This document shows positions 1-64,000 of a stretch of 64,000 nucleotides of DNA, piece by piece. Every line of letters begins with the position of its first letter. Positions within the stretch are counted from its first letter, which is position 1. The stretch is from Paenibacillus sp. FSL H7-0357 (GTDB lineage Bacteria; Bacillota; Bacilli; Paenibacillales; Paenibacillaceae). The stretch covers positions 1,674,001 through 1,738,000 of the forward strand of contig NZ_CP009241.1 of NCBI RefSeq assembly GCF_000758525.1, read 5' to 3'. The position numbers and the translations under genes were made by a program. Below the pieces are notes generated by a model that worked only from the letters and a program-made list of their open reading frames with translations, did no database searches and had not been told where the DNA came from.

Positions 1-2
1 AG

Positions 3-452
3 AGTAAAGTATCTGCTGGGAAAGAAGCCATAAGAATAGCCAGGGAGTGTATCCGAAATAAGTGGGATTTCACTGTGGAAACCACCTTAGCGGGTGGTAA
101 CGTTATAAGGCAGATGAGGGATGCAAAGGAACAAGGCTTTGATATTATTGTGTTTTATGTGGGACTAGGGGATGTTCGGCTAAATATTGAACGTGTTGCT
201 CTACGTGTGAAAAACGGTGGCCACCATATTGAAACCGATGATATTATTAGACGCAATGTAACAAGTATGAATAATCTGTTGTCTCACTTAGACCTAATAG
301 ATCAATTAGTCGTTATTGATAATAGTAAAGCAGATGGTGAAATTATTCTTGGAGCGGATAAAAGCGGAATAAAATATTATTCAGATGAATTGCCTGAATG
401 GGCACAAGCAATCGATCTAAAATTACAGATTAAATATAAAACGCAAAAGTAA
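3..452 (+). CDS. Zeta-toxin-like P-loop kinase, C-terminal part (runs off left edge)
   Basis: The frame is open to the left edge, so the N-terminus with the Walker A loop lies outside. The visible 149 residues match the C-terminal half of the zeta-toxin/predicted ABC-type ATPase family (COG4185): an FTVETTLAGG stretch, a substrate-side strand IIVFYVGL, the arginine-rich LNIERVALRVKNGGHHI lid and an ETDDIIRR helix. In this family such kinases phosphorylate UDP-N-acetylglucosamine or related sugars and are toxic unless paired with an antitoxin. No antitoxin is visible. A GTG at position 75 is internal to the domain and is not a plausible start. The gene ends about 45 bp before the first sigK-derived junction, so it is the last cargo gene of an element that begins left of the window. 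Family assignment is fairly secure; activity is inferred. Confidence 0.75.
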   Translation, partial: SKVSAGKEAIRIARECIRNKWDFTVETTLAGGNVIRQMRDAKEQGFDIIVFYVGLGDVRLNIERVALRVKNGGHHIETDDIIRRNVTSMNNLLSHLDLIDQLVVIDNSKADGEIILGADKSGIKYYSDELPEWAQAIDLKLQIKYKTQK

Positions 453-495
453 ACCAAATCGAATCGGGAGCGATCGCATTTGGTTTATTTTTATT

Positions 496-1025
496 TGATA
501 TCGTATCGTGTCCATAACCTCAAGAAATTCGATAACACAGGCGAGGATATGGAGGATCTGATTTCCATCGGCACGATCGGACTGATCAAGGCCATCGAAA
601 GCTACCGGCCCAACAAGGGCACGAAGCTCGCGACCTTTGCTGCTCGTTGTATAGAAAACGAAATTTTGATGCATTTAAGATCATTGAAAAAGACCCGCAA
701 GGACGTCTCTCTCCATGATCCAATTGGGACTGACAAAGAAGGTAATGAAATTACACTCATTGATATCCTTGGCTCCGAAGCAGATGATGTCATTAAAGAA
801 GTCGATCTCAAGATTGAAAAGAGCAAGATCTATCGTAATCTTGATATATTGGATGAACGTGAGAAGGAAGTCGTCGTCGGCCGCTTCGGCCTGGACACTG
901 GCGGGGAAGAGCGGACGCAGCGGGAGATTGCGAAGGACTTGGGGATCTCGCGGAGTTATGTGTCGCGGATTGAGAAGCGGGCGCTGATGAAGCTGTATCA
1001 TGAGTTTTATAAGGCGAAGCGGTGA
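496..1025 (+). pseudogene. sigK: Truncated sigK 3' end, copy 1
   Basis: From about codon KKFDNTGED to the stop this encodes the C-terminal two thirds of sporulation sigma-K: region 2 ([19 protein letters not shown]), the [13 protein letters not shown] linker, and the region 4 helix-turn-helix ([20 protein letters not shown]) ending in HEFYKAKR. The N-terminal part of about 75 residues, including region 1.2 and the start of region 2, is missing. Upstream of the homology is a junction box beginning near 496 (TGATATCG, then CGTGTCCATAACCTCAA). By memory of sigK it looks like a one-base-shifted version of codons LVAHIVKK. No ribosome binding site supports expression. The reading frame is intact and the protein is identical to copies 4 and 5, so it decayed recently or was once selected. 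It is read here as the right junction of an element integrated in sigK. Confidence 0.9.
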
Positions 1026-1034
1026 GAGTATCGG

Positions 1035-1059
1035 GTCTGTCTTTTGACAGACTCTTTTT
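1035..1059 (+). terminator. Intrinsic terminator after sigK copy 1 (tail type A)
   Basis: A GTCTGTC / GACAGAC stem with a four-T loop is followed by TCTTTTT, ten bases after the sigK stop. The same hairpin follows copies 2 and 3, so it travels with this class of sigK end. Confidence 0.85.
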
Positions 1060-1117
1060 GTTGTCGGAATGTGGACGTATAGTTCAAAAATAAATATGTA
1101 AAAAGTAGGATTTTCAT

Positions 1118-1185
1118 GTAAAACATTTGAAATCTGATGTTATAATTTGGATAAATATGATTCTATAGTAATTTGGAGGGGGAAA
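1118..1185 (+). promoter_or_regulatory. Conserved tail-A promoter and RBS
   Basis: An extended -10 element (TGTTATAAT, hexamer at 1141-1146) is preceded by a weak -35 region (TGTAAA near 1118) and followed about 30 bases later by GGAGGGGG, then an ATG at 1186. Nearly the same sequence recurs before 7432 and 13102, in front of unrelated genes. It therefore looks like a fixed expression signal at the element end. Promoter activity is inferred from sequence only. Confidence 0.65.
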
Positions 1186-1227
1186 ATGATTAGATCTATA
1201 GAAAAGTATTTAAATATAAAGTCATAA
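1186..1227 (+). CDS. 13-residue leader-like ORF behind tail-A promoter
   Basis: ATG at 1186 lies six bases after a strong GGAGGGGG and opens a frame of only 13 codons ending at a TAA. In the other two tail-A units this position starts the main cargo gene. Here it may be a leader peptide or the stump of a lost cargo gene; the next recognisable gene, the HNH nuclease, starts about 105 bases further on with its own RBS. No function can be assigned. Confidence 0.3.
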   Translation: MIRSIEKYLNIKS

Positions 1228-1436
1228 GTGGGAGCAGAATGAGGCAGAATTTGTTTGAAAGAGGATCACTCAGCAGAATAGCAATAAGACAGAATTGAAA
1301 TGGCATCAATGTCAGAATGAAGGAGATAAAATGTGGAAAAGATCGATCAGCAATGTTATTGGTGTGGAAAAAAAGCAACTACACGTGAGCATGTGAACTG
1401 TGACCGTATTTGTGGAAAGTTTAAAAAAGAAGACCT

Positions 1437-2345
1437 TTAAGAAGCGGTTAATAGGTGACTCCTGAATTCATCGGGAGTCATTTTTTTTAATGCCCATTGA
1501 TATCGCTCGGAGTTATAGTAGGCGATATAGTCATCCACCCTTGTTCGTAATTCCACGAGAGTCATACATGACTTGTACTCCAAATCATCCTTCATATGGC
1601 CAAAGAAGCTCTCGATGGCGGCGTTATCCCAGCAGTTTCCTTTCCGTGACATGTACTGTGTAAACCCAGCTTTGTGTACGAGAAGGCGGAATCTAGGATG
1701 AGTATAGTGCATTCCTTGATCCGAGTGTAACAGAGCTTCTGGATGAATATTGCCATCCAGTCGTTCAAGTAGTTTCTCCAGTGTTCGTTCTACAATTGGC
1801 ATGGCCAATGACGAAGAGAGGTAGTGAGCTAGAATCTGTCTCGTAGCCCCGTCTTTCACCACGGATAAATAAGCACATTGTCCATCGCCATAATGCATAT
1901 AGGTAATATCCGTCAGTAGCACTTTCTCGGGCTCTCTTTGGTCAAACTGACGCTTGAGTAAGTTGGGACACGTTTGGTGCTCTTGTGTGGCTTTTGCCAT
2001 CTTCCGATAGGGATTGGCTTGCCGGATCGTAGCAATGAGCTTATATTTTCGCATTAATCTTCGAATTTTCTTATGATTCATGATGATACCGTTCTCCCGT
2101 TCCAGCCTCATCTTCACGACCAATGCTCCTGCTCTACCCTTTAAAGCATCATAGTGTTTCTTGATGAGGAAAGCGTCACGCTCGTCCGCTTCCTCTCGCA
2201 ACTGTCTGGCTTCCTCAACAGCTTGCCAACGGTAATATCCGCTTAAGCTCACACTGGCTAGCCTGCACAAATAACGCGTCACTCGCTGCAAACCGTGCTT
2301 ACGTATCGTTTGGTTAATAATTTCAAAGCGCTCGGAGGGTGTCAA
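1437..2345 (-). CDS. IS3-family transposase OrfB (DDE catalytic subunit)
   Basis: This 302-residue protein carries the rve integrase core. The acidic triad is visible: D in LLTDITYMHYGDG, D in LLHSDQGMHY, and E in AAIESFFGHMKDDL. The N-terminal part (GLQRVTRYLCRLASVSLSGYY) is the usual OrfB helix-turn-helix-like prefix. It starts at a TTG overlapping the stop of orfA by four bases (TTGA), which suggests translational coupling or a frameshift-made OrfAB fusion. It performs cut-and-circularise transposition of its own element. Confidence 0.93.
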   Translation of the reverse strand: MTPSERFEIINQTIRKHGLQRVTRYLCRLASVSLSGYYRWQAVEEARQLREEADERDAFLIKKHYDALKGRAGALVVKMRLERENGIIMNHKKIRRLMRKYKLIATIRQANPYRKMAKATQEHQTCPNLLKRQFDQREPEKVLLTDITYMHYGDGQCAYLSVVKDGATRQILAHYLSSSLAMPIVERTLEKLLERLDGNIHPEALLHSDQGMHYTHPRFRLLVHKAGFTQYMSRKGNCWDNAAIESFFGHMKDDLEYKSCMTLVELRTRVDDYIAYYNSERYQWALKKMTPDEFRSHLLTAS

Positions 2346-2788
2346 TGTTCCCTCTGCATCTTCTGCTTTTCGAGCGCCTCTAGCTTTTTTAAAAAATCGT
2401 TCTCCATCTCCAAAAGCTTGATTCGTGCCTCTGCACGTTTGAACTTTTCCTCGATAGAAAGTTCTCCAGCTGGTCGTCTGCCCGGGGATCCCTTTCCTCG
2501 TTGTTCCTCTAGTAATCCAGCATCTCCCAGAGCATTGTACGTATTACGCCAACGGGTTAGGCAATGCTTAGGCTTCTTGCGACCGATAATATCTACGTCA
2601 AATCCCGCACTAAGGAAGATTTCCATTGGAGTTTGACCCTCCTTATAGGCCTTAACCGCAGCCAACTTAAACGTTGACGAATAGGTGATACTCTTTTCCG
2701 TCACGTTCTCTACATTTGGATTGTTCTCTAGTAGTTTAATCTCTTTTTCGTTGAATATTTTTGAGCTTCCTCTTGTTTTATTATTCAT
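2342..2788 (-). CDS. IS3-family transposase OrfA (HTH subunit)
   Basis: This 148-residue protein starts at an ATG with GGAGG eight bases upstream; a longer frame extends to 2839 without an RBS. A helix-turn-helix domain (SITYSSTFKLAAVKAYKEGQ) is followed by a stretch with WRNTYNALGDAGLLEEQ and a C-terminal leucine-zipper-like coiled coil (RAEARIKLLEMENDFLKKL). It recognises the IS ends and dimerises or pairs with OrfB. Confidence 0.9.
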   Translation of the reverse strand: MNNKTRGSSKIFNEKEIKLLENNPNVENVTEKSITYSSTFKLAAVKAYKEGQTPMEIFLSAGFDVDIIGRKKPKHCLTRWRNTYNALGDAGLLEEQRGKGSPGRRPAGELSIEEKFKRAEARIKLLEMENDFLKKLEALEKQKMQREH

Positions 2789-3628
2789 GAAGGCTTCCTC
2801 CGCTATTTCGCTATTTCGATTAAAACACAAATGACCCATAAGAGGGTCACTTTTTTCAAAGTTTCCATCTTACGGGTCACAGTTCACATGTTCCACCAAG
2901 GTGTCTTTTTCCAACAGATAAAGATGTAGGGGAACATTTTAAACAATCTTTCCGTTCCGAATTAATCACCGTTCCTTCGTGTGACGAGCATAACTCTTTG
3001 AAATCAGGTGAAGATGAATATCTAATGGCTTGTTTGACTGCAAGAGTTGGCAACAATCTTATAGCGTATGCACATACACAAACCAAGCTGAGACGATCTT
3101 TGCGGCTTCATAGAAATTTGTTAGAAATTGAGAAGAATTTAAACATTTATAATTAATGAAAGAGAGGTTCCTGTCTCAATAATCAATCTTGATGTTCCTC
3201 GGTTAAGTTATTCTTTTGAAGCAATTGCGAGAGCTCTATTTTTTCATAAGTATCGTGCTCAGCATAAAGGGAAATGTGTCGTTGCATCGGATATGTTTTT
3301 ATCACCAGATGCATCGGCTGCGGGATCAAATCAATTTATTAGAAATGGAATAAGAATGTTTGAAAAGGAGCAAGGTTACTGGAATACACCAATACAAGGG
3401 AAAAATCCTATGGTTTTTACATATCAATTTAGTCCGTTAGATGGCTTTGGGTCGCATACCTTAGCTTTAAAATTCTATGAACAAACCAATGTATATGTTT
3501 GCATGGCGGATATGATTAGACTTAAACCTTATGAGAAGGAATTTGATGTGGCTAGTAAAATTTTTGGACTTAGGAAATAACGTGGGTCGTGAGCGAACAA
3601 GTTTTTAATTCATTTTAGAGGTGAGTTA

Positions 3629-4591
3629 ATGAGAAATCAAATCGAATTAAATAAATGTATAAGTTATCTAACCCGATGGATAAGCGAGATACGATTACAA
3701 AATGCGATTAGATACTACGATATTAATAAAATTTCAGAAAACTTATCTGCGTTTATCCTAAATGAGCTTTATGGATACAATTTAATTAATGCTAATAGTG
3801 AAGTCACTAATGCTTGTGCTGTTGATTTAATAGATCGTGAAAATAATATTGCTGTTCAGGTTACTTCAAGGGTTGATGGTAAAAAAATAAAAAAGACATT
3901 ATCTGATTTCATTGAAAATAGAATGGAGCTGTCCTATAAAAATGGTATCAAATTTCTAATCTTAAATTTTGAAACGGTAAAGAAAGGAAACTATAAATAT
4001 AATAGTATCTACAAGGATTTTGACTTTTCAACTGATGTAATAACAGACAGGATGCTTATAAAAAGAATAGAAGAAGTATATCAAACGAACTATAATCAAT
4101 TCTTATCTTTATTAAAAAAAATGCGGCATGAATTTGGCGCTGAAAATGTAAGGATTAAAGATGATCTTGAAATCCTAGAGGAAATCTATAATTGTTTTGA
4201 TAGACCTGCCTTTTCAACTCCTTTTTATCAAGAAAGTAATTTACCAGGTTTTATCAAAGCTATTGAAGGAACGATAGAAGCTCTGAACACTGGAGTATAC
4301 AGACTCAGAGATGGAAGTGTCATTAAGAACATAAGTCCGAGATCAAAATTAAATGATAAAGGGATAAGAGAAGTAGTATCTTCGATAATCGATGACCTTA
4401 TTGACTTGAGGTATTTGTATGAAGAGCTTATTCGCAAAAACGAAATTAAGTTATGTGGATGTAATGATGAAAACTGTGGAGTTCACTTCATTTCACCTTA
4501 TGCAATTGAAGAAATGGATAGAGCGAGGAAGAACATACTCTTAAAATTTAAAGGTATTTATAGGGGTTTTGAAATGAAGATAAGATACTGA
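3629..4591 (+). CDS. SMEK-domain protein
   Basis: This 320-residue protein starts at ATG 3629 behind GAGGTG. Residues 1-150 match the SMEK domain: the DINKISENL motif, LNELYGYNLINAN, and the AVDLIDRENNIAVQVTS strand with the QVTS signature. SMEK domains are known at the N-termini of bacterial conflict-system proteins such as ABC-3C-associated components, where they are thought to sense or bind a partner. The C-terminal part holds a small cysteine cluster (CGCNDENC) that could bind zinc. It is 48 bases after the broken HNH gene and may have been co-expressed with it. Role in anti-phage defence is inference from domain and neighbourhood. Confidence 0.7.
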   Translation: MRNQIELNKCISYLTRWISEIRLQNAIRYYDINKISENLSAFILNELYGYNLINANSEVTNACAVDLIDRENNIAVQVTSRVDGKKIKKTLSDFIENRMELSYKNGIKFLILNFETVKKGNYKYNSIYKDFDFSTDVITDRMLIKRIEEVYQTNYNQFLSLLKKMRHEFGAENVRIKDDLEILEEIYNCFDRPAFSTPFYQESNLPGFIKAIEGTIEALNTGVYRLRDGSVIKNISPRSKLNDKGIREVVSSIIDDLIDLRYLYEELIRKNEIKLCGCNDENCGVHFISPYAIEEMDRARKNILLKFKGIYRGFEMKIRY

Positions 4592-4649
4592 ATATGACTC
4601 GGTGCCTGTGATGAGTGTGCAGTATAACAAGTAACTAAAAACAGCTAGA

Positions 4650-4681
4650 GCAAGCGGACCCAGTGACACTGGCCCGCTTGC
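4650..4681. terminator. Hairpin between convergent genes
   Basis: A long stem (GCAAGCGG...CCGCTTGC with an inner CCAGTG/CACTGG) lies between the end of the SMEK gene and the end of the opposing 599-residue gene. On the minus strand it is followed by GCTGTTTTT, so it best fits a terminator for the minus-strand pair, possibly used in both directions. Confidence 0.6.
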
Positions 4682-4693
4682 AGCTCATGTCTA

Positions 4694-6493
4694 TTACCAC
4701 CATTTGTACCTATTACGCTCCAGCTTTTTTTGGTCTGCGTTCTTTTTGTGATTCCTTCTTCCGAACAATTCGTCTTCACGAGCAATTGTGGGGTCATACC
4801 AGTCAGCCTTGGCTTTTGCCCATGAAATCCATTCTATTGTCTTAGGATTGAAGTTTCCAGATACCTCAACAGCTGCAATGTAACGTCTCATTTTGCAAGC
4901 GATATCGTAGTCCTCCGAAAGATTTTCTAGCATAAGCGTTTGGTCGACTTCTTCGTTAAAGCGTTGACGATATTCCTCTTTTCGACGTTCCTCTTCTTTG
5001 CGTTTGCGTTCGGCTTCTTCTCGGGCCTCGCGCTCTTGCCGGAGTATATCAGATGCCTCGTAAAACGCGATCATTAGATCGCCAAGGCGTTCTTCAATAA
5101 CGTATGATTTGCAATCACGAAAGCTTTTAGCACTGTATACCGAAACTGTAATCCGGCCATTGTAAACATAGTCATGCTTTCTGATTTTTGGTTTTGACGC
5201 CCATGTATTGCGGCGCTTGTCTTCCTCATACTGTAGTAGTTGAAGATTTTCTTCTTTAGTAGGAATATGCTTAATCTCGTCCTGTGCTTCTGTCACTGAA
5301 ACAGAGACCGTTTCGCCATTGACAATAAATCTTAGATCATTAGTTAGTGAGCATTCGAGCGGTTCCATAGCTTTGATTAGCGCATCAAGGATGTGTAGCA
5401 CCCGAGGCAAAGATTCTTCAGACACTGCATCGGCAAGAAAGAGTGTAGTATCCATACTTCTCCGATTGTAACCTCTTGATTCTTGTTCCTTGTGTTTTTT
5501 CTTCCATTCCGTGATTGCTCTGCGGTGGGCTACAATTGTCGAATGCATTTTAGCGTTTTCACCGGGAAGCATGATTTGCGTTGCAACGGAAAGAATGACA
5601 CGTCTATCTTCTTCATTCAGAAAGCTAAGTGTTTCCTTTTCAATCTGTGGAGTAAAATCCGTTCCAGTTCTTGCGCCTGATTTTTTGGTGGGCTTGCTGC
5701 TTATCGGAAGCGGTATGCGAGTTACAGGTTTATCTGCACGAAGCTTGGCCCAATATCCAACTGGAGGTGTGGGGATATCTAACGATTGACAGATCTTGCG
5801 GATTGCGACATCCGAGACAGCATATCGCTTTGCTATTTCGGTTACGGGGGCCAGCCATACTTCATTGTATAAGATCTCACGATCATAAATATTGTAGGTT
5901 CGTCCAAATTGCTCATACGTTTCTGGTGGTCCAATCATTTGAGCGACTTCGCTGGGTTCATCTTTCTTTGTTGTCGGAGGAAAGAGTATCTGTTCCTCAA
6001 CTTGTAATGCAGAGGATTCGGCAACAACCGCATCCTTTGCAGATCTACCGGAATTTTCATCAGTTATGATTTGCTGCTTCTTTTTACGAGTAGACGGAAT
6101 GGTTCTTGAAATTACAACTTTCTCGTCTGCCGGTTCCGGTAATTCCAGTTTGGTTACAGGCTTGCTGAAATTGAGCTTGGTCCAGTATCCAGACGCGGGT
6201 ATCGGAATGCCCGCCTCTTTAATCTGCTTCATAAGGTGAGCGTAAGTAAGATTATACTTTTTGGCTACTCCAGCAACAGATATACTCCAGATTTCTTCAT
6301 ACAATTGCTTGCGAGTCATTTCAATATCCGAATACTCAGGCATAGCACTTTCTTCCTTTCCTTCACTCGACCAGTTCTCTTCAATAGTGGGAAAAACCGC
6401 AGACGTCATCCTGATGGTTTGCTCTGTTTGTACTACTTGTTGATCTTCTTTAAAAGAATCACTAAAACTCGTTTCATTATCTTCATTCTGCAT
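4694..6493 (-). CDS. Uncharacterised protein with duplicated HTH-like module
   Basis: The 599-residue protein has two copies of one module at roughly 58-118 and 210-268. Each begins Y(N/E)E(I/V)W, continues into a helix-turn-helix-like segment (VAKKYNLTYAHLMKQIKEAG; IAKRYAVSDVAIRKICQSLD) and ends GYW(A/T)KL..KPVT...LP. A charged, Glu/Arg-rich coiled coil (about 490-530) precedes a C-terminal SWAKAKADWYDPTIAREDELF segment. No catalytic motif is recognised. The start is uncertain because no good RBS precedes 6493. It sits 20 bp behind the 118-aa gene in the same direction. A degraded copy of its C-terminus lies at 13681-13792 fused to the sigK tip, so this gene is a recurrent passenger of the elements. 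DNA binding is inferred. Confidence 0.6.
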   Translation of the reverse strand: MQNEDNETSFSDSFKEDQQVVQTEQTIRMTSAVFPTIEENWSSEGKEESAMPEYSDIEMTRKQLYEEIWSISVAGVAKKYNLTYAHLMKQIKEAGIPIPASGYWTKLNFSKPVTKLELPEPADEKVVISRTIPSTRKKKQQIITDENSGRSAKDAVVAESSALQVEEQILFPPTTKKDEPSEVAQMIGPPETYEQFGRTYNIYDREILYNEVWLAPVTEIAKRYAVSDVAIRKICQSLDIPTPPVGYWAKLRADKPVTRIPLPISSKPTKKSGARTGTDFTPQIEKETLSFLNEEDRRVILSVATQIMLPGENAKMHSTIVAHRRAITEWKKKHKEQESRGYNRRSMDTTLFLADAVSEESLPRVLHILDALIKAMEPLECSLTNDLRFIVNGETVSVSVTEAQDEIKHIPTKEENLQLLQYEEDKRRNTWASKPKIRKHDYVYNGRITVSVYSAKSFRDCKSYVIEERLGDLMIAFYEASDILRQEREAREEAERKRKEEERRKEEYRQRFNEEVDQTLMLENLSEDYDIACKMRRYIAAVEVSGNFNPKTIEWISWAKAKADWYDPTIAREDELFGRRNHKKNADQKKLERNRYKWW

Positions 6494-6513
6494 TTCATGA
6501 ATTTTATTTGGTA

Positions 6514-6870
6514 CTAAGATTGCGTCGAATTGTTTGATCCCCCCAATCCCTCGTTTTCGCTTAATAGAAAAACCAAATCCCGTTTCATTTCTTCGAATTG
6601 ATTAATAATCGTATTTAGATTTTTCTCAATATTTTCAACCTGAATTGCATTGATCTTTCCGTGATTATAGGCAATAAGTCGCTCCGGTACGATGGAATAA
6701 GACCAGCTCTCTCTGTATTGCTCTTCATTATTGATTGCAAAGCCAATAGGCAACAAATCGTTGCGCATGCCGAGTGTCAGCATATTTGGAGATATTCCCA
6801 AATAGTCCGCAGCAATTTTAATTGTAATTTTGGGCATATTTCTGATCTCATCATCCGAATACTTAGCCAT
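6514..6870 (-). CDS. Small MerR/excisionase-like helix-turn-helix protein
   Basis: 118 residues, with a strong RBS (AAGGAGG seven bases before the ATG). The N-terminus (MPKITIKIAADYLGISPNML) is a winged-helix pattern typical of excisionases and phage regulators that read IKIAADYLGIS. A tryptophan-containing strand (YRESWSYSIVPERLIAYNHG) follows, then a coiled coil (EKNLNTIINQFEEMKRDLV). It is first in a two-gene minus-strand operon with the 599-aa gene and lies immediately left of sigK copy 2. A recombination directionality factor or small repressor is possible, but no direct evidence supports either. Confidence 0.55.
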   Translation of the reverse strand: MAKYSDDEIRNMPKITIKIAADYLGISPNMLTLGMRNDLLPIGFAINNEEQYRESWSYSIVPERLIAYNHGKINAIQVENIEKNLNTIINQFEEMKRDLVFLLSENEGLGGSNNSTQS

Positions 6871-7008
6871 ATGTTACACCTCCTTAATATGGTCTCAGCT
6901 ACATCGGTATATTGGAATTTATATCCTGATAATACTATAAAATGGTGTGTAGTACAGTTGTTTTTCAGTGCTCATGTAACGGTACCAGGGCTGATGTGCC
7001 AAATCCCC

Positions 7009-7269
7009 CTGATTGATATTCTTGGATCTGAGACAGACGACATTATTAAAGAGGTTAATCTCAAGATCGAGAAGAGCAAGATCTACCGCAACCTCGACAT
7101 TCTGAACGAGAGGGAGAAGGAAGTTGTTGTCGGGCGGTTCGGCCTGGACACTGGCGGGGAAGAGCGGACGCAGCGGGGTATCGCGAAGGATCTCGAGGAG
7201 TTATGTTTCGAGAATAGAGAAGAGGGCGCCATGAAGCCGTATCATGAGTTTTATAAGGCGAAGCGGTGA
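7009..7269 (+). pseudogene. sigK: Truncated sigK 3' end, copy 2 (degraded)
   Basis: Homology begins only at LIDILGSE, in the linker between regions 3 and 4, and ends with the usual HEFYKAKR stop. Relative to other copies it has a deletion in the region 4 recognition helix (AKDLEELCFENREEGAMKPYH), so the helix-turn-helix is destroyed. The left junction box is absent; sequence upstream (6900-7008) is unrelated. The tail-A terminator and promoter follow directly. Confidence 0.85.
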
Positions 7270-7279
7270 GACTATCGGT

Positions 7280-7305
7280 TCTGTCTTTTGACAGACTCTT
7301 TTTTG
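7280..7305 (+). terminator. Tail-A terminator after sigK copy 2
   Basis: CTGTC / GACAG stem, TTTT loop and a T6 run. Same element as at 1035 and 12947. Confidence 0.8.
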
Positions 7306-7324
7306 TCGAAATTTAAACATGTAG

Positions 7325-7427
7325 TTCAAAAGAATTATGTAAAAAGCAGGATTCCCATGTAAAACATTTGAAATATGATGTTATAATTTGGATAAATGTG
7401 ATTCTATAAAAGGTAATTTGGAGGGGT
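7325..7427 (+). promoter_or_regulatory. Conserved tail-A promoter and RBS for the Mrr operon
   Basis: Extended -10 TGTTATAAT (hexamer 7382-7387) and GGAGGGG at 7420-7426, five bases before the GTG at 7432. Upstream sequence (AAAAAGCAGGATTCCCATGT and onward) is conserved with the other two tail-A copies. This is the only promoter-like signal before the five-gene defence-like set. Confidence 0.65.
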
Positions 7428-7431
7428 TAAG

Positions 7432-9090
7432 GTGGCTCGGAGTTTTGGAAGTACTGTTAATAAAATGATTAAAGAAACTGCGAAAGCGCAACGTGCAGCT
7501 GAAAGATCCAGAAATGCCGCTATTCGTGAGCAGGAAAGACATTTAAGATTGCAGCGGCAATATGAACGTGAGAATGAGCGTGCTATTAGGCAGTCAATAC
7601 GCGAACAAAAGGCATATGAAAAAGAACAAAAGGTACTATACATAGAAGGACGAAAAGAAGAAACGAATGATTATAATGAAGAAATTCTTTACCGGCTAAA
7701 TGAATTTAAAACAATTATAAGTGAAACGCTCGGTGTGGATGACAAGATCTCATTCGAATCACTTTATAAGAAGGATGAATATCCTGCGTACGTTGAACCC
7801 CACGTTAAGCGACTTCCAGCTAATTCGATACCAGAGCGAGAAAGCTTTTTTGCAGGAGTGACTATGGAAGCCCCTTTAATAGAGAAAATCACCGGCCTCG
7901 GGAAAAAAGCGCGTCTCAGATCTATTGAAGCAGCGGAGAATACATACAACTATGCCCTTCGTAATTATGAGTCTGCAGAAATGAGAAAAAACGAACTGAT
8001 TAAGGAAAATGAAACATTCCTCAACTCTGCAAGAGCTGAATATGATGAAGCAAAGCGTTTATATCTTGAGGAAATAGCTTCTCATAATAGTTTCATTGAT
8101 GATTTTAAGAGTAGCTATTTCGATAAAGACAAAGAGGCCATTGAAGCTTATAACACATTGATTTTGGAACGTTCTAACTACAGTGATATCTTTCCGCAAA
8201 CCTTTAATTTGTTTTATTTGGAAGAAAGCAAAGAATTATTAATAGAGTATGAATTACCGAATGTAACGGCTGTACCGAAGAATAAAGAATATAAATATAC
8301 ACAGAGCCGAGATGAGATCAAAGGCGTTCCGTTTAAACCTAAGGAATTAAATGAAATCTACTCTATACTTGTGGCTTCAATAGCACTCCGTACACTTCAT
8401 GAGCTTTTTGAAGCTGACCATGGCAACCATTTGGATTCTGTTGTATTTAATGGAGTGGTATTTACAGTGGACTTAAGTACAGGGCTCGATATCCGGCCTT
8501 GTATTTTAACTATTCAGACCAAGAAAGACGAGTTCACTAAATTTGATCTTGCTAGGGTGGATATCCTTGCCTGTGTAAAAGGCCTTAAAGCCCAGCTCTC
8601 CCCTTCAGTAACTGAACTCACTCCAGTTAAGCCAATTGTTGATCTTGTCATGTACGATAAACGATTTGTAAATGAAAGAGATATGATATCTACGCTTGAT
8701 GCACGAACCAATCTTTTGGAGATGGACCCTTTTGATTTTGAACATCTGGTTTGTAACTTGTTTTCGAAAATAGGTCTTGAATCCAAACTGACACGTTCTA
8801 GCCGAGACGGTGGAGTTGATGTCATTGCTTTTGATCCGCGTCCGGTATTTGGTGGGAAATACGTAATTCAGGCGAAAAGATATAAGAATACTGTAGAGGT
8901 AGCTGCAGTTAGGGATTTATATGGTACCATGATGAACGAGAATGCATCCAAGGGGATTTTGGTTACCACATCAACGTATGGACCCGATGCCAGAAGTTTC
9001 GCCAAGGACAAGCCCATTGAATTAATCGATGGCCGGGTGCTTTTGCATATGTTAGAGGAGCAGGGGATTCATGCGAAGATACAGTTGTGA
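7432..9090 (+). CDS. Mrr-family restriction endonuclease with coiled-coil N-terminus
   Basis: A GTG start is placed by the strong GGAGGGG upstream. Of 552 residues, 1-75 are a highly charged Arg/Glu/Gln coiled coil. Another long helical stretch spans about 165-250. The C-terminal 120 residues form an Mrr catalytic domain: FDFEHLVCNLFSKIGL, then SRDGGVDVIAFDP and YVIQAKRYKN, giving the D...QAK nuclease signature and the usual VRDLYGTM..... ASKGILVTT continuation. Mrr-like enzymes are type IV (modification-dependent) or accessory nucleases that cut foreign DNA. The gene leads an operon with a membrane protein, an AlbA_2 protein and two small proteins. Confidence 0.85.
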   Translation: MARSFGSTVNKMIKETAKAQRAAERSRNAAIREQERHLRLQRQYERENERAIRQSIREQKAYEKEQKVLYIEGRKEETNDYNEEILYRLNEFKTIISETLGVDDKISFESLYKKDEYPAYVEPHVKRLPANSIPERESFFAGVTMEAPLIEKITGLGKKARLRSIEAAENTYNYALRNYESAEMRKNELIKENETFLNSARAEYDEAKRLYLEEIASHNSFIDDFKSSYFDKDKEAIEAYNTLILERSNYSDIFPQTFNLFYLEESKELLIEYELPNVTAVPKNKEYKYTQSRDEIKGVPFKPKELNEIYSILVASIALRTLHELFEADHGNHLDSVVFNGVVFTVDLSTGLDIRPCILTIQTKKDEFTKFDLARVDILACVKGLKAQLSPSVTELTPVKPIVDLVMYDKRFVNERDMISTLDARTNLLEMDPFDFEHLVCNLFSKIGLESKLTRSSRDGGVDVIAFDPRPVFGGKYVIQAKRYKNTVEVAAVRDLYGTMMNENASKGILVTTSTYGPDARSFAKDKPIELIDGRVLLHMLEEQGIHAKIQL

Positions 9091-9129
9091 AGTGCTCTAT
9101 GAGGAATCCGTATTAGGAAAGGTGTATTA

Positions 9130-9870
9130 ATGGATATCATATTGAAAATTGTGCTCAGTGGTACTATCCCGATACTTATAAACTTGGTGATAAAAGCATT
9201 AACATCTTCGAGTTTTGATAATTTGTTTTATTTGAAGCATCAGAAAACACAACAAAGAATTATTTTATATGTGGTACTTGGAGTTCTTTTTTTAGCTTAC
9301 GGTTCATTGCTAACGGCAGTTTATGCTTCATTTGTAAAAATGAAATACACCATTGTCGTAGCCGCAATCTTCATAGTGTTATTCTTATTGGGGATTATGA
9401 TTTTAGGAATCTTATGCAGCATTAAATGGATGAAAGGAAAATGTTCAGTCAAAAAATTTACATTATCAGAAACTAAGGCTAACCGATTAACCTTTACCGT
9501 CTTCATGTGTAACATGGTCGTATTTGCAGTATCATTTTATGACACAATGAACATAACTGGTTTGGAGAGAACAGAGTATGTGGTCAAGATTCTAGTCTGT
9601 ATAGGACAGTTCTGTTTATACGCATTCCTTATTTTGAAATCTTATTTTTACTTGATAGACTTTACCCGACATCAGTGGAATTATGTCATTTCGCCAACTC
9701 CAGAAGATATTGATAAAAGGTATCTTTATGTGCTTTACTCACTTTCACCAACCCAAATGGTATTGTCGGAGAGCATTGAAAACGTAGAAAATCCGTCGAG
9801 TGTTTATTTGTTTGATATAACAAAACAGACGTATATTCACTTTGAGCGAGTGGCTACGTTGAAAGGATAA
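9130..9870 (+). CDS. Polytopic membrane protein of the Mrr operon
   Basis: 246 residues with about five hydrophobic segments (near 5-25, 40-65, 70-100, 120-140, 152-172) and a soluble C-terminal tail of about 70 residues. It starts at ATG 9130 behind AAAGGTG, 39 bases after the Mrr gene, and ends ten bases before the next start, consistent with co-transcription. No family was recognised. In a defence cassette such a protein could be a membrane effector or anchor; that is inference from position only. Confidence 0.6.
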   Translation: MDIILKIVLSGTIPILINLVIKALTSSSFDNLFYLKHQKTQQRIILYVVLGVLFLAYGSLLTAVYASFVKMKYTIVVAAIFIVLFLLGIMILGILCSIKWMKGKCSVKKFTLSETKANRLTFTVFMCNMVVFAVSFYDTMNITGLERTEYVVKILVCIGQFCLYAFLILKSYFYLIDFTRHQWNYVISPTPEDIDKRYLYVLYSLSPTQMVLSESIENVENPSSVYLFDITKQTYIHFERVATLKG

Positions 9871-9879
9871 GGGGAGAAG

Positions 9880-11049
9880 ATGATTAAACTGCGAACTTAT
9901 GATTTAGAAGATGAAGTGAAGGCACTGATTTTGACTGAACGTGAAGATGATTACTGGGATTTTAAAGTGAAACACCATTTGAACAAAGCCAACCTGCTAC
10001 ACGATATTATTTGTATGGCAAATAATCGGGTTGATAGGGATGCTTACATTATTTTTGGGATCTCTGATGTAACCTTTGAGGTAGTGGGCATTGAGAATGA
10101 TGATAATCGAAGAAATCAACAGCAGATGATAGACTTCTTAAAATCAAAAAGATTTATCTCCGGAATTAGGCCTAGAGTTGAGTTAAGGACATTAATGTTG
10201 GCTGGCCATAAGATTGATATTTTAATCATCAAAAATAGTACTGATACACCATGTTTCTTGACTGAGGACTTTTCCGATAATGGTAGGAAGGTCAGAACCA
10301 ACCACATCTACACTCGAGTGGGCGATACTAATACAGACATAGATAAAAGCGCAGATATTAATAATGTAGAGTACCTTTGGAAAAAGCGATTTTTGCTAAC
10401 ACGTTCTCCATTTGAGCAGATTATAGAACGTCTCAAAAACAAGAACGAATGGGAAAGAAACGAAGATACTTATTTCAATGTTATAAAACCTGAGTGTACT
10501 ATTGTTTTGGAATATGACGATGAGGATCGTGAACTACTACCTGAATTTTATGCATATGCAGTCAGTAATCCATCGACAATGTATCAAATGTTGAGTGTTA
10601 AATATTATGGTACTCAACTGTATGGTAGACAGGTAGTGGTATTAGATAGTGGAAGGTACATTACCCCTACACCTGATTGGGAGTTTCTTTATTTCGGAAA
10701 TTACGGTTTCCGTACTGATTATGCCTTTAAATATTTTATGAAAAATAGTCCTTTGTATAAATTAAACGAATTCTTATACAATGAAGAACAACATGAAGCA
10801 AGCATTGCTCGAAGAAGATTCTTCGAAGTCGTTCTGTTGTTTGAAGACTCACTAGAGAAGGATGCGTTTCTTGAATATGTACATCTGAACAAAGAAGACT
10901 TCTTGAACAAGTTGGCTGCCTTAGATGGAAAGTGGTCATGGATTGAGGCTAACACCAAGCGACAAGAAGAGCAAGTTGTAATTCGTTTGAAAACAGGGAA
11001 AGTATTAAATCAAATGCTCATTAATTTTCGTCAGTGTACATTTAAATAA
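9880..11049 (+). CDS. AlbA_2/Schlafen-like putative ATP-binding protein
   Basis: 389 residues. The N-terminal 150 residues fit the AlbA_2 (Schlafen AlbA_2, formerly AAA_4) domain: E..DYWDFKVKHH, LLHDIICMANN, then DAYIIFGISD and a later IDILIIKNSTDTP strand with YTRVGDTN. This domain occurs in putative transcriptional regulators, Schlafen nucleases and defence proteins. The C-terminal half has no recognised fold. RBS GGGGAG is five to six bases from the ATG. Third gene of the Mrr operon, ten bases behind the membrane protein. Confidence 0.7.
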   Translation: MIKLRTYDLEDEVKALILTEREDDYWDFKVKHHLNKANLLHDIICMANNRVDRDAYIIFGISDVTFEVVGIENDDNRRNQQQMIDFLKSKRFISGIRPRVELRTLMLAGHKIDILIIKNSTDTPCFLTEDFSDNGRKVRTNHIYTRVGDTNTDIDKSADINNVEYLWKKRFLLTRSPFEQIIERLKNKNEWERNEDTYFNVIKPECTIVLEYDDEDRELLPEFYAYAVSNPSTMYQMLSVKYYGTQLYGRQVVVLDSGRYITPTPDWEFLYFGNYGFRTDYAFKYFMKNSPLYKLNEFLYNEEQHEASIARRRFFEVVLLFEDSLEKDAFLEYVHLNKEDFLNKLAALDGKWSWIEANTKRQEEQVVIRLKTGKVLNQMLINFRQCTFK

Positions 11050-11069
11050 AATCAATAAATTGAGGTGTA

Positions 11070-11354
11070 ATGAAACAAATGGAAAATTATAATGAGAGCA
11101 TTATTGAGATTATAACTAAAGTCGAAACGCTCTTTGAAGCGGCTATTTTAGCATCAAATAAAGCAGATGCTAAACCGTTTCTCAGCGAAATAAGATCACT
11201 AGAAGTTAGTTTAAATCTAACTCCATATCTAAGGATTGTGTTTAATGAATTTCTGGCATATGCGGAGAATGCTTCCGGTCAAGTGAAAGAAAAAGAACAC
11301 TGGAAAGCAGCAGCTGAACAAAGCCTATACAAATTAACTTCTGGATTAAGATAA
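11070..11354 (+). CDS. Small helical protein (94 aa)
   Basis: An acidic, all-helical-looking 94-residue protein with no recognised family. GAGGTG precedes the first ATG at 11070 closely; an in-frame ATG at 11079 is also possible. It lies 20 bases behind the AlbA_2 gene in the same direction and probably belongs to its operon. It could be a small regulatory or immunity subunit, but nothing in the sequence proves that. Confidence 0.5.
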   Translation: MKQMENYNESIIEIITKVETLFEAAILASNKADAKPFLSEIRSLEVSLNLTPYLRIVFNEFLAYAENASGQVKEKEHWKAAAEQSLYKLTSGLR

Positions 11355-11410
11355 CAGAAGTTAAAGAATAATCATTAAGCTCAACAAATAATGATTCTAT
11401 TAAGCCTCTT

Positions 11411-11473
11411 CTGGAGGAGAAAGTGGCCTGTAGTTTTGGATGTACAGTTAATAAAAATGAACAGCGCTCATAG
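11411..11473 (+). pseudogene. Stub duplicating the RBS and start of the Mrr gene
   Basis: GGAGGAGAAAGTGGCCTGTA and the following bases align with 7420-7460, the RBS, GTG start and first dozen codons of the Mrr gene (V-A-C-S-F-G-C-T-V-N-K against M-A-R-S-F-G-S-T-V-N-K). A stop at 11471 ends it after 16 codons. The remnant shows that a second Mrr-type cargo gene, or a tandem duplication, once stood directly before the 215-aa gene. Confidence 0.65.
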
Positions 11474-11481
11474 GAGGGACT

Positions 11482-12129
11482 ATGGCTAACATTTTTGAAA
11501 ATTTAAAGTTATTAAAAAAGGATATGGAAGATAGAGGTTGGGTAATTGACTCGTTTATATTTAGCTATAACAATGAAGATTTTATCGTATTAGTAAAGTT
11601 GTTTGTGGGAAATGAAAAAAAGAAAGAAAAATACGCACTTGTAAAATTAGAATTCTTAAGACAGTCTGATTTAAATAGTAGTTTGCAAGTAGAAGCAAAC
11701 TCTAATGCACTGTTTATTGATACAAAAACATTGAGAGAGTATTTTAAAATAGAATATAATGAAAATCTGGGAGATATACTTCGACAATTTAAGGAATATT
11801 TTTCGAGGTTCATTCCCATAGAAGTGGTTGAGGATAAGAGTGATGACCAATTGAGAGTAATTGTTGCTTATTTGAGTAAAAGTGACTCGGAAAATCCTAA
11901 TAAATTGTATTGTTATCAAGTTAGAAGGAATGGATACAAATCGGACGGAACGTTAGCTCAAAGAAGTTTTTACAATGATAATAAGACTAGAATCTTGCGG
12001 AGAATTTTGTATACAAAATTAAAAAATGAAAAAAATATAAGTTTTTGTTATTCGGAAAATAAAAATGATGAAAATACCGATGAAATAATATTAGCAAATT
12101 GGGTTAAAAAACAAAAAGTCAAGTATTGA
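11482..12129 (+). CDS. DUF6037-like conserved hypothetical protein
   Basis: 215 residues starting MANIFENLKLLKKDMEDRGW behind AGGAGGG. The pattern (N-terminal FENLKLLKKDM, FIVLVKLF, ALVKLEFLR, EYFKIEYNENLGDILRQF, a SKSDSENPNKLYCY strand and an NDNKTRILR motif) resembles a family I associate with DUF6037, seen as passengers near restriction genes. No catalytic residues can be named. It follows the Mrr-start stub by eight bases, so its expression signal may derive from that duplication. The DUF label is from memory and was not checked. Confidence 0.5.
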   Translation: MANIFENLKLLKKDMEDRGWVIDSFIFSYNNEDFIVLVKLFVGNEKKKEKYALVKLEFLRQSDLNSSLQVEANSNALFIDTKTLREYFKIEYNENLGDILRQFKEYFSRFIPIEVVEDKSDDQLRVIVAYLSKSDSENPNKLYCYQVRRNGYKSDGTLAQRSFYNDNKTRILRRILYTKLKNEKNISFCYSENKNDENTDEIILANWVKKQKVKY

Positions 12130-12239
12130 GTCACAGTTAAAATGCAAATACTAATTTCGTCCCACTATGCCACATCCTTTCTCGGAGGAAATAACTTCAC
12201 TTTAATCGGTGTCTGAGCCGTAGACGAAGGTACTAAAAA

Positions 12240-12428
12240 TCATGGTATTGGTAATGATGGTAAATCCCACGGCCAATTACTGAAGAGATACATAATTGTA
12301 TTTACAGACCATCCCCATCCGAAATTAAAGAATACATGTGGATAGGACACAATAGGATAATGAGGGTAAGAACCGTTAAATTGAGTAACATTTCTCCTTA
12401 ATTGCTTTTGCACTAAATCATAATATGC
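12240..12428 (-). pseudogene. C-terminal fragment of an unknown gene cut by sigK copy 3
   Basis: The minus strand is open from the sigK junction to a TGA, reading AYYDLVQKQLRRNVTQF and then GSYPHYPIVSYPHVFFNFG with aromatic-rich continuation. Composition looks coding, and no start codon precedes it within the fragment because the upstream part is replaced by sigK sequence at 12428. It is a gene broken at the junction. Family unknown. Confidence 0.4.
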
Positions 12429-12937
12429 GATGAAAAAAATTCGACAATACAGGCGAAGACATGGAGGACCTGATCTCCATCGGTACCATCGGACTGATCA
12501 AGGAGATTGAGAGCTACCGCCCGAACAAGGGATCGAAGCTTACCACGTCCGCGGCCCGATGTATTGAAAACGAAATCCTGATGGACCTCCGCTCGCTGAA
12601 AAAGACCCTCAAAGACGTGTCTCTCCACGATCCAATTGGGACAGACAAAGAGGGGAACGAGATCACTCTCATTGATATCCTCGGCTCGGAGACGGACGAT
12701 GTGATTAAGGAAGTGGATCTGAAGATTGAGAAGAGCAAGATATATCGCAATCTCGACATTCTCGATGAACGCGAGAAAGAGGTCGTCGTCGGCCGCTTCG
12801 GCCTGGACACCGGCGGGGAGGAGCGGACGCAACGGGAGATTGCCAAGGATCTGGGGATTAGCCGCAGTTACGTATCACGAATTGAGAAGCGTGCGTTAAT
12901 GAAGCTGTATCATGAGTTTTATAAGGCGAAGCGCTGA
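12428..12937 (+). pseudogene. sigK: Truncated sigK 3' end, copy 3
   Basis: Begins at KKFDNTGED without the usual left box and runs to the stop. The frame is intact, but the protein is more diverged than copies 1, 4 and 5, with changes such as [31 protein letters not shown] and GSETDD. Region 4 is unchanged. The left junction truncates a minus-strand gene. The tail-A terminator and promoter follow. Confidence 0.88.
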
Positions 12938-12946
12938 GATTATCGG

Positions 12947-12972
12947 GTCTGTCTTTTGACAGACTCTTTTTG
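12947..12972 (+). terminator. Tail-A terminator after sigK copy 3
   Basis: GTCTGTC / GACAGAC stem with TTTT loop and T5 run, ten bases after the stop. Confidence 0.85.
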
Positions 12973-12999
12973 TTGTCGAAATTTGGACATGTAGTTCCA

Positions 13000-13096
13000 A
13001 AGATTATGTGAAAAGTAGGATTCCTATGTAAAACATTTGAAATTTGATGTTATAATTTGGATAATACAAGTCTTTTATTGCGTAATCTGGAGGGGG
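13000..13096 (+). promoter_or_regulatory. Conserved tail-A promoter and RBS
   Basis: Extended -10 TGTTATAAT (hexamer 13051-13056) and GGAGGGGG at 13089-13096, five bases before ATG 13102. Third occurrence of this module; the sequence between -10 and RBS differs in length and detail from the other copies. Confidence 0.65.
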
Positions 13097-13101
13097 ACAC
13101 G

Positions 13102-13640
13102 ATGAGTATTTCAGTTTTTCTGAGCTATCCAAAACCATATGTAAAAAGGCAGCAAGAATTTGTAGAGCAATTAAACGTTATTTGAGAGGTAGAGGATTTT
13201 CGCCTAGGACTTTAGGTGTGACTGATTACGACATGGATGCTCCACTTACTGCCATTCGAAGATTAATGTTAGAATCAAACGGTATAATTACTATAGCATT
13301 TAGAAGGGCTTTTATTGAGAAGGGGATTGGAAAACCCAATGGTGATATAGGACAAGATAGTTATGATATTTCAAACAATTGGATGACAAGCCCATACTCC
13401 CACATTGAACCTGCGATGGCATTTCAAATTGGATTACCAATCTTAATTTTTAGAGAAGATGGAGTAATTGCTGAAGGTATTCTTGAGCAAGGTGTAACGG
13501 GATTGTATATGCCGGAATTCAATCTTGATAAGCAAATTAATTATTTTGATACATTAGAATGGACACAAGTTATAGGGAAATGGGAGGGACATGTTCGCTC
13601 TGTGGTTCAGAATAAAGGCTGTCCTCCAAAATTATATTAA
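13102..13640 (+). pseudogene. TIR/deoxyribosyltransferase-like protein with a frameshift
   Basis: The ATG behind the tail-A RBS opens MSISVFLSYPKPYVKRQQ, a TIR-like first strand (VFLSYP), but the frame stops after 27 codons. Loss of one base near 13165 explains this: the adjacent frame continues RYLRGRGFSPRTLG and runs to 13640. Later blocks (LESNGIITIAFRR, SPYSHIEPAMAFQIGLPILI, EGILEQGVTGLYMPEF) have the nucleotide-binding look of TIR/SLOG/nucleoside deoxyribosyltransferase folds used in NAD-depleting or signalling defence proteins. Restored length is about 179 residues. Fold assignment is tentative; disruption is clear unless it is a programmed frameshift. Confidence 0.5.
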
Positions 13641-13680
13641 TTAAAAAATTTAATTATCTTAAAGAAGGCCTAACTACATA

Positions 13681-13792
13681 TTTGTAACTATTACGCTTCA
13701 ATATTTTTTTTGGTCCGCGTTTTTTTTGTGATTTCTTATTCCGAACAATTCGTCTTCTCGAGCGATCGTGGGGTCATACCAATCAGCCTTGG
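13681..13792 (-). pseudogene. Remnant of the 599-aa gene C-terminus
   Basis: About 110 bases align with the 3' end of the minus-strand gene at 4694-4800 (shared blocks include GTGGGGTCATACCA and CCGAACAATTCGTCTTC). The homology stops at 13791, where the sequence switches directly to the last bases of sigK. Confidence 0.75.
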
Positions 13793-13816
13793 CATGAGTT
13801 TTATAAGGCGAAGTAG
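13793..13816 (+). pseudogene. sigK: sigK 3' tip (21 nt) fused to the 599-aa gene remnant
   Basis: CATGAGTTTTATAAGGCGAA and the next G are identical to the end of the sigK copies (HEFYKAK), followed by TAG instead of CGG-TGA. It is a ninth sigK footprint, left after deletion of almost the entire copy. Confidence 0.7.
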
Positions 13817-14457
13817 TAATCTGTGACTCTAAGTGAGAAAATTATTTGTCGTACTTTTTACACACTGCTATCAAGAAGATTCCTTGAAGGTTTCGTCTAC
13901 TTTTTAATTGTTGAGCTAATGTTTACTTCAAAAGTCGTTCTTAGAGAAAGAAAATTATATAAATAAGACCAACGGCCATTATTATCGTGAACATTAAAAT
14001 ATAAGAATTACTATTGCTTTATTACTTTTGGTGTAAGGGGTATAGGGCTTGGGCAAAGAATAGTCTAGTTTGTATCTTTCCCAGACGATATAGCGCAGAA
14101 TCAAGCCATCGAACCCCAAGTACCTACCAACTCACACCCACCAACCATATAGTCTTACATGTGAAGTTGAGAGATGTACTAAAGAACCAAACAGGGCTTA
14201 GAAGATGGTAGTAAAACCTGTCTCAGCAGTAACTTTATCGTCAGCCCCGTATTTAACGTCTACAGGCGACACATATGTACCGCTCCACTTTGCAAGTCAG
14301 GACTAGTGGCTTCAGTTCGATTATGCAGATATATACAGATGAATGTTTTGCGATTATACATTATTTGTTGAGAATAAAAAATCTATGCCTCGCACTTTAG
14401 CAAAAATACAATAACATGGCCGGTATAAAATTTGAGTATATTTAAGAAGGGGTTTAT
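13817..14457. other. AT-rich stretch without recognisable genes
   Basis: I find no open frame with coding character, no tRNA and no clear hairpin. A plus-strand frame at 14014-14211 lacks an RBS and any family resemblance. The region separates the broken TIR-like unit from the Hachiman genes and probably holds decayed cargo. Confidence 0.4.
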
Positions 14458-14514
14458 ATGCTGTTTAAAGAATTTACAGAAGTACCTAATTATTATAATG
14501 ATTATATACCTTAA
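14458..14514 (+). CDS. 18-residue ORF upstream of hamA
   Basis: ATG 14458 follows AAGAAGGGG at good spacing and encodes 18 residues (MLFKEFTEVPNYYNDYIP), ending 23 bases before the hamA start. It could be a leader peptide coupling translation into hamA or a decayed gene end. No homology recognised. Confidence 0.3.
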   Translation: MLFKEFTEVPNYYNDYIP

Positions 14515-14537
14515 TGTGATTAGAAGGATGAGATTAT

Positions 14538-15356
14538 ATGGTTTTTACTAATGTCCATTTAAACTGGCTACAAGATACTGGATTAAGTTTAACAACGAAC
14601 GAAGGTAAGACTATTACTGTTTTGGAATTTCTCCACCAACCTGATGAAACTATATTATCAGAATGGGCAAAACATTTCAGGAATCATTATTGTCTTGACA
14701 ATGAAATTGATTTTCTTAGGGGTGGGACAGGACTAGATCGGAAAAATTATCTTGTCGATATTAAATTTCCAAGTTCTCGTAATGCTCCTGGACCTAGTAT
14801 TAGAGCGGGTGACTTTGGAGAAATATTATCTGCAGATTATCTTGAGTATATTTTAAATTATTGGGTTCCTAGAACTAGATATAGCAATAAAGCGGTAAGA
14901 AATGAGTCGACTAAAGGTAGTGACGTTCTTGGCTTTAAGTTTATTCATAATAATGGTGAATCCCTGGAGGATACATTGGCTATATTCGAGGCGAAAACCC
15001 AATTTTCAGGAAGAGAACCAAATCCAAGGTTACAGGACGCTGTTGACGGCTCAGCTAAAGACCATGCAAGACGTGCTGAGTCATTAAATGCTATTAAACA
15101 AAGATTTTTAGATAAAGGCATTGTGGGAGAAGCTTTGCGCATTCAGAGATTTCAGAATATTGAAGATCACCCATATAAAGAATTGTACGGTGCTGTTGCC
15201 ATTTTAAGCTCAAATTATTACGAGAGTAATCTACTTCGGGCAACTATAACGAACAATCATCCAAATTCTGTTGACCTAATGTTAATGGTTATTAAGGGTG
15301 AAGATCTTATGCCGCTTGTTACTGAGTTGTACAGGAGGGCTGCAGATGAGGCCTAG
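14538..15356 (+). CDS. hamA: Hachiman defence protein HamA (DUF1837)
   Basis: 272 residues with the HamA/DUF1837 core: RAGDFGEILSADYLEYIL, YWVPRTRYSNKAVRNE, the STKGSDVLGFKF strand and LAIFEAKTQFS, giving the PD-(D/E)XK-like G-D-x-L...E-A-K arrangement. In Hachiman systems HamA is the effector nuclease held in check by the helicase HamB and released when HamB senses aberrant DNA. A GAAGGATGAG-like RBS precedes ATG 14538. The 3' end overlaps hamB by 11 bases, so the two are translationally coupled. Confidence 0.9.
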   Translation: MVFTNVHLNWLQDTGLSLTTNEGKTITVLEFLHQPDETILSEWAKHFRNHYCLDNEIDFLRGGTGLDRKNYLVDIKFPSSRNAPGPSIRAGDFGEILSADYLEYILNYWVPRTRYSNKAVRNESTKGSDVLGFKFIHNNGESLEDTLAIFEAKTQFSGREPNPRLQDAVDGSAKDHARRAESLNAIKQRFLDKGIVGEALRIQRFQNIEDHPYKELYGAVAILSSNYYESNLLRATITNNHPNSVDLMLMVIKGEDLMPLVTELYRRAADEA

Positions 15357-18300
15357 TAAAAATTCGGAATTATTATTAGGAGCAACACGTTCTAAAGCAA
15401 AAATGTTTGAATATGGGGTACTCGAAGAGCATCACATAGAATTACCCAAAGATCCAGCAAGATTGTTCTCTTTAACTATTGGATTGCTTGGTGAGTATAC
15501 TGCCAGATTAAATAGGAGAGATATTACTTTAGAACAAGAATCCGCTTTAAAAGAGGATTTACACTTTGCCGCCTATTTTTTTGATTCATACTTACAATCT
15601 CGACTTGATTTAACTTTAAAACCTTATCTATTACTACTTGGTTCTGCATCGTATTATTTATGTGACTTACCTGGTAGTTCCAAAGTTTTAGCGTATAAGA
15701 TCACAGATTCTCCAGATTTGGGAGCGTTTGGTTTAGAAAACTTACTGATATGGTTGCTTATGGGGGAGTATGCTGAACCATTGCAGATTGAAGGTATGTA
15801 CTCTGCAATTATTTTTTTAATAAGCGAAGCTTTCGTTCTATTTTGGCATAATGGACGAAATACACTTGATGTAGAGAGGTATTGTCAAGAACTTCGAGAG
15901 AGCATTTACTTAAATGGAACCTCCAGAGAACTATTAATAGCAGATATTATTTTTTCAATAGTGAGGAAGAAAGTTGAAAATTCAAGCTGGTCCTCTTTAC
16001 CTTTGTATACTAATTTATCTCTTGATACTTGGAGAAGTGCAATTCAAAAAGAGTCCTTTATTAAGGAACTGTGGCCTGCCCAACACTTACTTGGTTTGAA
16101 TGGTTTTTTTATTGGTAAATCCGGTGTGGTTCAAATGCCCACTAGTGCCGGGAAAACAAAATCAATTGAAATTATTATTAGGGCAGCCTTTATAACTAAT
16201 CGAACTTCACTTGCAGTTATAGTTGCCCCATTTCGTGCACTTTGTCAAGAAATAAATAGTGATTTACATAATGCATTTATTGATGAAAATAATATTCTTG
16301 TAAATGAATTGACGGATGTTCCCCTAATTGATTTTAGTTTAGATACATCATTAAATGTAAAACAAATTTTAATTGTAACTCCAGAGAAATTACTGTACAT
16401 ATTAAGACATAATCCCGATATATCAGAAGATATTGGTTTAATAATTTATGATGAAGGACATCAGTTCGATAATGGCTCAAGAGGCATTACCTACGAACTA
16501 TTACTTACCTCACTTAAGCACATGATATCAATAGAAACTCAAATGGTTTTAATTTCGGCGGTAATAAGTAATGCGGATATTATTGGTGAGTGGTTAATAG
16601 GTGAAAATTCGATTAATGTTGACGGGTCACACTTAACTCCGACTTTTCGTACCTTTGCTTTTGCTAGTTGGATCCACCAACTTGGGAGGTTAGAGTTTGT
16701 ATCTAACCATAATCCAGAAGTAGGCGAGTTTTTTGTGCCTAGGATAATTGAGCCAATACAGTTAAATCTAATAGGAAGAGAGAGAAGTCCAAGGATATTT
16801 CCAAATAAAGAAGATAGCCAAAGTATTGCGCTATTTCTTGCTTTAAAACTAGTGAATAATGGGACTGTTGCTATTTTTGTCGGAAGGAAAGCAACTGCTG
16901 CTAAAGTGGGAGAAAAGCTTACTGACATTTTTAGAAGGGGCATTCCATTAATTAGTCCCAAGAGTTTGTCTGATGAAAATGAGGTTATTAGACTTTCCAA
17001 TCTTATAGAACATAATATGGGTTCCGAGGCAATAGAAACGAAATGTGCAAATCTCGGAGTATTTATTCATCATGGTAACATTCCACAAGGAATTCGCCTA
17101 GCCACAGAATTTGCACTTAAGGAAACAATGATTAAATTTGTGATTTGCACATCTACCTTGGCTCAAGGTGTTAATATACCTGTGAGGTACTTGCTTATAA
17201 CTAGTCTTTATCAAGGAAATCAAAAAATAAAGATTAGAGATTTCCATAATCTTATAGGTCGTGCAGGTCGGTCGGGTATGTATACAGAGGGAAGTATAAT
17301 TTTTGCAGATCCAACTGTATATGATAAAAGGAGAAGTAAAAAGGATAGATGGCGTTGGTCACAAGCTACTGAGGCTCTAAATCCTTTAAATTCAGAGCCT
17401 TGCATAAGCACATTGTTTTCATTGTTTGACCCGATTGAGAGTGATATGAAAGAGTCTAGGCTTGTGTTTAATACATCGGAACTCGTCCAAATATACTACA
17501 GCTCGCCAAGTGAACTAGATGAATGGAAACGCAATATAGCAACTGATGGGTTTTCATTGAGCTCAATCGAAAGCCAGGTGTCAAACAAATTTTCAATTAT
17601 ATCTTCAGTGGAAAGTTTTATAATGACGAACTGGGATTCCGAGGATTACGAAGTTGATCAGTTTGTCGAATTATCAACGCAAACCTTAGCTTACTTTTTA
17701 GGAGACATTAGTCAAAAAATTCAGCTCACCCAATTATTCACTGAAATTGCGAGACACATACATTTAATAGTTGGCAGTCTCGAAAGTAAAAGGATATATG
17801 GAAGAACAATGTTCAGTTTAAGAAAGACATATGATATGCAAGAATGGCTACAAATAAATGTAACGGGTTTGTTATATTGTGGAAATGTTACTGAGCTTTT
17901 AAATTTCTTATGGCCTTTATTATATGAAAATATTGAAAACAATACATTTAAAAAATGTAGCTCCCCTGAGTTCTTGGAAAATATCACTTTAATGTGGATT
18001 GCAGGAGAACCTTATAAAAATATGCTAGAGGAAGTAAGGAATGCAGGTGTAATGATTAACGGTAAAAGACCACGAAATTTTAAGATGGAGGATATAGTTG
18101 AAATTTGTGATAATTCATTATCTTATGAAGGCACAATGATATTAGCCGCAGTTATTGAATTAATACCACTAGTACACAATGATGAAGATAAGAGGGTAAG
18201 TCAACTTATTGAGCTCATTGAGACATTCCAGAAAATATTAAAATATGGGTTACCATCTTTAAAAGCAGTGACTATTTATGAACTTGGATTTACAGACAGG

Positions 18301-18465
18301 GTTATCGCACAGCAAATAACTGATATTTTGGGGGGAGCTAGAAGCTCTAGAAGGGCTACTATTCTACAGTTAAAGGAATATAGAGAGAGACTATCAAATC
18401 TTTTAGAATTATATCCAACCTATTTTCAAATAAAGTTACAACAATTTTTAGCTAAAGTCGATTGA
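15346..18465 (+). CDS. hamB: Hachiman defence helicase HamB
   Basis: 1039 residues. I place the start at ATG 15346 because AGGAGGG lies seven bases upstream; a longer frame from 15298 has no RBS. Superfamily 2 helicase motifs are present: Walker A region QMPTSAGKTKSIE (about residue 265), IVAPFRALCQE (Ia), VTPEKLLYIL (Ib), DEGH box in LIIYDEGHQFDNGSRG (II), LISAVISNA (III), and the C-terminal lobe with STLAQGVNIPVRYL (V) and HNLIGRAGRSGM (VI). The remainder is a helical extension. HamB scans DNA and controls HamA. Length and synteny match Hachiman. Confidence 0.92.
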   Translation: MRPSKNSELLLGATRSKAKMFEYGVLEEHHIELPKDPARLFSLTIGLLGEYTARLNRRDITLEQESALKEDLHFAAYFFDSYLQSRLDLTLKPYLLLLGSASYYLCDLPGSSKVLAYKITDSPDLGAFGLENLLIWLLMGEYAEPLQIEGMYSAIIFLISEAFVLFWHNGRNTLDVERYCQELRESIYLNGTSRELLIADIIFSIVRKKVENSSWSSLPLYTNLSLDTWRSAIQKESFIKELWPAQHLLGLNGFFIGKSGVVQMPTSAGKTKSIEIIIRAAFITNRTSLAVIVAPFRALCQEINSDLHNAFIDENNILVNELTDVPLIDFSLDTSLNVKQILIVTPEKLLYILRHNPDISEDIGLIIYDEGHQFDNGSRGITYELLLTSLKHMISIETQMVLISAVISNADIIGEWLIGENSINVDGSHLTPTFRTFAFASWIHQLGRLEFVSNHNPEVGEFFVPRIIEPIQLNLIGRERSPRIFPNKEDSQSIALFLALKLVNNGTVAIFVGRKATAAKVGEKLTDIFRRGIPLISPKSLSDENEVIRLSNLIEHNMGSEAIETKCANLGVFIHHGNIPQGIRLATEFALKETMIKFVICTSTLAQGVNIPVRYLLITSLYQGNQKIKIRDFHNLIGRAGRSGMYTEGSIIFADPTVYDKRRSKKDRWRWSQATEALNPLNSEPCISTLFSLFDPIESDMKESRLVFNTSELVQIYYSSPSELDEWKRNIATDGFSLSSIESQVSNKFSIISSVESFIMTNWDSEDYEVDQFVELSTQTLAYFLGDISQKIQLTQLFTEIARHIHLIVGSLESKRIYGRTMFSLRKTYDMQEWLQINVTGLLYCGNVTELLNFLWPLLYENIENNTFKKCSSPEFLENITLMWIAGEPYKNMLEEVRNAGVMINGKRPRNFKMEDIVEICDNSLSYEGTMILAAVIELIPLVHNDEDKRVSQLIELIETFQKILKYGLPSLKAVTIYELGFTDRVIAQQITDILGGARSSRRATILQLKEYRERLSNLLELYPTYFQIKLQQFLAKVD

Positions 18466-18570
18466 TGCTGCTCTAACGATGTGTCAATTGATTTTTAACT
18501 GAATTTTATTAGAATAAATAAACTTTTCAGGTTCAATCTGGTCATAATGAAATGTATTAAATATAAGAGG
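18466..18570. other. AT-rich gap after hamB
   Basis: No gene or strong terminator is visible between the hamB stop and the intron-like remnant. Confidence 0.35.
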
Positions 18571-18800
18571 TTTGGCAGTAGGAACTGCCAAAGGGAATGG
18601 TATCTGCCGTGAGGCGGAATTTGCAGGAAGCTAGAGGCAATCCCTCGGTCTGACGAACAGAAATCAAATATAAGGCATCCTGGACTGGAAGAGCTTGAAA
18701 ATCAAAGCAAAGTCTAATACTGCCAGAATATCAGGATGTAAATGTGGCAGATGGATGAGGGGGAAGATTATCGAAGGGGAGTGGCAAAGGCGGTAGTAGA
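18571..18800 (+). mobile_element. Group II intron 5'-domain remnant
   Basis: The stretch with GTGAGGCGGAATTTGCAGGA, CTGACGAACAGAAATCAAAT and AAGGCATCCTGGACTGG matches, from memory, the domain I sequence of bacterial group II introns. It is followed by the characteristic GTGGCAGATGGATGAG-like segment. There is no reverse transcriptase/maturase gene and no domain V hairpin that I can see, so only the 5' part remains. A second, different group II intron fragment lies at 29463. Confidence 0.55.
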
Positions 18801-18966
18801 CAGCGATTATGCAGTGTCTCTTTCTAAAGGGATAAAGTCAGTATACTTGAAGGTTTTAGGAAGAATTTGTAGAAATATAAGAGTGCAGTTTAGGTGTTCA
18901 GAGGATAAAAACCATGGATGTCATTATAAAGTACAGGAATTATTAACTAATATATGAGGGTCGAAC

Positions 18967-19539
18967 ATGATACCAGAACGAATGAGAGAAATATTAGTTG
19001 GTGCAGTTAAAGCTGCTGAGCAAAGCACATTAAAGGACATTGCATTGGTTGATCTAAGTGGCGAGGAAAATATTACAATAGATTTGTTGAAGGCAATAAA
19101 GATACTATGTTTGCAAGCTTTTGAGAAACACAAGGACAATAGTGGAAGATTTAATTATGAAGTGACAGCAAGAGAATTTCCGAAGCGAACAATGGAACCT
19201 ATGGTCAGCGCGGATTTCGCTATTTCCTTACGTAAATATGATGTTTGGAGTGGTACTGAACACTTAGAAAAAGTAAAGAGTGTCTTAGTTCAAGCGAAGC
19301 TGCCGGAAAGCTCCGACTATAAGAGGTTAATCAAGCAAATAAATGATATGGGTCAAATTTCAGATGAATCCTACGTAGCGGTATATGATTTTACTGGTGT
19401 ATACATAGTAAAATCGACAGATGTAATCGAATCTGGCTATCGAGTGAAAAATGTTACAGTGGATAAAAGACTATCACTTGGTGATTTCTTCTCAGATATA
19501 TTTATCTGCCATAGAGGTAAAGTTGGTTTTGGATGCTAG
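18967..19539 (+). CDS. PD-(D/E)XK nuclease-like hypothetical protein
   Basis: 190 residues from ATG 18967. The central part reads VSADFAISLRKYDVW, then VKSVLVQAKL; the D...QAK spacing is the catalytic pattern of restriction-endonuclease-like folds. The N-terminal part is helical. The C-terminus ends abruptly at FFSDIFICHRGKVGFGC, after which coding character is lost, so it may be truncated by a frameshift near 19540. The start is preceded only by GAGGGTCG. Possibly a nuclease component of a defence system whose partners have been lost. Confidence 0.5.
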   Translation: MIPERMREILVGAVKAAEQSTLKDIALVDLSGEENITIDLLKAIKILCLQAFEKHKDNSGRFNYEVTAREFPKRTMEPMVSADFAISLRKYDVWSGTEHLEKVKSVLVQAKLPESSDYKRLIKQINDMGQISDESYVAVYDFTGVYIVKSTDVIESGYRVKNVTVDKRLSLGDFFSDIFICHRGKVGFGC

Positions 19540-19671
19540 AGAAATCAAATTAAAATCTTCTCCACGAAGAAAGTTGAAGCAATTGGAATTCACAATCAAA
19601 GAGTACATTTTCTAATTGGCGCCGCGCTTTTTAATGCGAATGCATTGAGAACATTATGTGATTTTGTTTAA

Positions 19672-19872
19672 GAGCATCAGCATCTGCTTTCGACCGCCCT
19701 CTGCGTTAGAGAGTTGCATAAGCACCAGTACTGTGCCGAGCTTTCGGAAGAATTCATCTAGAAGCTGAACAAAGTCAAGCCGCAAACATTTGAAGAATGG
19801 ATCGAAGTCTGGTATTCGAGGTTCAATGCAGAAGGCGACCCGATCATGGGAAGGAACGAGACACGCCACTGA
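19672..19872 (+). pseudogene. Decayed coding fragment
   Basis: A plus-strand frame with one internal stop reads CVRELHKHQYCAELSEEFI, stop, then KLNKVKPQTFEEWIEVWYSR and on to GDPIMGRNETRH. It looks like real protein sequence with no start. I do not recognise the family. It lies between the nuclease-like gene and sigK copy 4. The remaining sequence to 20140 shows nothing convincing. Confidence 0.35.
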
Positions 19873-20140
19873 ATATTTAATTTACATAACTTGTCGTCGG
19901 GCAGATTCAAAGCGGTTGAGTTTCAATATTTAATGGTTCACTCGACATGGTTCGGATCAAGTCGTATATCGAACTTTGATTACTTATTAAAGACAAAGCT
20001 CTTCGAAGCAATCAGGCAATAACAAATCGCCATGTTGAATAACGATTGATTCACATTTCGGGTATTATTGCTCAAATTGAACGCCATTGGCTCAGAGTTC
20101 CGCAATATGCACTTATTGCTTGCAATTTTAGCTGGATAAA

Positions 20141-20670
20141 TGACATCGCATCGTGTCCACAACCTCAAAAAGTTCGATAACACCGGCGAGGACATGGAGG
20201 ACCTGATCTCCATTGGCACGATCGGATTAATCAAAGCCATTGAAAGCTACAGACCCAACAAAGGAACCAAACTTGCTACATTTGCTGCCCGGTGTATAGA
20301 AAATGAAATTCTGATGCATTTGAGATCGCTTAAAAAGACCCGCAAGGACGTGTCTCTGCACGATCCTATAGGTACGGATAAAGAGGGTAATGAGATCACG
20401 CTGATCGATATCCTCGGCTCGGAAGCCGACGACGTGATTAAAGAAGTTGATCTGAAGATTGAAAAGAGCAAAATATACCGCAACCTCGACATTTTGGACG
20501 AGAGGGAGAAGGAAGTAGTTGTCGGACGTTTTGGCCTCGACACAGGCGGTGAAGAACGGACGCAGCGGGAGATTGCTAAGGACCTTGGAATAAGCCGCAG
20601 CTACGTTTCAAGAATAGAGAAAAGGGCACTCATGAAGCTTTATCATGAGTTTTATAAGGCGAAGCGCTAA
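20141..20670 (+). pseudogene. sigK: Truncated sigK 3' end, copy 4
   Basis: The left box (TGACATCGCATCGTGTCCAC, then AACCTCAA) is followed by an intact frame from KKFDNTGED to HEFYKAKR. The protein is identical to copies 1 and 5, but the DNA differs at many third positions, for example in the codons for [13 protein letters not shown] and [10 protein letters not shown]. The stop is TAA where most copies have TGA. It lacks the N-terminal third and an RBS. A different downstream tail (type B) follows. Confidence 0.9.
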
Positions 20671-20717
20671 GCTTAAAATGATTCAAAGTAGTAGCTGTTA
20701 ACAATACAGCGTAAAGA

Positions 20718-20749
20718 AAGCGACTTGTCTGCGGATGAGTTGCTTTTTT
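20718..20749 (+). terminator. Tail-B terminator after sigK copy 4
   Basis: AAGCGACT / AGTTGCTT stem followed by T6. The same design follows copies 5 and 7, but not copies 1-3. Confidence 0.7.
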
Positions 20750-20808
20750 ACTTAGATTCAGATTGCTTCTGAGGAATTAATTAGAGAAAACTAATAGGGA
20801 ACATTAAG

Positions 20809-21039
20809 ATGACATACAAAGAAGTATATGATCTACATATTCAACTGCTGCATTTTTGCGAAAAAAATGAGATATATCAGGGTTCATATCAGAAACAAAT
20901 AAGTCATTATAAAAAACAGTTCTTTTTGACGGAGGATGTAGTTCGGAAAATTTTTGTATTAACTCGTAGAGTCGTTTATCCGATGTTTGTTTCATCGCTG
21001 CATTCAACCGCTCGATTTCTTGATAGGTATTTTTTTTGA
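20809..21039 (+). CDS. Small ORF behind tail B, probably truncated
   Basis: 76 codons from ATG 20809. The first 45 or so residues (TYKEVYDLHIQLLHFCEKNE onward) have coding-like composition, but no strong RBS is present. The 3' half overlaps, on the opposite strand, a transposase-like remnant. I therefore read it as the start of a lost cargo gene whose end was replaced. No family recognised. Confidence 0.3.
   Translation: MTYKEVYDLHIQLLHFCEKNEIYQGSYQKQISHYKKQFFLTEDVVRKIFVLTRRVVYPMFVSSLHSTARFLDRYFF
20945..21036 (-). pseudogene. IS630-type transposase N-terminal remnant
   Basis: The minus strand reads KKNTYQEIERLNAAMKQTSD followed by KRLYE, like the beginning of IS630-family transposases with their helix-turn-helix. 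It breaks off after about 30 residues. A different internal fragment of an IS630-type transposase lies at 50521. Assignment from pattern memory only. Confidence 0.4.
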
Positions 21040-21041
21040 TG

Positions 21042-21066
21042 AGGCTGCGTTTGAAGCAGCCTTTTT
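21042..21066 (+). terminator. Strong intrinsic terminator
   Basis: AGGCTGC / GCAGCCT stem with a GTTTGAA loop and T5 run. It lies inside the area of remnants, three bases after the stop of the 76-codon ORF. Confidence 0.75.
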
Positions 21067-21079
21067 GTGCTGGCATGAG

Positions 21080-21374
21080 GCATAACGGTAACCTTCAGAA
21101 CATGAATATAAACCGCTTTGCAGATATTTACCTGGTCGCCTGTAGTAATGCCGGCATTTTCCCTTACAACGTTATCAATTTGAACAAAGCCTTGTTCGCT
21201 ATTCTTCTGTTCTGCCATTACTCGAGCGAGGGCCTTGCGTTTGCCTTCCAGTTGAACAATGTCACCGTTGCTGCATCCCAGACGTTCCATATCAGCATGG
21301 TTTGCTCGGACAATACTGTAACCTGCATTTTTTGTGTCGGACTCCTTAACCTGACGTGTTATTATTTCACTCAT
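21080..21374 (-). pseudogene. CDC48/VAT N-domain fragment of an AAA+ ATPase
   Basis: The minus-strand frame starts MSEIITRQVKESDTKNAGYS, then VRANHADMERLGCSNGDIVQ, a run with KALARVMAEQ, and VRENAGITTGDQVNI. This is the double-psi beta-barrel N-domain of CDC48-family AAA+ ATPases. The ATPase modules are absent: after the barrel the frame runs into IS630-like sequence. The intact gene would exceed 700 residues. It is therefore a 5' stub, truncated by a transposon-associated deletion. Confidence 0.6.
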
Positions 21375-21415
21375 TGCATCACACCCTAAGATATTTTTAC
21401 ATAGCTACTGCAAGC

Positions 21416-23497
21416 TCAATGGGAATGGAAAATTCTCAATGACTTGATAAAACTCAAGTGCAACCGCTTTGCATCTTTAAAAAGAATTCTATCTATTCTA
21501 TTTAAGTTACTTCGAGAACGGCCAAAACCGTCAAACGTAGATTTCGACAAACTGCCACTTAAGTTTTCAAAATATATTCGGTCATCTCCAATAGAACTGG
21601 TAAGTTGCTTACTAGTCATTAATTCGAGCTTATTGGGAGAAGAATTGAATAAAACTTGCGCCAATGCTCTGCCTGGTTGACCCGTGGAAAGAGGGAAATG
21701 CGAGAAACGATAGGCAGCATGAGAGCCTGGCAATCGTCTATAAGCAATCAATTCCGTGATAAATAAAGGGTCTCCTTCGAAAGCTGTACGTACTTTTTCG
21801 AAGACGTCCAGTGGCATGGTAATTATTGAACCTATGCCATTTATTGGTTTAATATTATAACCACTTTTCTGAAGAATACGGACAACGAAATCTGCACAAT
21901 TGTATTCATAAACATCATATTTACAAATCCCCAAACGAAACTCTTCTTCAATTTTTGCTGCTTCATCGTGCATGCTTTGAAGTGATTCCTCCGAAATCCC
22001 CTTGATTCGAAAACCTAGAGTATCCCGTGCATATGCCATTCCATAAGTGCTTGTGTGCTCTTGATGGCAAGAAGGAGGAAGAACGCCAAATAAGTAGGTC
22101 GCTAAACTCAAGTGCTGGAGTAAAGACTCTTTTTCCGGGTACGCCTTGTGATTCGAACTGTACACAGTATCCCCAATGCGAATTGCAATGTGACCGAATG
22201 GATTTTCCCTAGCGATCCGCTCGTCATTTTTTGAAGTCGAATAGGAGAGCAATATTTCCATATCGGCTTGCGCATCGATTTCAAGCTTCGCAAGAGCATT
22301 ATAAACATTGCTTGCGGAGTGACCATTTTCCAATCCAAATGTTGGCGGCGTACACCGAGCCTTAACTTCGGGATCAAGAAGGAAGTATGTTATTTTACTA
22401 ATATCTTTGTTTTCCCGAAATTTTTGCTGTGCCGCTAACATGGTATTTTGCTTATCATGATCTGACAGAAGCTTTTGCACCAGACTTCCTATATCTTTAA
22501 CAGCTATATTCAACTCGGCAAGTCCCAGCTTCGAGAATAACTCTGCATTCTCTCTTTCATGTCCGCTTATCACACTCAGCAAAACAGTCGGTTTTCCCAA
22601 TAGAAAAGCCTCTGTCGGAGACAATCCCCCGGCTTTAGTGATGAATAGATCGGAAGCTTGAATGAAAGAAATCAGATCACTATGAGGAATGAAGCCCGAG
22701 ATTTCCAGCTTAATATTTTTTGGAAGGGTACGTTGAATTCTTTGTAGAGCCTTGAATTGTTTTTTGTTACGTCCACATACTGCGATTATTTGAAAATGTT
22801 CTTGTATTGCATTTGCTAGGCTCAGTACAATACTGGGAAAGTCGCCGATCCCTTCTTTACCACTGGCTATTGTAATTGTTGTTACATATGGGGAAAACCC
22901 AATATGTTTTAAACATTCTTTTGAAATATCCATTTTGTTCAATGGAATGTCCACAGGCATACCCGAGGTTTCAACCAAATCCGGGAACACTCCGGCACTC
23001 AGCCAACGAGTCTCCAGCGAAGGGTGGGCCAAGAAAGTTCGATCAATCCGTTTTGATATTCGGGGGAAGTATCCCTCAAAATAATCGGTATGTAACCAAC
23101 CAATCTTAATACCCGGGATGAACCCCTTCTCTCTGAGATTTCCCAATACTTGTGCAGCTCCGTAATGTGTAGTCAGAATTGAATCAGGATTCTCTGCTAA
23201 CAGATACTCATGTACTTTTTGTTCTGAATAATCATTTCGCAAACTTGATAATGATCCGACGCTATTCCCTTGTTCCTGCCTTGCTTGAAACAAGCTATCA
23301 AATAGAGTTGGTAAGTTTTTGACAACAAACCAGTAAAGTTTTTCGTCGAGTATTCTTTCGACAGGTGCCATAAATTCGCGGATATCCTTTTGTAGTATGA
23401 TAGCTTCCGAATTTTGCTTGCGAATTTCTTTTTCAATAGAGCGTGCTGTACTTATATGTCCCTGACCGATGGAAGAATAAAACAAAATGATTTTCAT
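21416..23497 (-). CDS. Glycosyltransferase fused to a papain-like/NlpC-type domain
   Basis: 693 residues; the start at 23497 has AAGGAG eight bases upstream, and the frame extends 19 codons further without an RBS. Residues 1-385 form a GT-B glycosyltransferase of the MGDG-synthase/MurG type: SSIGQGHISTARSI, GWLHTDYF, ETSGMPVDIP, and the donor-binding ITKAGGLSPTEAF.LGKP region. Residues about 430-610 form a separate domain with PFGHIAIRIGDTVYSS (candidate histidine) and YEYNCADFVVRIL (candidate cysteine), resembling NlpC/P60- or LRAT-type papain-like folds. No signal peptide is seen. The fusion suggests coupled lipid glycosylation and a thiol hydrolase/acyltransferase step. It diverges from the lipid operon across a shared regulatory region. 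Confidence 0.7.
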   Translation of the reverse strand: MKIILFYSSIGQGHISTARSIEKEIRKQNSEAIILQKDIREFMAPVERILDEKLYWFVVKNLPTLFDSLFQARQEQGNSVGSLSSLRNDYSEQKVHEYLLAENPDSILTTHYGAAQVLGNLREKGFIPGIKIGWLHTDYFEGYFPRISKRIDRTFLAHPSLETRWLSAGVFPDLVETSGMPVDIPLNKMDISKECLKHIGFSPYVTTITIASGKEGIGDFPSIVLSLANAIQEHFQIIAVCGRNKKQFKALQRIQRTLPKNIKLEISGFIPHSDLISFIQASDLFITKAGGLSPTEAFLLGKPTVLLSVISGHERENAELFSKLGLAELNIAVKDIGSLVQKLLSDHDKQNTMLAAQQKFRENKDISKITYFLLDPEVKARCTPPTFGLENGHSASNVYNALAKLEIDAQADMEILLSYSTSKNDERIARENPFGHIAIRIGDTVYSSNHKAYPEKESLLQHLSLATYLFGVLPPSCHQEHTSTYGMAYARDTLGFRIKGISEESLQSMHDEAAKIEEEFRLGICKYDVYEYNCADFVVRILQKSGYNIKPINGIGSIITMPLDVFEKVRTAFEGDPLFITELIAYRRLPGSHAAYRFSHFPLSTGQPGRALAQVLFNSSPNKLELMTSKQLTSSIGDDRIYFENLSGSLSKSTFDGFGRSRSNLNRIDRILFKDAKRLHLSFIKSLRIFHSH

Positions 23498-23600
23498 TTT
23501 TTCACTCCTTAAAATTATTAGAACACACAGCACAGCCATTAGTAGGGGGCACATCCCGTGTCTTTTTGCATCTTAGCTATCCATTTTTTTAAAAAAGCCC

Positions 23601-23783
23601 AAAAGACCCAAAAACAAACTATACTCCTCTTACTTACAACGTTGAGACAAGGTAGCATGCTAAATTCAAAGGCAGTACCATTTAAACACAAAAAACCAAA
23701 AAACACAATTATACCTTAGTCTCAGATTGACGAGCGAAGGAAGTGAGTGGTAATATTAAAACACACAAAAAACCAAAAAACAA
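23601..23783. promoter_or_regulatory. Three copies of a T-rich candidate operator in a divergent intergenic region
   Basis: AAAAGACCCAAAAAC (23601-23615), ACACAAAAAACCAAAAAACA (within 23693-23715) and the near-identical ACACAAAAAACCAAAAAACA at 23763-23782 are variants of one motif, GTTTTTTGG(G)T(CTTTT) on the other strand. Further copies occur at 24502 and 27959 within the operon. They lie between the glycosyltransferase fusion and the winged-helix regulator, consistent with control by that regulator. Regulatory role is inferred. Confidence 0.55.
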
Positions 23784-23804
23784 AAAAACTTTTGAGGTGT
23801 ATTC

Positions 23805-24482
23805 ATGCCACTTACGAGACGACGGTTACAACTGTTGGGGCAACTGGTTGAATTGTATCAACGCACCAGCTTGCCTATTCACTATGAGACGCTGGCCCGT
23901 TCATTGGGAGTCAGTAAATGGACTGCCTATGACATGCTGAAGGAAATAGAAAAACTCGGGTTTGTGACTCGTAGCTATGAAGTGAATTCAAAGGAAACTG
24001 GACGTTCACAGGTAGTATTTTCTCCCACAGTCAAGGCGTCTGATCTGTTCAAGCAAAACCGAAGCGATTCCTTTAATCTGGCGGACTGGGAGCAGACGGT
24101 GGTCCATATCCGCAATCTGCTGAAAAGTGTAAAGAACGGCAATGTTAATGACCTGATCCGTAATATGATGAACGAAATTCCTTCCAAGGCATCCAGCATT
24201 GAGTTTTGCGGCTATATTCTCGGACTGTTGCTTGTCTATGTAAAGAAGCTTGGCGGCAAAACTGAAACGTTGATTCGTTTGGTGGTCAGTAAAACACCGA
24301 ACAGCGAGAATGGAACTCTGATGTTTGTGGGGACGGTTCTCGGCACCATTATTCAGACCATCAATGACGAGCTTGGGAACGAATTTACAGAACTGGTATC
24401 GGAATTTCTCCGCATTATGGACCAGCTGTCAAGTCAGGACAGACGACTATTGTCAGATATGCTGCACGAAGCTTTAGCTTGA
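23805..24482 (+). CDS. Winged-helix transcriptional regulator
   Basis: 225 residues, ATG 23805 behind GAGGTG. The N-terminal 60 residues (RRLQLLGQLVELYQRTSLPI, HYETLARSLGVSKWTAYDML, EIEKLGFVTRSY) form a winged helix. The rest is a helical domain of unknown family. It is first in a plus-strand operon of lipid- and membrane-related genes, with candidate operators directly upstream and again at 24502 before the next gene, so autoregulation is likely. Confidence 0.75.
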   Translation: MPLTRRRLQLLGQLVELYQRTSLPIHYETLARSLGVSKWTAYDMLKEIEKLGFVTRSYEVNSKETGRSQVVFSPTVKASDLFKQNRSDSFNLADWEQTVVHIRNLLKSVKNGNVNDLIRNMMNEIPSKASSIEFCGYILGLLLVYVKKLGGKTETLIRLVVSKTPNSENGTLMFVGTVLGTIIQTINDELGNEFTELVSEFLRIMDQLSSQDRRLLSDMLHEALA

Positions 24483-24501
24483 CAAAGCTTCTGCTTTTCG
24501 G

Positions 24502-24524
24502 AGTTTTTGGGTCTTTTAAGTTTT
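24502..24524 (+). promoter_or_regulatory. T-rich candidate operator before the hydroxylase gene
   Basis: GTTTTTGGGTCTTTTAAG matches the inverse of the 23601 site exactly over 15 bases (GTTTTTGGGTCTTTT). It lies between regulator and hydroxylase genes, just upstream of the AAAGGGG RBS. Confidence 0.5.
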
Positions 24525-24540
24525 TAAAGGGGAATTGACT

Positions 24541-25140
24541 GTGAACCACTATGAGGAGTTTTATTACCAGCCTGCTGTCCGTTTCAATGTCAATATGAGT
24601 TTTCTAGGAATAGCCCTTTCTTTTATCTACTTCGATTGGATAAGAACCTTTGCAGGATTAATTCTCGGGATTTTCTTGTTTACTGTTTTTGAATATTTCG
24701 CTCACCGCTATGTGCATCATCATTACGCATTAGCGGTGTTTAAGAATGCACATCTTAAGCATCATCATGATTCGGAGGATATCCAGCACTTGTTTTTTTC
24801 AAACAGGGTTGGATCGATTTACTGCCTTATTCTTACGATCTTGCTTTGGCTGGTGGTAAATGATTTATCCATAAGCACAGCAATGCTTACCGGAATCCTG
24901 TTGTACAATTTTTATGCCCAATGGTGGCATTTTGTGGCGCATCGTCCAATTACCCCGGGAACAGCTTGGGGAAGAAGAATGAAAGACAGGCATTTGTGGC
25001 ATCACGAAGAGAATGGGATAATTAATTTTGGTGTATCGCAGCCTTATATCGACTACTTACTGGGTACCAGTGGAACGGGAACAGCGTTTGCGCACAGCAA
25101 TGAGCATATTAATCATCCTGAGGTAAAGAAAACCCGGTAG
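24541..25140 (+). CDS. Fatty acid hydroxylase / sterol desaturase superfamily protein
   Basis: 199 residues from GTG 24541, chosen because AAAGGGG lies about eight bases upstream (a TTG at 24535 is too close). Four membrane helices surround the di-iron histidine clusters of the superfamily: EYFAHRYVHHHY (HRYVHH), HLKHHHDSED (HxxHH), WHFVAHR and DRHLWHHEENG. Members insert hydroxyl groups or double bonds into lipids at the membrane. It ends 14 bases before the patatin gene. The substrate cannot be told. Confidence 0.85.
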   Translation: MNHYEEFYYQPAVRFNVNMSFLGIALSFIYFDWIRTFAGLILGIFLFTVFEYFAHRYVHHHYALAVFKNAHLKHHHDSEDIQHLFFSNRVGSIYCLILTILLWLVVNDLSISTAMLTGILLYNFYAQWWHFVAHRPITPGTAWGRRMKDRHLWHHEENGIINFGVSQPYIDYLLGTSGTGTAFAHSNEHINHPEVKKTR

Positions 25141-25154
25141 AAGTGGAGGGCATT

Positions 25155-25940
25155 ATGGGGAAAACAGGACTTGTTTTGGGCGGCGGAGCCGTCAGGGGGC
25201 TGGCGCATTTAGGCGTATTGAAAGCTTTTGAGCGACATGGAATCCGGATAGATCGTATCGTGGGCACAAGCATGGGTGGGGCAATTGGAGGCTTATACGC
25301 AGCAGGTGTTTCTGCTAGGGATATTGAACAGTTGCTGCTTAGAACACCAAAATACCGTTTGCTCGATGTTGGGATTCGCCACCGCGGCTTGCTTGCCGGC
25401 AATGCGGTCCATAATAGGATCAACGAATTGCTGCAAAAACACGGTAAACATGACTTGCGAATCGAACAATTTCCGATCGAATTCAAAGCAATCGCGGTTG
25501 ATCTGATGAAAGGGAAGCAGGTGGTGCTGGATAAAGGCGAGTTAGGCACTGTCCTCCGAGCCACTACCGCATTTCCAGGTGTTTTTGCACCGCTGATGGA
25601 TGAAGATCAGATGCTTGTGGATGGCGGGGTACTGAACAACTTGCCGGTGGAGGAAGCGCTGGGCGAGGATATCTGCTTTGTCATTGCCGTGGACGTGGCG
25701 AGAGAGCATGAGAACAAGCCGCCGCGTAATATGGTCGAAGTGGTTTACCGCTCGTATAGCCTAATGACGGCGGAGCGCAAGCATGCCAGCCTGAAGCTGG
25801 CAGATTTTGTGATCCGGCCCGACGTTGGCACATTCGCAGCCTTTGACTTTACTAAGACAGAGGAATGCATCAAGGTGGGAGAGGAGGCTGCAGAACGTAG
25901 CATGGAAGAGCTTAAGTATCAAATTCAAATGGCAAAGTAA
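25155..25940 (+). CDS. Patatin-like phospholipase
   Basis: 261 residues from ATG 25155; the RBS GTGGAGGG at 25143 fixes this start over an upstream GTG. Patatin motifs are complete: oxyanion loop VLGGGAVRGLAHLG, nucleophile elbow VGTSMGG (GxSxG) and catalytic Asp in MLVDGGVLNNLPV (DGG/A). A small cytosolic lipid acyl hydrolase of the RssA/YlbK type. Co-transcribed with the hydroxylase and phasin-like genes. Confidence 0.92.
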   Translation: MGKTGLVLGGGAVRGLAHLGVLKAFERHGIRIDRIVGTSMGGAIGGLYAAGVSARDIEQLLLRTPKYRLLDVGIRHRGLLAGNAVHNRINELLQKHGKHDLRIEQFPIEFKAIAVDLMKGKQVVLDKGELGTVLRATTAFPGVFAPLMDEDQMLVDGGVLNNLPVEEALGEDICFVIAVDVAREHENKPPRNMVEVVYRSYSLMTAERKHASLKLADFVIRPDVGTFAAFDFTKTEECIKVGEEAAERSMEELKYQIQMAK

Positions 25941-25968
25941 ATCATCATATCAAAGGAGCTGGAAACGA

Positions 25969-26271
25969 ATGAAAACAACGTTGGAAAAAGCGATGATGCT
26001 GGGGATTGGCCTGGCGGCTGCAGGAAAGGAACAAATTGAACTTACGGTGGGTGAATTGGTCAAAAAAGGAGAGGTGGGACGTCTGGAAGCCCGCTCACTT
26101 GCAGATAAGCTTATCCACCGCAAGGAAGAAGAAGAGCACCGGATGGAAGCGCGGATTACCGAACGGGTTCAGGCGATATTGTCGGAACATAACCTGACAG
26201 TCTTGGAGGAGCTTGAGCAGCTAAAGCTTCGTGTGCTTGCACTTGAGCAAAATAAAGATCTACACAACTAA
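25969..26271 (+). CDS. Phasin-like / polyhydroxyalkanoate synthesis regulator-like protein
   Basis: 100 residues behind AAAGGAG. The sequence opens MKTTLEKAMMLGIGLAAAGK, followed by EQIELTVGELVKKGEV, and ends in a long charged coiled coil. This pattern is widely annotated as phasin-family/PHA-associated regulator (PhaF-like). In many Firmicutes it precedes a UbiB-type kinase, exactly as here (13 bases to the next start). No PHA synthase is visible, so a PHA link is not supported. Confidence 0.75.
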   Translation: MKTTLEKAMMLGIGLAAAGKEQIELTVGELVKKGEVGRLEARSLADKLIHRKEEEEHRMEARITERVQAILSEHNLTVLEELEQLKLRVLALEQNKDLHN

Positions 26272-26284
26272 CGGAGGTGCCGGA

Positions 26285-27943
26285 TTGGGGGTGCAAAAAA
26301 AGTTCAGACAATTGCAGCGTTACCGGGCGATCACTTCTGCTCTTGTCCGCAGCGGATTCGGATTTATGGTCTATAGCAACAGCGGAGAGGCCGCTGTTAC
26401 CGCAAATAGTGCAATGGATTGGCCCAGCGCGGGCAAGCATATTCGCTTGTTGCTGGAAGAACTGGGCACTACGTTCATTAAACTGGGACAGCTGGCAAGC
26501 ACCCGCCCGGATCTAGTTCCACAGCCTGTTTTGAAGGAGTTGGTCAAGCTTCAGGATGCAGTACCTCCGTTTCCGTTTGCCGACGTATCCAGAGTGATTG
26601 AAGAAGAATTAGGGGCCCCTATTTCACAGCTCTTTCGAACGTTTGAGTCATTACCGATAGCTTCCGCCTCGATCGGACAGGTTCATCGCGCTGTTTTGGC
26701 TGATGGCAAGGAAGTGGCGGTTAAAATTCAGCGGCCACAGCTTTCCACACTCGTCGAAACAGATCTGGATATTTTGGCAGGTCTGGCGCGGCTGGCAGAT
26801 CGCCGGGGGAACTGGTCGGCCAGCTACAGCCTGACCGAGGTGGTGGAGGAACTGAGTCAGTGTCTGCTTGCTGAACTTGATTACAGGCAGGAGGCGGCTC
26901 ATCTGGAACGCTTTGCCCGTGCGGCGGACGAAATGAATTATGTACGCATTCCGGCCGTTTACCGGCCTTATTCCAGCCAAAGGGTATTAACCATGGAATT
27001 TATCCAAGGTATACGCCTATCGAATATAGAGCAGCTCAAGGAGCAGGGCATACGGACAAGTGTAGTGGCTGAACGGATTGCAGGTACTATTTTTCAGCAA
27101 ATACTCGTTGACGGTGTGTTTCATGCCGATCCCCATCCCGGAAATATTCTGGTTCTCCCGGGGGAAGAGATTGCGCTTTTGGATTTCGGGATGGTGGGAA
27201 GGTTATCCGCACATACACAAAAACATTTTGCTACCTTTATTATTGCTTTACGGAACAGAAGCTCCAAGGGAGTGATGCGCGCCATTGAGCATCTGGGCAT
27301 GATCCCTGAGGAAGTGGACCGGAAAAAGCTGTATATGGATGTAGAGGAGATGCGCACTAAATACTACGATGTGCCTCTTAAAGAAGTGCGCTTGGGAGAT
27401 ATGCTTAATGATTTATTTGGTGTGGCGTATAAGCATGGGATTCGTGTTCCTTCCGAGTTGACCATGGTTGGTAAATCCATTCTCACTACAGAAGGTGTTG
27501 TTGCTGAGCTTGATCCGGATTTCAGTATGTTAAATGTCGCAGAACCGATTGGGAGAAGGTTGTATCTGGAACGCCTAAACCCATGGAGCTTTCTGAAAAA
27601 TACGTTCGAAGATGCCCCGGAATACCTGCAGATTATGAGTGAACTGCCTGTAACTATGAAACGCTTAACCGCAATGCTGAACAAGGGAAAGATGCAAGTG
27701 GAGGTAGTTTCTCCACAGCTTGAGCAACTGGTGAAGAAACTGGACCGGATAAGCAATCAGATGTCCTTCAGTATTGTGCTGCTTGCACTTAGCCTGGTGC
27801 TGCTTGGCCTGATTATAGGCTCTTCCATCAGCGGGGCGCAAACGATACTCTGGAGGCTTCCGATGCTGGAAATCGGAATCGTGATCTCGCTGTTGATGTT
27901 CGCCTGGCTGCTGTATGCTATCTTTCGCTCCGGTCGCTTCTAA
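26285..27943 (+). CDS. AarF/UbiB (ABC1/ADCK) family protein kinase-like ATPase
   Basis: 552 residues from a TTG at 26285, seven bases after GGAGG; a GTG at 26291 is the alternative. Family hallmarks: the KxGQ motif in TTFIKLGQLASTRPDLVP, the A-rich loop in IASASIGQVHRAVL, VAVKIQRP with the lysine, the HADPHPGNIL catalytic loop and ALLDFGMVG for the DFG position. Two hydrophobic helices close the C-terminus, anchoring it in the membrane. UbiB proteins support isoprenoid-lipid/quinone metabolism; the neighbouring lipid genes agree with a membrane-lipid role. Confidence 0.9.
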   Translation: MGVQKKFRQLQRYRAITSALVRSGFGFMVYSNSGEAAVTANSAMDWPSAGKHIRLLLEELGTTFIKLGQLASTRPDLVPQPVLKELVKLQDAVPPFPFADVSRVIEEELGAPISQLFRTFESLPIASASIGQVHRAVLADGKEVAVKIQRPQLSTLVETDLDILAGLARLADRRGNWSASYSLTEVVEELSQCLLAELDYRQEAAHLERFARAADEMNYVRIPAVYRPYSSQRVLTMEFIQGIRLSNIEQLKEQGIRTSVVAERIAGTIFQQILVDGVFHADPHPGNILVLPGEEIALLDFGMVGRLSAHTQKHFATFIIALRNRSSKGVMRAIEHLGMIPEEVDRKKLYMDVEEMRTKYYDVPLKEVRLGDMLNDLFGVAYKHGIRVPSELTMVGKSILTTEGVVAELDPDFSMLNVAEPIGRRLYLERLNPWSFLKNTFEDAPEYLQIMSELPVTMKRLTAMLNKGKMQVEVVSPQLEQLVKKLDRISNQMSFSIVLLALSLVLLGLIIGSSISGAQTILWRLPMLEIGIVISLLMFAWLLYAIFRSGRF

Positions 27944-27958
27944 GTCACTTTGACATTA

Positions 27959-27977
27959 GTTTTTTGGTCTTTTGTGT
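27959..27977 (+). promoter_or_regulatory. T-rich candidate operator before the last operon gene
   Basis: GTTTTTTGGTCTTTTGTGT repeats the motif seen at 23601 and 24502, in the short gap between the UbiB gene and the broken membrane protein gene. Confidence 0.45.
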
Positions 27978-28011
27978 AATTCGAATTCATTTACAAATGG
28001 GAGTGGGGCAG

Positions 28012-28554
28012 ATGAGCACAGAATTCTCCACAGTGCTTCTATTTTTTGCCGTCTATACTTTGGGCGGCTGGCTTCTTGAGACGGTATATGCGAGTGTGAG
28101 ACAGCAGAAGTTTGTAAATAGAGGATTTATGTTTGGTTGTTTTGCCCGATTTATGGGTTCGGAGTATTGCTGATCCTTTATGTCGCGAAAGGGACGGAGG
28201 CAAGGATCGAAGATCCGTTTATTCGCATGATGGCTCTGATCTGCGTTTCGGCTTTACTGGTTACGTGGCTGGAATATGTCACAGGTCTGATCTTAGATAA
28301 GGTCTTACAACGAAAATGGTGGGACTACAGTGGAAATCAATGGAATCTTGGAGGATATGTGTGTGGAATACTCATTGCTGTGGGGATTTATTGCATGTCT
28401 ACTGACGGAATTCCTGCATCCCGCTGTATCGCGGATGCTCGCTTTGGCTCCGGAGCGAATGATTATGACAGCGGCGTGGTGTGTACAGGTGTATTTCATA
28501 TTTGACGCTCTAAGCTTTCAGGAAAGGGTAGTACCTGCTTTGAGAGACCTTTAA
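28012..28554 (+). pseudogene. Putative ABC-transporter-permease-like membrane protein (PF06541 type), two frameshifts
   Basis: ATG 28012 follows GGAGTGGGG. The reading VYTLGGWLLETVYASVRQQK, RGFMFG is followed, after a frameshift near 28135, by CPIYGFGVLLILYV and LLVTWLEYVTGLILDKV, then WWDYSGNQWNLGGYVC. A second frameshift near 28365 leads into VEYSLLWGFIACLLTEFLHP to the stop at 28554. Such motifs belong to the small membrane family annotated 'putative ABC transporter permease' (PF06541). The restored protein is about 180 residues. It is the last gene of the lipid operon and is now broken unless the shifts are sequencing errors. Confidence 0.75.
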
Positions 28555-28844
28555 GAGCTGCGATGAATTGGCTGGTGACGCCTCTGTGTTTCAACTGCTG
28601 CAGGGGCTTGGCCTGGAGGGATTCAGATTGAGAGCTTCTTCCATCCTCCCGGCGCGCAGCCAGATTTCTATGCTGTCTGTAGTGGAAATGAAGAGCCTCG
28701 CCGCTAAGGAAGTTCCAACTATTTTTGCTGGTTTCTGAGGAGGCCTGCTTTTTTACACTTTTATGCTTTGTGGAAGCTTCATATATAAGCTCACTTAATC
28801 CAAAGTCGGATGTTTCGTTGGGGTTTGAGATAAAGTATCTAAAA
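28555..28844. other. Gap without a supported gene before sigK copy 5
   Basis: The minus strand is open through most of this stretch into the sigK copy, with peptides such as SNPNETSDFGLSELIYEAST, but there is no start, no RBS and no family, so I treat it as a possible truncated gene only. Nothing else stands out. Confidence 0.3.
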
Positions 28845-29374
28845 TGACATCGGATCGTGTCCACAACCTCAAAAAATTCGATAACACCGGCGAGGATATG
28901 GAGGATCTGATTTCCATCGGCACGATCGGACTGATCAAGGCCATCGAAAGCTACCGGCCCAACAAGGGTACGAAGCTCGCGACCTTTGCTGCTCGTTGTA
29001 TAGAAAACGAAATTTTGATGCACCTACGTTCGCTCAAGAAAACACGTAAAGACGTGTCGTTACATGATCCTATTGGGACGGATAAAGAGGGCAATGAGAT
29101 TACGCTGATTGATATCCTCGGTTCCGAAGCTGACGATGTTATTAAAGAGGTCGATCTTAAAATCGAAAAGAGCAAGATTTACCGCAACCTCGACATTTTG
29201 GACGAGAGGGAGAAGGAAGTAGTTGTCGGACGTTTTGGCCTCGACACAGGCGGTGAAGAACGGACGCAGCGGGAGATCGCCAAGGATCTCGGCATTAGTC
29301 GCAGTTATGTGTCGCGGATAGAAAAGCGGGCGTTGATGAAGCTGTATCATGAGTTTTATAAGGCGAAGCGGTGA
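28845..29374 (+). pseudogene. sigK: Truncated sigK 3' end, copy 5 (mosaic)
   Basis: The left box (TGACATCGGATCGTGTCCAC, then AACCTCAA) and a full frame from KKFDNTGED to HEFYKAKR are present; the protein is identical to copies 1 and 4. The DNA is mosaic. About 28885-29020 is nearly identical to copy 1, the middle is private, and about 29187-29275 is nearly identical to copy 4. That pattern indicates gene conversion or homologous recombination between copies. Tail B follows. Confidence 0.9.
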
Positions 29375-29426
29375 GGTCTGGATGATAATTTAAGTAATAA
29401 GTAGCGATTAACAATAGAACATTTTA

Positions 29427-29459
29427 AAAGCGACTTGCCAACAGGGAAGTTGCTTTTTT
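29427..29459 (+). terminator. Tail-B terminator after sigK copy 5
   Basis: AAGCGACTT / AAGTTGCTT stem and T6 run, close in sequence to those at 20718 and 35372. Confidence 0.75.
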
Positions 29460-29462
29460 GTT

Positions 29463-29605
29463 AGTACGCCCAGCATGGGCGTCATCTCTAGGGTGAAAGT
29501 CCCGAACGGAGGCTGGTGAGCGCCTAACATTAGCCAAGGACAAGGTTGTCCATCGTGAGGTGGAATCTGAAGGAAGTCGGAAGAGGTACACGGAGGTTGG
29601 CTTGA
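29463..29605 (+). mobile_element. Group II intron 5'-end remnant
   Basis: CTAGGGTGAAAGTCCCGAAC and CGTGAGGTGGAATCTGAAGG are domain I signatures of group II introns. The intron stops near 29605 without an ORF or domain V, and the next sequence is an ABC ATPase fragment on the other strand. It abuts the tail-B terminator. Confidence 0.6.
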
Positions 29606-29735
29606 GCATCGCCAAGAGCATCTTTATGGTCGTTGTCTTTCCAGCGCCATTCAGTCCCGAAAATCCAATTTCAACTCCTCCATAAAGAGAGAGCTTATTC
29701 AGGATTCTAAGTACGCCACTCCTGAACAAGCTCAA
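29606..29735 (-). pseudogene. ABC transporter ATPase fragment
   Basis: The minus strand reads LYGGVEIGFSGLNGAGKTTT followed by IKMLLAMLKPT: a Walker A motif of a drug/lantibiotic-type ABC ATPase. About 40 residues remain, with intron sequence on one side and 29736 onward on the other. Confidence 0.65.
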
Positions 29736-29755
29736 TCAGAAATCTTTCAATAAAT

Positions 29756-30937
29756 CTACTTTATGATGTCCTGGCAATCGCTTAAGCGGGGCGAGGCTGG
29801 CCCAAGCCCAATTGAGCAGAGCCAATTCAGCACTACCTCATGCAGCACGTTGATGTTGTCTACCTGACAGTGTTCTAATCCGCCAAGTCGTCTATCCTCT
29901 ATCGGGTAGAACGTCTTGTTTTTCAAACCCGCTTGCTCGTAATTCTTCAAGGCTTGTGTCAGCGGATTTGGCTGAACCAATATCTCTTCCGCCCCGTGCA
30001 TTACAAGAAGCGGACATTCTATCTGGTGGAGCACGCCCTCAAGATTATAGGCAAAACGCGGATTCCCCGCAAAATCCTCCAAGCTTTTTGCCCCCAGAAT
30101 TCTCATGCCGTGTGCGGCCAGACTCGGCGGCATCCATTTAAGCATGGCATCCCAGTCGAAGGCGTGCGTACCGCCGTCGGAGATGACGGCAGCAATCCTG
30201 TGATCGAACGAAGCGAATCGCAGCGAGTCGTAAGCCGCAAAACTCTCCCCGTGCACGATAATCTTATCGGGATCGACTTCCGGCCGGGTTAGAAGAAAGT
30301 CGATTGCCCGGGAATGGAAAGCCTCACTGTCCGCCCGTCTCCCCTTTCCCTTTTCGTACAGCGAGAGGCCGGTGCCAGGCTGGTCATAGACCAGAAAGTT
30401 ATATCCACACGAAATGAAGGCGGGACCTAGCCAGAAATAATTTTCAATTGACCACTCGTCGCCACCGTTAAGAGCAAAAAGGGTCGGCTTTGGACCTTTT
30501 ATCCAGGAAGGGGAGAAGAAGTACCCCTCCAGCTTGACATCCTCGTAATCGACTTGGATCTTCTCCGGGCGGACATCGAAGTACTTTCCGGCAGCTTCGA
30601 AGAGTTCATTTACCTTCTTAAAGATACGGATTTTCTCGATGTCATCATCCATCACCGCATACTCTGCGATTCTGTAGTAATTGCAGGCGCGAATGTAGCA
30701 GTTTCGTGCTGTATACCAGTTTCCAGCCGTTTCGGCCTCCTTGCCGTGTCTTTCCAATGCCTGGGCGGTTATGAGCCATTCCCTGTGCCACGTATCCTTG
30801 TCATCGGGGTCGATTTTTTTGCAGGCCTCGTAGATCTCGGTGACATCCGTAGCACCGAGGCTTGCCATACCCAAAGCTTTGGTGACTTGGTATGACATCA
30901 TGTAGTTACTGGGCCAACGGCTGAACTCAATTGACAT
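29756..30937 (-). CDS. Alpha/beta hydrolase, FrsA / pseudooxynicotine-hydrolase type
   Basis: 393 residues with AAAGGAGG before the ATG at 30937. An N-terminal helical cap region (about 1-120) precedes the hydrolase core: LFALNGGDEWSIE (oxyanion region), VYDQPGTGLS, the nucleophile elbow IIVHGESFAAYDS (GxSx), LLVMHGAEE with the acid, and a histidine in GLEHCQVD. Architecture fits the FrsA/DUF1100 and 2,6-dihydroxypseudooxynicotine hydrolase group. The substrate is unknown; it is a stand-alone gene. Confidence 0.8.
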   Translation of the reverse strand: MSIEFSRWPSNYMMSYQVTKALGMASLGATDVTEIYEACKKIDPDDKDTWHREWLITAQALERHGKEAETAGNWYTARNCYIRACNYYRIAEYAVMDDDIEKIRIFKKVNELFEAAGKYFDVRPEKIQVDYEDVKLEGYFFSPSWIKGPKPTLFALNGGDEWSIENYFWLGPAFISCGYNFLVYDQPGTGLSLYEKGKGRRADSEAFHSRAIDFLLTRPEVDPDKIIVHGESFAAYDSLRFASFDHRIAAVISDGGTHAFDWDAMLKWMPPSLAAHGMRILGAKSLEDFAGNPRFAYNLEGVLHQIECPLLVMHGAEEILVQPNPLTQALKNYEQAGLKNKTFYPIEDRRLGGLEHCQVDNINVLHEVVLNWLCSIGLGPASPRLSDCQDIIK

Positions 30938-31083
30938 TGCAACATCCTCCTTTTCCAGTTCTAGTGATTGTAGTTTTTTTACTACAATTAATTTTTACAA
31001 CACAAAGATAAAGCTTCTTTAAAAGAAAAATAAATGTTTATAAAGAGAATATAAAAAACTATAAACCGCTAAAAAACAAAAGA

Positions 31084-31119
31084 GGCTGCTGCCTGGGTGT
31101 TCACACCTGGCAGCAGCCT
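31084..31119 (-). terminator. Terminator of the two-component operon
   Basis: A near-perfect 15-bp stem (GGCTGCTGCC..GGGTG/CACC..GGCAGCAGCC) is followed on the minus strand by TCTTTTGTTTTT, just past the histidine kinase stop. Confidence 0.85.
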
Positions 31120-31156
31120 TTAACTTTGTTGTAAAAGAAGATGTGCAAAAATAAAG

Positions 31157-32212
31157 TCAGCGTTGTGCCGCCCGGGGAAGGCTGAATCTTATCCCCAAAC
31201 CGCCATATTCGGAAGGGTAGGCAGCAATTTCGCCCCCGTGATGTTCAATAATGGATTTACAGCTTGCAAGACCCAGCCCCAGCCCGCCCTTTTGGATTTG
31301 CCGCGATTTATCCACAGTGAAAAATTTGAGGAACAGAGAAGAAATATCCTTATCCGGCACTCCAATTCCATTATCCTCGATTTGGAAATAGGCATAATGT
31401 CCTAGCGGGTATCCGGTCATATACACTTTCAGTTTATTCTTCCCTCCATATCTTACAGCATTGCTAAAGAGGTTGCCGAAAACCCGACGGATCATCGGTT
31501 CATTGACCATTAGCAATATATTTTCCGTGAATGAATGGCGGCAAGTAAGCTCGTTGTCAAGTCCCGCCAGCTCGTACTCATATTCAAAGGCAATTTTTTC
31601 AAATAATTTTGATGCTTTTACAGGTTTAGCTACCATGGATTCCAACTCCAGTTTTTCTTTGGTGAAGCTGGAGAAATCATTGATGAGTTCGACCATATAT
31701 TCTGACTTCCTTTGAATCAATTCATAATATTCCTGCTTTTCAGTTTCTGGTAAGTCCTTGTGTGCAGCCAGCAGTTCAGTAAAACCGTTAATAGATGTCA
31801 GGGGTGTTTTCAAATCGTGGGCGATTGCGGCAATCATATCGGTTTGCTCTCTGTGGGCGAGTTGAAGCCTATGCTCCATCTTATTGAAGTGCTTATAAAG
31901 TTCTCCGATCTCGTCATTACTCCTCAAAGCTAGCGGAGGCATTGGATGTACAATATTTACTTCTTCCAGCCTGGTATTCAGAAGCTGAATGGGTTTCTCT
32001 ATGCAAAAATGAATATAGATAATCAGAATAATAAATATGAAAAAGGCAATGGCAAATATGGGCAGGAGCAATGCTATATATCGCGAGTCCAGCAATGAAC
32101 TGCGTATAGGGGAATATACTGCAAAGACAAGCTTCAGGTACATTCCAATTGAAAACATAAAAATTATAAGCATCAGCAGGAATAAGAGGGGAAGTTTTAT
32201 TTTCAGTTTCAT
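31157..32212 (-). CDS. Sensor histidine kinase (HAMP-HisKA-HATPase_c)
   Basis: 351 residues. Two N-terminal membrane helices (about 7-30 and 45-70) enclose a very short external loop, typical of intramembrane-sensing kinases. Then come a HAMP segment, the HisKA box AAIAHDLKTPLTSINGFTEL with the phosphoacceptor His, and an ATPase domain with N box NLFSNAVRYGG, G1 IEDNGIGVPD and G2 GGLGLGL. The start is one or two bases after the regulator stop, so they are translated together. It likely responds to envelope stress or a peptide antibiotic; the nearby ABC ATPase fragment may be a lost target. Confidence 0.9.
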   Translation of the reverse strand: MKLKIKLPLLFLLMLIIFMFSIGMYLKLVFAVYSPIRSSLLDSRYIALLLPIFAIAFFIFIILIIYIHFCIEKPIQLLNTRLEEVNIVHPMPPLALRSNDEIGELYKHFNKMEHRLQLAHREQTDMIAAIAHDLKTPLTSINGFTELLAAHKDLPETEKQEYYELIQRKSEYMVELINDFSSFTKEKLELESMVAKPVKASKLFEKIAFEYEYELAGLDNELTCRHSFTENILLMVNEPMIRRVFGNLFSNAVRYGGKNKLKVYMTGYPLGHYAYFQIEDNGIGVPDKDISSLFLKFFTVDKSRQIQKGGLGLGLASCKSIIEHHGGEIAAYPSEYGGLGIRFSLPRAAQR

Positions 32213-32213
32213 A

Positions 32214-32909
32214 CTATTGCTCTCTTCCCGTGTATTTATATCCTATGCCCCATATGGTTTTAATAAAGTCATAATCAGGACCAAGTTTCTTACGGATATT
32301 TTTTATATGGACCGTTACGGTATTTATTTCTCCGTATTCGTCTCCCCAGACGTTTTCATATATCTGCTCACGAGTCAATACATAATTGGGGTGACGCATA
32401 AGAATAGACAAAATTTGAAATTCCTTCGTTGATAAGTCGAGCTTCCTGCTATGCAGGAATGCTTCAAACGTCTTATCGTTCAAAATGAGCGGAGCATCCG
32501 CCTTTTCGTTACTGGTACTAAGTTCATCCCACTCTTTAAACAGCCTGTCCACTTTTCTGAAGTGGGCCTTTATCCTGGAGGCAAGCTCCTGAATACTGAA
32601 AGGTTTGGTCATGTAATCGTCTGCTCCTATTTCGAGCCCGACGATTTTATCAATGTCCTTATCACGCGCACTTAAAAAAAGAATTGGAACATTATAAGAT
32701 TTCCGGATACTTCTGCAGACATCATGTCCATCCATATCGGGCATCACTATATCAAGAACGATGAAATCAATGTGGTTTTCTTCCAATGCAGATAAGGCTT
32801 CTTCCCCGGAACATGCCGAAATTATTGCAAATTGCTCGTACCTTAAACTCTTTGTGATGAGTTTTACGATTTCTTCATCGTCGTCTACAACTAATATCGT
32901 TTTTGGCAT
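32214..32909 (-). CDS. OmpR/PhoB-family response regulator
   Basis: 231 residues from ATG 32909 (MPKTILVVDDDEE), with GGGAGG upstream; the frame extends five codons further through the RBS itself. Receiver domain: DDD acid pocket, phosphoacceptor in FIVLDIVMPDMDGHD, the conserved LSARD and TKPFS lysine. C-terminal winged helix: LSTKEFQILSILMRHPNYVL, TVHIKNIRKKLG and IWGIGYKY. First gene of the pair with the histidine kinase. Confidence 0.93.
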   Translation of the reverse strand: MPKTILVVDDDEEIVKLITKSLRYEQFAIISACSGEEALSALEENHIDFIVLDIVMPDMDGHDVCRSIRKSYNVPILFLSARDKDIDKIVGLEIGADDYMTKPFSIQELASRIKAHFRKVDRLFKEWDELSTSNEKADAPLILNDKTFEAFLHSRKLDLSTKEFQILSILMRHPNYVLTREQIYENVWGDEYGEINTVTVHIKNIRKKLGPDYDFIKTIWGIGYKYTGREQ

Positions 32910-32924
32910 CTTTATACCTCCCAA

Positions 32925-33205
32925 CCTCTTTAAATGGACTGCATTTATAACACAAGAGCCGCATGACTCGAATTGACAAGTGGAAACGGCTTTGCCGTCC
33001 TTTTTAAGGACGGTACCGTTTCAGCGAGAAATAGAAGGATAAGTTATCGTGTGAAACATATAACGCTTATATTTCAAAAAAAGTCGCGCTCAAAGCGCCT
33101 CTCCAGTTCCGGATACGCTGGAATAAGAGCTTGAGCAACGCCTTGGGGAATTCTGGATTCAACAAGCTGGTCTGCCCTTTATCTTTAAACAATTGATGAT
33201 CAGAA
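32925..33205. other. Intergenic region with a short hairpin
   Basis: CCGTCC-TTTTTAA-GGACGG at 32997-33014 forms a hairpin upstream of the response regulator. No gene is seen. Confidence 0.35.
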
Positions 33206-33376
33206 TTACGCAAACGGATCTGATATAAATAATAAATTCTTAATCTTGTTGATGCAATTCTCCACTTCGTAAACCTGTCTCTTTAAAGTACCAATCAGCA
33301 CAAAATCACTAGGGGAAATAAACTTTGTTAATGCTCTTAATGAAATATCTTCGCTATCTTTAATTTTATTGATAGT
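33206..33376 (-). pseudogene. C-terminal gene fragment cut by the sigK tip
   Basis: The minus strand reads [55 protein letters not shown], then stop: 57 codons of convincing coding sequence with no start. The upstream side ends exactly where sigK copy 6 begins. Like 12240-12428, it is a minus-strand gene severed at a sigK junction. Family not recognised. Confidence 0.5.
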
Positions 33377-33460
33377 GGAATCAGCCGCAGCTACGTTTCA
33401 AGAATAGAGAAAAGGGCGCTGATGAAGCTGTATCATGAGTTTTATAAGGCGAAGCGGTGA
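33377..33460 (+). pseudogene. sigK: sigK 3' tip, copy 6 (28 codons)
   Basis: [20 protein letters not shown] and EFYKAKR to the stop; only the last part of region 4 remains. It matches copy 4 over its first bases (AGCCGCAGCTACGTTTCAAG) and other copies in its last part. No tail-A or tail-B terminator is evident after it. Confidence 0.85.
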
Positions 33461-33508
33461 AAAGATGGCGGCCTCAATCAAGAAGCTTACGAATTTGAAA
33501 GTCCATTT

Positions 33509-33928
33509 CTAATGAGCGGATGAACTTTTTATTTTATTGTTTTTATGAACATCTTCCGTACCGCTATCCAAGGCGGTCTTGTAATATAAACATTTATGTT
33601 CTATGACTTCCATCGTTTTTTTTAATTCTTCCATCTGTGCTTCTACGGAAGCTTTCCGCTCCAGGAACATGTCATATCTTTGCTGCAAGGTGGAATCCCC
33701 CTCAGAGCACCACTCAATAAAATGTTTAATTTCCTTAATCGGCATCCCGGATGACTTCAAGCATTCAATGACTTTTAAAGCGTCCATATCCGATTCCTTG
33801 AAAACGCGTTTCCCGCTGGAGGTCCTTTCTATAAAGGGCATAAGACCTTCCTTGTCATAGTAACGCAGGGTATGTGGTGTCATGTTAAAGTGTTCTGCAA
33901 CTTCACTTATGGAGTATGTCTTCATCAT
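33509..33928 (-). CDS. MerR-family transcriptional regulator
   Basis: 139 residues. An N-terminal MerR winged helix (YSISEVAEHFNMTPHTLRYY, DKEGLMPF, a TSSGKRVFKESDMDAL segment) is followed by a dimerisation coiled coil. No metal-binding cysteine pair is seen, so it resembles AdhR/YraB-type regulators that sense aldehydes or oxidative conditions. It is divergent from the alcohol dehydrogenase, whose promoter has the long spacer typical of MerR targets. Confidence 0.88.
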   Translation of the reverse strand: MMKTYSISEVAEHFNMTPHTLRYYDKEGLMPFIERTSSGKRVFKESDMDALKVIECLKSSGMPIKEIKHFIEWCSEGDSTLQQRYDMFLERKASVEAQMEELKKTMEVIEHKCLYYKTALDSGTEDVHKNNKIKSSSAH

Positions 33929-33957
33929 GTATCTCCAGTCTCAATTGTATTTTTTGC

Positions 33958-33988
33958 TTGACTTAGAGTTAACTTTAAGTAATAACAT
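33958..33988 (+). promoter_or_regulatory. MerR-type promoter/operator
   Basis: TTGACT (33958-33963) and TAACAT (33983-33988) are separated by 19 bp, the over-long spacer that MerR regulators act on. The spacer contains the dyad AGAGTTAACTTT-like sequence (AGTTAACT core). It lies between the merR and alcohol dehydrogenase starts. Confidence 0.65.
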
Positions 33989-34045
33989 ATGTTTTGTAAA
34001 GCCGGTGTTACAGATTTTAATATTAACTAGAAGAGAGGTTACACT

Positions 34046-35095
34046 ATGATAAAAGTTAATGCACGCGCTACATTCAGCCAGGAAGGTCCGTTCAAGCTAA
34101 CCACCATTGAGCGCCGGAATCTTCAGCCGCACGATGTTCTTATTGAGATTAAGTACGCTGGGATCTGCCACTCGGACATTCATACAGCCCGCGGGGAGTG
34201 GGGGCCGGTCACCTATCCACTCGTTCCAGGGCATGAGATCGCCGGAATTGTTAGCCAGGTCGGTTCCGAAGTCACAAAGTATTCAGTAGGTGACCGGGTA
34301 GGGGTAGGGTGCTTGGTTGACTCCTGCGGAGAGTGCAGCAATTGCCATAAAGGTGAGGAGCAATATTGCCTTAATGGAAGTACAGGCACCTATGGAGCTA
34401 TCGACCGGTACGGGCACTATACCCAGGGCGGGTATTCCACTCACATTGTTGTAACAGAAGACTTCGTGGTCCGGATTCCTGATGCTATTCCGCTTGATGC
34501 TGCTGCACCACTTTTGTGTGCCGGAATCACAACCTATTCACCGCTGCGCCATTGGGGGGCCGCTCCGGGCAAAAAAGTAGCTGTGGTGGGTCTTGGCGGA
34601 CTTGGACACATGGCTGTGAAGATCGCTCATGCCATGGGGGCTGAGGTTACTGTTTTATCACAGTCACTGAAAAAGAAGGAAGACGGTCTGCAATTAGGGG
34701 CGGACCATTATTATGCGACTAGCGATCCGGAGACATTTAAGCAGCTTGCCGGTTCGTTCGACCTGATCGTAAATACAGTAAGTGCGCAGATTAATATTGA
34801 TGCCTATCTTTCGCTTCTGGCGCTGGATGGTACATTAGTCAATGTCGGTGCACCCGCTGATCCATTGGCAGTTAACGTATTCTCGCTGATCGGCCACCGC
34901 CGCTCGTTTGCCGGGTCAATGATTGGCGGAATCCGTGAAACGCAGGAAATGCTTAATTTCTGTGCTGAACACAATATTGCATCTGAGATCGAGGTTATTT
35001 CTGCCGACCGGATTGATGAAGCCTGGGAGCGTGTACTCGCTTCAGATGTCCGTTACCGGTTTGTAATCGATATCAGTACGATGGGGAATGAATAA
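34046..35095 (+). CDS. Zinc-dependent NAD(P) alcohol dehydrogenase (AdhA/YahK type)
   Basis: 349 residues with GAGAGG before ATG 34046. Catalytic zinc ligands: Cys in [12 protein letters not shown], His in VPGHEIAG. The structural zinc loop has four cysteines ([15 protein letters not shown]). The Rossmann motif is [17 protein letters not shown]. It belongs to the cinnamyl-alcohol-dehydrogenase-like, NADP-preferring MDR group reducing aldehydes. The divergent MerR gene probably induces it under aldehyde stress. Confidence 0.92.
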
Positions 35096-35108
35096 GGATT
35101 GTCCTATT

Positions 35109-35321
35109 TTTGACATTGTATCGTGTCCATAATTCCAAAAAATTCATACTCTTATAGATATCCTTGGCTCCGAGACCGATGATGTCATTAAAGAAGTAGA
35201 TCTTAAAATCGAAAAGAGCAAAATCTACCGCAACCTCGGCATCTCGCGCAGCTACGTTTCAAGAATTGAAAAAAGGGCGTTGATGAAGCTGTATCATGAG
35301 TTTTATAAGGCGAAGCGGTGA
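35109..35321 (+). pseudogene. sigK: sigK 3' end, copy 7 with two internal deletions
   Basis: The left box (TTTGACATTGTATCGTGTCC) leads into sigK near CCAAAAAATTC. The copy then jumps to the [11 protein letters not shown] region and, after IYRNLG, jumps again to the [10 protein letters not shown] helix, ending at the usual stop. Roughly 60 per cent of the copy is lost. Tail B follows. Confidence 0.88.
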
Positions 35322-35371
35322 GCTTGAAAATGATAACTTCAAAAAAGTATCCGGTAATAATATAGCGTAAG

Positions 35372-35410
35372 AAAGCGACTTGTCTGCGGATGAGTTGCTT
35401 TGTCTTTTTT
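35372..35410 (+). terminator. Tail-B terminator after sigK copy 7
   Basis: AAGCGACT / AGTTGCTT stem followed by TGTCTTTTTT; almost identical to the copy 4 tail over about 30 bases. Confidence 0.65.
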
Positions 35411-35575
35411 GTAGGCTACTTCTGTGAAATAGGGATTAAAGGAAAAATGTTATTAGAAGGAGCTGAACCATGTGGAAATGTGGACGAAGTGCATTGTTGA
35501 GTTCCCGGATGGAGAGTAGGGACAAGGATTGTTCCGGTTAGTGGTGAAATAGGTCGAGCGGCATTCATCAGTGTA

Positions 35576-35661
35576 TTTGGATGAATTACGATTGGCAGAC
35601 GCACAGAACTTAAAATTCTGCGTTACGTGAGTAGCGTACGTGTTCGACCCCTGCCTCAGTA
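35576..35661 (+). pseudogene. Degenerate tRNA-Leu (UAA anticodon) remnant
   Basis: ATTGGCAGACGCACAGAACT followed by TAAAATTCTGCGTTACGTGA and GTGTTCGACCCCTGC follows the order of a tRNA-Leu: D-loop GGCAGACGC, anticodon arm AGAA-CTTAAAA-TTCT with anticodon TAA, long variable arm, and T-loop TTCGACC. The acceptor 5' strand does not pair with the 3' strand CTCAGTA, and the T stem has mismatches. I therefore call it a decayed tRNA rather than a functional one. Confidence 0.5.
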
Positions 35662-35713
35662 TGCTTGATTTATAAGGTTTTTTTTCGAAAAACCTTGGTT
35701 TTTGAAATAGTGT

Positions 35714-35743
35714 AGGAGAGAACTTTTTATTGAGTTCTCTCCT
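35714..35743. repeat. Perfect inverted repeat (10-bp arms)
   Basis: AGGAGAGAAC and GTTCTCTCCT flank a ten-base AT-rich loop; no T-run follows directly. Part of the arm is repeated nearby as GGAGGAGAGAACGAGG (35763 onward). Confidence 0.6.
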
Positions 35744-35777
35744 GCAGTTCTTTCCTTTTTCCGGAGGAGAGAACGAG

Positions 35778-35822
35778 GATCGCATGACTCTCATGTAGTA
35801 TTGAGGGCAGTGCGATCTTTTT
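35778..35822 (+). terminator. Hairpin with T-run
   Basis: GATCGCA / TGCGATC stem with a 26-base loop, followed by TTTTTAATT. No gene directly upstream, so it may be left from a lost cargo gene. Confidence 0.5.
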
Positions 35823-35845
35823 AATTAAAAATATCAGAATACCGT

Positions 35846-35980
35846 TCATTGTTGATGCTGAAGATACATTCGAGCTGTATTCAAACGAGAATAAGTGTCA
35901 GCCGGTGTAGAATAGTTGCTGTGTCCCAGCCATTTCTGGATTTCTTTCATGCTGATTCCATTAGCAAGTAAAAGACTGGC
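35846..35980 (-). pseudogene. Tyrosine recombinase (phage integrase) C-terminal fragment
   Basis: The minus strand reads SLLLANGISMKEIQKWLGHS followed by NYSTPADTYSRLNTARMYLQ and a stop. This is the C-terminal catalytic end of tyrosine recombinases, with the LGH histidine and the nucleophile tyrosine (Y in DTYSRL). Upstream catalytic residues are missing. It lies about 200 bp from the tRNA-Leu remnant, the usual kind of integration target. Confidence 0.75.
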
Positions 35981-35984
35981 ACAG

Positions 35985-36240
35985 GCCGCTCATTACCATT
36001 TGCTCGCCTGGCAATGGCCAGTAAATTAGAGCATGAGATTAATCCCACCAACAAGGTATTCGACAGTGGGTTGGCAGAAGAGGTGAGAGGTCTGATTGTA
36101 CATGTCTGGCTGAGTTTAAGGTAGATCTACAAAAAAAATACATAAGTTTACTAGTTGGAGAAATGAGAAATACATAACTGAGATGCAGTTTCTATCGCTT
36201 TTCCATTTAGATTGACTAGTGTTGATTCATCATAGGATAT
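35985..36240. other. Gap downstream of the AraC-GH39 gene
   Basis: No coding sequence recognised; no strong terminator seen on the minus strand for the AraC-GH39 gene. Confidence 0.3.
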
Positions 36241-38733
36241 CTACTCAGATCGTTCTATGAGTTCTATGAGGCAAATTTCGAATGGCTCCAGGATGACTTG
36301 TATCGGGAGAGAACCTGATGCGGTAACACACTTTTTGCTGAGTTTAGGTACGGATATGCTGCGCAGATAATTAATTTCTTCAACAGAATGCCCCGCGGCT
36401 GCACCAAAACTGTTCTCATTGTCAAATGCGCTTCCGAACTGCTGATTCACGATATGCTGCACAAAGTCATAGTTGCCATTAACCGGCGATAATTCAAAAT
36501 TAAACTCCTTTCGTGATTTTATCGGGAAATGAGAGTACCGTTCGTGATAAGAGATACTTATAGAAACTCCTTGAGCGTAGACCTCATCATAATGATGATA
36601 ATTATGCAGCAAAATCTGAAAGCCGGTTCGTGATTTGGTAATGAAATATCCATCGCCGCGCGCAATCAACTCATCCCCCAGTTTGTTAAGGAGGAAGAAA
36701 GCATGATAAGACGGTTTTTTAATATTGTTATAGGTGAAGAGGCCAAGCCCTCCGTGGAACAACTGCTGCGGAAGGAGATTTTCTTCATGCAGATCGGTTA
36801 ACAGCCAATACCCAAAAGCATCCAGACGGTCATAGTTCTCGGTGAGATTCTTAATGATATAAGCCGATTTGAAGCAGGTATCACTCATCAGGTCTTTATG
36901 GGAGACTGTCGAATTCCACTCCGTGAGATATACCGGCAGCGAGTCGAACTTGGCTTCCTCAAGTCGCTGCTTCAGCCGGTCAATAAATTCAGTGAAGGAA
37001 TGGCTCACTGGACTCAGATTCAACTGGTTATCTTGACCATTATAATCCCATAAATCGATATCGTAATAATGGATTGTAATGAAGTCCGGCGTGCAGCCCG
37101 CAGCTCTGGAGAAATCCAGAAACCGAAACAGCCAGTCTTCGTTCTTGTTATAGGTGGAGAAGGCAGCTGGCCCCCCGAAGGGAATGGAAGGATCAATCTG
37201 CTTCACGGTTTCATAAGTATTAAGGTACAGCTTATTGAAGATGTCGTCATTGCTGAAGCCAAACAGTAAATTGGAGGAGCTGGGTTCATTCCATACGCAA
37301 AACAGCCATGTCTTGACTTCTCCCAAGCCGTACCGCTGAATTAGATGCAGTGTCAGCGCCCGGATGAGTTGATTCCATTTATCTATGCTCTTCGGAGGAC
37401 TGGTGTTGATTTGATTGTAAAAGACGGTTTTCTCCAGATTGCTGGCGAGCAGCTTTGGCATGAAGGAGAACTGCACCAGCGGCTTCAGGCGGATGGAGAG
37501 CAGGAAATCAAATACCATATCAATAAAATGAAAATTATAGATTGCTTTTCCCTCTGCGTCCTCACTATAAACCATCATGTCATCATCCAGCAGGCTGTGC
37601 ATTTTTATATATTTGAAACCAATTTCCTCCTGTGCGATGCGCAGTGCCTGCTGCACATCGGCGAGCAGAACCTCCTTGGCCCGGCTTACTCCAATAAAGT
37701 TCTTGAAATGATGGTGAAGTGCCATCAGGCAGTTGGAAACTGGAACTTCAATCAAAGAAGTTCTACTGCTGCCCACCCGCTGAGGCAAATTGACGGGGGC
37801 AGATTCCAGATTGCTCTCTATGAAGGCTGAAATATCCTCATAATAAGAAAGCGGCTCATCCTGATAGTAATTCACGGATTTTTCTTTGGTAGCTTCTATG
37901 CTTCCCAAAATTTCGCCTGCATGCTTTTTCCTCCATACACTCGGAACTTCCCCGTATTTATCAGTGAAAGCCACGACGAATGATCGGACATTGGGAAAGC
38001 CGTTCTGTACCGCCACCTTGTCAATAGTCAGCGACTCATTCGTAAGATCATTTACTGCATGATGCAGGCGTATATCCTTCAGGTAGTCACTGAAGGATAT
38101 ACCCATGCTCGTTTTGAAGTATTTGGATAAATAGGGGACGGATAAATATTCTGCTTTGGCCACATTTTGCAAAGAGATTCGATCATTGTATTTGCTGTTG
38201 ACATAATCCAGTATTCGGCTCAGCCTATCCAGATTCTCTTGGGAGTAGCTGAGGCCTTCCTCCTTGTCACTGCTGAAATTGGAGCATAGTTCATAGATCA
38301 GCTCATACACCAGTGAAATATTTTTGAGATCGATATACTCGTTGGAGTTTATATTATATTTCAGAATTTGGGCAACGATCCGCTTAATATTTTTGAATCG
38401 CTCTGAGTCACCGGAACGGGCTGAGTTGCAGTCATAATACATTCTCTGAATATCCATAGTTGATTCTTTAAGCAATTCAAGTTTGATTTGTAATGCTATC
38501 ATTGTCGCATTATCCGCATGCAGCTCATGAACCTCGTTAGAATTAATCAGAATAATATCTCCGGGTCCAAGCTCATAGGACAAGTTGCTGACAGTTATAT
38601 GCACATTTCCTTTGATATTGATTATAAGCTCCAACGATTGATGCCAGTGGCGGTTAACATGCCCGATGCGGTGAAGGAAGAATTTAATAGGCAGTTGTTT
38701 GGGGAAACTAATAACCTCGTGTCGGAATTCCAT
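36241..38733 (-). CDS. AraC-family regulator fused to a GH39 beta-xylosidase-like domain
   Basis: 830 residues. Residues 1-95 are a cupin sensor (HRHWHQSLELIINIKGNVHI-like region, GPGDIILINSNEVHEL). Residues about 165-265 are a double helix-turn-helix (ISLQNVAKAEYLSVPYLSKY, VAVQNGFPNVRSFVVAFTDK). Residues about 300-800 are a glycoside hydrolase family 39 domain with acid/base region WLFCVWNEPSSSN and nucleophile region PVYLTEWNSTVSH, both glutamates present. No signal peptide, so it is cytosolic. It is divergent from the ABC importer operon and probably controls it, with the GH39 part binding or hydrolysing an imported glycoside as signal. Confidence 0.88.
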   Translation of the reverse strand: MEFRHEVISFPKQLPIKFFLHRIGHVNRHWHQSLELIINIKGNVHITVSNLSYELGPGDIILINSNEVHELHADNATMIALQIKLELLKESTMDIQRMYYDCNSARSGDSERFKNIKRIVAQILKYNINSNEYIDLKNISLVYELIYELCSNFSSDKEEGLSYSQENLDRLSRILDYVNSKYNDRISLQNVAKAEYLSVPYLSKYFKTSMGISFSDYLKDIRLHHAVNDLTNESLTIDKVAVQNGFPNVRSFVVAFTDKYGEVPSVWRKKHAGEILGSIEATKEKSVNYYQDEPLSYYEDISAFIESNLESAPVNLPQRVGSSRTSLIEVPVSNCLMALHHHFKNFIGVSRAKEVLLADVQQALRIAQEEIGFKYIKMHSLLDDDMMVYSEDAEGKAIYNFHFIDMVFDFLLSIRLKPLVQFSFMPKLLASNLEKTVFYNQINTSPPKSIDKWNQLIRALTLHLIQRYGLGEVKTWLFCVWNEPSSSNLLFGFSNDDIFNKLYLNTYETVKQIDPSIPFGGPAAFSTYNKNEDWLFRFLDFSRAAGCTPDFITIHYYDIDLWDYNGQDNQLNLSPVSHSFTEFIDRLKQRLEEAKFDSLPVYLTEWNSTVSHKDLMSDTCFKSAYIIKNLTENYDRLDAFGYWLLTDLHEENLLPQQLFHGGLGLFTYNNIKKPSYHAFFLLNKLGDELIARGDGYFITKSRTGFQILLHNYHHYDEVYAQGVSISISYHERYSHFPIKSRKEFNFELSPVNGNYDFVQHIVNQQFGSAFDNENSFGAAAGHSVEEINYLRSISVPKLSKKCVTASGSLPIQVILEPFEICLIELIERSE

Positions 38734-38937
38734 ATCATCGCCTCTTTCTATAGGTGGTTATTTAATCTTCAATGGCAATATATTAGGCACTTATTTAATC
38801 TGAAAGCTCGAAATTTGCAATAGGAAGTACTCGGATTCTTATTATAGATTAAATTTATGCTCTAATCTAGTTAACATGGACAGTTAAGATTAGCTGTAGT
38901 ACATGTTAGGATATATTCGTGGGGTAAGCGATATCAT
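38734..38937. promoter_or_regulatory. Divergent control region of the carbohydrate locus
   Basis: The 200-bp gap separates the AraC-GH39 start from the ABC ATPase start and must contain both promoters. AT-rich sequence with TTAAATTTATGCTCTAATCT near 38850 is compatible, but no clear -35/-10 pair or repeat operator can be defined by eye. Confidence 0.4.
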
Positions 38938-40482
38938 ATGGCAAAAGGGATGTTGGATATGGATAAGCAAGTTTTTCTGGAGACCAAGCAGATAAGTAAA
39001 AAATTTAACGATGTAACCGCTGTTAATCAGGTCAGCATGAATGTAAGGCTTGGAGAAATTCGAGGTCTTATCGGAGAGAACGGTTCCGGTAAATCAACCA
39101 TTTCGGCCATGATGAGCGGACTGTTGTCCGTCACGAGCGGTGAAATGCGCATTGATGGCGCAACCTACCGTCCCAAGGACACACTCGATGCGAGGGAGCA
39201 TAAGATTTCAATGATTGTGCAGGAGACGGGCACCATTCCCGAATTGTCAATTGCAGAGAATATGTTTCTTGGCGAGGAGCAGCGGTTTGTTAAGCGGGGA
39301 TTCGTCGATTATAAACGGATGAATCAGGAAGCGGAGCGAGCGCTGGAACTGATTGAGCTGCGTGAGCTCGATGTAACCAGACCCATGTATACGCTAGGTT
39401 TTGAGCAGAGAAAGCTGATCGAAATCGCCAGAGCCCTGTACTATGATCCTACATTGTTCATTGTTGATGAGACAACTACCGCTTTGTCGCATGAAGGCAG
39501 AGTTCTGATCCACCAGATTATGCGCAGGCTTAGAGACCAGAATAAGGCCGTATTGTTTATTTCCCACGATCTTAGTGAGTTGATGGATGTTTGCGATGTG
39601 CTGACGGTCATGCGGGATGGCGAACTGATTACAAGCATTGAGAAGCAGGATTTTGATGAGAATCACATTAAGCAATCCATGGTAGGCAGGGTCATTGAAG
39701 GGAATTATTACCGGGTTGATTACGATGGTTCCTATGACGATCAGGTTATGATCCAGGTCAGGAATGTCAGCAGCTCCGTTTTGAAGGACATCCAGTTGGA
39801 TCTGCACAAAGGTGAGATTCTGGGGATAGGCGGGCTGTCAGGCAGTGGAATGCATGAGTTGGGCAAGTTATTGTATGGGGGTCTAAAGCCAGTGAAGGGA
39901 GAGGTCCTGGTCTATGAGAATAAGGAGGACGGCACTCCTGCTATTCCCCGCAACCTGAAGAGTATTAAGGCGGCAATGGCCAGCGGGATCGGTTATGTAT
40001 CCAAGGACAGAGATAAAGAAACTCTAATTATGGAAGCGTCGATCAAGGATAATCTGGTTTTGTCCGCGCTGGACCAGCTTTCACACTTTGGTTTGATTCT
40101 GCCCGGCGAAGAGAAACGGTTTGCCTTGAGACAGATTGAGGGGTTGAAGATTAAAGCCAGCAGTATGAATCAGAACGTAGGGGAATTGTCGGGAGGCAAT
40201 AAACAGAAAGTGTCCTTCGGCAAATGGATCGGGAACCACTCGAAAATTCTGATTTTAGACAGTCCTACCCGAGGTGTGGATGTAGGTGTTAAAACCACTA
40301 TGTACCAGTTGCTCTATACTTTGAAGAAAGAAGGGTATTCCATACTGATGATTTCAGAGGAATTACCGGAACTGATTGGTATGAGCGACCGGATTCTGAT
40401 GATGAAGGACGGGAGAATATGCAAAGAGTTCTCCAGGGCGGAGAATCTCAGTGAGGCTATGCTAATTGAACACATGATTTAG
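38938..40482 (+). CDS. Sugar ABC transporter ATPase (RbsA/MglA type, two NBDs)
   Basis: 514 residues with two nucleotide-binding domains. The first has Walker A GENGSGKST, Walker B LFIVDETT and an LGFEQRKLIEIARAL signature region. The second has a degenerate Walker A (IGGLSGSGMHELGKLLYG), the signature GELSGGNKQKVSFGKWI and ILILDSPTRGVDVG. This is the CUT2/RbsA architecture for monosaccharide import. The start is either 38938 or the ATG 21 bases later; neither has an ideal RBS. First gene of the operon. Confidence 0.9.
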   Translation: MAKGMLDMDKQVFLETKQISKKFNDVTAVNQVSMNVRLGEIRGLIGENGSGKSTISAMMSGLLSVTSGEMRIDGATYRPKDTLDAREHKISMIVQETGTIPELSIAENMFLGEEQRFVKRGFVDYKRMNQEAERALELIELRELDVTRPMYTLGFEQRKLIEIARALYYDPTLFIVDETTTALSHEGRVLIHQIMRRLRDQNKAVLFISHDLSELMDVCDVLTVMRDGELITSIEKQDFDENHIKQSMVGRVIEGNYYRVDYDGSYDDQVMIQVRNVSSSVLKDIQLDLHKGEILGIGGLSGSGMHELGKLLYGGLKPVKGEVLVYENKEDGTPAIPRNLKSIKAAMASGIGYVSKDRDKETLIMEASIKDNLVLSALDQLSHFGLILPGEEKRFALRQIEGLKIKASSMNQNVGELSGGNKQKVSFGKWIGNHSKILILDSPTRGVDVGVKTTMYQLLYTLKKEGYSILMISEELPELIGMSDRILMMKDGRICKEFSRAENLSEAMLIEHMI

Positions 40483-40500
40483 AGTAAAGGCGGGAGCTTA

Positions 40501-41511
40501 ATGGAACACGGCAATACAGCTACACAAGGAAGACTCGGCAGGGGAAGATTCCCGGGCACTCTCGGCTTTCTAAAAAAAAATAAAAATACATTAATTCAAT
40601 ATGCAGGTTTGGCGCTTGTCATCGTAGTCTTTGCCCTATTGACCGGTGGGGACTTGCTGTCAAGCTTTAACCTGCGGACGATTATCAAGCAGCTTGCTGT
40701 ACTATTCACGATTTCAGTAGGAATGGTCTTTATCTTCTCCCATGGCGGCATGGATATATCAGTAGGGGCGGTTATGGCGCTGAGCTCCTTAACTGCGGTT
40801 TATACGCTGAATGCTGGAGCACCGCTTGCAGTTGGCATCCTAGCAGCCATTGTCGTATCCGTCATTTGTTATCTGCTTAATGTGTTTATCGCTATACAGT
40901 TTGGGCTGATGTCGGTGATTTCCTCCCTCTCGGTGATGTTTATTGCTAGAGGGCTGGTGACCTATAAGGTATCGACGGCGACCGAAAAACTTAGCGTTGT
41001 GGATACAGAACAGCTCAAGCTGCTCGGCAGAAACATTCCGTTTATTCTGATTTTTCTTATTCTAATAGGTCTGATAGGAATCGTACTGTTTCATTACACA
41101 AAGATTGGTAAATATAACCGGGCCATTGGCGACAATTCCCTGGCAGCTATGCAAAGCGGGGTACAGGTGAAAAAGGCTAAAATTACCGGTTATGCTCTGG
41201 CAGGTGTGCTGGTAGGCTTTGCTTCCATCTTATCTTTAGCTCGTTCAACGGTCATCAGCGAGAACACGGGAGCCGGAATGGAGATGGATGTCATTGTGGC
41301 CCTCATTCTGGGTGGTTTATCCCTGAACGGAGGCAGCAAAGCGAAAATGAGTTCGGCGATTGTAGGCAGCATTACTTACATTTTGCTCAATAACGGGTTG
41401 GTCATGGTGGGAGTAGCTCCTGAAATGGTCTCCTTGGTGAAAGGTGTTGTATTTTTGCTCGTGGTGTTCCTGCTGCTCAAGCGTCCTTCTTCTGAGGTTA
41501 TGCCCCGGTAA
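40501..41511 (+). CDS. Sugar ABC transporter permease (RbsC type) 1
   Basis: 336 residues with about nine membrane helices. The glycine-rich CUT2 permease motif appears in VIVALILGGLSLNGGSKAKM, and SHGGMDISVGAVMALSS is the conserved segment of RbsC-like permeases. 18 bases after the ATPase gene. Pairs with the second permease at 42720 to form a heterodimeric channel. Confidence 0.9.
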   Translation: MEHGNTATQGRLGRGRFPGTLGFLKKNKNTLIQYAGLALVIVVFALLTGGDLLSSFNLRTIIKQLAVLFTISVGMVFIFSHGGMDISVGAVMALSSLTAVYTLNAGAPLAVGILAAIVVSVICYLLNVFIAIQFGLMSVISSLSVMFIARGLVTYKVSTATEKLSVVDTEQLKLLGRNIPFILIFLILIGLIGIVLFHYTKIGKYNRAIGDNSLAAMQSGVQVKKAKITGYALAGVLVGFASILSLARSTVISENTGAGMEMDVIVALILGGLSLNGGSKAKMSSAIVGSITYILLNNGLVMVGVAPEMVSLVKGVVFLLVVFLLLKRPSSEVMPR

Positions 41512-41544
41512 TTCTAAAAAATTCATGTAAAAGAGGGATAAGCA

Positions 41545-42675
41545 ATGAAAAAAAGTAAAGTAACCCTTATTCTAAGCGTGCTTATGATGCTGGTTGGAAT
41601 CGTTCTCACCGGCTGTGGTGACAAAGCCAATAATACAGGCGGCAAAGAGAAGGATCAGATTAACATTGGGGTCATGTTGTACAATTATACGGATATTCAA
41701 GGCCAGGAAATCAAATCTTACGGCTCCTATCTGGAAGAAAATTTCAATGTGAAGTTCAATTATGCAACCGTGGGTTCAAGCGAGGAGGACCATATTAAAG
41801 GTCTTGAGAATCTTCTTGCCTCAGGTGTGGATGGAGTCATAAGCGGTTATGATACCGCGCTTGAACAAAGTGTGAGCTTGGCGGAAGAAGCTGGTGTGTA
41901 TTATTCGGTAGCGCTGGGGGATGTGGATGGAAGTATAGCCAGTGACTACTTTGTCGGAGGGATCAAGCAATTCGGCGACAACCCGGCGGACTTGGGTGCC
42001 TTGTATGCTGAGCAGGCTTACCGGGCAGGGGCCAGAAATATCGGAGTCACTTCATTTCCTGAGTTTGCTTTCTTGGACGCTCCGGCAATCATTTCGGGTC
42101 TGACTGAGAAAATGAAAGAATTGGACGTTGACCATCAAGTTACTATCTATCCAACGGAATACCATTCCTTCGCGCCAGAGAACGCAAGTGATGCAGTAAC
42201 CAAAATCATCTCCGAGCATCCGGAAGTGGATACGATCTTTGGTCTGGGTTCAGGGATGGACTTTGTTTATCCGGCTATCCTGAACAGCTCTTCTCCCGGA
42301 ATCCATCTGCTTGCGCTAGGCTATAACAACTCTACAAGTTCGGGTCTTGCGAGTGGCAATGTCTTGATGGCTGGAACAAACAATTACACGCAGATTGTAG
42401 CCAACGCCTTTGCGCAGCTGTACGACCGGATTCATGGAAAAGTGTATTCCGATTGGCAGCCTAATGGAAGAGTCAACTATGTAACGCTGAGCTCAGTAGA
42501 AGAAACTGATAATTTCAACAAATATGTGATTCCATCCGACAAGTCGAAAGGTTCGGTTACCGCTGATGAACTTAAGAAAGTAATGCTGAGCTTCAACGAA
42601 TCCGCTACATGGGAATCGCTGCAGGCATTAACCAGCCGTACTTTGCCAGAAATTCAACAGGCCAGAAATGAATAG
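41545..42675 (+). CDS. Sugar-binding lipoprotein (periplasmic-binding-protein-like I)
   Basis: 376 residues. A lipoprotein signal (MKKSKVTLILSVLMMLVGIV ending LTGC, lipid-modified Cys at about 24) precedes a type I binding protein fold: INIGVMLYNY, GLENLLASGVDGVISGYD, YFVGGIKQFGDNPADLGALY, VDTIFGLGSGMDFVYPA. AGGGATAAGC provides the RBS. Ligand not deducible; genes downstream suggest a beta-linked oligosaccharide or amino sugar. Confidence 0.9.
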   Translation: MKKSKVTLILSVLMMLVGIVLTGCGDKANNTGGKEKDQINIGVMLYNYTDIQGQEIKSYGSYLEENFNVKFNYATVGSSEEDHIKGLENLLASGVDGVISGYDTALEQSVSLAEEAGVYYSVALGDVDGSIASDYFVGGIKQFGDNPADLGALYAEQAYRAGARNIGVTSFPEFAFLDAPAIISGLTEKMKELDVDHQVTIYPTEYHSFAPENASDAVTKIISEHPEVDTIFGLGSGMDFVYPAILNSSSPGIHLLALGYNNSTSSGLASGNVLMAGTNNYTQIVANAFAQLYDRIHGKVYSDWQPNGRVNYVTLSSVEETDNFNKYVIPSDKSKGSVTADELKKVMLSFNESATWESLQALTSRTLPEIQQARNE

Positions 42676-42719
42676 ATCAGGGGATGGCCTTACGTGTCCC
42701 AATGTAACGGAGTGAGTGC

Positions 42720-43730
42720 ATGAAGAATCTTTGGATTAAGAGAGTTTGGGGTTTGCTCAAAACATTTTTGTTCCCAGTATTAGTATATGTAATCTTTCTG
42801 CTAATTACCTTCATGATGGATCGGTCAGGTTATGCAACATCAGGGGCATTTGACCGAATCATTAGAAATAGCGTGCTATCCACGATTATAGCCTATGCCA
42901 TCGCGTTGCCCTTGTCGGGAGCGCGATGGGACTTCGCACCAGGGATTATTATTATTCTCTCAGGCATAATTGGCAGTAATCTGGCGATCGATTTGGACGG
43001 GGGTCCAATGACACTTTTACTGCTGACAATGGGAATTGCGGTGGTTCTTAGTCTGCTGGAGGGTGTTCTTTACCTGGCAATCAGAGTTCCGACCATCATT
43101 GTTTCACTTGGTGTAGTGATGGTGTACGAAGCGTTGTCGGGCATCGTCTATGGCGGGACTGGGACACAACTGTACATGCATCCCCAACTAACTATTTTTG
43201 CCCGGTCTCCATGGATATATGTTGTGCTGCTGATTACTATGACGCTGTTCTATATTCTGCTGGGCCGGACGAAATTTGGTTATGATATGCGTTCACTTGC
43301 GGCTAGTCCCCGTCTGGCGGTCAATATGGGTGTTAAAGAGAAAAAGAATATTATTATTACTTATTTGATAGTGGGTGCATTGCTCGGCGTTGCGGCTGTT
43401 ATCAATGCCTCCACGGTATTGGTGTCACCGGCTAACAATCTGAGCTCCACCTCGCTGATGTTCTCATCAATGGGGCCGGTATTGGTTGGACTTTATTTGG
43501 CGCGTTTCTCGAATATCCCCCTTGGGATTTTTGCCGGTGCGCTGGGAATGAATGCCCTATCCTATGGCATGGTCGTGATGGGGATTGACAGCTCTATACA
43601 GACCGTTAATCTTGGTGTGTTCATTGTGGCTTTCATGGGATATACCTCTAATCAGGAGAAGATACGCGAATTTTCCAAGAAAATCAGAATTGGTGCCAAA
43701 AACAAAAGCATTAGGCGACAATCTCAGTAA
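42720..43730 (+). CDS. Sugar ABC transporter permease (RbsC type) 2
   Basis: 336 residues, about nine membrane helices, diverged from permease 1 but with the same length and topology. RWDFAPGIIIILSGIIGSNL corresponds to the family's GGIDLSVG segment, and LMFSSMGPVLVGLYLARFSN to the coupling loop. Start behind GGAGTGAGTGC. Having two different permease genes is less common for CUT2 importers than one homodimeric permease. Confidence 0.85.
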   Translation: MKNLWIKRVWGLLKTFLFPVLVYVIFLLITFMMDRSGYATSGAFDRIIRNSVLSTIIAYAIALPLSGARWDFAPGIIIILSGIIGSNLAIDLDGGPMTLLLLTMGIAVVLSLLEGVLYLAIRVPTIIVSLGVVMVYEALSGIVYGGTGTQLYMHPQLTIFARSPWIYVVLLITMTLFYILLGRTKFGYDMRSLAASPRLAVNMGVKEKKNIIITYLIVGALLGVAAVINASTVLVSPANNLSSTSLMFSSMGPVLVGLYLARFSNIPLGIFAGALGMNALSYGMVVMGIDSSIQTVNLGVFIVAFMGYTSNQEKIREFSKKIRIGAKNKSIRRQSQ

Positions 43731-43747
43731 AGATAGGAGTGGGAGAA

Positions 43748-45451
43748 GTGGATATTAACCGTTTGAGAGAGAAGCCATTTAATCTGAATGAAGAAGACAT
43801 GAAATGGGTACAAGTAACATTTGAGAAAATGACGATGCAGGAAAAGATCGGGCAGTTGTTTTTCATGGTTGGCTACAAACAGGATGAACCGTTCTTGAAG
43901 CATATTGCAGAAGAGATTGGCATCGGAGGTTTGATGTGCCGTTCTATGGCCAAGGAAGAAGTGGTTGCCACTGTATCAACCCTGCAGAAGTCGGCGCAGA
44001 TTCCTCTGCTTATAGCCGCCAATCTGGAGGCGGGCGGACAGGGCATAACTAGTGACGGCACCAAAGTTGGTTCGAATATGGCAGTTGCCGCAACCGGAAA
44101 CGATGAGTTGGCTTACGAATTAGGAAGAATATGCGCCATTGAAGGCGGTAGCGTAGGCGCCAACTATGCGTTTGCTCCCGTTGTCGACATTGACTTCAAC
44201 TTCCGCAACCCCATCACCAATACAAGAACCTTCGGGAGCAGCACGGAGCGGGTTAAAACAATGGGGGCTGCTTATGTGAAGGGCTGCCAGGAGCAGGGCA
44301 TGGCTGCTTCGATCAAGCATTTTCCTGGCGACGGTGTGGATGAGAGAGATCAACATCTTGTGACTTCTGTTAATTCCTTAACAACAGAAGAATGGGACCA
44401 TACATTCGGAAGTGTGTACCGGCATTTGATCGATGAAGGAGCCAAGACGGTCATGGTCGGGCATATTGTCCTTCCTGAATACTCCAAACTTTTGAATCCG
44501 TCTCTTCGCGATGAGGACATTCTGCCCGCATCACTGGCAAGCGAGCTGCTTGGTGGGCTGCTGCGGGAACGGCTTGGCTTCAATGGACTGATTATCACCG
44601 ATGCGACAACGATGGCGGGGATGAACATTCCGATGCCGAGAAATGAGCTGGTGCCCCGGGCGATTGAAAACGGCTGCGATATGTTCCTGTTCACGAAAAA
44701 CCTGGAAGAAGATTTGAAGTTTATGCGGGAAGGTCTGGCGGCAGGCATGCTCTCCACTAACAGATTAGATGAGGCTGTTCTCCGCATTCTGGGGCTCAAG
44801 GCATCACTCAAGTTGCATGAGCGGGAGAATGTACCGGTACTTGCCAAGGCTGAACAGGTGCTTAGGCATGATAGCCACCGGGAAACTGCCAGAGCCATCG
44901 CTGATCAATCAATCACATTAGTCAAAGAGGAAGAGGGAGTATTCCCAATTATACCGGAGCGTTTCCCTCGTGTGTTGCTTTACGGCATCGAGAGTGAGGC
45001 TAACGCGCTAGGTTACAACAAGACCAGTGGCCTGGCGGCTTCATTTATTCCACTGCTCGAGAACGAGGGATTCTCCGTAACCCTTTTTGAGCCAACGGGC
45101 GTCTACGAAGGATTGCAGGGCTCTTTTACAGAAATGATAAAAAGCTATGATATTATAGTCTATCTGTGTAATCTGGCAACCAAGTCCAATCAGACAGCTG
45201 TCCGGATTGAGTGGCTTAATCCGATGGGCATCAATGTTCCAAATTATATTAATTCCATTCCGACAGTGTTTATTTCTACAGAGAACCCATATCATCTACT
45301 TGATGTTCCGCGTGTCAAGACCTACATTAACACTTATGGAGTCAATGAGTATACATTGCCGCTGCTGATTGAGAAGCTGATGGGCGTATCGGAGTTTGCA
45401 GGCAAGAGCCCTGTTGATCCGTTTTGCGATAAATGGGATACAAAATTATAG
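43748..45451 (+). CDS. GH3 glycoside hydrolase, beta-N-acetylhexosaminidase (NagZ-like)
   Basis: 567 residues from GTG 43748, chosen because AGGAGTGGGAG precedes it at good spacing (a GTG nine bases earlier overlaps this RBS). GH3 domain: MTMQEKIGQLFFMVGY, a TNTRTFGSS segment, the KHFPGDGVDERDQH motif whose Asp-x-His dyad acts as acid/base in the NagZ branch, and the nucleophile Asp in LIITDATTMAG. A C-terminal domain of about 200 residues follows. No signal peptide, so it acts on imported substrate. Fifth gene of the importer operon. Confidence 0.85.
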   Translation: MDINRLREKPFNLNEEDMKWVQVTFEKMTMQEKIGQLFFMVGYKQDEPFLKHIAEEIGIGGLMCRSMAKEEVVATVSTLQKSAQIPLLIAANLEAGGQGITSDGTKVGSNMAVAATGNDELAYELGRICAIEGGSVGANYAFAPVVDIDFNFRNPITNTRTFGSSTERVKTMGAAYVKGCQEQGMAASIKHFPGDGVDERDQHLVTSVNSLTTEEWDHTFGSVYRHLIDEGAKTVMVGHIVLPEYSKLLNPSLRDEDILPASLASELLGGLLRERLGFNGLIITDATTMAGMNIPMPRNELVPRAIENGCDMFLFTKNLEEDLKFMREGLAAGMLSTNRLDEAVLRILGLKASLKLHERENVPVLAKAEQVLRHDSHRETARAIADQSITLVKEEEGVFPIIPERFPRVLLYGIESEANALGYNKTSGLAASFIPLLENEGFSVTLFEPTGVYEGLQGSFTEMIKSYDIIVYLCNLATKSNQTAVRIEWLNPMGINVPNYINSIPTVFISTENPYHLLDVPRVKTYINTYGVNEYTLPLLIEKLMGVSEFAGKSPVDPFCDKWDTKL

Positions 45452-45465
45452 AGAGGGGATTTACT

Positions 45466-46347
45466 GTGATTCATCAAAAGCTTCCGCTGCTGGATAACTC
45501 AGCAGCTACACTCACCACCTATATTCTGGATGATGGAGAATTCGACCGAAAAAACCTGGTGCGTCCAGCTGTTGTGATCTGCCCTGGCGGCGGTTATAAC
45601 GTCATTTCCCAAAATGAAGGAGAACCTGTAGCGCTCGCATACAGCAGAATGGGTTACCACGCTTTTGTCTTGTCCTATTCTGTAAAAATTGATAATCCGT
45701 TTCCTACTGCGCTGCTAGAGTTGGCCCATGCGATGGCTCTCATTCGGGAACATGCGGATGAATGGCTTGTGGACAAAGACAATATTTCAGTGGTTGGCTT
45801 CTCTGCCGGCGGAAATCTTGCGCTTAGTCTGGGGATTTATCATAATCAGCCCCTACTTAATGAAGGTACGGGATTAAGCGCCTCCCAAATCAAGCCCAAT
45901 CAAATACTGCTTGGCTATCCGGCGGTTACACTGGAACCTCGTTCCGAGAAAACTCCCGATTTCGTCATTGAACTGATGGAGAAAGGCTTGATGCCCGATA
46001 TGAGAGGGCCAAGCATCCGTGAAATCCTTATGGGCAAAGAAAATTTGTCGGATGAAGAGAAAGATTCTTTAAATCTGCTGCATTATATCCATTCAGAGCT
46101 TCCCCGCACATTCATCTGGGGCACTTATCAAGATACGGTGATTCTACCGACGGATTTATTTGGCCTGGCTGAGGCATTATTCCGCAATGAGGTACCCTGT
46201 GAACTGCATATGTTCGAAAAAGGGCCGCATGGCATGTCGCTCGCCGATGAAACGGTCAAAGCGGCGGAGCAGTTACAGCACTTGCATCTCTCCGAGTGGT
46301 TTCAACTGAGTATGAAATGGCTGAAGCAAGGAGTGGGGGCGCAGTGA
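45466..46347 (+). CDS. Alpha/beta hydrolase, acetyl-xylan-esterase/BD-FAE-like
   Basis: 293 residues from GTG 45466 behind GAGAGGGG; the frame also reads upstream into the GH3 gene without an RBS. Motifs: oxyanion loop VVICPGGGYNVISQNEGEPVA, nucleophile in SVVGFSAGGNLALSLG, and catalytic His in FEKGPHGMSLAD. Such esterases remove acetyl groups from sugars. The last bases overlap the next start (GTGA). Confidence 0.85.
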   Translation: MIHQKLPLLDNSAATLTTYILDDGEFDRKNLVRPAVVICPGGGYNVISQNEGEPVALAYSRMGYHAFVLSYSVKIDNPFPTALLELAHAMALIREHADEWLVDKDNISVVGFSAGGNLALSLGIYHNQPLLNEGTGLSASQIKPNQILLGYPAVTLEPRSEKTPDFVIELMEKGLMPDMRGPSIREILMGKENLSDEEKDSLNLLHYIHSELPRTFIWGTYQDTVILPTDLFGLAEALFRNEVPCELHMFEKGPHGMSLADETVKAAEQLQHLHLSEWFQLSMKWLKQGVGAQ

Positions 46348-47036
46348 GTAATCTTCCCAAAGCGGTAATTTTTGATCTGGACGGGGTGATTACAGATACG
46401 GCGGAATTTCACTTCCTGGCCTGGAAACAGCTCGGCGAAGAGCTTGGAATTGAAGTTGACAGGGCATTGAATGAGCAACTGAAAGGAGTCAGTAGACTGC
46501 AGTCGCTAGAGCGGATCATTGCTTCTTCACCTAAGCAACCGGTACGGCCGATCGATGAACTGGAGCGGCTGGCGGCCAAGAAAAATACACATTATACATG
46601 GTTAATTCAGTCTATCTCGCCAAACGATATTTTGCCCGGCATCGACACATTGATTAAGGAACTGCGGGCAGCGAGCATTAAGCTGGCCGTTGGCTCGGCG
46701 AGCAAAAACGCTCCGTTCGTACTGGAGCGCCTGGAGTTGACCGGTGCTTTTGACTATATTGTTGACGCGAGCAACATAAGGCATGGCAAGCCGGATCCAG
46801 AAACCTTCACCGATGCAGCGGATTATCTGAAAGTTCCGTATAAGGCTTGCATTGGGATAGAGGATTCGGCTGCAGGCATTGAGGCTATTAAACGGGCAGG
46901 CATGTTCGCGGTAGGCATCGGATCAGCGGAATCTTTACATCAAGCTGACTATCTCGTCCGCGCTACGGATAATCTCAGGATGAGCACGATTTTGGAAGCA
47001 TACAGTCAATGGAGCAACGGAACTTGCCTAGATTGA
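46344..47036 (+). CDS. pgmB: Beta-phosphoglucomutase-like HAD phosphatase
   Basis: 230 residues from GTG 46344, overlapping the esterase stop by four bases, with AAGGAGTGGGG upstream. HAD motifs: nucleophile and acid in VIFDLDGVITDTAEFHFLAW (DxD), motif II SAS in VGSASKN, Lys in RHGKPDPETF and motif IV GIEDSAAGIEA. The VITDTAEFHFLAWK cap start is typical of beta-phosphoglucomutase, which interconverts beta-glucose-1-phosphate and glucose-6-phosphate. Its presence hints at a phosphorolytic or phosphorylated intermediate in this pathway. Last gene of the operon. Confidence 0.85.
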   Translation: MSNLPKAVIFDLDGVITDTAEFHFLAWKQLGEELGIEVDRALNEQLKGVSRLQSLERIIASSPKQPVRPIDELERLAAKKNTHYTWLIQSISPNDILPGIDTLIKELRAASIKLAVGSASKNAPFVLERLELTGAFDYIVDASNIRHGKPDPETFTDAADYLKVPYKACIGIEDSAAGIEAIKRAGMFAVGIGSAESLHQADYLVRATDNLRMSTILEAYSQWSNGTCLD

Positions 47037-47077
47037 AACAAAGCTGAGCTATACAGAGGAGAATAACTGATCAATTA

Positions 47078-47105
47078 GCGTGCACTGGCATATTACGGTG
47101 CGCGC
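47078..47105 (+). terminator. Candidate operon terminator
   Basis: GCGTGCAC / GTGCGCGC stem (one G-T pair) with a 12-base loop and a weak TGTTTGTC tail, 40 bases after pgmB. Confidence 0.4.
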
Positions 47106-47372
47106 TGTTTGTCATTACAAGCTATGCTGTTCTTACTGATATTTGAAGGCGAAGATGCATATAGCAACAATTAACATCATCTATGCATGACTGGAAAGAT
47201 AACTACTTTGAGGAATGGCGTATTGGGGACGCAGTAATTTGTTTATGTCATTGTAAAAACCTCCCCGGAGTTTGCTTCGAACATATTGTCAATGGTAGGG
47301 AGCGGACTAGTTCTCTCATTTTTCTCTTCGAGTTCTCTCGCAGTTCTCTTCAAAGGCTAAATCTGCTCTTCT
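47106..47372. other. Gap between pgmB operon and phosphoesterase remnant
   Basis: A 68-codon frame at 47183-47389 has no RBS or recognisable motif; nothing else supported. Confidence 0.3.
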
Positions 47373-48077
47373 TTTTGCATTTCAAATGATATGAATCTCA
47401 GCCTGGATGTGCTGCATGTGCTGCGGGACAATACCGGTATTCCAGTGTTGTTTGTACCCGGAAATCATGATTATTGGAGTGAAACAAATAAAATAACCAA
47501 TACCTGGGAGATATACAAGGCCTAACAGACATTTGATGGCTGCCTATCTGAGCGCCCTTTTTATGCTAAATGACGATTGGGTGATAATTGGAAATTATGG
47601 ATGGTATGACTACACCATGGGAGAAGCTAAATATACTTTTGCAGATTACGAGGCTATGCATGCCATGGATCAAACCTGGCATGATAGCGTGTACGTACAG
47701 TGGGGATGTGGAAACCAGGAGATACATCGTTTTTTTACGAATGCCTGGAGCGTGAACTGGAGCAATACCAAGGCAAAAACATCATTATTGTGACTCATAT
47801 GTTAACTCATCCATTTTTTAAAGTTCCATTGCCCAATAAGCGATGGGAATACTTCAATGCTTTTCTGGGGAGCACAGAATATCTGAACCTGTGCCGCAAA
47901 TACAAGGTACGGTACAGCATTATGGGCCATGTACATTACCGCAAGCAACATCGGGACCAGGGCACCGAATTCATCTGTGCTTGCCTGGGCAACCGCAACG
48001 AGTGGAAAACTTCGGATACAGGTACAGAAATTGCGATGACTAGCGTTGTGTTTGTCCCGATCCTTCTTATAGCATAG
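47373..48077 (+). pseudogene. Metallophosphoesterase, decayed
   Basis: Pieces of a calcineurin-like phosphoesterase occur in order but in different frames: a VLFVPGNHDYWSE block (GNHD motif) ending at a stop near 47524, DDWVIIGNYGWYDYTMGEAK, then after a frameshift near 47700 the IIIVTHMLTHPFFKVPLPNK block (H motif) and YSIMGHVHYRKQHR (GHxH). The 5' end with the first metal-ligand motif DxH is absent. It is an inactive remnant of a protein of about 250 residues. Confidence 0.8.
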
Positions 48078-48101
48078 GCAATTGCACGTGCAATTGCCTA
48101 T
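48074..48101. repeat. 28-bp perfect palindrome
   Basis: ATAGGCAATTGCAC and its exact complement meet with no loop at the end of the phosphoesterase remnant. A loopless palindrome of this length could be an operator or cruciform rather than a terminator; there is no T-run. Confidence 0.6.
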
Positions 48102-48392
48102 AGCAGGGATTGAGAAACGACGATATTCTCTCATCAGTTAAGGATACACGAATGTCACTGCCAACCTAGCAATCCTGCGGATGCTCTCATACCACCTTAT
48201 TCTGGCAATGAGAATCGTAAGTCTCTGGGGAACCGCTGCTCTGCGTTATTGGTCAACTGCGGCTTGCTTCAACAGATTATGGGTAAGTGCACACGTATTT
48301 TTCGTCGGCTATCCATCAGAGCCTTTCCACCATCATCATAAGTCTCGTCCTAGTCAGGTTGTTCATCAAAGTATTTCCACTTGATTAGCTTA
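48102..48392. other. Gap without supported genes
   Basis: No coding frame with an RBS or recognisable family. It lies between the palindrome and the end of the anti-sigma gene. Confidence 0.3.
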
Positions 48393-49241
48393 TCATTTCG
48401 GGCTTTCGTTACTCATCCAGCTGTCTACATAAAATTCACCGTTATAGAACTCATGCTCTGTAATTTCTTTGAGCTTATTCTTGGCTTCTTCAACAGTATC
48501 ATATTCGCCAATGACCGCGATGAAATTACCGGTGGCTGTTTTTATAAAGGAGATATCCTCATCTGGATATAGCTCTTCGAGAATACCCATTTCCTCTCCT
48601 AACAACATTTCTCCCGTACGAATAGAGAAAACCTCATGAGGCGGCGCCGATTCGCCGTTTGGAGTCAGCTTCAGTTCAAGATATCCAGGATCTTTAAATT
48701 CAGATATGGAATGCTTTACACCATCTTTCAGTTCAACGACGAAACGCATTGCCGAGTCATCCAAAATGATATTGCGATAAACATCCTTCACTAGGGGAAG
48801 AGTATGCAAATCTTTCTCAATCGTTTCATAATCAAATTGACGGGTACCATTGAACGTAAAGATTAGACGGTTAGGTGCACCTTTCTGTTCAACTGTATAG
48901 GAAGGTACATTGGCAACAGGCTCGTTCCCAGAACTAAAATGAATTTTAAGTGTATTCTCTGCCGCTTCCGTTCCCACTCTGGCGCCGTCTGTCCGCTCGC
49001 CACCTCCGCCAAATTGCAGAACCTGAACAATCTTCCCAACTACAGGTATTTTAGACATCGCGTGTGATACACTTGGGATGTTAACGGTGAATAGGAGCAT
49101 AATACAGGCCGCAATTAATGAAGCGAAGCGCATTGTTCTAAGGGATCTCTTACGAGCGGATGCGCTTTTTTGAGCATTATAAATGACGCTGGCAAGCTGT
49201 TCAGGAATTTTGATATTCTCGTAACGATCTTTTCCCATCAT
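48393..49241 (-). CDS. Membrane-anchored anti-sigma-like factor
   Basis: 282 residues. A cytosolic N-terminus of about 38 residues rich in Arg/Lys (SASARKRSLRTMR) precedes one membrane helix (FASLIAACIMLLFTVNIPSV); the extracytoplasmic part of about 220 residues carries a DUF4179-like segment and a C-terminal PDEDISFIKTATGNFIAVIG-type repeat. Topology and a four-base overlap with the ECF sigma gene identify it as that sigma factor's anti-sigma partner, which would hold the sigma at the membrane. There is no ZAS zinc motif. Confidence 0.75.
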   Translation of the reverse strand: MMGKDRYENIKIPEQLASVIYNAQKSASARKRSLRTMRFASLIAACIMLLFTVNIPSVSHAMSKIPVVGKIVQVLQFGGGGERTDGARVGTEAAENTLKIHFSSGNEPVANVPSYTVEQKGAPNRLIFTFNGTRQFDYETIEKDLHTLPLVKDVYRNIILDDSAMRFVVELKDGVKHSISEFKDPGYLELKLTPNGESAPPHEVFSIRTGEMLLGEEMGILEELYPDEDISFIKTATGNFIAVIGEYDTVEEAKNKLKEITEHEFYNGEFYVDSWMSNESPK

Positions 49242-49753
49242 ACGTTATCAACCTCTCCCTCAATCAAATAATGTTTTAATTTTTTTATAATACGGTAAAA
49301 TTTAGATTTGACTGTATTTTCCGATAGAGAAAGCACTTGCGCCATTTCCCTAAAGGGAAGATTCACAAAGAATTTCAAAATAATATAAGTTCTCTCTTCT
49401 GGTACGAGCCGGTCCAGTGCATCATACAAATCCATTCTTTCTTCCAGCGTCGCTCCCCGTTCAGTAGCCGCAAGCTCTTTTCCATGATCCTCGATATAGA
49501 CCGTCCGCTTGTTGCGGCGTACATGATCAATAGCTGTATTAATCACAATACGTGACATCCAGGTATCAAAATAGGTCACGGACTGCATTTTGCCATAAGC
49601 GAGGTACCCTTTGTAAGTAGCCTCAGATACGATGTCCAGCGCTTCTTGCTCATTTTTTACATAACAGTAAGCGAGGCGGTATAGCTTATCCCGAATTACT
49701 CCGAGCTTTTCGCTGTACTGCTCTTCTTTTAATTTTATGTTGTTAAATCTCAT
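49238..49753 (-). CDS. ECF-type RNA polymerase sigma factor
   Basis: 171 residues. Region 2: DKLYRLAYCYVKNEQEALDI, VSEATYKGYLAYGKM, YFDTWMSRIVINTAIDHVRR. Region 4: LPFREMAQVLSLSENTVKSK, FYRIIKKLKH. It is expected to direct transcription of a stress regulon and of its own operon. It is translated with the anti-sigma gene (ATGA overlap). Upstream sequence may hold its own promoter but none is definable. Confidence 0.9.
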   Translation of the reverse strand: MRFNNIKLKEEQYSEKLGVIRDKLYRLAYCYVKNEQEALDIVSEATYKGYLAYGKMQSVTYFDTWMSRIVINTAIDHVRRNKRTVYIEDHGKELAATERGATLEERMDLYDALDRLVPEERTYIILKFFVNLPFREMAQVLSLSENTVKSKFYRIIKKLKHYLIEGEVDNV

Positions 49754-50019
49754 TACTCTTCGTAAACCCCCTTCTAAACATAAGTATTAGAGTCACTGCA
49801 CGTATACCAGGCCTGGTACTTGATCAAGCACGTTGATCTTTCATAGCTAATGGTTAGACTGATGAAGGGAGGAAATAGTTTTACGATGTTAAAAAACTAT
49901 TGGATGAAATATGGACGGTTACTCGTTGACGCAGGATTTGCGCACGGCGAATTATGATTTTCCCATACTGATGATAACGGCAAAGGAACGTATTGAAGAT
50001 AAGAAAAAAGGGTTTCTGG
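49754..50019. other. Gap upstream of the ECF operon
   Basis: No gene recognised; the promoter of the sigma/anti-sigma operon should be here. Confidence 0.3.
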
Positions 50020-50070
50020 CCGTCCATGTCCGAAATCTTTAGTTAGGTTATCTACTTCAACTATTGCCAT
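50020..50070 (-). pseudogene. ABC ATPase 5' stub
   Basis: A good RBS (AAAGGAG) precedes an ATG reading MAIVEVDNLTKDFGHGR, the typical start of an ABC ATPase with its A-loop region. After 17 codons the homology stops and the frame becomes unrelated. The rest of the gene is deleted. The Walker A fragment at 29606 comes from a similar kind of gene. Confidence 0.6.
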
Positions 50071-50421
50071 CGTAAAGTAATCTCCTTTCGTTTTGTCTAT
50101 TGATGTTGTTTCATGGTAAATCTGCTTAATGACTGTTTGCGAGATTTTATTGCCGTTATATTTAATCCCCAGCATTGATTGTGTAGTTGTATCCTATAAA
50201 TCCTGTATGAACTAAATATGAACTTGTGGATAAAAATTAAAAAAATAATTTAAAATTAGGAATCATACTGAAAGCGAAAGGGATCGATTGAACTTTTTTT
50301 CCAATGTGACGCACAGTATTTTATGGTAAAAATTTGCTGGAAACTCGAGAACGGGACAATCATGCTTAATACGGAGGAATAGGACTTACAGTTTGATGAT
50401 ATAGCGAGGAATAATCTAATA
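50071..50421. other. AT-rich gap left of the sigK scar
   Basis: Nothing supported; sequence is AT-rich without coding signal. Confidence 0.3.
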
Positions 50422-50461
50422 TTTTTGACATTGCAACCGTGTCTATAACCTCAAGCGGTGA
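50422..50461 (+). repeat. sigK junction scar: left box joined to the sigK stop
   Basis: TTTTTGACATTGCAACCGTG then TCTATAACCTCAAG is the same left box seen at 35109, but it is joined directly to AAGCGGTGAG, the last codons of sigK. All sigK coding sequence between is gone. The boundaries share CAAG/AAG, so a deletion across a short repeat could have produced it. Confidence 0.7.
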
Positions 50462-50520
50462 GCTAAGAAACTGCCTGTAGGGATGAGATATTAAATATCT
50501 CGATCCTGAAGTTTTTTTGT

Positions 50521-50706
50521 TTGCGCGAAGACTCCGAATATATACGCCATGGAACCTGTACGATTTTCATCTTTACTGAGCCGCTTACAGGCTGGAGACA
50601 CGTTAGCGTTCGTCTTCGCCGCACAGCCTCCTTATATGAAGCCTTCGAGCCCGAGACCGCTTTGCGTCTAGCCAAGCGACTTGAAATTCATTACACTCCC
50701 AAGCAC
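50521..50706 (+). pseudogene. IS630-type transposase remnant with internal deletion
   Basis: The frame reads [36 protein letters not shown], then jumps to [20 protein letters not shown] and HYTPKH, where homology ends. These are the catalytic-core segments of IS630-family transposases; the catalytic aspartate in a VMDN-type motif falls within the deleted part. The tail after 50706 (to 50838) is not transposase-like. Confidence 0.65.
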
Positions 50707-50810
50707 GTACTTGTTCAGTTGGAGATGAAAACCAAAAAGACGCTGCTTCGCATTACACGTTGGCATAACAAGCTATTGTCGTTGCCACTCAGTTTATATG
50801 TATATTATCA

Positions 50811-50853
50811 CCAAAAAGACAATGCCACCTTTATTTAGGCTTTGTCTTTTTGG
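50811..50853. terminator. Long inverted repeat hairpin
   Basis: CCAAAAAGACA and its complement TGTCTTTTTGG flank a 20-base loop; it can terminate in either direction and lies downstream of the tetR gene (minus strand). Confidence 0.55.
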
Positions 50854-50945
50854 CTTTAATTAGGGAATACTAAATAACTGAAAAATCAGTCAATATTTAT
50901 GCAATATAGTGATATCGAATACATAAAAAAGCACATGTGCGATTA

Positions 50946-51509
50946 TCAATTACCAATTGTTCTTCCAGCAATATTTAAAATTAATTTAGCTTCTTCTTCC
51001 GGTGACTTCAAGCAATCTGAAAGAATCCATTCTTTAAGAAGTCTTACTGTTCCATACTGAACATACGAAGCAATCGCCTTCTTTTCCTCCAAATCCAGGT
51101 TTTCTGATAAGTGTTTAATGACCATATGATCAAACTGCGGTAGTGAGATTGTGATGTGGGAGATTAGGTCATAGTTATCTAGATCTACTACAAGTTTTGC
51201 AAATTCAAGATTGTCTTTCATATATTGTAGAATCCGAGTCAGACATTCATCGATGTTTTTGCCTGCTGCAAGATCATTTATAACGGTAAATGAAGTGTTT
51301 TGTACGTACGTCTCAGCAATTTCATTTAATACATCATATTGACTTCCATAGTGATTATAGAAGGTTGTACGATTAATTCCTGCAATTTGGCATAATTCCC
51401 GTATGGATATTTTATTAATATTACGGGTCTTTAACATTTTTAATAAAGCCTCACCAATCAAGCGTTTTGTTAGCATAACCCTCTGGTTGACATTATTTTT
51501 TTCTGACAT
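50946..51509 (-). CDS. TetR-family transcriptional regulator
   Basis: 187 residues, GGAGG five bases before ATG. N-terminal HTH: LTKRLIGEALLKMLKTRNIN, KISIRELCQIAGINRTTFYN, HYGSQYDVL. The C-terminal ligand domain resembles the TetR_C_7/ SMART TetR-like DhaS group. It is divergent from the isomerase-like gene at 51623 and probably represses it; the gap contains TGTCGG...TAGACAGATG-type sequence that could hold the operator. Confidence 0.88.
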   Translation of the reverse strand: MSEKNNVNQRVMLTKRLIGEALLKMLKTRNINKISIRELCQIAGINRTTFYNHYGSQYDVLNEIAETYVQNTSFTVINDLAAGKNIDECLTRILQYMKDNLEFAKLVVDLDNYDLISHITISLPQFDHMVIKHLSENLDLEEKKAIASYVQYGTVRLLKEWILSDCLKSPEEEAKLILNIAGRTIGN

Positions 51510-51622
51510 ATATCCTCCATTGTATTCGACATTTTCAAAGCATCTGTCGGTTGTAAAATAGACAGATGTTGATATTATTGTAAAGTACTAATGAAATAAG
51601 TCAATATAATGGAGATGTGAAA

Positions 51623-52681
51623 ATGAAAAAAAACAAAAAGAAAATATTAACAGTAATCATTGTGTGCATTAGTCTCGTGATAGTACTTATTGCTGGTTAT
51701 GGAATCAAAGAAAATGTCCGAATTAATAAAATTGTGAAATCACACAAAACGGAGCAAAAAGCAGAACAAAACAATGTTGTAAAAAGTAATGATGAGAATG
51801 ATTTTCAACATATTACAACTGCAGTTCAACAGATTATGATAGGAACAATGAGTAATAATTATGATAATGCTTTACAGACATTACTTAATATCAAAAACGC
51901 AGGTTATGAATCTATCGAATTAAATGATTTTATGATTCACAAGTCTTCTATACTCGTAAAACTAATGACAAAGTTCTCAGGAATGCCTATTGGCAATGGC
52001 GGCAAGCTTGATTGGCCTAAGCTGATTGAGGAAAGCGGACTAAAGGTCATAAGCATACACAGTAATCTCGGGAGCATAGAGAATGATGCAAAAGCGATAG
52101 CCGATGAAGCGAAAAATTTTGGGACAGATACTGTAGTTATTACTGGTATGTACAGATTTGATTATAGTAGTCTAGATGAAGTGGAAGAACTTGCCCAACG
52201 TCTGAATAAGGCTGGAAAAGCTCTTTCGGAAGAAGGAATACGTCTTTTATATCATAATCATAATGTTGAACTGCAAAAGGTAACCTCTGAAAAAACAGCT
52301 TACGACATTATAATTGAAGAAACAGATCCTGCATATGTCAATTTCGAGTTTGATAGTTACTGGATGGCCGATGGTGGTGCTAATGTTCCGGCTTTGATGG
52401 AAAAACTGGGTAGCCGAATGAAATTATGGCATATCAATGACCGCGGTTATACCAAATCAGGTCCTTATATGACACCAATACTGAAAGAAAATGCTACTGA
52501 ATTAGGAAATGGAAATATGGATCTGGATACACTCTCAGCAATTGCTAAAAAAAACGGAGTAGAAGGTGTTATATTAGAAACTCATAAAAATTGGGTAGAT
52601 AGCGATCCAATTAAGAGTCTCCAGGTTAGTGCAGAATACATGCAGGAAAAGTTTGGATACCGAACCATTTCCAGAAAATGA
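51623..52681 (+). CDS. Secreted or membrane-anchored sugar-phosphate isomerase/epimerase-like TIM barrel
   Basis: 352 residues from ATG 51623 (GGAG eight bases upstream). A Lys-rich N-terminus and hydrophobic helix (ILTVIIVCISLVIVLIAGYG) form a signal anchor, unusual for this fold. The rest is an AP-endonuclease-2/xylose isomerase-like TIM barrel: IQQIMIGTM-like first strand, GLKVISIHSNLG, LLYHNHNVELQ, NFEFDSYWMADGG (metal-binding Glu/Asp), RMKLWHINDRG and GVILETHKNW. It probably acts on a sugar outside the membrane. A terminator follows at 52693. Confidence 0.85.
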   Translation: MKKNKKKILTVIIVCISLVIVLIAGYGIKENVRINKIVKSHKTEQKAEQNNVVKSNDENDFQHITTAVQQIMIGTMSNNYDNALQTLLNIKNAGYESIELNDFMIHKSSILVKLMTKFSGMPIGNGGKLDWPKLIEESGLKVISIHSNLGSIENDAKAIADEAKNFGTDTVVITGMYRFDYSSLDEVEELAQRLNKAGKALSEEGIRLLYHNHNVELQKVTSEKTAYDIIIEETDPAYVNFEFDSYWMADGGANVPALMEKLGSRMKLWHINDRGYTKSGPYMTPILKENATELGNGNMDLDTLSAIAKKNGVEGVILETHKNWVDSDPIKSLQVSAEYMQEKFGYRTISRK

Positions 52682-52692
52682 TGATTAAATTG

Positions 52693-52727
52693 AAAGAGTT
52701 CACATGTCGTCTATGTGAACTCTTTTT
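52693..52727 (+). terminator. Terminator of the isomerase-like gene
   Basis: AAAGAGTTCACAT / ATGTGAACTCTTT stem, seven-base loop, then TTTATG. Confidence 0.85.
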
Positions 52728-52916
52728 ATGTTTTCAACCCCAAATTTCGATTACCTCTTTTTTCACTAGCATTGCATCAATATAGCCAGGATTAGCTTAA
52801 AAGGATTATATCCACTATTTAAAGACTGATACAGTACTAGTACTCTCCGTCTTTTCCGCTACCAGGAATCACCATTGTTATTTTAATCTGGCTACAGTCA
52901 TGATTTTGGATAAGAT

Positions 52917-53155
52917 GTGCGAAAAAATTCGTCAACGTATTTTATAGGAGCTTTCACAACCGAGGAAGTCATCCATCTTGCCAAGGAGGCGGGAGTGGCA
53001 CATCTGGCCATTACGAATAGGGAACCTATTCGTGCAGTATTTCGGAGAACAACGGCGAAAGTGACGGACGTCAGTTTGAGAAGATCAATAACGTCGCTTC
53101 GTTTGACTTTCTGACGGACACTGCTAACAAGGTGGTGTCCGGTTCTATTTATTAG
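52917..53155 (+). pseudogene. Unclassified coding remnants
   Basis: A frame reading STYFIGAFTTEEVIHLAKEA, GVAHLAITNREPIRAVFR is followed in another frame by FEKINNVASFDFLTDTANKV and a stop near 53155. Both look like protein sequence with a shift between them, but I cannot name the family. No start signal. The 52740-52916 stretch has nothing. Confidence 0.3.
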
Positions 53156-53174
53156 GCGACATTTTAAGGAGAAT

Positions 53175-54338
53175 TTAATGATCGATCACATTACGAGACT
53201 CGGAACGGTGTCTAATTGACAACACAGCAGATCCCAATGCGAGCAGGACGAAAATCACTCCAACCCAAGCGTTGTAATACACTGACGAATTGTCGATCAC
53301 TATGCCCCCAATTACCGAGCCCAGCGCAATGCCGATATGGGATGCCGAGTTGTTCAGGCTCTGCTGGATGTCCGACGATTCCGGAGCTGTTTTGATCAGG
53401 TAGCTCTGTATCGAAGGAGAGATCGACCAGCTGAGCATACTCCATATGATCATCACGATCAGACAACCATACATCGAAGCTGTCGATATTGGCATCAGCA
53501 GCATGGCTGCGGCAAACAAGCTGACAATGGTAAGAATGCTTTTTTCAGGTCCAAACCGGTCGGTGACCCATCCCCCTGCCCCGCCGCCCAGTACTGCCGC
53601 GATACCAAAGATAAAATAAAAGAAGCTGAGGATGGCCGGACTTAAGTGCAGGGTCTCCTGCAGAAACGGTGTCAGATAAGCATATAAGGTCAAGTGACCG
53701 GTCAGCATCAAAAGGGTAATTAACTGGCCGAAAATTATTTTGCCGTTCTTTAAGGAAGCCAACTGCTTGCGCAGCGGCACCGTCTCACCCGCAGGCGTCT
53801 TGGCAATGAAAATCTGTACCACGATGAGTGAAATGACGGCCAGAATGGAGATCATGACAAACGGAGCACGCCAGCCAAAAGCGTTACCCAGCATCATGCC
53901 CACCGGTACGCCCAGTACCAGTGAGCCGCTGACCCCCATAAAGATTACGCCGATCGCCCGCGCCCGGTACGCCGATTCGGCCATCTGGGAGGCCATCGTA
54001 ATGGACAGCGCCGTGATAAGCGCCGCGCTAGCCGCCGACAAGATTCTCGCGATGACCATCGTCGTAAAGTTCTGGCTGAAAACCGAAAGCACATTGCCGG
54101 CAATGAAAACCAGCAGTGCGCATTGGTACAAGGTTTTACGCTCGACCCTCGAGGCTGCCGTCAGCAAAACTGGTCCTGATACGGCAAACACCACGGAGTA
54201 CAAAGTAATTAACTGCCCGGCAGCGCTCACCGAAGTATGAAGGTCCGATGAAATCAGATCCAGCATCCCCCCGACGATCAGTTCAACCATCCCAGTCACA
54301 AAGCAGGCTATCGCCAAAATATAAATTTTAAAGCTCAT
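53175..54338 (-). CDS. MFS transporter, DHA1-type drug/sugar exporter
   Basis: 387 residues, 12 predicted membrane helices. The motif A region between helices 2 and 3 is degenerate (LLTAASRVERKTLYQ), with antiporter motif C-like GVSGSLVLGVPVGMMLG in helix 5 and a second half GGWVTDRFGPEKS motif A repeat. ATG 54338 is preferred; a TTG three codons earlier is closer to GGGGAG. It belongs to the AraJ/YdhP-like exporter group. The TrmB gene lies upstream on the same strand. Confidence 0.88.
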   Translation of the reverse strand: MSFKIYILAIACFVTGMVELIVGGMLDLISSDLHTSVSAAGQLITLYSVVFAVSGPVLLTAASRVERKTLYQCALLVFIAGNVLSVFSQNFTTMVIARILSAASAALITALSITMASQMAESAYRARAIGVIFMGVSGSLVLGVPVGMMLGNAFGWRAPFVMISILAVISLIVVQIFIAKTPAGETVPLRKQLASLKNGKIIFGQLITLLMLTGHLTLYAYLTPFLQETLHLSPAILSFFYFIFGIAAVLGGGAGGWVTDRFGPEKSILTIVSLFAAAMLLMPISTASMYGCLIVMIIWSMLSWSISPSIQSYLIKTAPESSDIQQSLNNSASHIGIALGSVIGGIVIDNSSVYYNAWVGVIFVLLALGSAVLSIRHRSESRNVIDH

Positions 54339-54452
54339 GCAGCTCAAAACTCCCCTCTGTTGATATCCCTCAGTTCGTTCCTTTGCAATAGGTTACTACT
54401 ATGATGGTAACTCGATTCAACATAGGGATCAACCCCAATTTTCTGCATAGAA

Positions 54453-54480
54453 AAAACGGGTAGATCCAATTACCCGTTTT
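54453..54480. terminator. Terminator between trmB-like and MFS genes
   Basis: AAAACGGGTA / TACCCGTTTT perfect stem with an eight-base loop; minus strand continues with T-run from AAAAAA at 54451. It would end the TrmB transcript. Confidence 0.75.
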
Positions 54481-54491
54481 CACCATGTGAC

Positions 54492-55250
54492 TTAATATTT
54501 CAATTGAAGCAATTCCGTCATAATCTCCTCGTCATTCAGTAGAATCTCACTGTATTTGCCCGTGATTTTCGTCAAGAGTAAATCATGATGGAAGTAGTCC
54601 GTAAACACGCGTACAAATGGCTGCGACCGGGTCATTATCGCCTGCCAGGACCCCTGTTCCACGCCGGCGAATACGACCTCCCGATCATCTACGATCAGCA
54701 GCCTGAAACGTTCCAGCAACACATGCTGCTTGCTTGGCTTCATCGGGACGATTTGGGGCAGGCCGTCAGGCGTATCCCCGATCACGACGCCTTCCACCTT
54801 GACGCCATCGTTTTGCTTCTCCAGCAGAATGGGCAAATACCGACGAAAATCGTCCTCCCATGCCGAAAACCGAATTGATCGTTCCGCATTCTCCATCAGC
54901 TGCTTCAGCTGGGATCCGATCGAAGCGTCCGCTTTCAAGCTCCAGACATGGTCGTCGATGATCCCCCTCTGAACCTTATGCTGCTCAAGCTCTTGAACGT
55001 CCGACTGAAACTCTGCCGTTAATTTCTCTATGACGAGAGGAAGAGGCAGCGCCGAATACAGCTTCTTTTTTTCCGAAACGGATTCAAGCACCATCCCTTT
55101 CTCCACCATTCGGGAGATCACTTCATATATTTTCGCCTTGGGCACGCCGGATAGCTTTACGATTATCGTGGCGTCCATGGGCTGCATCGTCGATGCCAAC
55201 GCTTCGTAAACCTTACTTTCGTATTGTGAAAATCCGAATTTATAAAGCAT
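54492..55250 (-). CDS. TrmB-family transcriptional regulator
   Basis: 252 residues. N-terminal winged helix: LYKFGFSQYESKVYEALAST, VKLSGVPKAKIYEVISRMVE, KGMVLE. The central/C-terminal PLD-like effector domain (AERSIRFSAWEDDFRRYLPI, LLIVDDREVVFAGVE) matches the TrmB sugar-sensing architecture. It is encoded just upstream of the MFS gene and may control it. The start has only a weak RBS (GGGGTTGAAG). Confidence 0.85.
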   Translation of the reverse strand: MLYKFGFSQYESKVYEALASTMQPMDATIIVKLSGVPKAKIYEVISRMVEKGMVLESVSEKKKLYSALPLPLVIEKLTAEFQSDVQELEQHKVQRGIIDDHVWSLKADASIGSQLKQLMENAERSIRFSAWEDDFRRYLPILLEKQNDGVKVEGVVIGDTPDGLPQIVPMKPSKQHVLLERFRLLIVDDREVVFAGVEQGSWQAIMTRSQPFVRVFTDYFHHDLLLTKITGKYSEILLNDEEIMTELLQLKY

Positions 55251-55445
55251 GATTCTTCAACCCCGATTCTCTATTAAAAGTCCGCTTGCCATTTACTTTC
55301 TCATATCCTGTGTGCCAAGGCAAGCTGAGACCGGCAAAAATCCCAACGGATGAATCCTTTCGAACTTCAGCACTTGCTTTGCATCGCTCCTGAGCAAAGT
55401 TTCACTTTACCCGAAAGTTAAAATTGCTTCGGCAGTTATATGAAT

Positions 55446-55489
55446 AAAGAACCTTCAACAATACTAAATAATTAGTTTGAAGGTTCTTT
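55446..55489 (+). terminator. Long inverted repeat
   Basis: AAAGAACCTTCAA and TTGAAGGTTCTTT pair across an 18-base loop; followed by ATATCATTTTT. It lies in the divergent gap upstream of the HPr gene. Confidence 0.65.
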
Positions 55490-55611
55490 ATATCATTTTT
55501 GGAATTTAAACAGTACCACGTTTGTACAAATTATCAGAGGTCTAGATTAAGCGTTTTTGGTACAGTAAATGTAGAACATACTATATTGTTGAGAATAGGA
55601 GAAGATGATTT

Positions 55612-55887
55612 ATGCAACAAACATTCAAAATTATCGACGAAGACGGGATCCATGCACGCCCGGCCACCGCGCTGGTCAATACAGCTACAAAATTTAAAGA
55701 TACCGAAGCTTTTGCGGAAGCCAAAGGAAAAAAAGTAACCCTGAAATCCATCCTGGGCGTATTGTCCCTGGGTCTGGAAACCGGCGACACGCTGATCCTA
55801 ATTACGGAAGGAACGGAAGCTGCCGAAGCGCTTGCCGCACTCCAAGAAGTGATGATCAAGGAAGGGCTGGGCGAGGTTTATTTGTAA
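55612..55887 (+). CDS. ptsH: HPr phosphocarrier protein of the PTS
   Basis: 91 residues, AGGAGA nine bases before the ATG. His15 phosphorylation site in DEDGIHARPATALV and the HPrK/P-target Ser46 in TLKSILGVLSLGL are present, so both catalytic and regulatory phosphorylation should work. The length is slightly above the usual 85-88. The following ptsI is decayed, so this is probably a second HPr using an enzyme I encoded elsewhere. Confidence 0.93.
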   Translation: MQQTFKIIDEDGIHARPATALVNTATKFKDTEAFAEAKGKKVTLKSILGVLSLGLETGDTLILITEGTEAAEALAALQEVMIKEGLGEVYL

Positions 55888-56172
55888 ACTCACGGGTATC
55901 GCGGCTTCGGCCAGTATTGCCGTGGCCACGCATTTATACTGGAGCATCCGGATACACCATAATGATGACATCCGCAAGCGATGTGGACGCCGAAATCGCT
56001 AAGCTGGAGACTTTTGAATCCTATCTGCTGATTCTTGAAGACCGGAACTGATCAGCTGCGCGAAGGATGTAATCCGCGAAGTGGCGGTTAATGCGGACTA
56101 TGCCCTGCAGGAACCACAGCAAACTACTAAAGCTGATGTATGGAATTGGAATCAAGGACAGGAGAGTTTTTG
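55886..56172 (+). pseudogene. ptsI: PTS enzyme I (ptsI) remnant
   Basis: Directly behind ptsH, in order but broken, are the enzyme I N-terminal pieces KLTGIAASASIAVA (the family start is normally LxGIAASxGIAIA), TSASDVDAEIAKLE, YLLILEDRN, then KDVIREVAVNADYALQE. The gene lacks a start codon, has frameshifts and a large deletion, and ends at about 56172. The active-site histidine region is missing. Confidence 0.75.
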
Positions 56173-56387
56173 AACATCGTCTCTAAGATGCTCAAAGCAC
56201 CGAGTAAAGGTGTATAAGAAAAAGAAATAATGAAAGAGATGAGTGGCAAACAAATTGACGAAGGATTTGCGGATCTCCTTGTGTCTGGAGAGTTCTTTTT
56301 TATGAGTGATAAGTTGTACCAATTGCAGCTTGTTCGTTAAATTAACGTGTCCCGTTAGACAAACATATTTACTGTTGTAATTCCACT
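56173..56387. other. Gap after the ptsI remnant
   Basis: CTCCTTGTGTCTGGAGAG followed by TTCTTTTTT near 56275-56305 may be a weak terminator. Nothing else seen. Confidence 0.3.
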
Positions 56388-56757
56388 TTGAAATGCGACT
56401 GGGTTACCAAGGAAGTGATGCTGAACGCGCAAAGCGGGCTGCTGCAGGGCGGCTACGTCCGGATGATTTTTTGCTGGTCAATCCGAATGTTGTTGGCACC
56501 GGGCCGGGGCGATGGTTCCCGGACATACGTCCACGTTCAACATTGGGTACGGCAAAATGAGCCGTTACGGCGATTTTGGGCAAACGTTAAGCTTCAGTAT
56601 CACCGGTCCAGCCCTGCTTCGGCGCGGAACAGGTTGTCAGCGGCTGAACGCGTCCCTACCGCTCAACCAATTTGTGGGCGCAGACAGCCGCGCAGGCCAG
56701 GCTGTAGATGTATACTGCGGTAGCTCTGCATATTTACAATTTTTTTATGAGAACTAA
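56388..56757 (+). pseudogene. Unclassified decayed gene
   Basis: GC-rich sequence with long frames in two registers. One reads NAQSGLLQGGYVR, and after a shift DDFLLVNPNVVGTGPGRW; the other reads STFNIGYGKMSRYGDFGQTL, SFSITGPALLRRGTG. High GC against its surroundings and interrupted frames suggest a broken gene. I do not recognise the family. Confidence 0.3.
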
Positions 56758-56781
56758 CATTCCGTTAACAAATGCTTGTTA
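56754..56781 (+). promoter_or_regulatory. Candidate PhoP box upstream of the GDPD-SLH gene
   Basis: CTAACA-5 nt-TTAACA-5 nt-TTGTTA: three direct TT(A/G)(A/T)CA-like hexamers with five-base spacers, the arrangement recognised by PhoP of Bacillus-type phosphate regulons. Similar triplets occur at 62528 and 63924. Confidence 0.6.
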
Positions 56782-56807
56782 AAGTAGAAATTGCAATGAG
56801 CAACTGA

Positions 56808-56913
56808 AAAATCTAGGGTATGAGTCGAGGAGAAAACCCAAAGATTCAGCAAATGAAATGCACACCTTTAAGGTGCGTGTGTACTTTCGTTTGATGAATT
56901 TGCGGGTTTTTTT
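56808..56913 (+). promoter_or_regulatory. Structured leader with intrinsic terminator (leader 1)
   Basis: A block GGGTATGAGTCGAGGAGAAA followed by ACCC precedes a variable hairpin. The leader closes with CAAAT...ATTTG and AACCC...GGGTT pairing and a T7 run. A similar leader, differing in the variable part but with compensating pairs, is at 62603. It sits about 100 bases before the GDPD-SLH start. Likely an attenuator; the nearby glpP suggests a GlpP-controlled antiterminator. Confidence 0.6.
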
Positions 56914-57010
56914 GTGTTTATTGCAAACGGCTAGCGGAAAGGAGGGCTGGGCAGCTGTCATAAACATCTTTGCTATTCAATAATTATCCGTGAAAGGAAT
57001 GGAGACCGAT

Positions 57011-60000
57011 ATGAAAAAAATGTCTGCAAAGCTTATATGTAGTGTAACGATAGCCTCTATGTTCAGTGGGCTTTTTCAGCCAAGCGTCTTTGTTTCTCAA
57101 GTGCACGCAGAGGAGTCAGTGAGTACAAATCCGGTACTCTTGGAAGAAAGTTTTGACGGTTACGAGACCGGGACTTTACCTCCCAATTGGATATCCGATG
57201 TGAACGAGGGAAGCTCCCCTTTTACGGTTGTACAGAACACTTATGGTGATGGTAGATTGACGTTCGACGGAAATGCCTTCGGCAAACAAAGCCGGATTCT
57301 GACGCCGGTGCAGTGGGACAACTATGTCATTGAAACTGATGTGCGGTTCGACAGCTTCTTAAACTCGGGCAGCGGAGCTTCCATTATGTTCCAGGCATCA
57401 TCAGATGGAAAGCTGCCTTACTCGCAAATGACGATTAAACAGAATGGTACGATTGAAACGTCTTATCGGAATACCGACGGCAGCTGGTTATACCCTACGC
57501 CTATAAGTGCAACCGGCTCTCCGCTTCAGGTGAATACGGATTATACAATGAAAGTAAGGGTTTTTGACCGTAACGTTAAGATGTACTTGAAAGAAAAGGA
57601 CGACATGAGCTTTACATTATACGGAGATAAAAATCTAACGGTTGATAAGCCTCCGGAAAATGGAATGATCGGCTTCCAGGGAGACCAGAGTGAGGTGTCC
57701 TTCGACAATTTGAAGGTAACCCGGGTCACAGCAGACCAGATCGATCTTGCGGTACCCGGCACGCTGGAGGCGTTGAGCGGCACGACCAGCGTGACTAGCA
57801 GCGTCTATTACTCTGATGGCATTACGGATGTAGTTCCTACGGATCGGGTTGAGTTGTATTCCTCCGATGAGAGTATCATTACAATCCAAAATAACCAGCT
57901 TTATCCCCTTAAGCCTGGGAAAGCAACCATTACCGCCGTCTATGACAATGCGGAGGCTTCAAAAGAAATTACCGTGACGCCTTCTTTGACGGGTATCAAG
58001 GTCGTTTCCTTAAAGGGTGAAGAAGAATATGTGCTTGTGAATGCACAAACGGCATTGGACCTTAGCACGTTGCAGTTCCAGGCAGACTATAATGATCTTA
58101 CATCAGGCGTTGTGAAAGGTAATGAACTGACTTGGACATCGGATGATTCGGCTATCCAAATTGAGAACGGTACGCTAATCGCGCAGGAAAAAGGTTTCTA
58201 TGAGATTACAGGCACGAAGGACAATGTGTCTGTCAGCATGATGGTTCTCGTCAAAAATCCGAAAGATACCGAGTACGTTCTGTATGAGGAAAACTTTGAC
58301 CATCTAACTGACGGTACGCTTCCTGAAGGCTGGATGATACCCCAGTCCACGGGACCTGTATATCCGGAACGGATCATTGACGATTTTGACGGCAATTCCG
58401 TACACGGCGGTTGGATGGATTCGGGAACAGGAGTCTATACGCTTAGCTTGGATAACCAGGTAACCGGTGACGGCAGCAACGCTATGCGTGTGGACTATGA
58501 CAAGCAAACACAATCCTGGGCGTTTATGAAGGCAAATGTTGATCCGAATTCGGCTTATTTCGGCGGGAATCAATTGAGTTTCAAGATCAAAGGCAACGTG
58601 AAACTGATCGTGAAATACGAAGAAGTAAACGGGGCTCACGAGAAGAAATTCGAGATTAACACGAATGGGAATTGGGAAACAGTCACCTGGGATACTTCAA
58701 CGATCAAAGATGACATAACCGATGCAAAACGAATTCTCATTTTTGCCGCCCCGGGTGAAGCCAATACATCCGGAACGTTCTACCTGGATGACATCAAGGT
58801 GTTCAATTCAGAGGAGCAGGCCGCTGACAATGCTGCGGTGAAGTCGGGAGCTTTTGAGCTCAATGCACTTGCTGAGAAGGATAATCCGGCCCGGGTTATT
58901 TTGCCAGAGTATTTGAGTGCTTTTGGCAATTACAAAATTGAAGCCGATGTAACGCATTTGGAGGCGATAGATACCTCCAGATGGCATTCCATCATGTATC
59001 GCATTCAAAATCATGATTACCCTTATTACCAAATGGCTGTTCGGCAAGATGCTACTGTGGCCTATGGAATGGAGTTTGCAGAGAGAACTCCCGCCAACGG
59101 CTGGAAAGTCATCGACAAAGGCTCGAACAGCGAACCTATTGACGCCGGGAAAATGTATCATTACACGGTTAAGGCGTACGACAACAGAGTTCAGCAATCG
59201 ATCAATGACCAGATTATTGTAGATACCGGTCTAGCTACAGCTTACTCCAAAGGAGCGGTAGGCTTACAAGCTAATGGGAGCAGAATGAAGGTTGACAATA
59301 TTCGCGTGACGCTGCAGCTGGATGAGCTGCCCCCTGTGCCGGAAGAACGGTTCGTTCAGGTTGCGGAGCCCGACACGAGCATCGCGATGGCTCCTTCCGT
59401 AGTGAAGGAAATTCAAAACGCCAATGACTTGGCTGAGCTGAGTGGAGCTGCGCTTCCTGCAACCATTGTGCTGCATGTGGGACAAGGTTTGAAAGTTATC
59501 GATCCGGTAGGGAAGACGGCAGTCGGTACAGTCGAATCCGTTCTTGAAACGATCGGAAACAGCGTGATTCCGGCGTTTTATGTGAAGGACAAGGCTTCGG
59601 TAGACGAACTAACGAACTATTTGCAAACGAACGGGTGGGAGGATGCCGCCATCATTTCCGATAACGGAGAACTGGTCAAACGAGCAAGAACCGCTTATCC
59701 AATGCTTCGCGGCATCGTGGACTTCAGTTCGGCAGGCGGCAACTTGACCGAGGAAGAGCTGCTTGAGATTCGAAGAGAAACGACGGCCAGCCTTGCCAAA
59801 ACGGCTATATTGCCGATGGGCGCTTCTTCCAAAGGCAATGTGGAGTATCTCCAGAAGCGGATGATTATGGTATGGGCAAAGGAAACGGCTAACAAGCCGG
59901 ACAAAAACATTGCCATGCACCAGCTTATAACGGCAGGTGTGAACGGAATCGTTACGAATGCGCACGAAGTCGCAATTGGGGCGTTGAAGGTATATTCCAA

Positions 60001-62326
60001 CAACGTGACTTTGATTCGCAAGCCTTATATTATCGGGCACAGAGGCGTGCCGTCGATATCTCCCGAGAACACCATCGAAGGGAACAGGATGTCACTGGAA
60101 AGCGGTGCGGATTTTATCGAAAACGATATGTACCTGAGCAAAGACGGGCATTTGGTCATCATTCATGATTCGTTGCTGGAACATACGACTAACGGTACCG
60201 GAAATGTCGAGGATACTACGCTGGAGCAAATGAAGCAATTGAATGCGAACAAGCCGCACCCTGACGGGTATCCGGATGTAAAAATTCCGACTCTAGAGGA
60301 GCAAATCGAGCTTGCCAGGGAGTTCGACCGGATGGTTATGGCCGAGATCAAGTCGAACAAGCCTGAAGCGGTGGACGCACTTGTTCGGACCATAAAGGAA
60401 AATAATGCCGAGGGTATCATCGATGTGATGGCCTTCCAAACCAGTCAATTGAAGCGGATGTCCGAGCTGATGCCGGAAATGCCGCTGGGCTTATTAACCA
60501 GTGGATATGCAAGCGAGACGAATGTTTATAAATCGCTAAGAGATACGCTGAAGCTTGTCCAAGGAATGAACGTTTCATTTAATACAAGCTATGACGGTTT
60601 AGGCAAAAACTTTATGGAAGCTGCTAAGCATCGGGGCATCATCATTTCTCCGTGGACGTTCACCAATAAAAATGATGTTATCCGGTTCATGATGCTGGGA
60701 GTTTACGGCATTACGACCGACTACGCTTTCTGGGCGGAGGATTGGACGGCTTCAATCAAGCCGGAGCAGGACAAGCATGAGTTGGCCAAGGGTGAGAGCA
60801 TCTCATTGTCGGCAATCGTGGAGTCCTATAAAGGTACGAAAACAACCATTTCGCCTGATGTCGTTATGTTGGATGGACAAGATGTCGTGGAAGTGAGCGG
60901 CAGCAAAGTAACGGCCAAACAGCCGGGAACGGCGCATGTGCTCTTGAGATATACAGCCTCCTTCGATGATAACAACAAGTATGATATTTACACGCAGCCT
61001 GTCTCGATAAAAGTAAAGGGGCAGGATGGCAACGGAGGCAGCGATGGAGGCAACAACGGAGGCAACAACGGTGGTAACAACGGAGGCAACGGTGGTAGCG
61101 GTACAAGCCCCGGCGCTGGCGGCGTAAACCAGCCGTCCAATCCGGCCACACAGGCTGCCGATCGGATCGTAGCCAAGGAAGGCAAAGTAGGAGCTGCCGA
61201 GTTAAAAGATTCACTTGCCGCGCACTCCAACGTAAAGGTTCAATCCGACGGAGATAAGCTGGAGCTGCCTGCAGCGGGCTTGCTAGATGCAAGCCGGGTA
61301 AACGGCAAGACACTGCTTGTTATTATTGACAATGTGACTTATACGCTGCCGTTGTCGCTGATCAAGCTCGACACACTGGCCCAGCAGCTCGGAGTAAGTG
61401 TTGACGACGTATTGATCCGCTTCACGTTTGCGAAGCTAAACGCCGATAATGCAGCAGCGGTACAAAGCATTATTGCTGCAACGGGCGGAAATCTGGTGAC
61501 GGCTCCGGTGGAGTTTAAGGTCGAAGCGGTCAGCAAGACAGGGCAAGCGATCCCGGTTTCGTTCGATTCCGCGTATGTTTCTCTGGATATAATCCTGAAC
61601 AAGGCAGTAGATTCGGGCAAAGCGACCGGCGTGCAATATGTGCCGGAAACGAAGCAGCTCCGTTTCGTACCGACTTTGTTCACGGCTAAAGATGGCAAAA
61701 CGACGGCTACGCTAAAGCGCAGCGGAAACAGCGTGTACACAGTCATCGAAAATAACAATAGCTTTGCGGACATGACAGGGCATTGGGCGAAGGCCGACGT
61801 AGAGCTTATGGCCAACAAGCTCATCGTAAACGGCGTAAGCGGTAATCGCTTCGACGCGGAGCGCCCTATCACCCGCGCTGAATTTGCAGCGATGCTCGTC
61901 CGCTCGCTTGGCTTGAACCCCATGCTGGCACAAGCAAGCTTCAGCGACGTATCCGCCGCCAACTGGTTTGCCGAAGAGGTAGCGACGGCGACCGAAGCAG
62001 GCATCCTTGGCGGGTATGAGGACGGCACGTTCCGTCCGAACAACAAGATTACGCGCGAAGAGCAGGCGGTCATGGTTGTCCGCGCAATGACCTACGCGGG
62101 CATCGACGCCAAAGTATCACAGGCGAAGCAGGATGAGATTTTGGCATCGTTCAAGGATGCCGGCCAGGCCGACTGGTCGAAGGCGGAGCTGGCTGCAGCC
62201 ATTCAAGCCGGTCTGATAAAAGGCATGACAAGTGATACTTTGGAACCGGGCAGCGTTGCTACCCGTGCCCAATCAGCAACTATGCTGAAGCGCTTCTTAA
62301 TCACAGCTAATTTCATCAACGAGTAA
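57011..62326 (+). CDS. Secreted SLH-anchored glycerophosphodiester phosphodiesterase
   Basis: 1771 residues from ATG 57011 (GGAG six bases upstream; GTG 56990 and ATG 56999 are alternatives). Signal peptide (MKKMSAKLICSVTIASMFSG, cleavage near VHAEE). About 30-240 and 615-775 are LamG/DUF1080-like beta-sandwiches, with Big2-like Ig domains at about 240-420 and a carbohydrate-binding-like module between. About 1005-1245 is a GDPD domain: IIGHRGVPSISPENT, DFIENDMYLSKDGHLVIIHD, MVMAEIKS, ending ITTDYAFWAED, with all metal ligands. Then come an Ig domain, an NGG-repeat linker (about 1338-1365) and three SLH repeats (from about 1583: FADMTGHWAK...ITRAEFAAMLVR). It would sit on the cell surface and release glycerol-3-phosphate from deacylated lipids or teichoic acids. 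Confidence 0.93.
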   Translation: MKKMSAKLICSVTIASMFSGLFQPSVFVSQVHAEESVSTNPVLLEESFDGYETGTLPPNWISDVNEGSSPFTVVQNTYGDGRLTFDGNAFGKQSRILTPVQWDNYVIETDVRFDSFLNSGSGASIMFQASSDGKLPYSQMTIKQNGTIETSYRNTDGSWLYPTPISATGSPLQVNTDYTMKVRVFDRNVKMYLKEKDDMSFTLYGDKNLTVDKPPENGMIGFQGDQSEVSFDNLKVTRVTADQIDLAVPGTLEALSGTTSVTSSVYYSDGITDVVPTDRVELYSSDESIITIQNNQLYPLKPGKATITAVYDNAEASKEITVTPSLTGIKVVSLKGEEEYVLVNAQTALDLSTLQFQADYNDLTSGVVKGNELTWTSDDSAIQIENGTLIAQEKGFYEITGTKDNVSVSMMVLVKNPKDTEYVLYEENFDHLTDGTLPEGWMIPQSTGPVYPERIIDDFDGNSVHGGWMDSGTGVYTLSLDNQVTGDGSNAMRVDYDKQTQSWAFMKANVDPNSAYFGGNQLSFKIKGNVKLIVKYEEVNGAHEKKFEINTNGNWETVTWDTSTIKDDITDAKRILIFAAPGEANTSGTFYLDDIKVFNSEEQAADNAAVKSGAFELNALAEKDNPARVILPEYLSAFGNYKIEADVTHLEAIDTSRWHSIMYRIQNHDYPYYQMAVRQDATVAYGMEFAERTPANGWKVIDKGSNSEPIDAGKMYHYTVKAYDNRVQQSINDQIIVDTGLATAYSKGAVGLQANGSRMKVDNIRVTLQLDELPPVPEERFVQVAEPDTSIAMAPSVVKEIQNANDLAELSGAALPATIVLHVGQGLKVIDPVGKTAVGTVESVLETIGNSVIPAFYVKDKASVDELTNYLQTNGWEDAAIISDNGELVKRARTAYPMLRGIVDFSSAGGNLTEEELLEIRRETTASLAKTAILPMGASSKGNVEYLQKRMIMVWAKETANKPDKNIAMHQLITAGVNGIVTNAHEVAIGALKVYSNNVTLIRKPYIIGHRGVPSISPENTIEGNRMSLESGADFIENDMYLSKDGHLVIIHDSLLEHTTNGTGNVEDTTLEQMKQLNANKPHPDGYPDVKIPTLEEQIELAREFDRMVMAEIKSNKPEAVDALVRTIKENNAEGIIDVMAFQTSQLKRMSELMPEMPLGLLTSGYASETNVYKSLRDTLKLVQGMNVSFNTSYDGLGKNFMEAAKHRGIIISPWTFTNKNDVIRFMMLGVYGITTDYAFWAEDWTASIKPEQDKHELAKGESISLSAIVESYKGTKTTISPDVVMLDGQDVVEVSGSKVTAKQPGTAHVLLRYTASFDDNNKYDIYTQPVSIKVKGQDGNGGSDGGNNGGNNGGNNGGNGGSGTSPGAGGVNQPSNPATQAADRIVAKEGKVGAAELKDSLAAHSNVKVQSDGDKLELPAAGLLDASRVNGKTLLVIIDNVTYTLPLSLIKLDTLAQQLGVSVDDVLIRFTFAKLNADNAAAVQSIIAATGGNLVTAPVEFKVEAVSKTGQAIPVSFDSAYVSLDIILNKAVDSGKATGVQYVPETKQLRFVPTLFTAKDGKTTATLKRSGNSVYTVIENNNSFADMTGHWAKADVELMANKLIVNGVSGNRFDAERPITRAEFAAMLVRSLGLNPMLAQASFSDVSAANWFAEEVATATEAGILGGYEDGTFRPNNKITREEQAVMVVRAMTYAGIDAKVSQAKQDEILASFKDAGQADWSKAELAAAIQAGLIKGMTSDTLEPGSVATRAQSATMLKRFLITANFINE

Positions 62327-62336
62327 AACAAACCAA

Positions 62337-62371
62337 TCCTGCCTGAAGCCCCAAGTCAGGCTCAGGCAGGA
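62337..62371 (+). terminator. Terminator hairpin 1 after the GDPD-SLH gene
   Basis: TCCTGCCTGA / TCAGGCAGGA stem 11 bases past the stop; the tail ACGTTTAAAT is weak. Confidence 0.65.
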
Positions 62372-62394
62372 CGTTTAAATTGCTTAATATTCCC

Positions 62395-62426
62395 AAACAG
62401 GCCAACCGAAATCGGTTGGCCTGTTT
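62395..62426. terminator. Terminator hairpin 2
   Basis: AAACAGGCCAACCG / CGGTTGGCCTGTTT, a perfect 14-bp stem with a four-base AAAT loop; works in either direction. Confidence 0.75.
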
Positions 62427-62527
62427 GACCGTAGGTAGCTAGATTTAGCCATCCGGGTTCTCCTATTGTTCTGAGACCGCCCAAGCAATACTGTTAATCC
62501 AGTCTGCCTCCGGGACAGCGTTCTGAA

Positions 62528-62555
62528 TTGACATTAATTTAACCTGGCGTTAATA
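62528..62555 (+). promoter_or_regulatory. Candidate PhoP box upstream of the decayed paralogue
   Basis: TTGACA-5 nt-TTAACC-5 nt-TTAATA, direct hexamers with exact five-base spacers. The last two hexamers and their spacing are nearly identical to 63935-63951. Confidence 0.6.
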
Positions 62556-62602
62556 CTCTGATGATTCTTTCGCCTTAAAATAGACATAAGAGCACCAATT
62601 TA

Positions 62603-62702
62603 AAGCCGCAGGGTAGGAGACGAGGAGAAAACCTTCTATGCGTCAAAGTGAATGCAGGTCCATACGGGTCTGATTGAACCTTGACGGATTGTAGGTTTTT
62701 TT
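62603..62702 (+). promoter_or_regulatory. Structured leader with intrinsic terminator (leader 2)
   Basis: GGGTAGGAGACGAGGAGAAA and ACC correspond to leader 1. The downstream pairs are GTCAA/TTGAC and AACCT/AGGTT before a T7 run, so the stems are kept while bases differ. It precedes the decayed SLH paralogue. Confidence 0.6.
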
Positions 62703-62744
62703 GTGCTGCTCAGATTTCACTACAACATTTGGGAGGGTACAGTC

Positions 62745-63262
62745 ACAGATGCAAAAAGTGCGAAAAGCAAAAAGCTTGTGAACCTGGTGGACAATGCGAA
62801 ACCTTCGTTGAGACCTATAAGGATGAGCGCAAGGGGATCACGCCTGAGCTTGTATTCCTGGATGGGTAGGAGCTGCTGCAGGTGGATGGCCGGATGAATG
62901 CCCGGAAACCGGGTACGGGCTCCCACTGAAGCAGCGGCAGCTTGAGTTTTGGAGACGGAGCTCTCCGTCCGGATGCCGAGGTGATGTGAAGTGAGCAAGC
63001 GGTGGTGCTGGCCCCCGCCCTGGGGTATATCGGGCAGGACAGCGCTGCTGGCGGCACAGCTGCGGAATCACCGCCAGCCATGGAAGTTATTCCAGGATGC
63101 AGCAAGCATCTCATGGGCGCGCGAGGAATGGAACATGGTCATTCAAGCCGGATTAATGAAGGGTTTATCTCAAAAGCTGCTGATGCCGGAAATGAGCACA
63201 ACCGCTGCACCCACTCGGCCGTGCGGGTGCAGCGGTTCCTGAGCTTGGCGGGCTTCATTTAA
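62745..63262 (+). pseudogene. Decayed paralogue of the GDPD-SLH gene
   Basis: Several frames carry pieces matching the intact neighbour in order: ETYKDERKGITPELVFLDG (against its SYKGTKTTISPDVVMLDG Ig domain), then ARKPGTG, SLH loop FGDGALRPDAE, and FQDAASISWAREEWNMVIQA with GLMKGLSQK from a later SLH repeat. Stops and frameshifts separate them. Signal peptide, sandwich domains and GDPD domain are all deleted, so leader 2 is now joined to the tail of the gene. Confidence 0.75.
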
Positions 63263-63271
63263 TGACATGCT

Positions 63272-63291
63272 GGCGGGACTGCGGTCCCGCC
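63272..63291 (+). terminator. Hairpin after the SLH remnant
   Basis: GGCGGGAC / GTCCCGCC stem with a TGCG loop; no T-run. Confidence 0.45.
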
Positions 63292-63299
63292 GTTAATAC

Positions 63300-63334
63300 C
63301 ACGCTGACAAACGGCTGTTACAATGGTCTATAAT
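63300..63334 (+). promoter_or_regulatory. Candidate glpP promoter
   Basis: CTGACA (63304-63309) and TATAAT (63329-63334) with a 19-base spacer lie just before the glpP RBS. Confidence 0.4.
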
Positions 63335-63359
63335 CACAGGTACAGAAGGGGGATAACAG

Positions 63360-63938
63360 GTGAAGAACGGACTGTTTGCTGGAAGCAGCGACCACAGAAT
63401 TATACCGGCAGTGCGCAAGGCTGAAGACTTGCAGAAGGCCTGCGACAGCGAATGGCCGATGATCTTTCTGCTGATTGGCGATCTGTTCACTGTGAAGCAA
63501 TATGTGAGGCAGGGCCTGGAAGCTGGCAAGAAAGTTTTCCTGCATGTAGATTTCATCGGCGGATTGGGGAGCGATCCGCTGGTGGTCAAATATATTGCCG
63601 AGAAGATTGGTCCGACTGGCATTATCTCAACCAAGAACCATATGGTCAAGCAGGCTAAGAAAAGCGGGCTTCTGGCGATCCAGCGCCTGTTCCTGATCGA
63701 CACCTCCGCGCTGGAGCACGGCATAAACAACGTGCGCCAGAATGAATCGGATGCGCTTGAAGTCATGCCGGGGCTGATTCCCAGGGTCATTACCGAGCTG
63801 AGCCGCAGTACCTCCCGCCCTATCATTGCCGGTGGCCTGATCAAGGAGCATCATGAGATTCAGGCAGCTCTCCAAGCAGGAGCGAGTGCAGTATCGATGG
63901 GCAACCCGGAGCTTTGGCGCAGTTTTACACAAACTTAA
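63360..63938 (+). CDS. glpP: Glycerol-3-phosphate responsive antiterminator GlpP
   Basis: 192 residues from GTG 63360, with AGAAGGGGG eight bases upstream. TIM-barrel GlpP family motifs: IIPAVRKAEDLQKACDSEWP, IFLLIGDLFTVKQYV, VFLHVDFIGGLGSDPLVVKY, GIISTKNHMVKQAKKSGLLA, IQRLFLIDTSALEHGI, RPIIAGGLIKEHHEIQAAL and ASAVSMGNPELW. Known GlpP binds leader mRNA of glp genes in the presence of glycerol-3-phosphate and prevents termination. In this locus the two structured leaders upstream of GDPD-type genes are natural candidate targets. The gene is followed by a PhoP-box-like site overlapping its end. Confidence 0.93.
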   Translation: MKNGLFAGSSDHRIIPAVRKAEDLQKACDSEWPMIFLLIGDLFTVKQYVRQGLEAGKKVFLHVDFIGGLGSDPLVVKYIAEKIGPTGIISTKNHMVKQAKKSGLLAIQRLFLIDTSALEHGINNVRQNESDALEVMPGLIPRVITELSRSTSRPIIAGGLIKEHHEIQAALQAGASAVSMGNPELWRSFTQT

Positions 63939-63951
63939 CCTGGAGTTAATA
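63924..63951 (+). promoter_or_regulatory. Candidate PhoP box at the end of glpP
   Basis: TTTACA-5 nt-TTAACC-5 nt-TTAATA overlaps the last codons of glpP and would drive a gene beyond the right edge. Third member of the set with 56754 and 62528. Confidence 0.6.
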
Positions 63952-64000
63952 TCAGAATGACACGGTTTATTTATAGTGAAGAAGTAAGTTGAACGATTCA

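Follow-up and report, generated by a model that had tools for sequence, protein, structure and literature searches.

Restoration of a target gene by the element that enters it is known from e14 and phage 21. Both restore the 3' end of icd, each as a single insertion made by a tyrosine integrase, and they exchange less of the gene than in the case described below. Integron cassettes have attC hairpins as their sites. In SCC elements only the final bases of rlmH are exchanged. The SCC and ECC islands are described as insertions by a large serine recombinase (LSR; CcrAB) in the 3' region of the conserved gene rlmH, and as composite tandem islands that include pseudo-SCC elements (PMC6222049, PMC5964201); the SCC repeats are given as about 50 bp (PMC6222049). 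For the skin element of Clostridioides difficile, the LSR gene is described as the immediate upstream neighbour of the sigK 3' part (PMC5025042).

Here we consider a stretch of 64,000 nucleotides of Paenibacillus sp. FSL H7-0357 (NZ_CP009241.1, positions 1,674,001 to 1,738,000; hereafter the window), in which displaced 3' ends of sigK alternate with units of cargo. From comparison with related genomes we think it probable that an LSR family targeting sigK codon 67 built tandem rows of this kind, each unit replacing the sigK 3' part. In the open-licence literature searched, no paper among those listed describes sigK 3'-end arrays or serial entry at sigK for Paenibacillus.

sigK remnants and cargo in the window

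The window has nine sigK footprints, seven solid and two marginal (Table 1), and all nine lie on the plus strand, as the first-pass annotation had stated. Four are nearly complete displaced 3' ends (footprints 496, 12428, 20141 and 28845) and three are partial (7009, 33377 and 35109). The displaced fragments are 82-89% identical to the intact sigK of the strain, the longest being about 500 bp. The fullest copies had been said to share their start at KKFDNTG, and indeed the first base of all four nearly complete copies is that of the AAG/AAA of this motif, at sigK codon 67 (K67). A stop codon common to all footprints had also been claimed; the tail at 13793 is an exception, its stop being other than that of sigK. 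Protein alignments begin at aa 63 instead of 67 because the sequence preceding the core encodes VHNL against AHIV by chance. This sequence is a 26-nt box, TGACATCGnATCGTGTCCAyAACCTC, found directly 5' of codon 67 in copies 496, 20141 and 28845, with three matches in the window and none in 100 shuffles. No recognisable box precedes KKFDNTG in copy 12428, for which seven stops are counted only when the stretch starts left of the core, positions 12461-12937 being open. Two more weak sigK traces lie right of the window (genome 1778573 and 1806465).

The cargo had been called rich in defence genes over the first 20 kb. Testing of 20 window proteins against PADLOC bears this out: this part holds an Mrr-like type IV nuclease, PDC-S50, Hachiman HamA and HamB, and a SMEK-domain protein with a partial match to the Aga nuclease model. 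A family search with the 599-aa protein gave no match. Beyond about 20 kb, 16 sampled proteins are mainly metabolic, transport and regulatory.

Table 1. Positions of sigK remnants, P half-site boxes and cargo units in the window
Feature	Position	Strand	Content or basis
P half-site box (putative), 26 nt, one mismatch to consensus	496..521	+	motif scan, 0 in 100 shuffles
Displaced sigK 3' end, codon 67 to stop, frame open	522..1025	+	alignment
Cargo unit	1026..7000		IS genes 1437-2839 (-); SMEK-domain protein 3629-4591 (+); 599-aa protein 4694-6493 (-)
Partial displaced sigK 3' end, aa 142-233	7001..7269	+	alignment
Cargo unit	7270..12433		Mrr-like type IV nuclease 7432-9090; PDC-S50 (Schlafen/AlbA_2) 9880-11049; DUF6037 11482-12129
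Displaced sigK 3' end from KKFDNTG, without recognisable P box	12434..12937	+	open frame 12461-12937
Cargo unit	12938..20140		Hachiman HamA 14538-15356 and HamB 15298-18465
Marginal sigK tail, 21 identical bases, stop codon not that of sigK	13793	+	
P half-site box (putative), exact consensus	20141..20166	+	motif scan
Displaced sigK 3' end	20167..20670	+	joined with box, open frame 20140-20670
Cargo unit	20671..28844		glycosyltransferase, fatty-acid hydroxylase, patatin phospholipase and ABC1 kinase-like genes
P half-site box (putative), exact consensus	28845..28870	+	motif scan
Displaced sigK 3' end, codon 67 to stop, open frame	28871..29374	+	alignment
Partial displaced sigK 3' end, aa 205-233	33377..33461	+	alignment
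Displaced sigK 3' end, two blocks, internal deletion	35147..35322	+	alignment
Degenerate P box fused to final nine sigK bases (marginal)	50424..50461	+	

The junction in related genomes

The box joined to codon 67 was found 99 times among 100 genus genomes, the junctions being spread over 48 of them, and it occurs in 79 of 394 genomes at the family level; these counts, and not the mapped stretches described below, which are a biased sample, give the frequency of the junction. The reversed pattern had no match in the same 100 genomes. The left breakpoint is fixed at codon 67 and not scattered at random within sigK. In 47 aligned junctions (28 genomes) the sequence is conserved from -26 to -1 and falls to noise level by about -33. 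These results bear on the possibility that homologous recombination or transformation alone is responsible, with DNA recombining in the sigK 3' half and bringing its neighbours along without any site-specific enzyme. The displaced fragments of the window are long and similar enough to the intact gene for some exchange, and partial fragments in the mapped stretches have varied ends. One fixed left breakpoint and a conserved half-site outside the homology, recurring in 48 of 100 genomes, speak against such exchange, as does the use of this half-site in the attP of LSR elements (below), and we consider homology alone highly improbable as an explanation.

Around sigK, 41 stretches of 16-200 kb, taken mainly from the best sigK matches, were mapped. 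Fragments of sigK occur in 34 of the 41, and all 100 are on the same strand as sigK; the 100 are alignment pieces, six of them 5' pieces, and merging leaves 82 remnants right of sigK. Six of the seven stretches with no fragment are only 19 kb long. With five candidates scored per genome, per-genome copy numbers of sigK are to be read as "at least". A simple age order might predict that completeness falls with distance from sigK; the 82 remnants show no such trend (Spearman -0.006, p 0.96).

Two insertion sites in sigK can be distinguished, namely, codon 67, used in the rows described here, and about aa 113, used by elements of three genomes (G058, G071 and G090). The latter we take to be the skin site of B. 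subtilis. In G058, and by position in G071, one displaced 3' half is interrupted near aa 113-116. The interrupting stretch measures 63-65 kb and has a different type of LSR gene at its end, from which it is probable that this displaced half was once part of the resident sigK.

The recombinase family and its attachment site

An intact sigK and a serine recombinase beside it had been predicted left of the window. The gene is there, complete, at genome positions 1647743-1648445, 26 kb left of window position 1; the recombinase is absent, the codon-67 LSR family having no match in the source genome. Genome-wide searches for PF07508, PF00239 and PF00589 gave no match in the row or close to it, between 1647 and 1818 kb. 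PF07508 has just two matches in the genome, at 2.35 and 4.86 Mb, and the PF00239 match nearest to the row is an 82-aa frame at 1883438. Within 200 kb around the intact sigK there is neither an LSR nor a 5' sigK fragment.

Relatives do carry the enzyme. In four of the 100 genus genomes (G002, G006, G075 and G098) an LSR gene lies 370-925 bp upstream of intact sigK. Among 30 named relatives of this LSR (48-100% identity), 26 have sigK sequence at a distance of about 2 kb or less, with 22 of them adjoining a sigK fragment and 4 a complete sigK, and in 13 of the 30 the match ends no more than 10 nt from the box motif. Split sigK only is found in 13 of the 22 genomes examined that have an LSR of the family. 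Elements with a complete sigK, a displaced 5' fragment and an LSR are present in G006, G075 and G098, and further ones in G321, G307, G320, G311, G313 and G286. The arrangements thus form a series from a skin-like split, through an element with a complete sigK, to a unit with the 3' part only. Five of 46 genus genomes searched (from the 100, picked mainly for multiple sigK matches) have no PF07508 match at all, and sigK rows occur among them. Plasmid and phage records gave no close relative of the LSR, every match being below 60% identity: at most 32.1% for plasmids among the matches listed (20 of 41), and at most 28.7% for phages (18 matches).

The sigK 5' junction in G006, G075, G098 and Brevibacillus invocatus carries an inverted copy of the box, so that box-AA-inverted box would make up a palindromic attP. 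Judged from these junctions, the 26-nt box is the left half-site (P) of the predicted attP of the LSR family targeting codon 67. A short att pair for an LSR group would follow from this reading together with the codon-67 site, and a 28-nt motif can locate such rows in any genome. In P. cookii, an LSR copy (L190, that is G012) ends in the box, followed by non-sigK-like sequence.

The genomes with split sigK only, and the apparent skin-type remnants in the rows of G058 and G071, would suit a pile of dead skin-type elements that lost excision, sigK having been restored by later events. Against this, the 200 kb around the source-genome sigK hold no LSR or 5' fragment, and the intact genes of sister genomes bear foreign 3' halves, as described next, whereas ordinary elements would leave the gene split. 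Such an origin appears improbable to us.

Mosaic sigK genes and shared units

Over 780 pairs of sigK genes the two halves diverge alike (mean 0.831 in the 5' and 0.833 in the 3' half), but identity exceeds 0.93 in the 5' half of 44 pairs and in the 3' half of only 4. This comparison and the flank-matched one do not include the second complete sigK present in G058. In 27 pairs the mismatch rate rises from about 1% to about 9% past nt 198; as similarity of the 5' half was the criterion for choosing these pairs, they are biased towards breakpoints at nt 198 or beyond. The closest pairs, G008/G041 and G066/G083, have no mismatch in 198 nt of the 5' half, and G056/G057 has one in the first 198 nt, followed by mismatches from nt 200. 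For 20 flank-matched pairs the estimated change point is spread more widely, from nt 122 to 317; one pair, G026/G030, is more alike in the 3' than in the 5' half, and another, G008/G084, has about the same identity in both.

Several of these change points are within the 5' half (nt 122-173), which would fit a different history, namely, that whole elements with a complete sigK insert and that their left arm is then deleted by homologous recombination. Recombination of the displaced 5' fragment with the 5' half of the new gene would remove the LSR and leave intact sigK, cargo and the displaced 3' end in place. Elements of the required kind exist in the genomes listed above, ordinary attP x attB integration would suffice, and both the excess of 3' over 5' remnants and the usual absence of the LSR would be accounted for. 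In G000, 226 bp upstream of sigK match a stretch left of the G017 sigK that is apparently within the left arm of an element. However, crossovers would be expected across a repeat of about 320 bp, and the closest pairs are unchanged in the 5' half up to the core, although their choice for similar 5' halves favours that outcome. Left-arm loss seems to us rather unlikely, but it is to be taken seriously.

Comparison of relatives unit by unit, which the first-pass annotation had suggested, revealed one unit at two depths. Positions +67419..+71189 of G066 match +1057..+4827 of G086 at 99%, and the unit adjoins sigK 3' sequence in both genomes: in G086 it is directly behind intact sigK; in G066 a 66-kb unit lies to its left, and it is preceded by a box and a displaced 3' end located 66 kb right of sigK. 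The left flanks are colinear (92%), with no 5' sigK fragment at that place in G066. The coding part of the displaced G066 copy is only about 0.85-0.95 identical to the G086 3' half, and so is not nearer to it than the present G066 3' half (0.917). Being between species, with remnants of its own in G086, the pair is weaker than a true empty site, the link being the 99% flank; the difference may represent gain or loss of the unit, as the pair does not fix the direction. When intact 3' halves were compared with displaced fragments as before/after pairs over the 41 stretches, the closest match reached 97.4%, within G037; across genomes the highest identity was 96.0% over 302 nt, for a fragment of G008 and G083. 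Reordered units in G008 and G041, which resemble shuffling, were also considered as moved cassettes and rejected, since the sigK fragments adjoining the shared unit are only about 83% identical; the boundaries are also ambiguous.

Proposed mechanism

Serial insertion at one point of sigK, with the 3' part restored by each unit, had been proposed from the window and is well supported by the unit at two depths and by the breakpoint, the half-site, the strand and the mosaicism, which, like the association of the LSR with the site, are present in the sequences themselves. We infer that this LSR family catalysed the row insertions. Against this count the absence of the enzyme from the source genome, the genomes with no PF07508 match and the lack of a box at copy 12428. 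The attachment site would be sigK, cut by the LSR at the AA dinucleotide of codon 67, and elements of the family would often split the gene, like skin. A derived Paenibacillus form would come with a sigK 3' part of 504 nt, and its insertion would leave a working hybrid of the resident promoter and 5' part with the 3' part of the newcomer. The former 3' end would be shifted right, behind the end box of the newcomer (half-site P). Since the restored sigK would again be a target, units would stack in tandem with the newest beside sigK and always leftmost, and the boundaries would retain a P box and a dead sigK 3' end. If the recombinase acted in trans or was lost, a row of cargo units without the enzyme would result, as in the source genome. 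The row appears to derive from sigK-intervening elements, to have shed the need for excision and to pile up in tandem, as SCC islands do at rlmH.

The travelling form of a unit would be a circle with a hybrid site, made up of P and the sigK 3' part. It is quite possible, though we lean slightly against it, that the system is a serine-recombinase counterpart of the integron, in which hybrid-site units recombine with sigK and the sigK site regenerates at each step. Substrates and products would then be of one type, which would make a directionality factor unnecessary for either insertion or excision, and the units could be reversible, integron-like cassettes. To our knowledge, no reaction of a hybrid P/sigK site with sigK is known for serine integrases. 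If this integron-like scheme is true, the gene of a developmental sigma factor would be a permanent entry gate that swaps its own 3' part with every unit.

Serial replacement of the 3' part would show a route by which an element interrupting an essential developmental gene escapes timed excision. Intermediate stages are possibly preserved in living genomes, the order being a split gene with LSR, a complete sigK lying some 40-50 bp past the junction and presumably transcribed from the resident promoter, a complete sigK with its upstream region, and the 3' part only. Throughout the family of these spore-formers, sigK would be the point at which imported genes enter, in the window with defence systems among them. 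It is predicted that the sigma-K of these species is a repeatedly renewed chimera, which is relevant to phylogenies and to sporulation.

Comparison with known systems

With skin of Bacillus subtilis and C. difficile the rows, as interpreted here, share LSR-driven insertion inside sigK, as well as junctions at a fixed recombination core within the gene. As in C. difficile, the LSR gene of relatives here immediately precedes the sigK 3' part. It lies inside the element at the sigK junction, where the source genome has none. Skin splits sigK and needs excision in the mother cell, whereas in the rows a complete gene exists, only 3' ends are displaced and the tandem units are many. The contrast with skin drawn in the first-pass annotation is thus half right: sigK is whole here, but the same LSR family makes skin-like elements that split sigK at codon 67 elsewhere.

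SCC resembles the rows, as interpreted here, in LSR insertion in a conserved gene, and also in tandem units with attachment-site copies in one orientation. It differs in its repeats of about 50 bp and its target, the rlmH 3' end, whereas in the rows the exchange extends to 504 of 702 coding nt, which stay behind as fragments, the target is sigK, and the source-genome row has no PF07508 or PF00239 match. Mobile integrons also have a fixed entry point, a single orientation and units without their own recombinase. They use a tyrosine recombinase (IntI), attC hairpins and single-gene spacing, unlike the rows, where a serine recombinase is implicated, no PF00589 match occurs, and a half-site P with coding sequence recurs at a spacing of about 1 to 66 kb. 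In islands at tRNA and protein genes, as in the rows, the target gene regains its 3' end from the incoming element; e14 and phage 21 are single insertions by tyrosine integrases, and the exchange is shorter than in the sigK rows.

sigK and its remnants

The genome of Paenibacillus sp. FSL H7-0357 is a single contig of 7.69 Mb, and its full-length sigK (233 aa) lies 26 kb left of the window (genome positions 1674001-1738000), on the side where the first-pass annotation had placed an intact gene. The 3' remnants of sigK follow to its right, every one on the sigK strand. Nine footprints had been proposed, the fullest of them starting at KKFDNTG. The four nearly complete ones all begin at K67; those at 13793 and 50422 are marginal. 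In three of the four, K67 is immediately preceded by a box, TGACATCGnATCGTGTCCAyAACCTC, which has three matches in the window versus none in 100 shuffles.

sigK and sigK-like segments in FSL H7-0357 (genome positions unless marked)
Feature	Position	Strand	Remark
Full-length sigK	1647743-1648445		233 aa
3' remnant	1674522	sigK strand	
3' remnant	1681001	sigK strand	
3' remnant	1686434	sigK strand	
3' remnant	1694167	sigK strand	
3' remnant	1702871	sigK strand	
3' remnant	1707386	sigK strand	
3' remnant	1709147/1709238	sigK strand	
Weak trace	1778573	sigK strand	
Weak trace	1806465	sigK strand	
Marginal trace	13793 (window)		21 nt
Marginal trace	50422 (window)		degenerate box + nine bases

At window positions 20140-20670 and 28844-29374 the box is in frame with a displaced 3' end, giving 176-aa open frames, possible candidates for truncated sigma factors. 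Upstream of the full-length gene, 226 bp (C1:1647380-1647604) are 94% identical to a stretch of the related genome G017, where the counterpart sits between a displaced 5' fragment and the intact sigK; these bases may be a left-arm relic. The description of the cargo as defence-rich stands for this window only: among 20 of its proteins compared with PADLOC, HamA, HamB, an Mrr-like nuclease and PDC-S50 matched clearly, and a partial Aga nuclease, a patatin effector and PD-T4-6 more weakly.

The attachment site

In an alignment of 47 junctions from 28 genomes, the 26 nt left of the AA core are conserved at 1.0-2.0 bit, except for one position at 0.6 bit. Conservation drops to 0.6-0.7 bit at the T-rich positions -27 to -30 and reaches noise by about -33. 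Sites were selected by positions -17 to +1 together with sigK bases, a criterion that does not bear on the conservation at -26 to -18. In three genomes of the genus, G006, G075 and G098, the intact gene has a displaced sigK 5' fragment (aa 1-69) 12-28 kb to its left, which runs on into the inverted box. Joined, the two half-sites read as a palindrome (about 26 nt, AA, 26 nt); the attP of a serine integrase usually takes this form. Brevibacillus invocatus has the same pair at a split sigK (aa 3-66 and 61-232), which encloses about 9 kb with a large serine recombinase (LSR) gene at the right end. A related right half-site is found beside displaced 5' fragments in G074 and G017.

The full sigK query matched in 100/100 genomes of the genus, and among the matches listed (at most five candidates per genome scored) many genomes have extra ones starting at query base 186 or 199. 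A scan for the junction motif ATCGTGTCCAyAACCTCAArAArTTCGA that tolerated up to 3 mismatches gave 99 hits, spread over 48 of these 100 genomes, and none for its reversed control; in the family the motif is present in 79/394 genomes and 10/19 genera (reversed control, 2 matches). Fragments of sigK were found in 34 of 41 mapped stretches, always on the sigK strand (100/100).

The recombinase

An LSR of 548 aa with Resolvase, Recombinase and zinc-ribbon domains is encoded 370-925 bp upstream of intact sigK, on the same strand, in G002, G006, G075 and G098. Including these, 30 named relatives were found in genome contigs, and in 26 of them sigK sequence lies no more than about 2 kb away (4 complete, 22 a fragment). 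The fragment alignment begins or ends at aa 61-69 in 19/22 cases and extends further left in three (stretches L171, L175 and L177). Of the remaining four relatives, three end at a contig border and one, in P. cookii, has the box but no sigK. The P. cookii LSR (L190, ~11618) ends in the box, followed by sequence unlike sigK, which may point to a second target or to an element residing in a different gene. A recombinase had been predicted beside the intact sigK left of position 1; the FSL H7-0357 genome has no LSR of this codon-67 family.

Three consecutive tyrosine recombinase genes lie upstream of the LSR in G006 (L052:14984-18206), on the strand opposite sigK. PF00589 was seen in these, and G002 and G098 have a similar trio; it resembles the recombinase-in-trio arrangement. 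Short frames with a Recombinase domain match (about 265-298 aa) occur inside the sigK row of G039 (C1:1586902 and 1612560), with similar ones in several genomes.

Forms of sigK

The state of sigK was inspected in 31 genomes, 22 of which have an LSR of the codon-67 family. In 13 of the 22 sigK is only split (both halves on one contig in 10), six combine a complete sigK with a displaced 5' fragment (G321, G307, G320, G311, G313, G286), and three have a complete gene without such a fragment (G012, G174, G134). In G321, G307, G320 and G311 the complete gene starts 38-50 bp past the aligned fragment end, and in Paenibacillus sp. CF384 (L179) within about 50 bp of the junction, with what looks like a ribosome-binding site between. 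In CF384 this leaves little room for a promoter, so a gene in this position is presumably transcribed from the resident one. By contrast, G006, G075 and G098 retain 105-118 bp of conserved upstream region before the complete gene, and window-type arrays retain the 3' part alone, in frame. We infer that the split, complete and 3'-only forms may be steps of one series.

The left flanks of G066 and G086 are colinear (92%), and the stretch directly behind sigK in G086 is found 66 kb further right in G066 (99% over 3.8 kb), preceded by a box and a displaced 3' end. The coding part itself reaches no more than about 0.85-0.95 identity, so the pair shows a single unit at two depths, not a clean empty site. 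A displaced 3' half in G058 breaks off at aa 113-116; sequence for the remainder (aa 110-227) is found 65 kb to the right, preceded by an LSR gene of a different type. At least here, it seems that a unit entered a sigK already interrupted by a skin-type element and restored an uninterrupted gene; positions suggest the same arrangement in G071. G058 also has two complete sigK genes about 26 kb apart (C1:1641146-1641847 and 1667029-1667727).

Replacement of the 3' half

Over all 780 pairs of 40 sigK genes, the halves have equal mean identity (0.831 and 0.833), but identity exceeds 0.93 in 44 pairs for the 5' half versus 4 for the 3' half. For 27 pairs selected by similarity of the 5' half, mismatches jump after nt 198, from about 1% to about 9%. 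Among 20 pairs selected instead by left flank, the right half is more diverged in 19 (in one by 0.003 only), G026/G030 going in the opposite direction, and change-point estimates range from nt 122 to 317.

Mechanism and relation to known elements

Sequence comparison establishes a fixed site, its half-sites, a common strand, replaced 3' halves and association with the LSR. The codon-67 LSR would have catalysed the unit insertions, the units arriving as circles bearing a hybrid site. Alternatively, some cases may be explained by the insertion of a whole element whose left arm was then lost through homologous recombination. Skin elements and SCC islands are already known; of tandem sigK 3'-end arrays no description was found in the open-licence literature searched.
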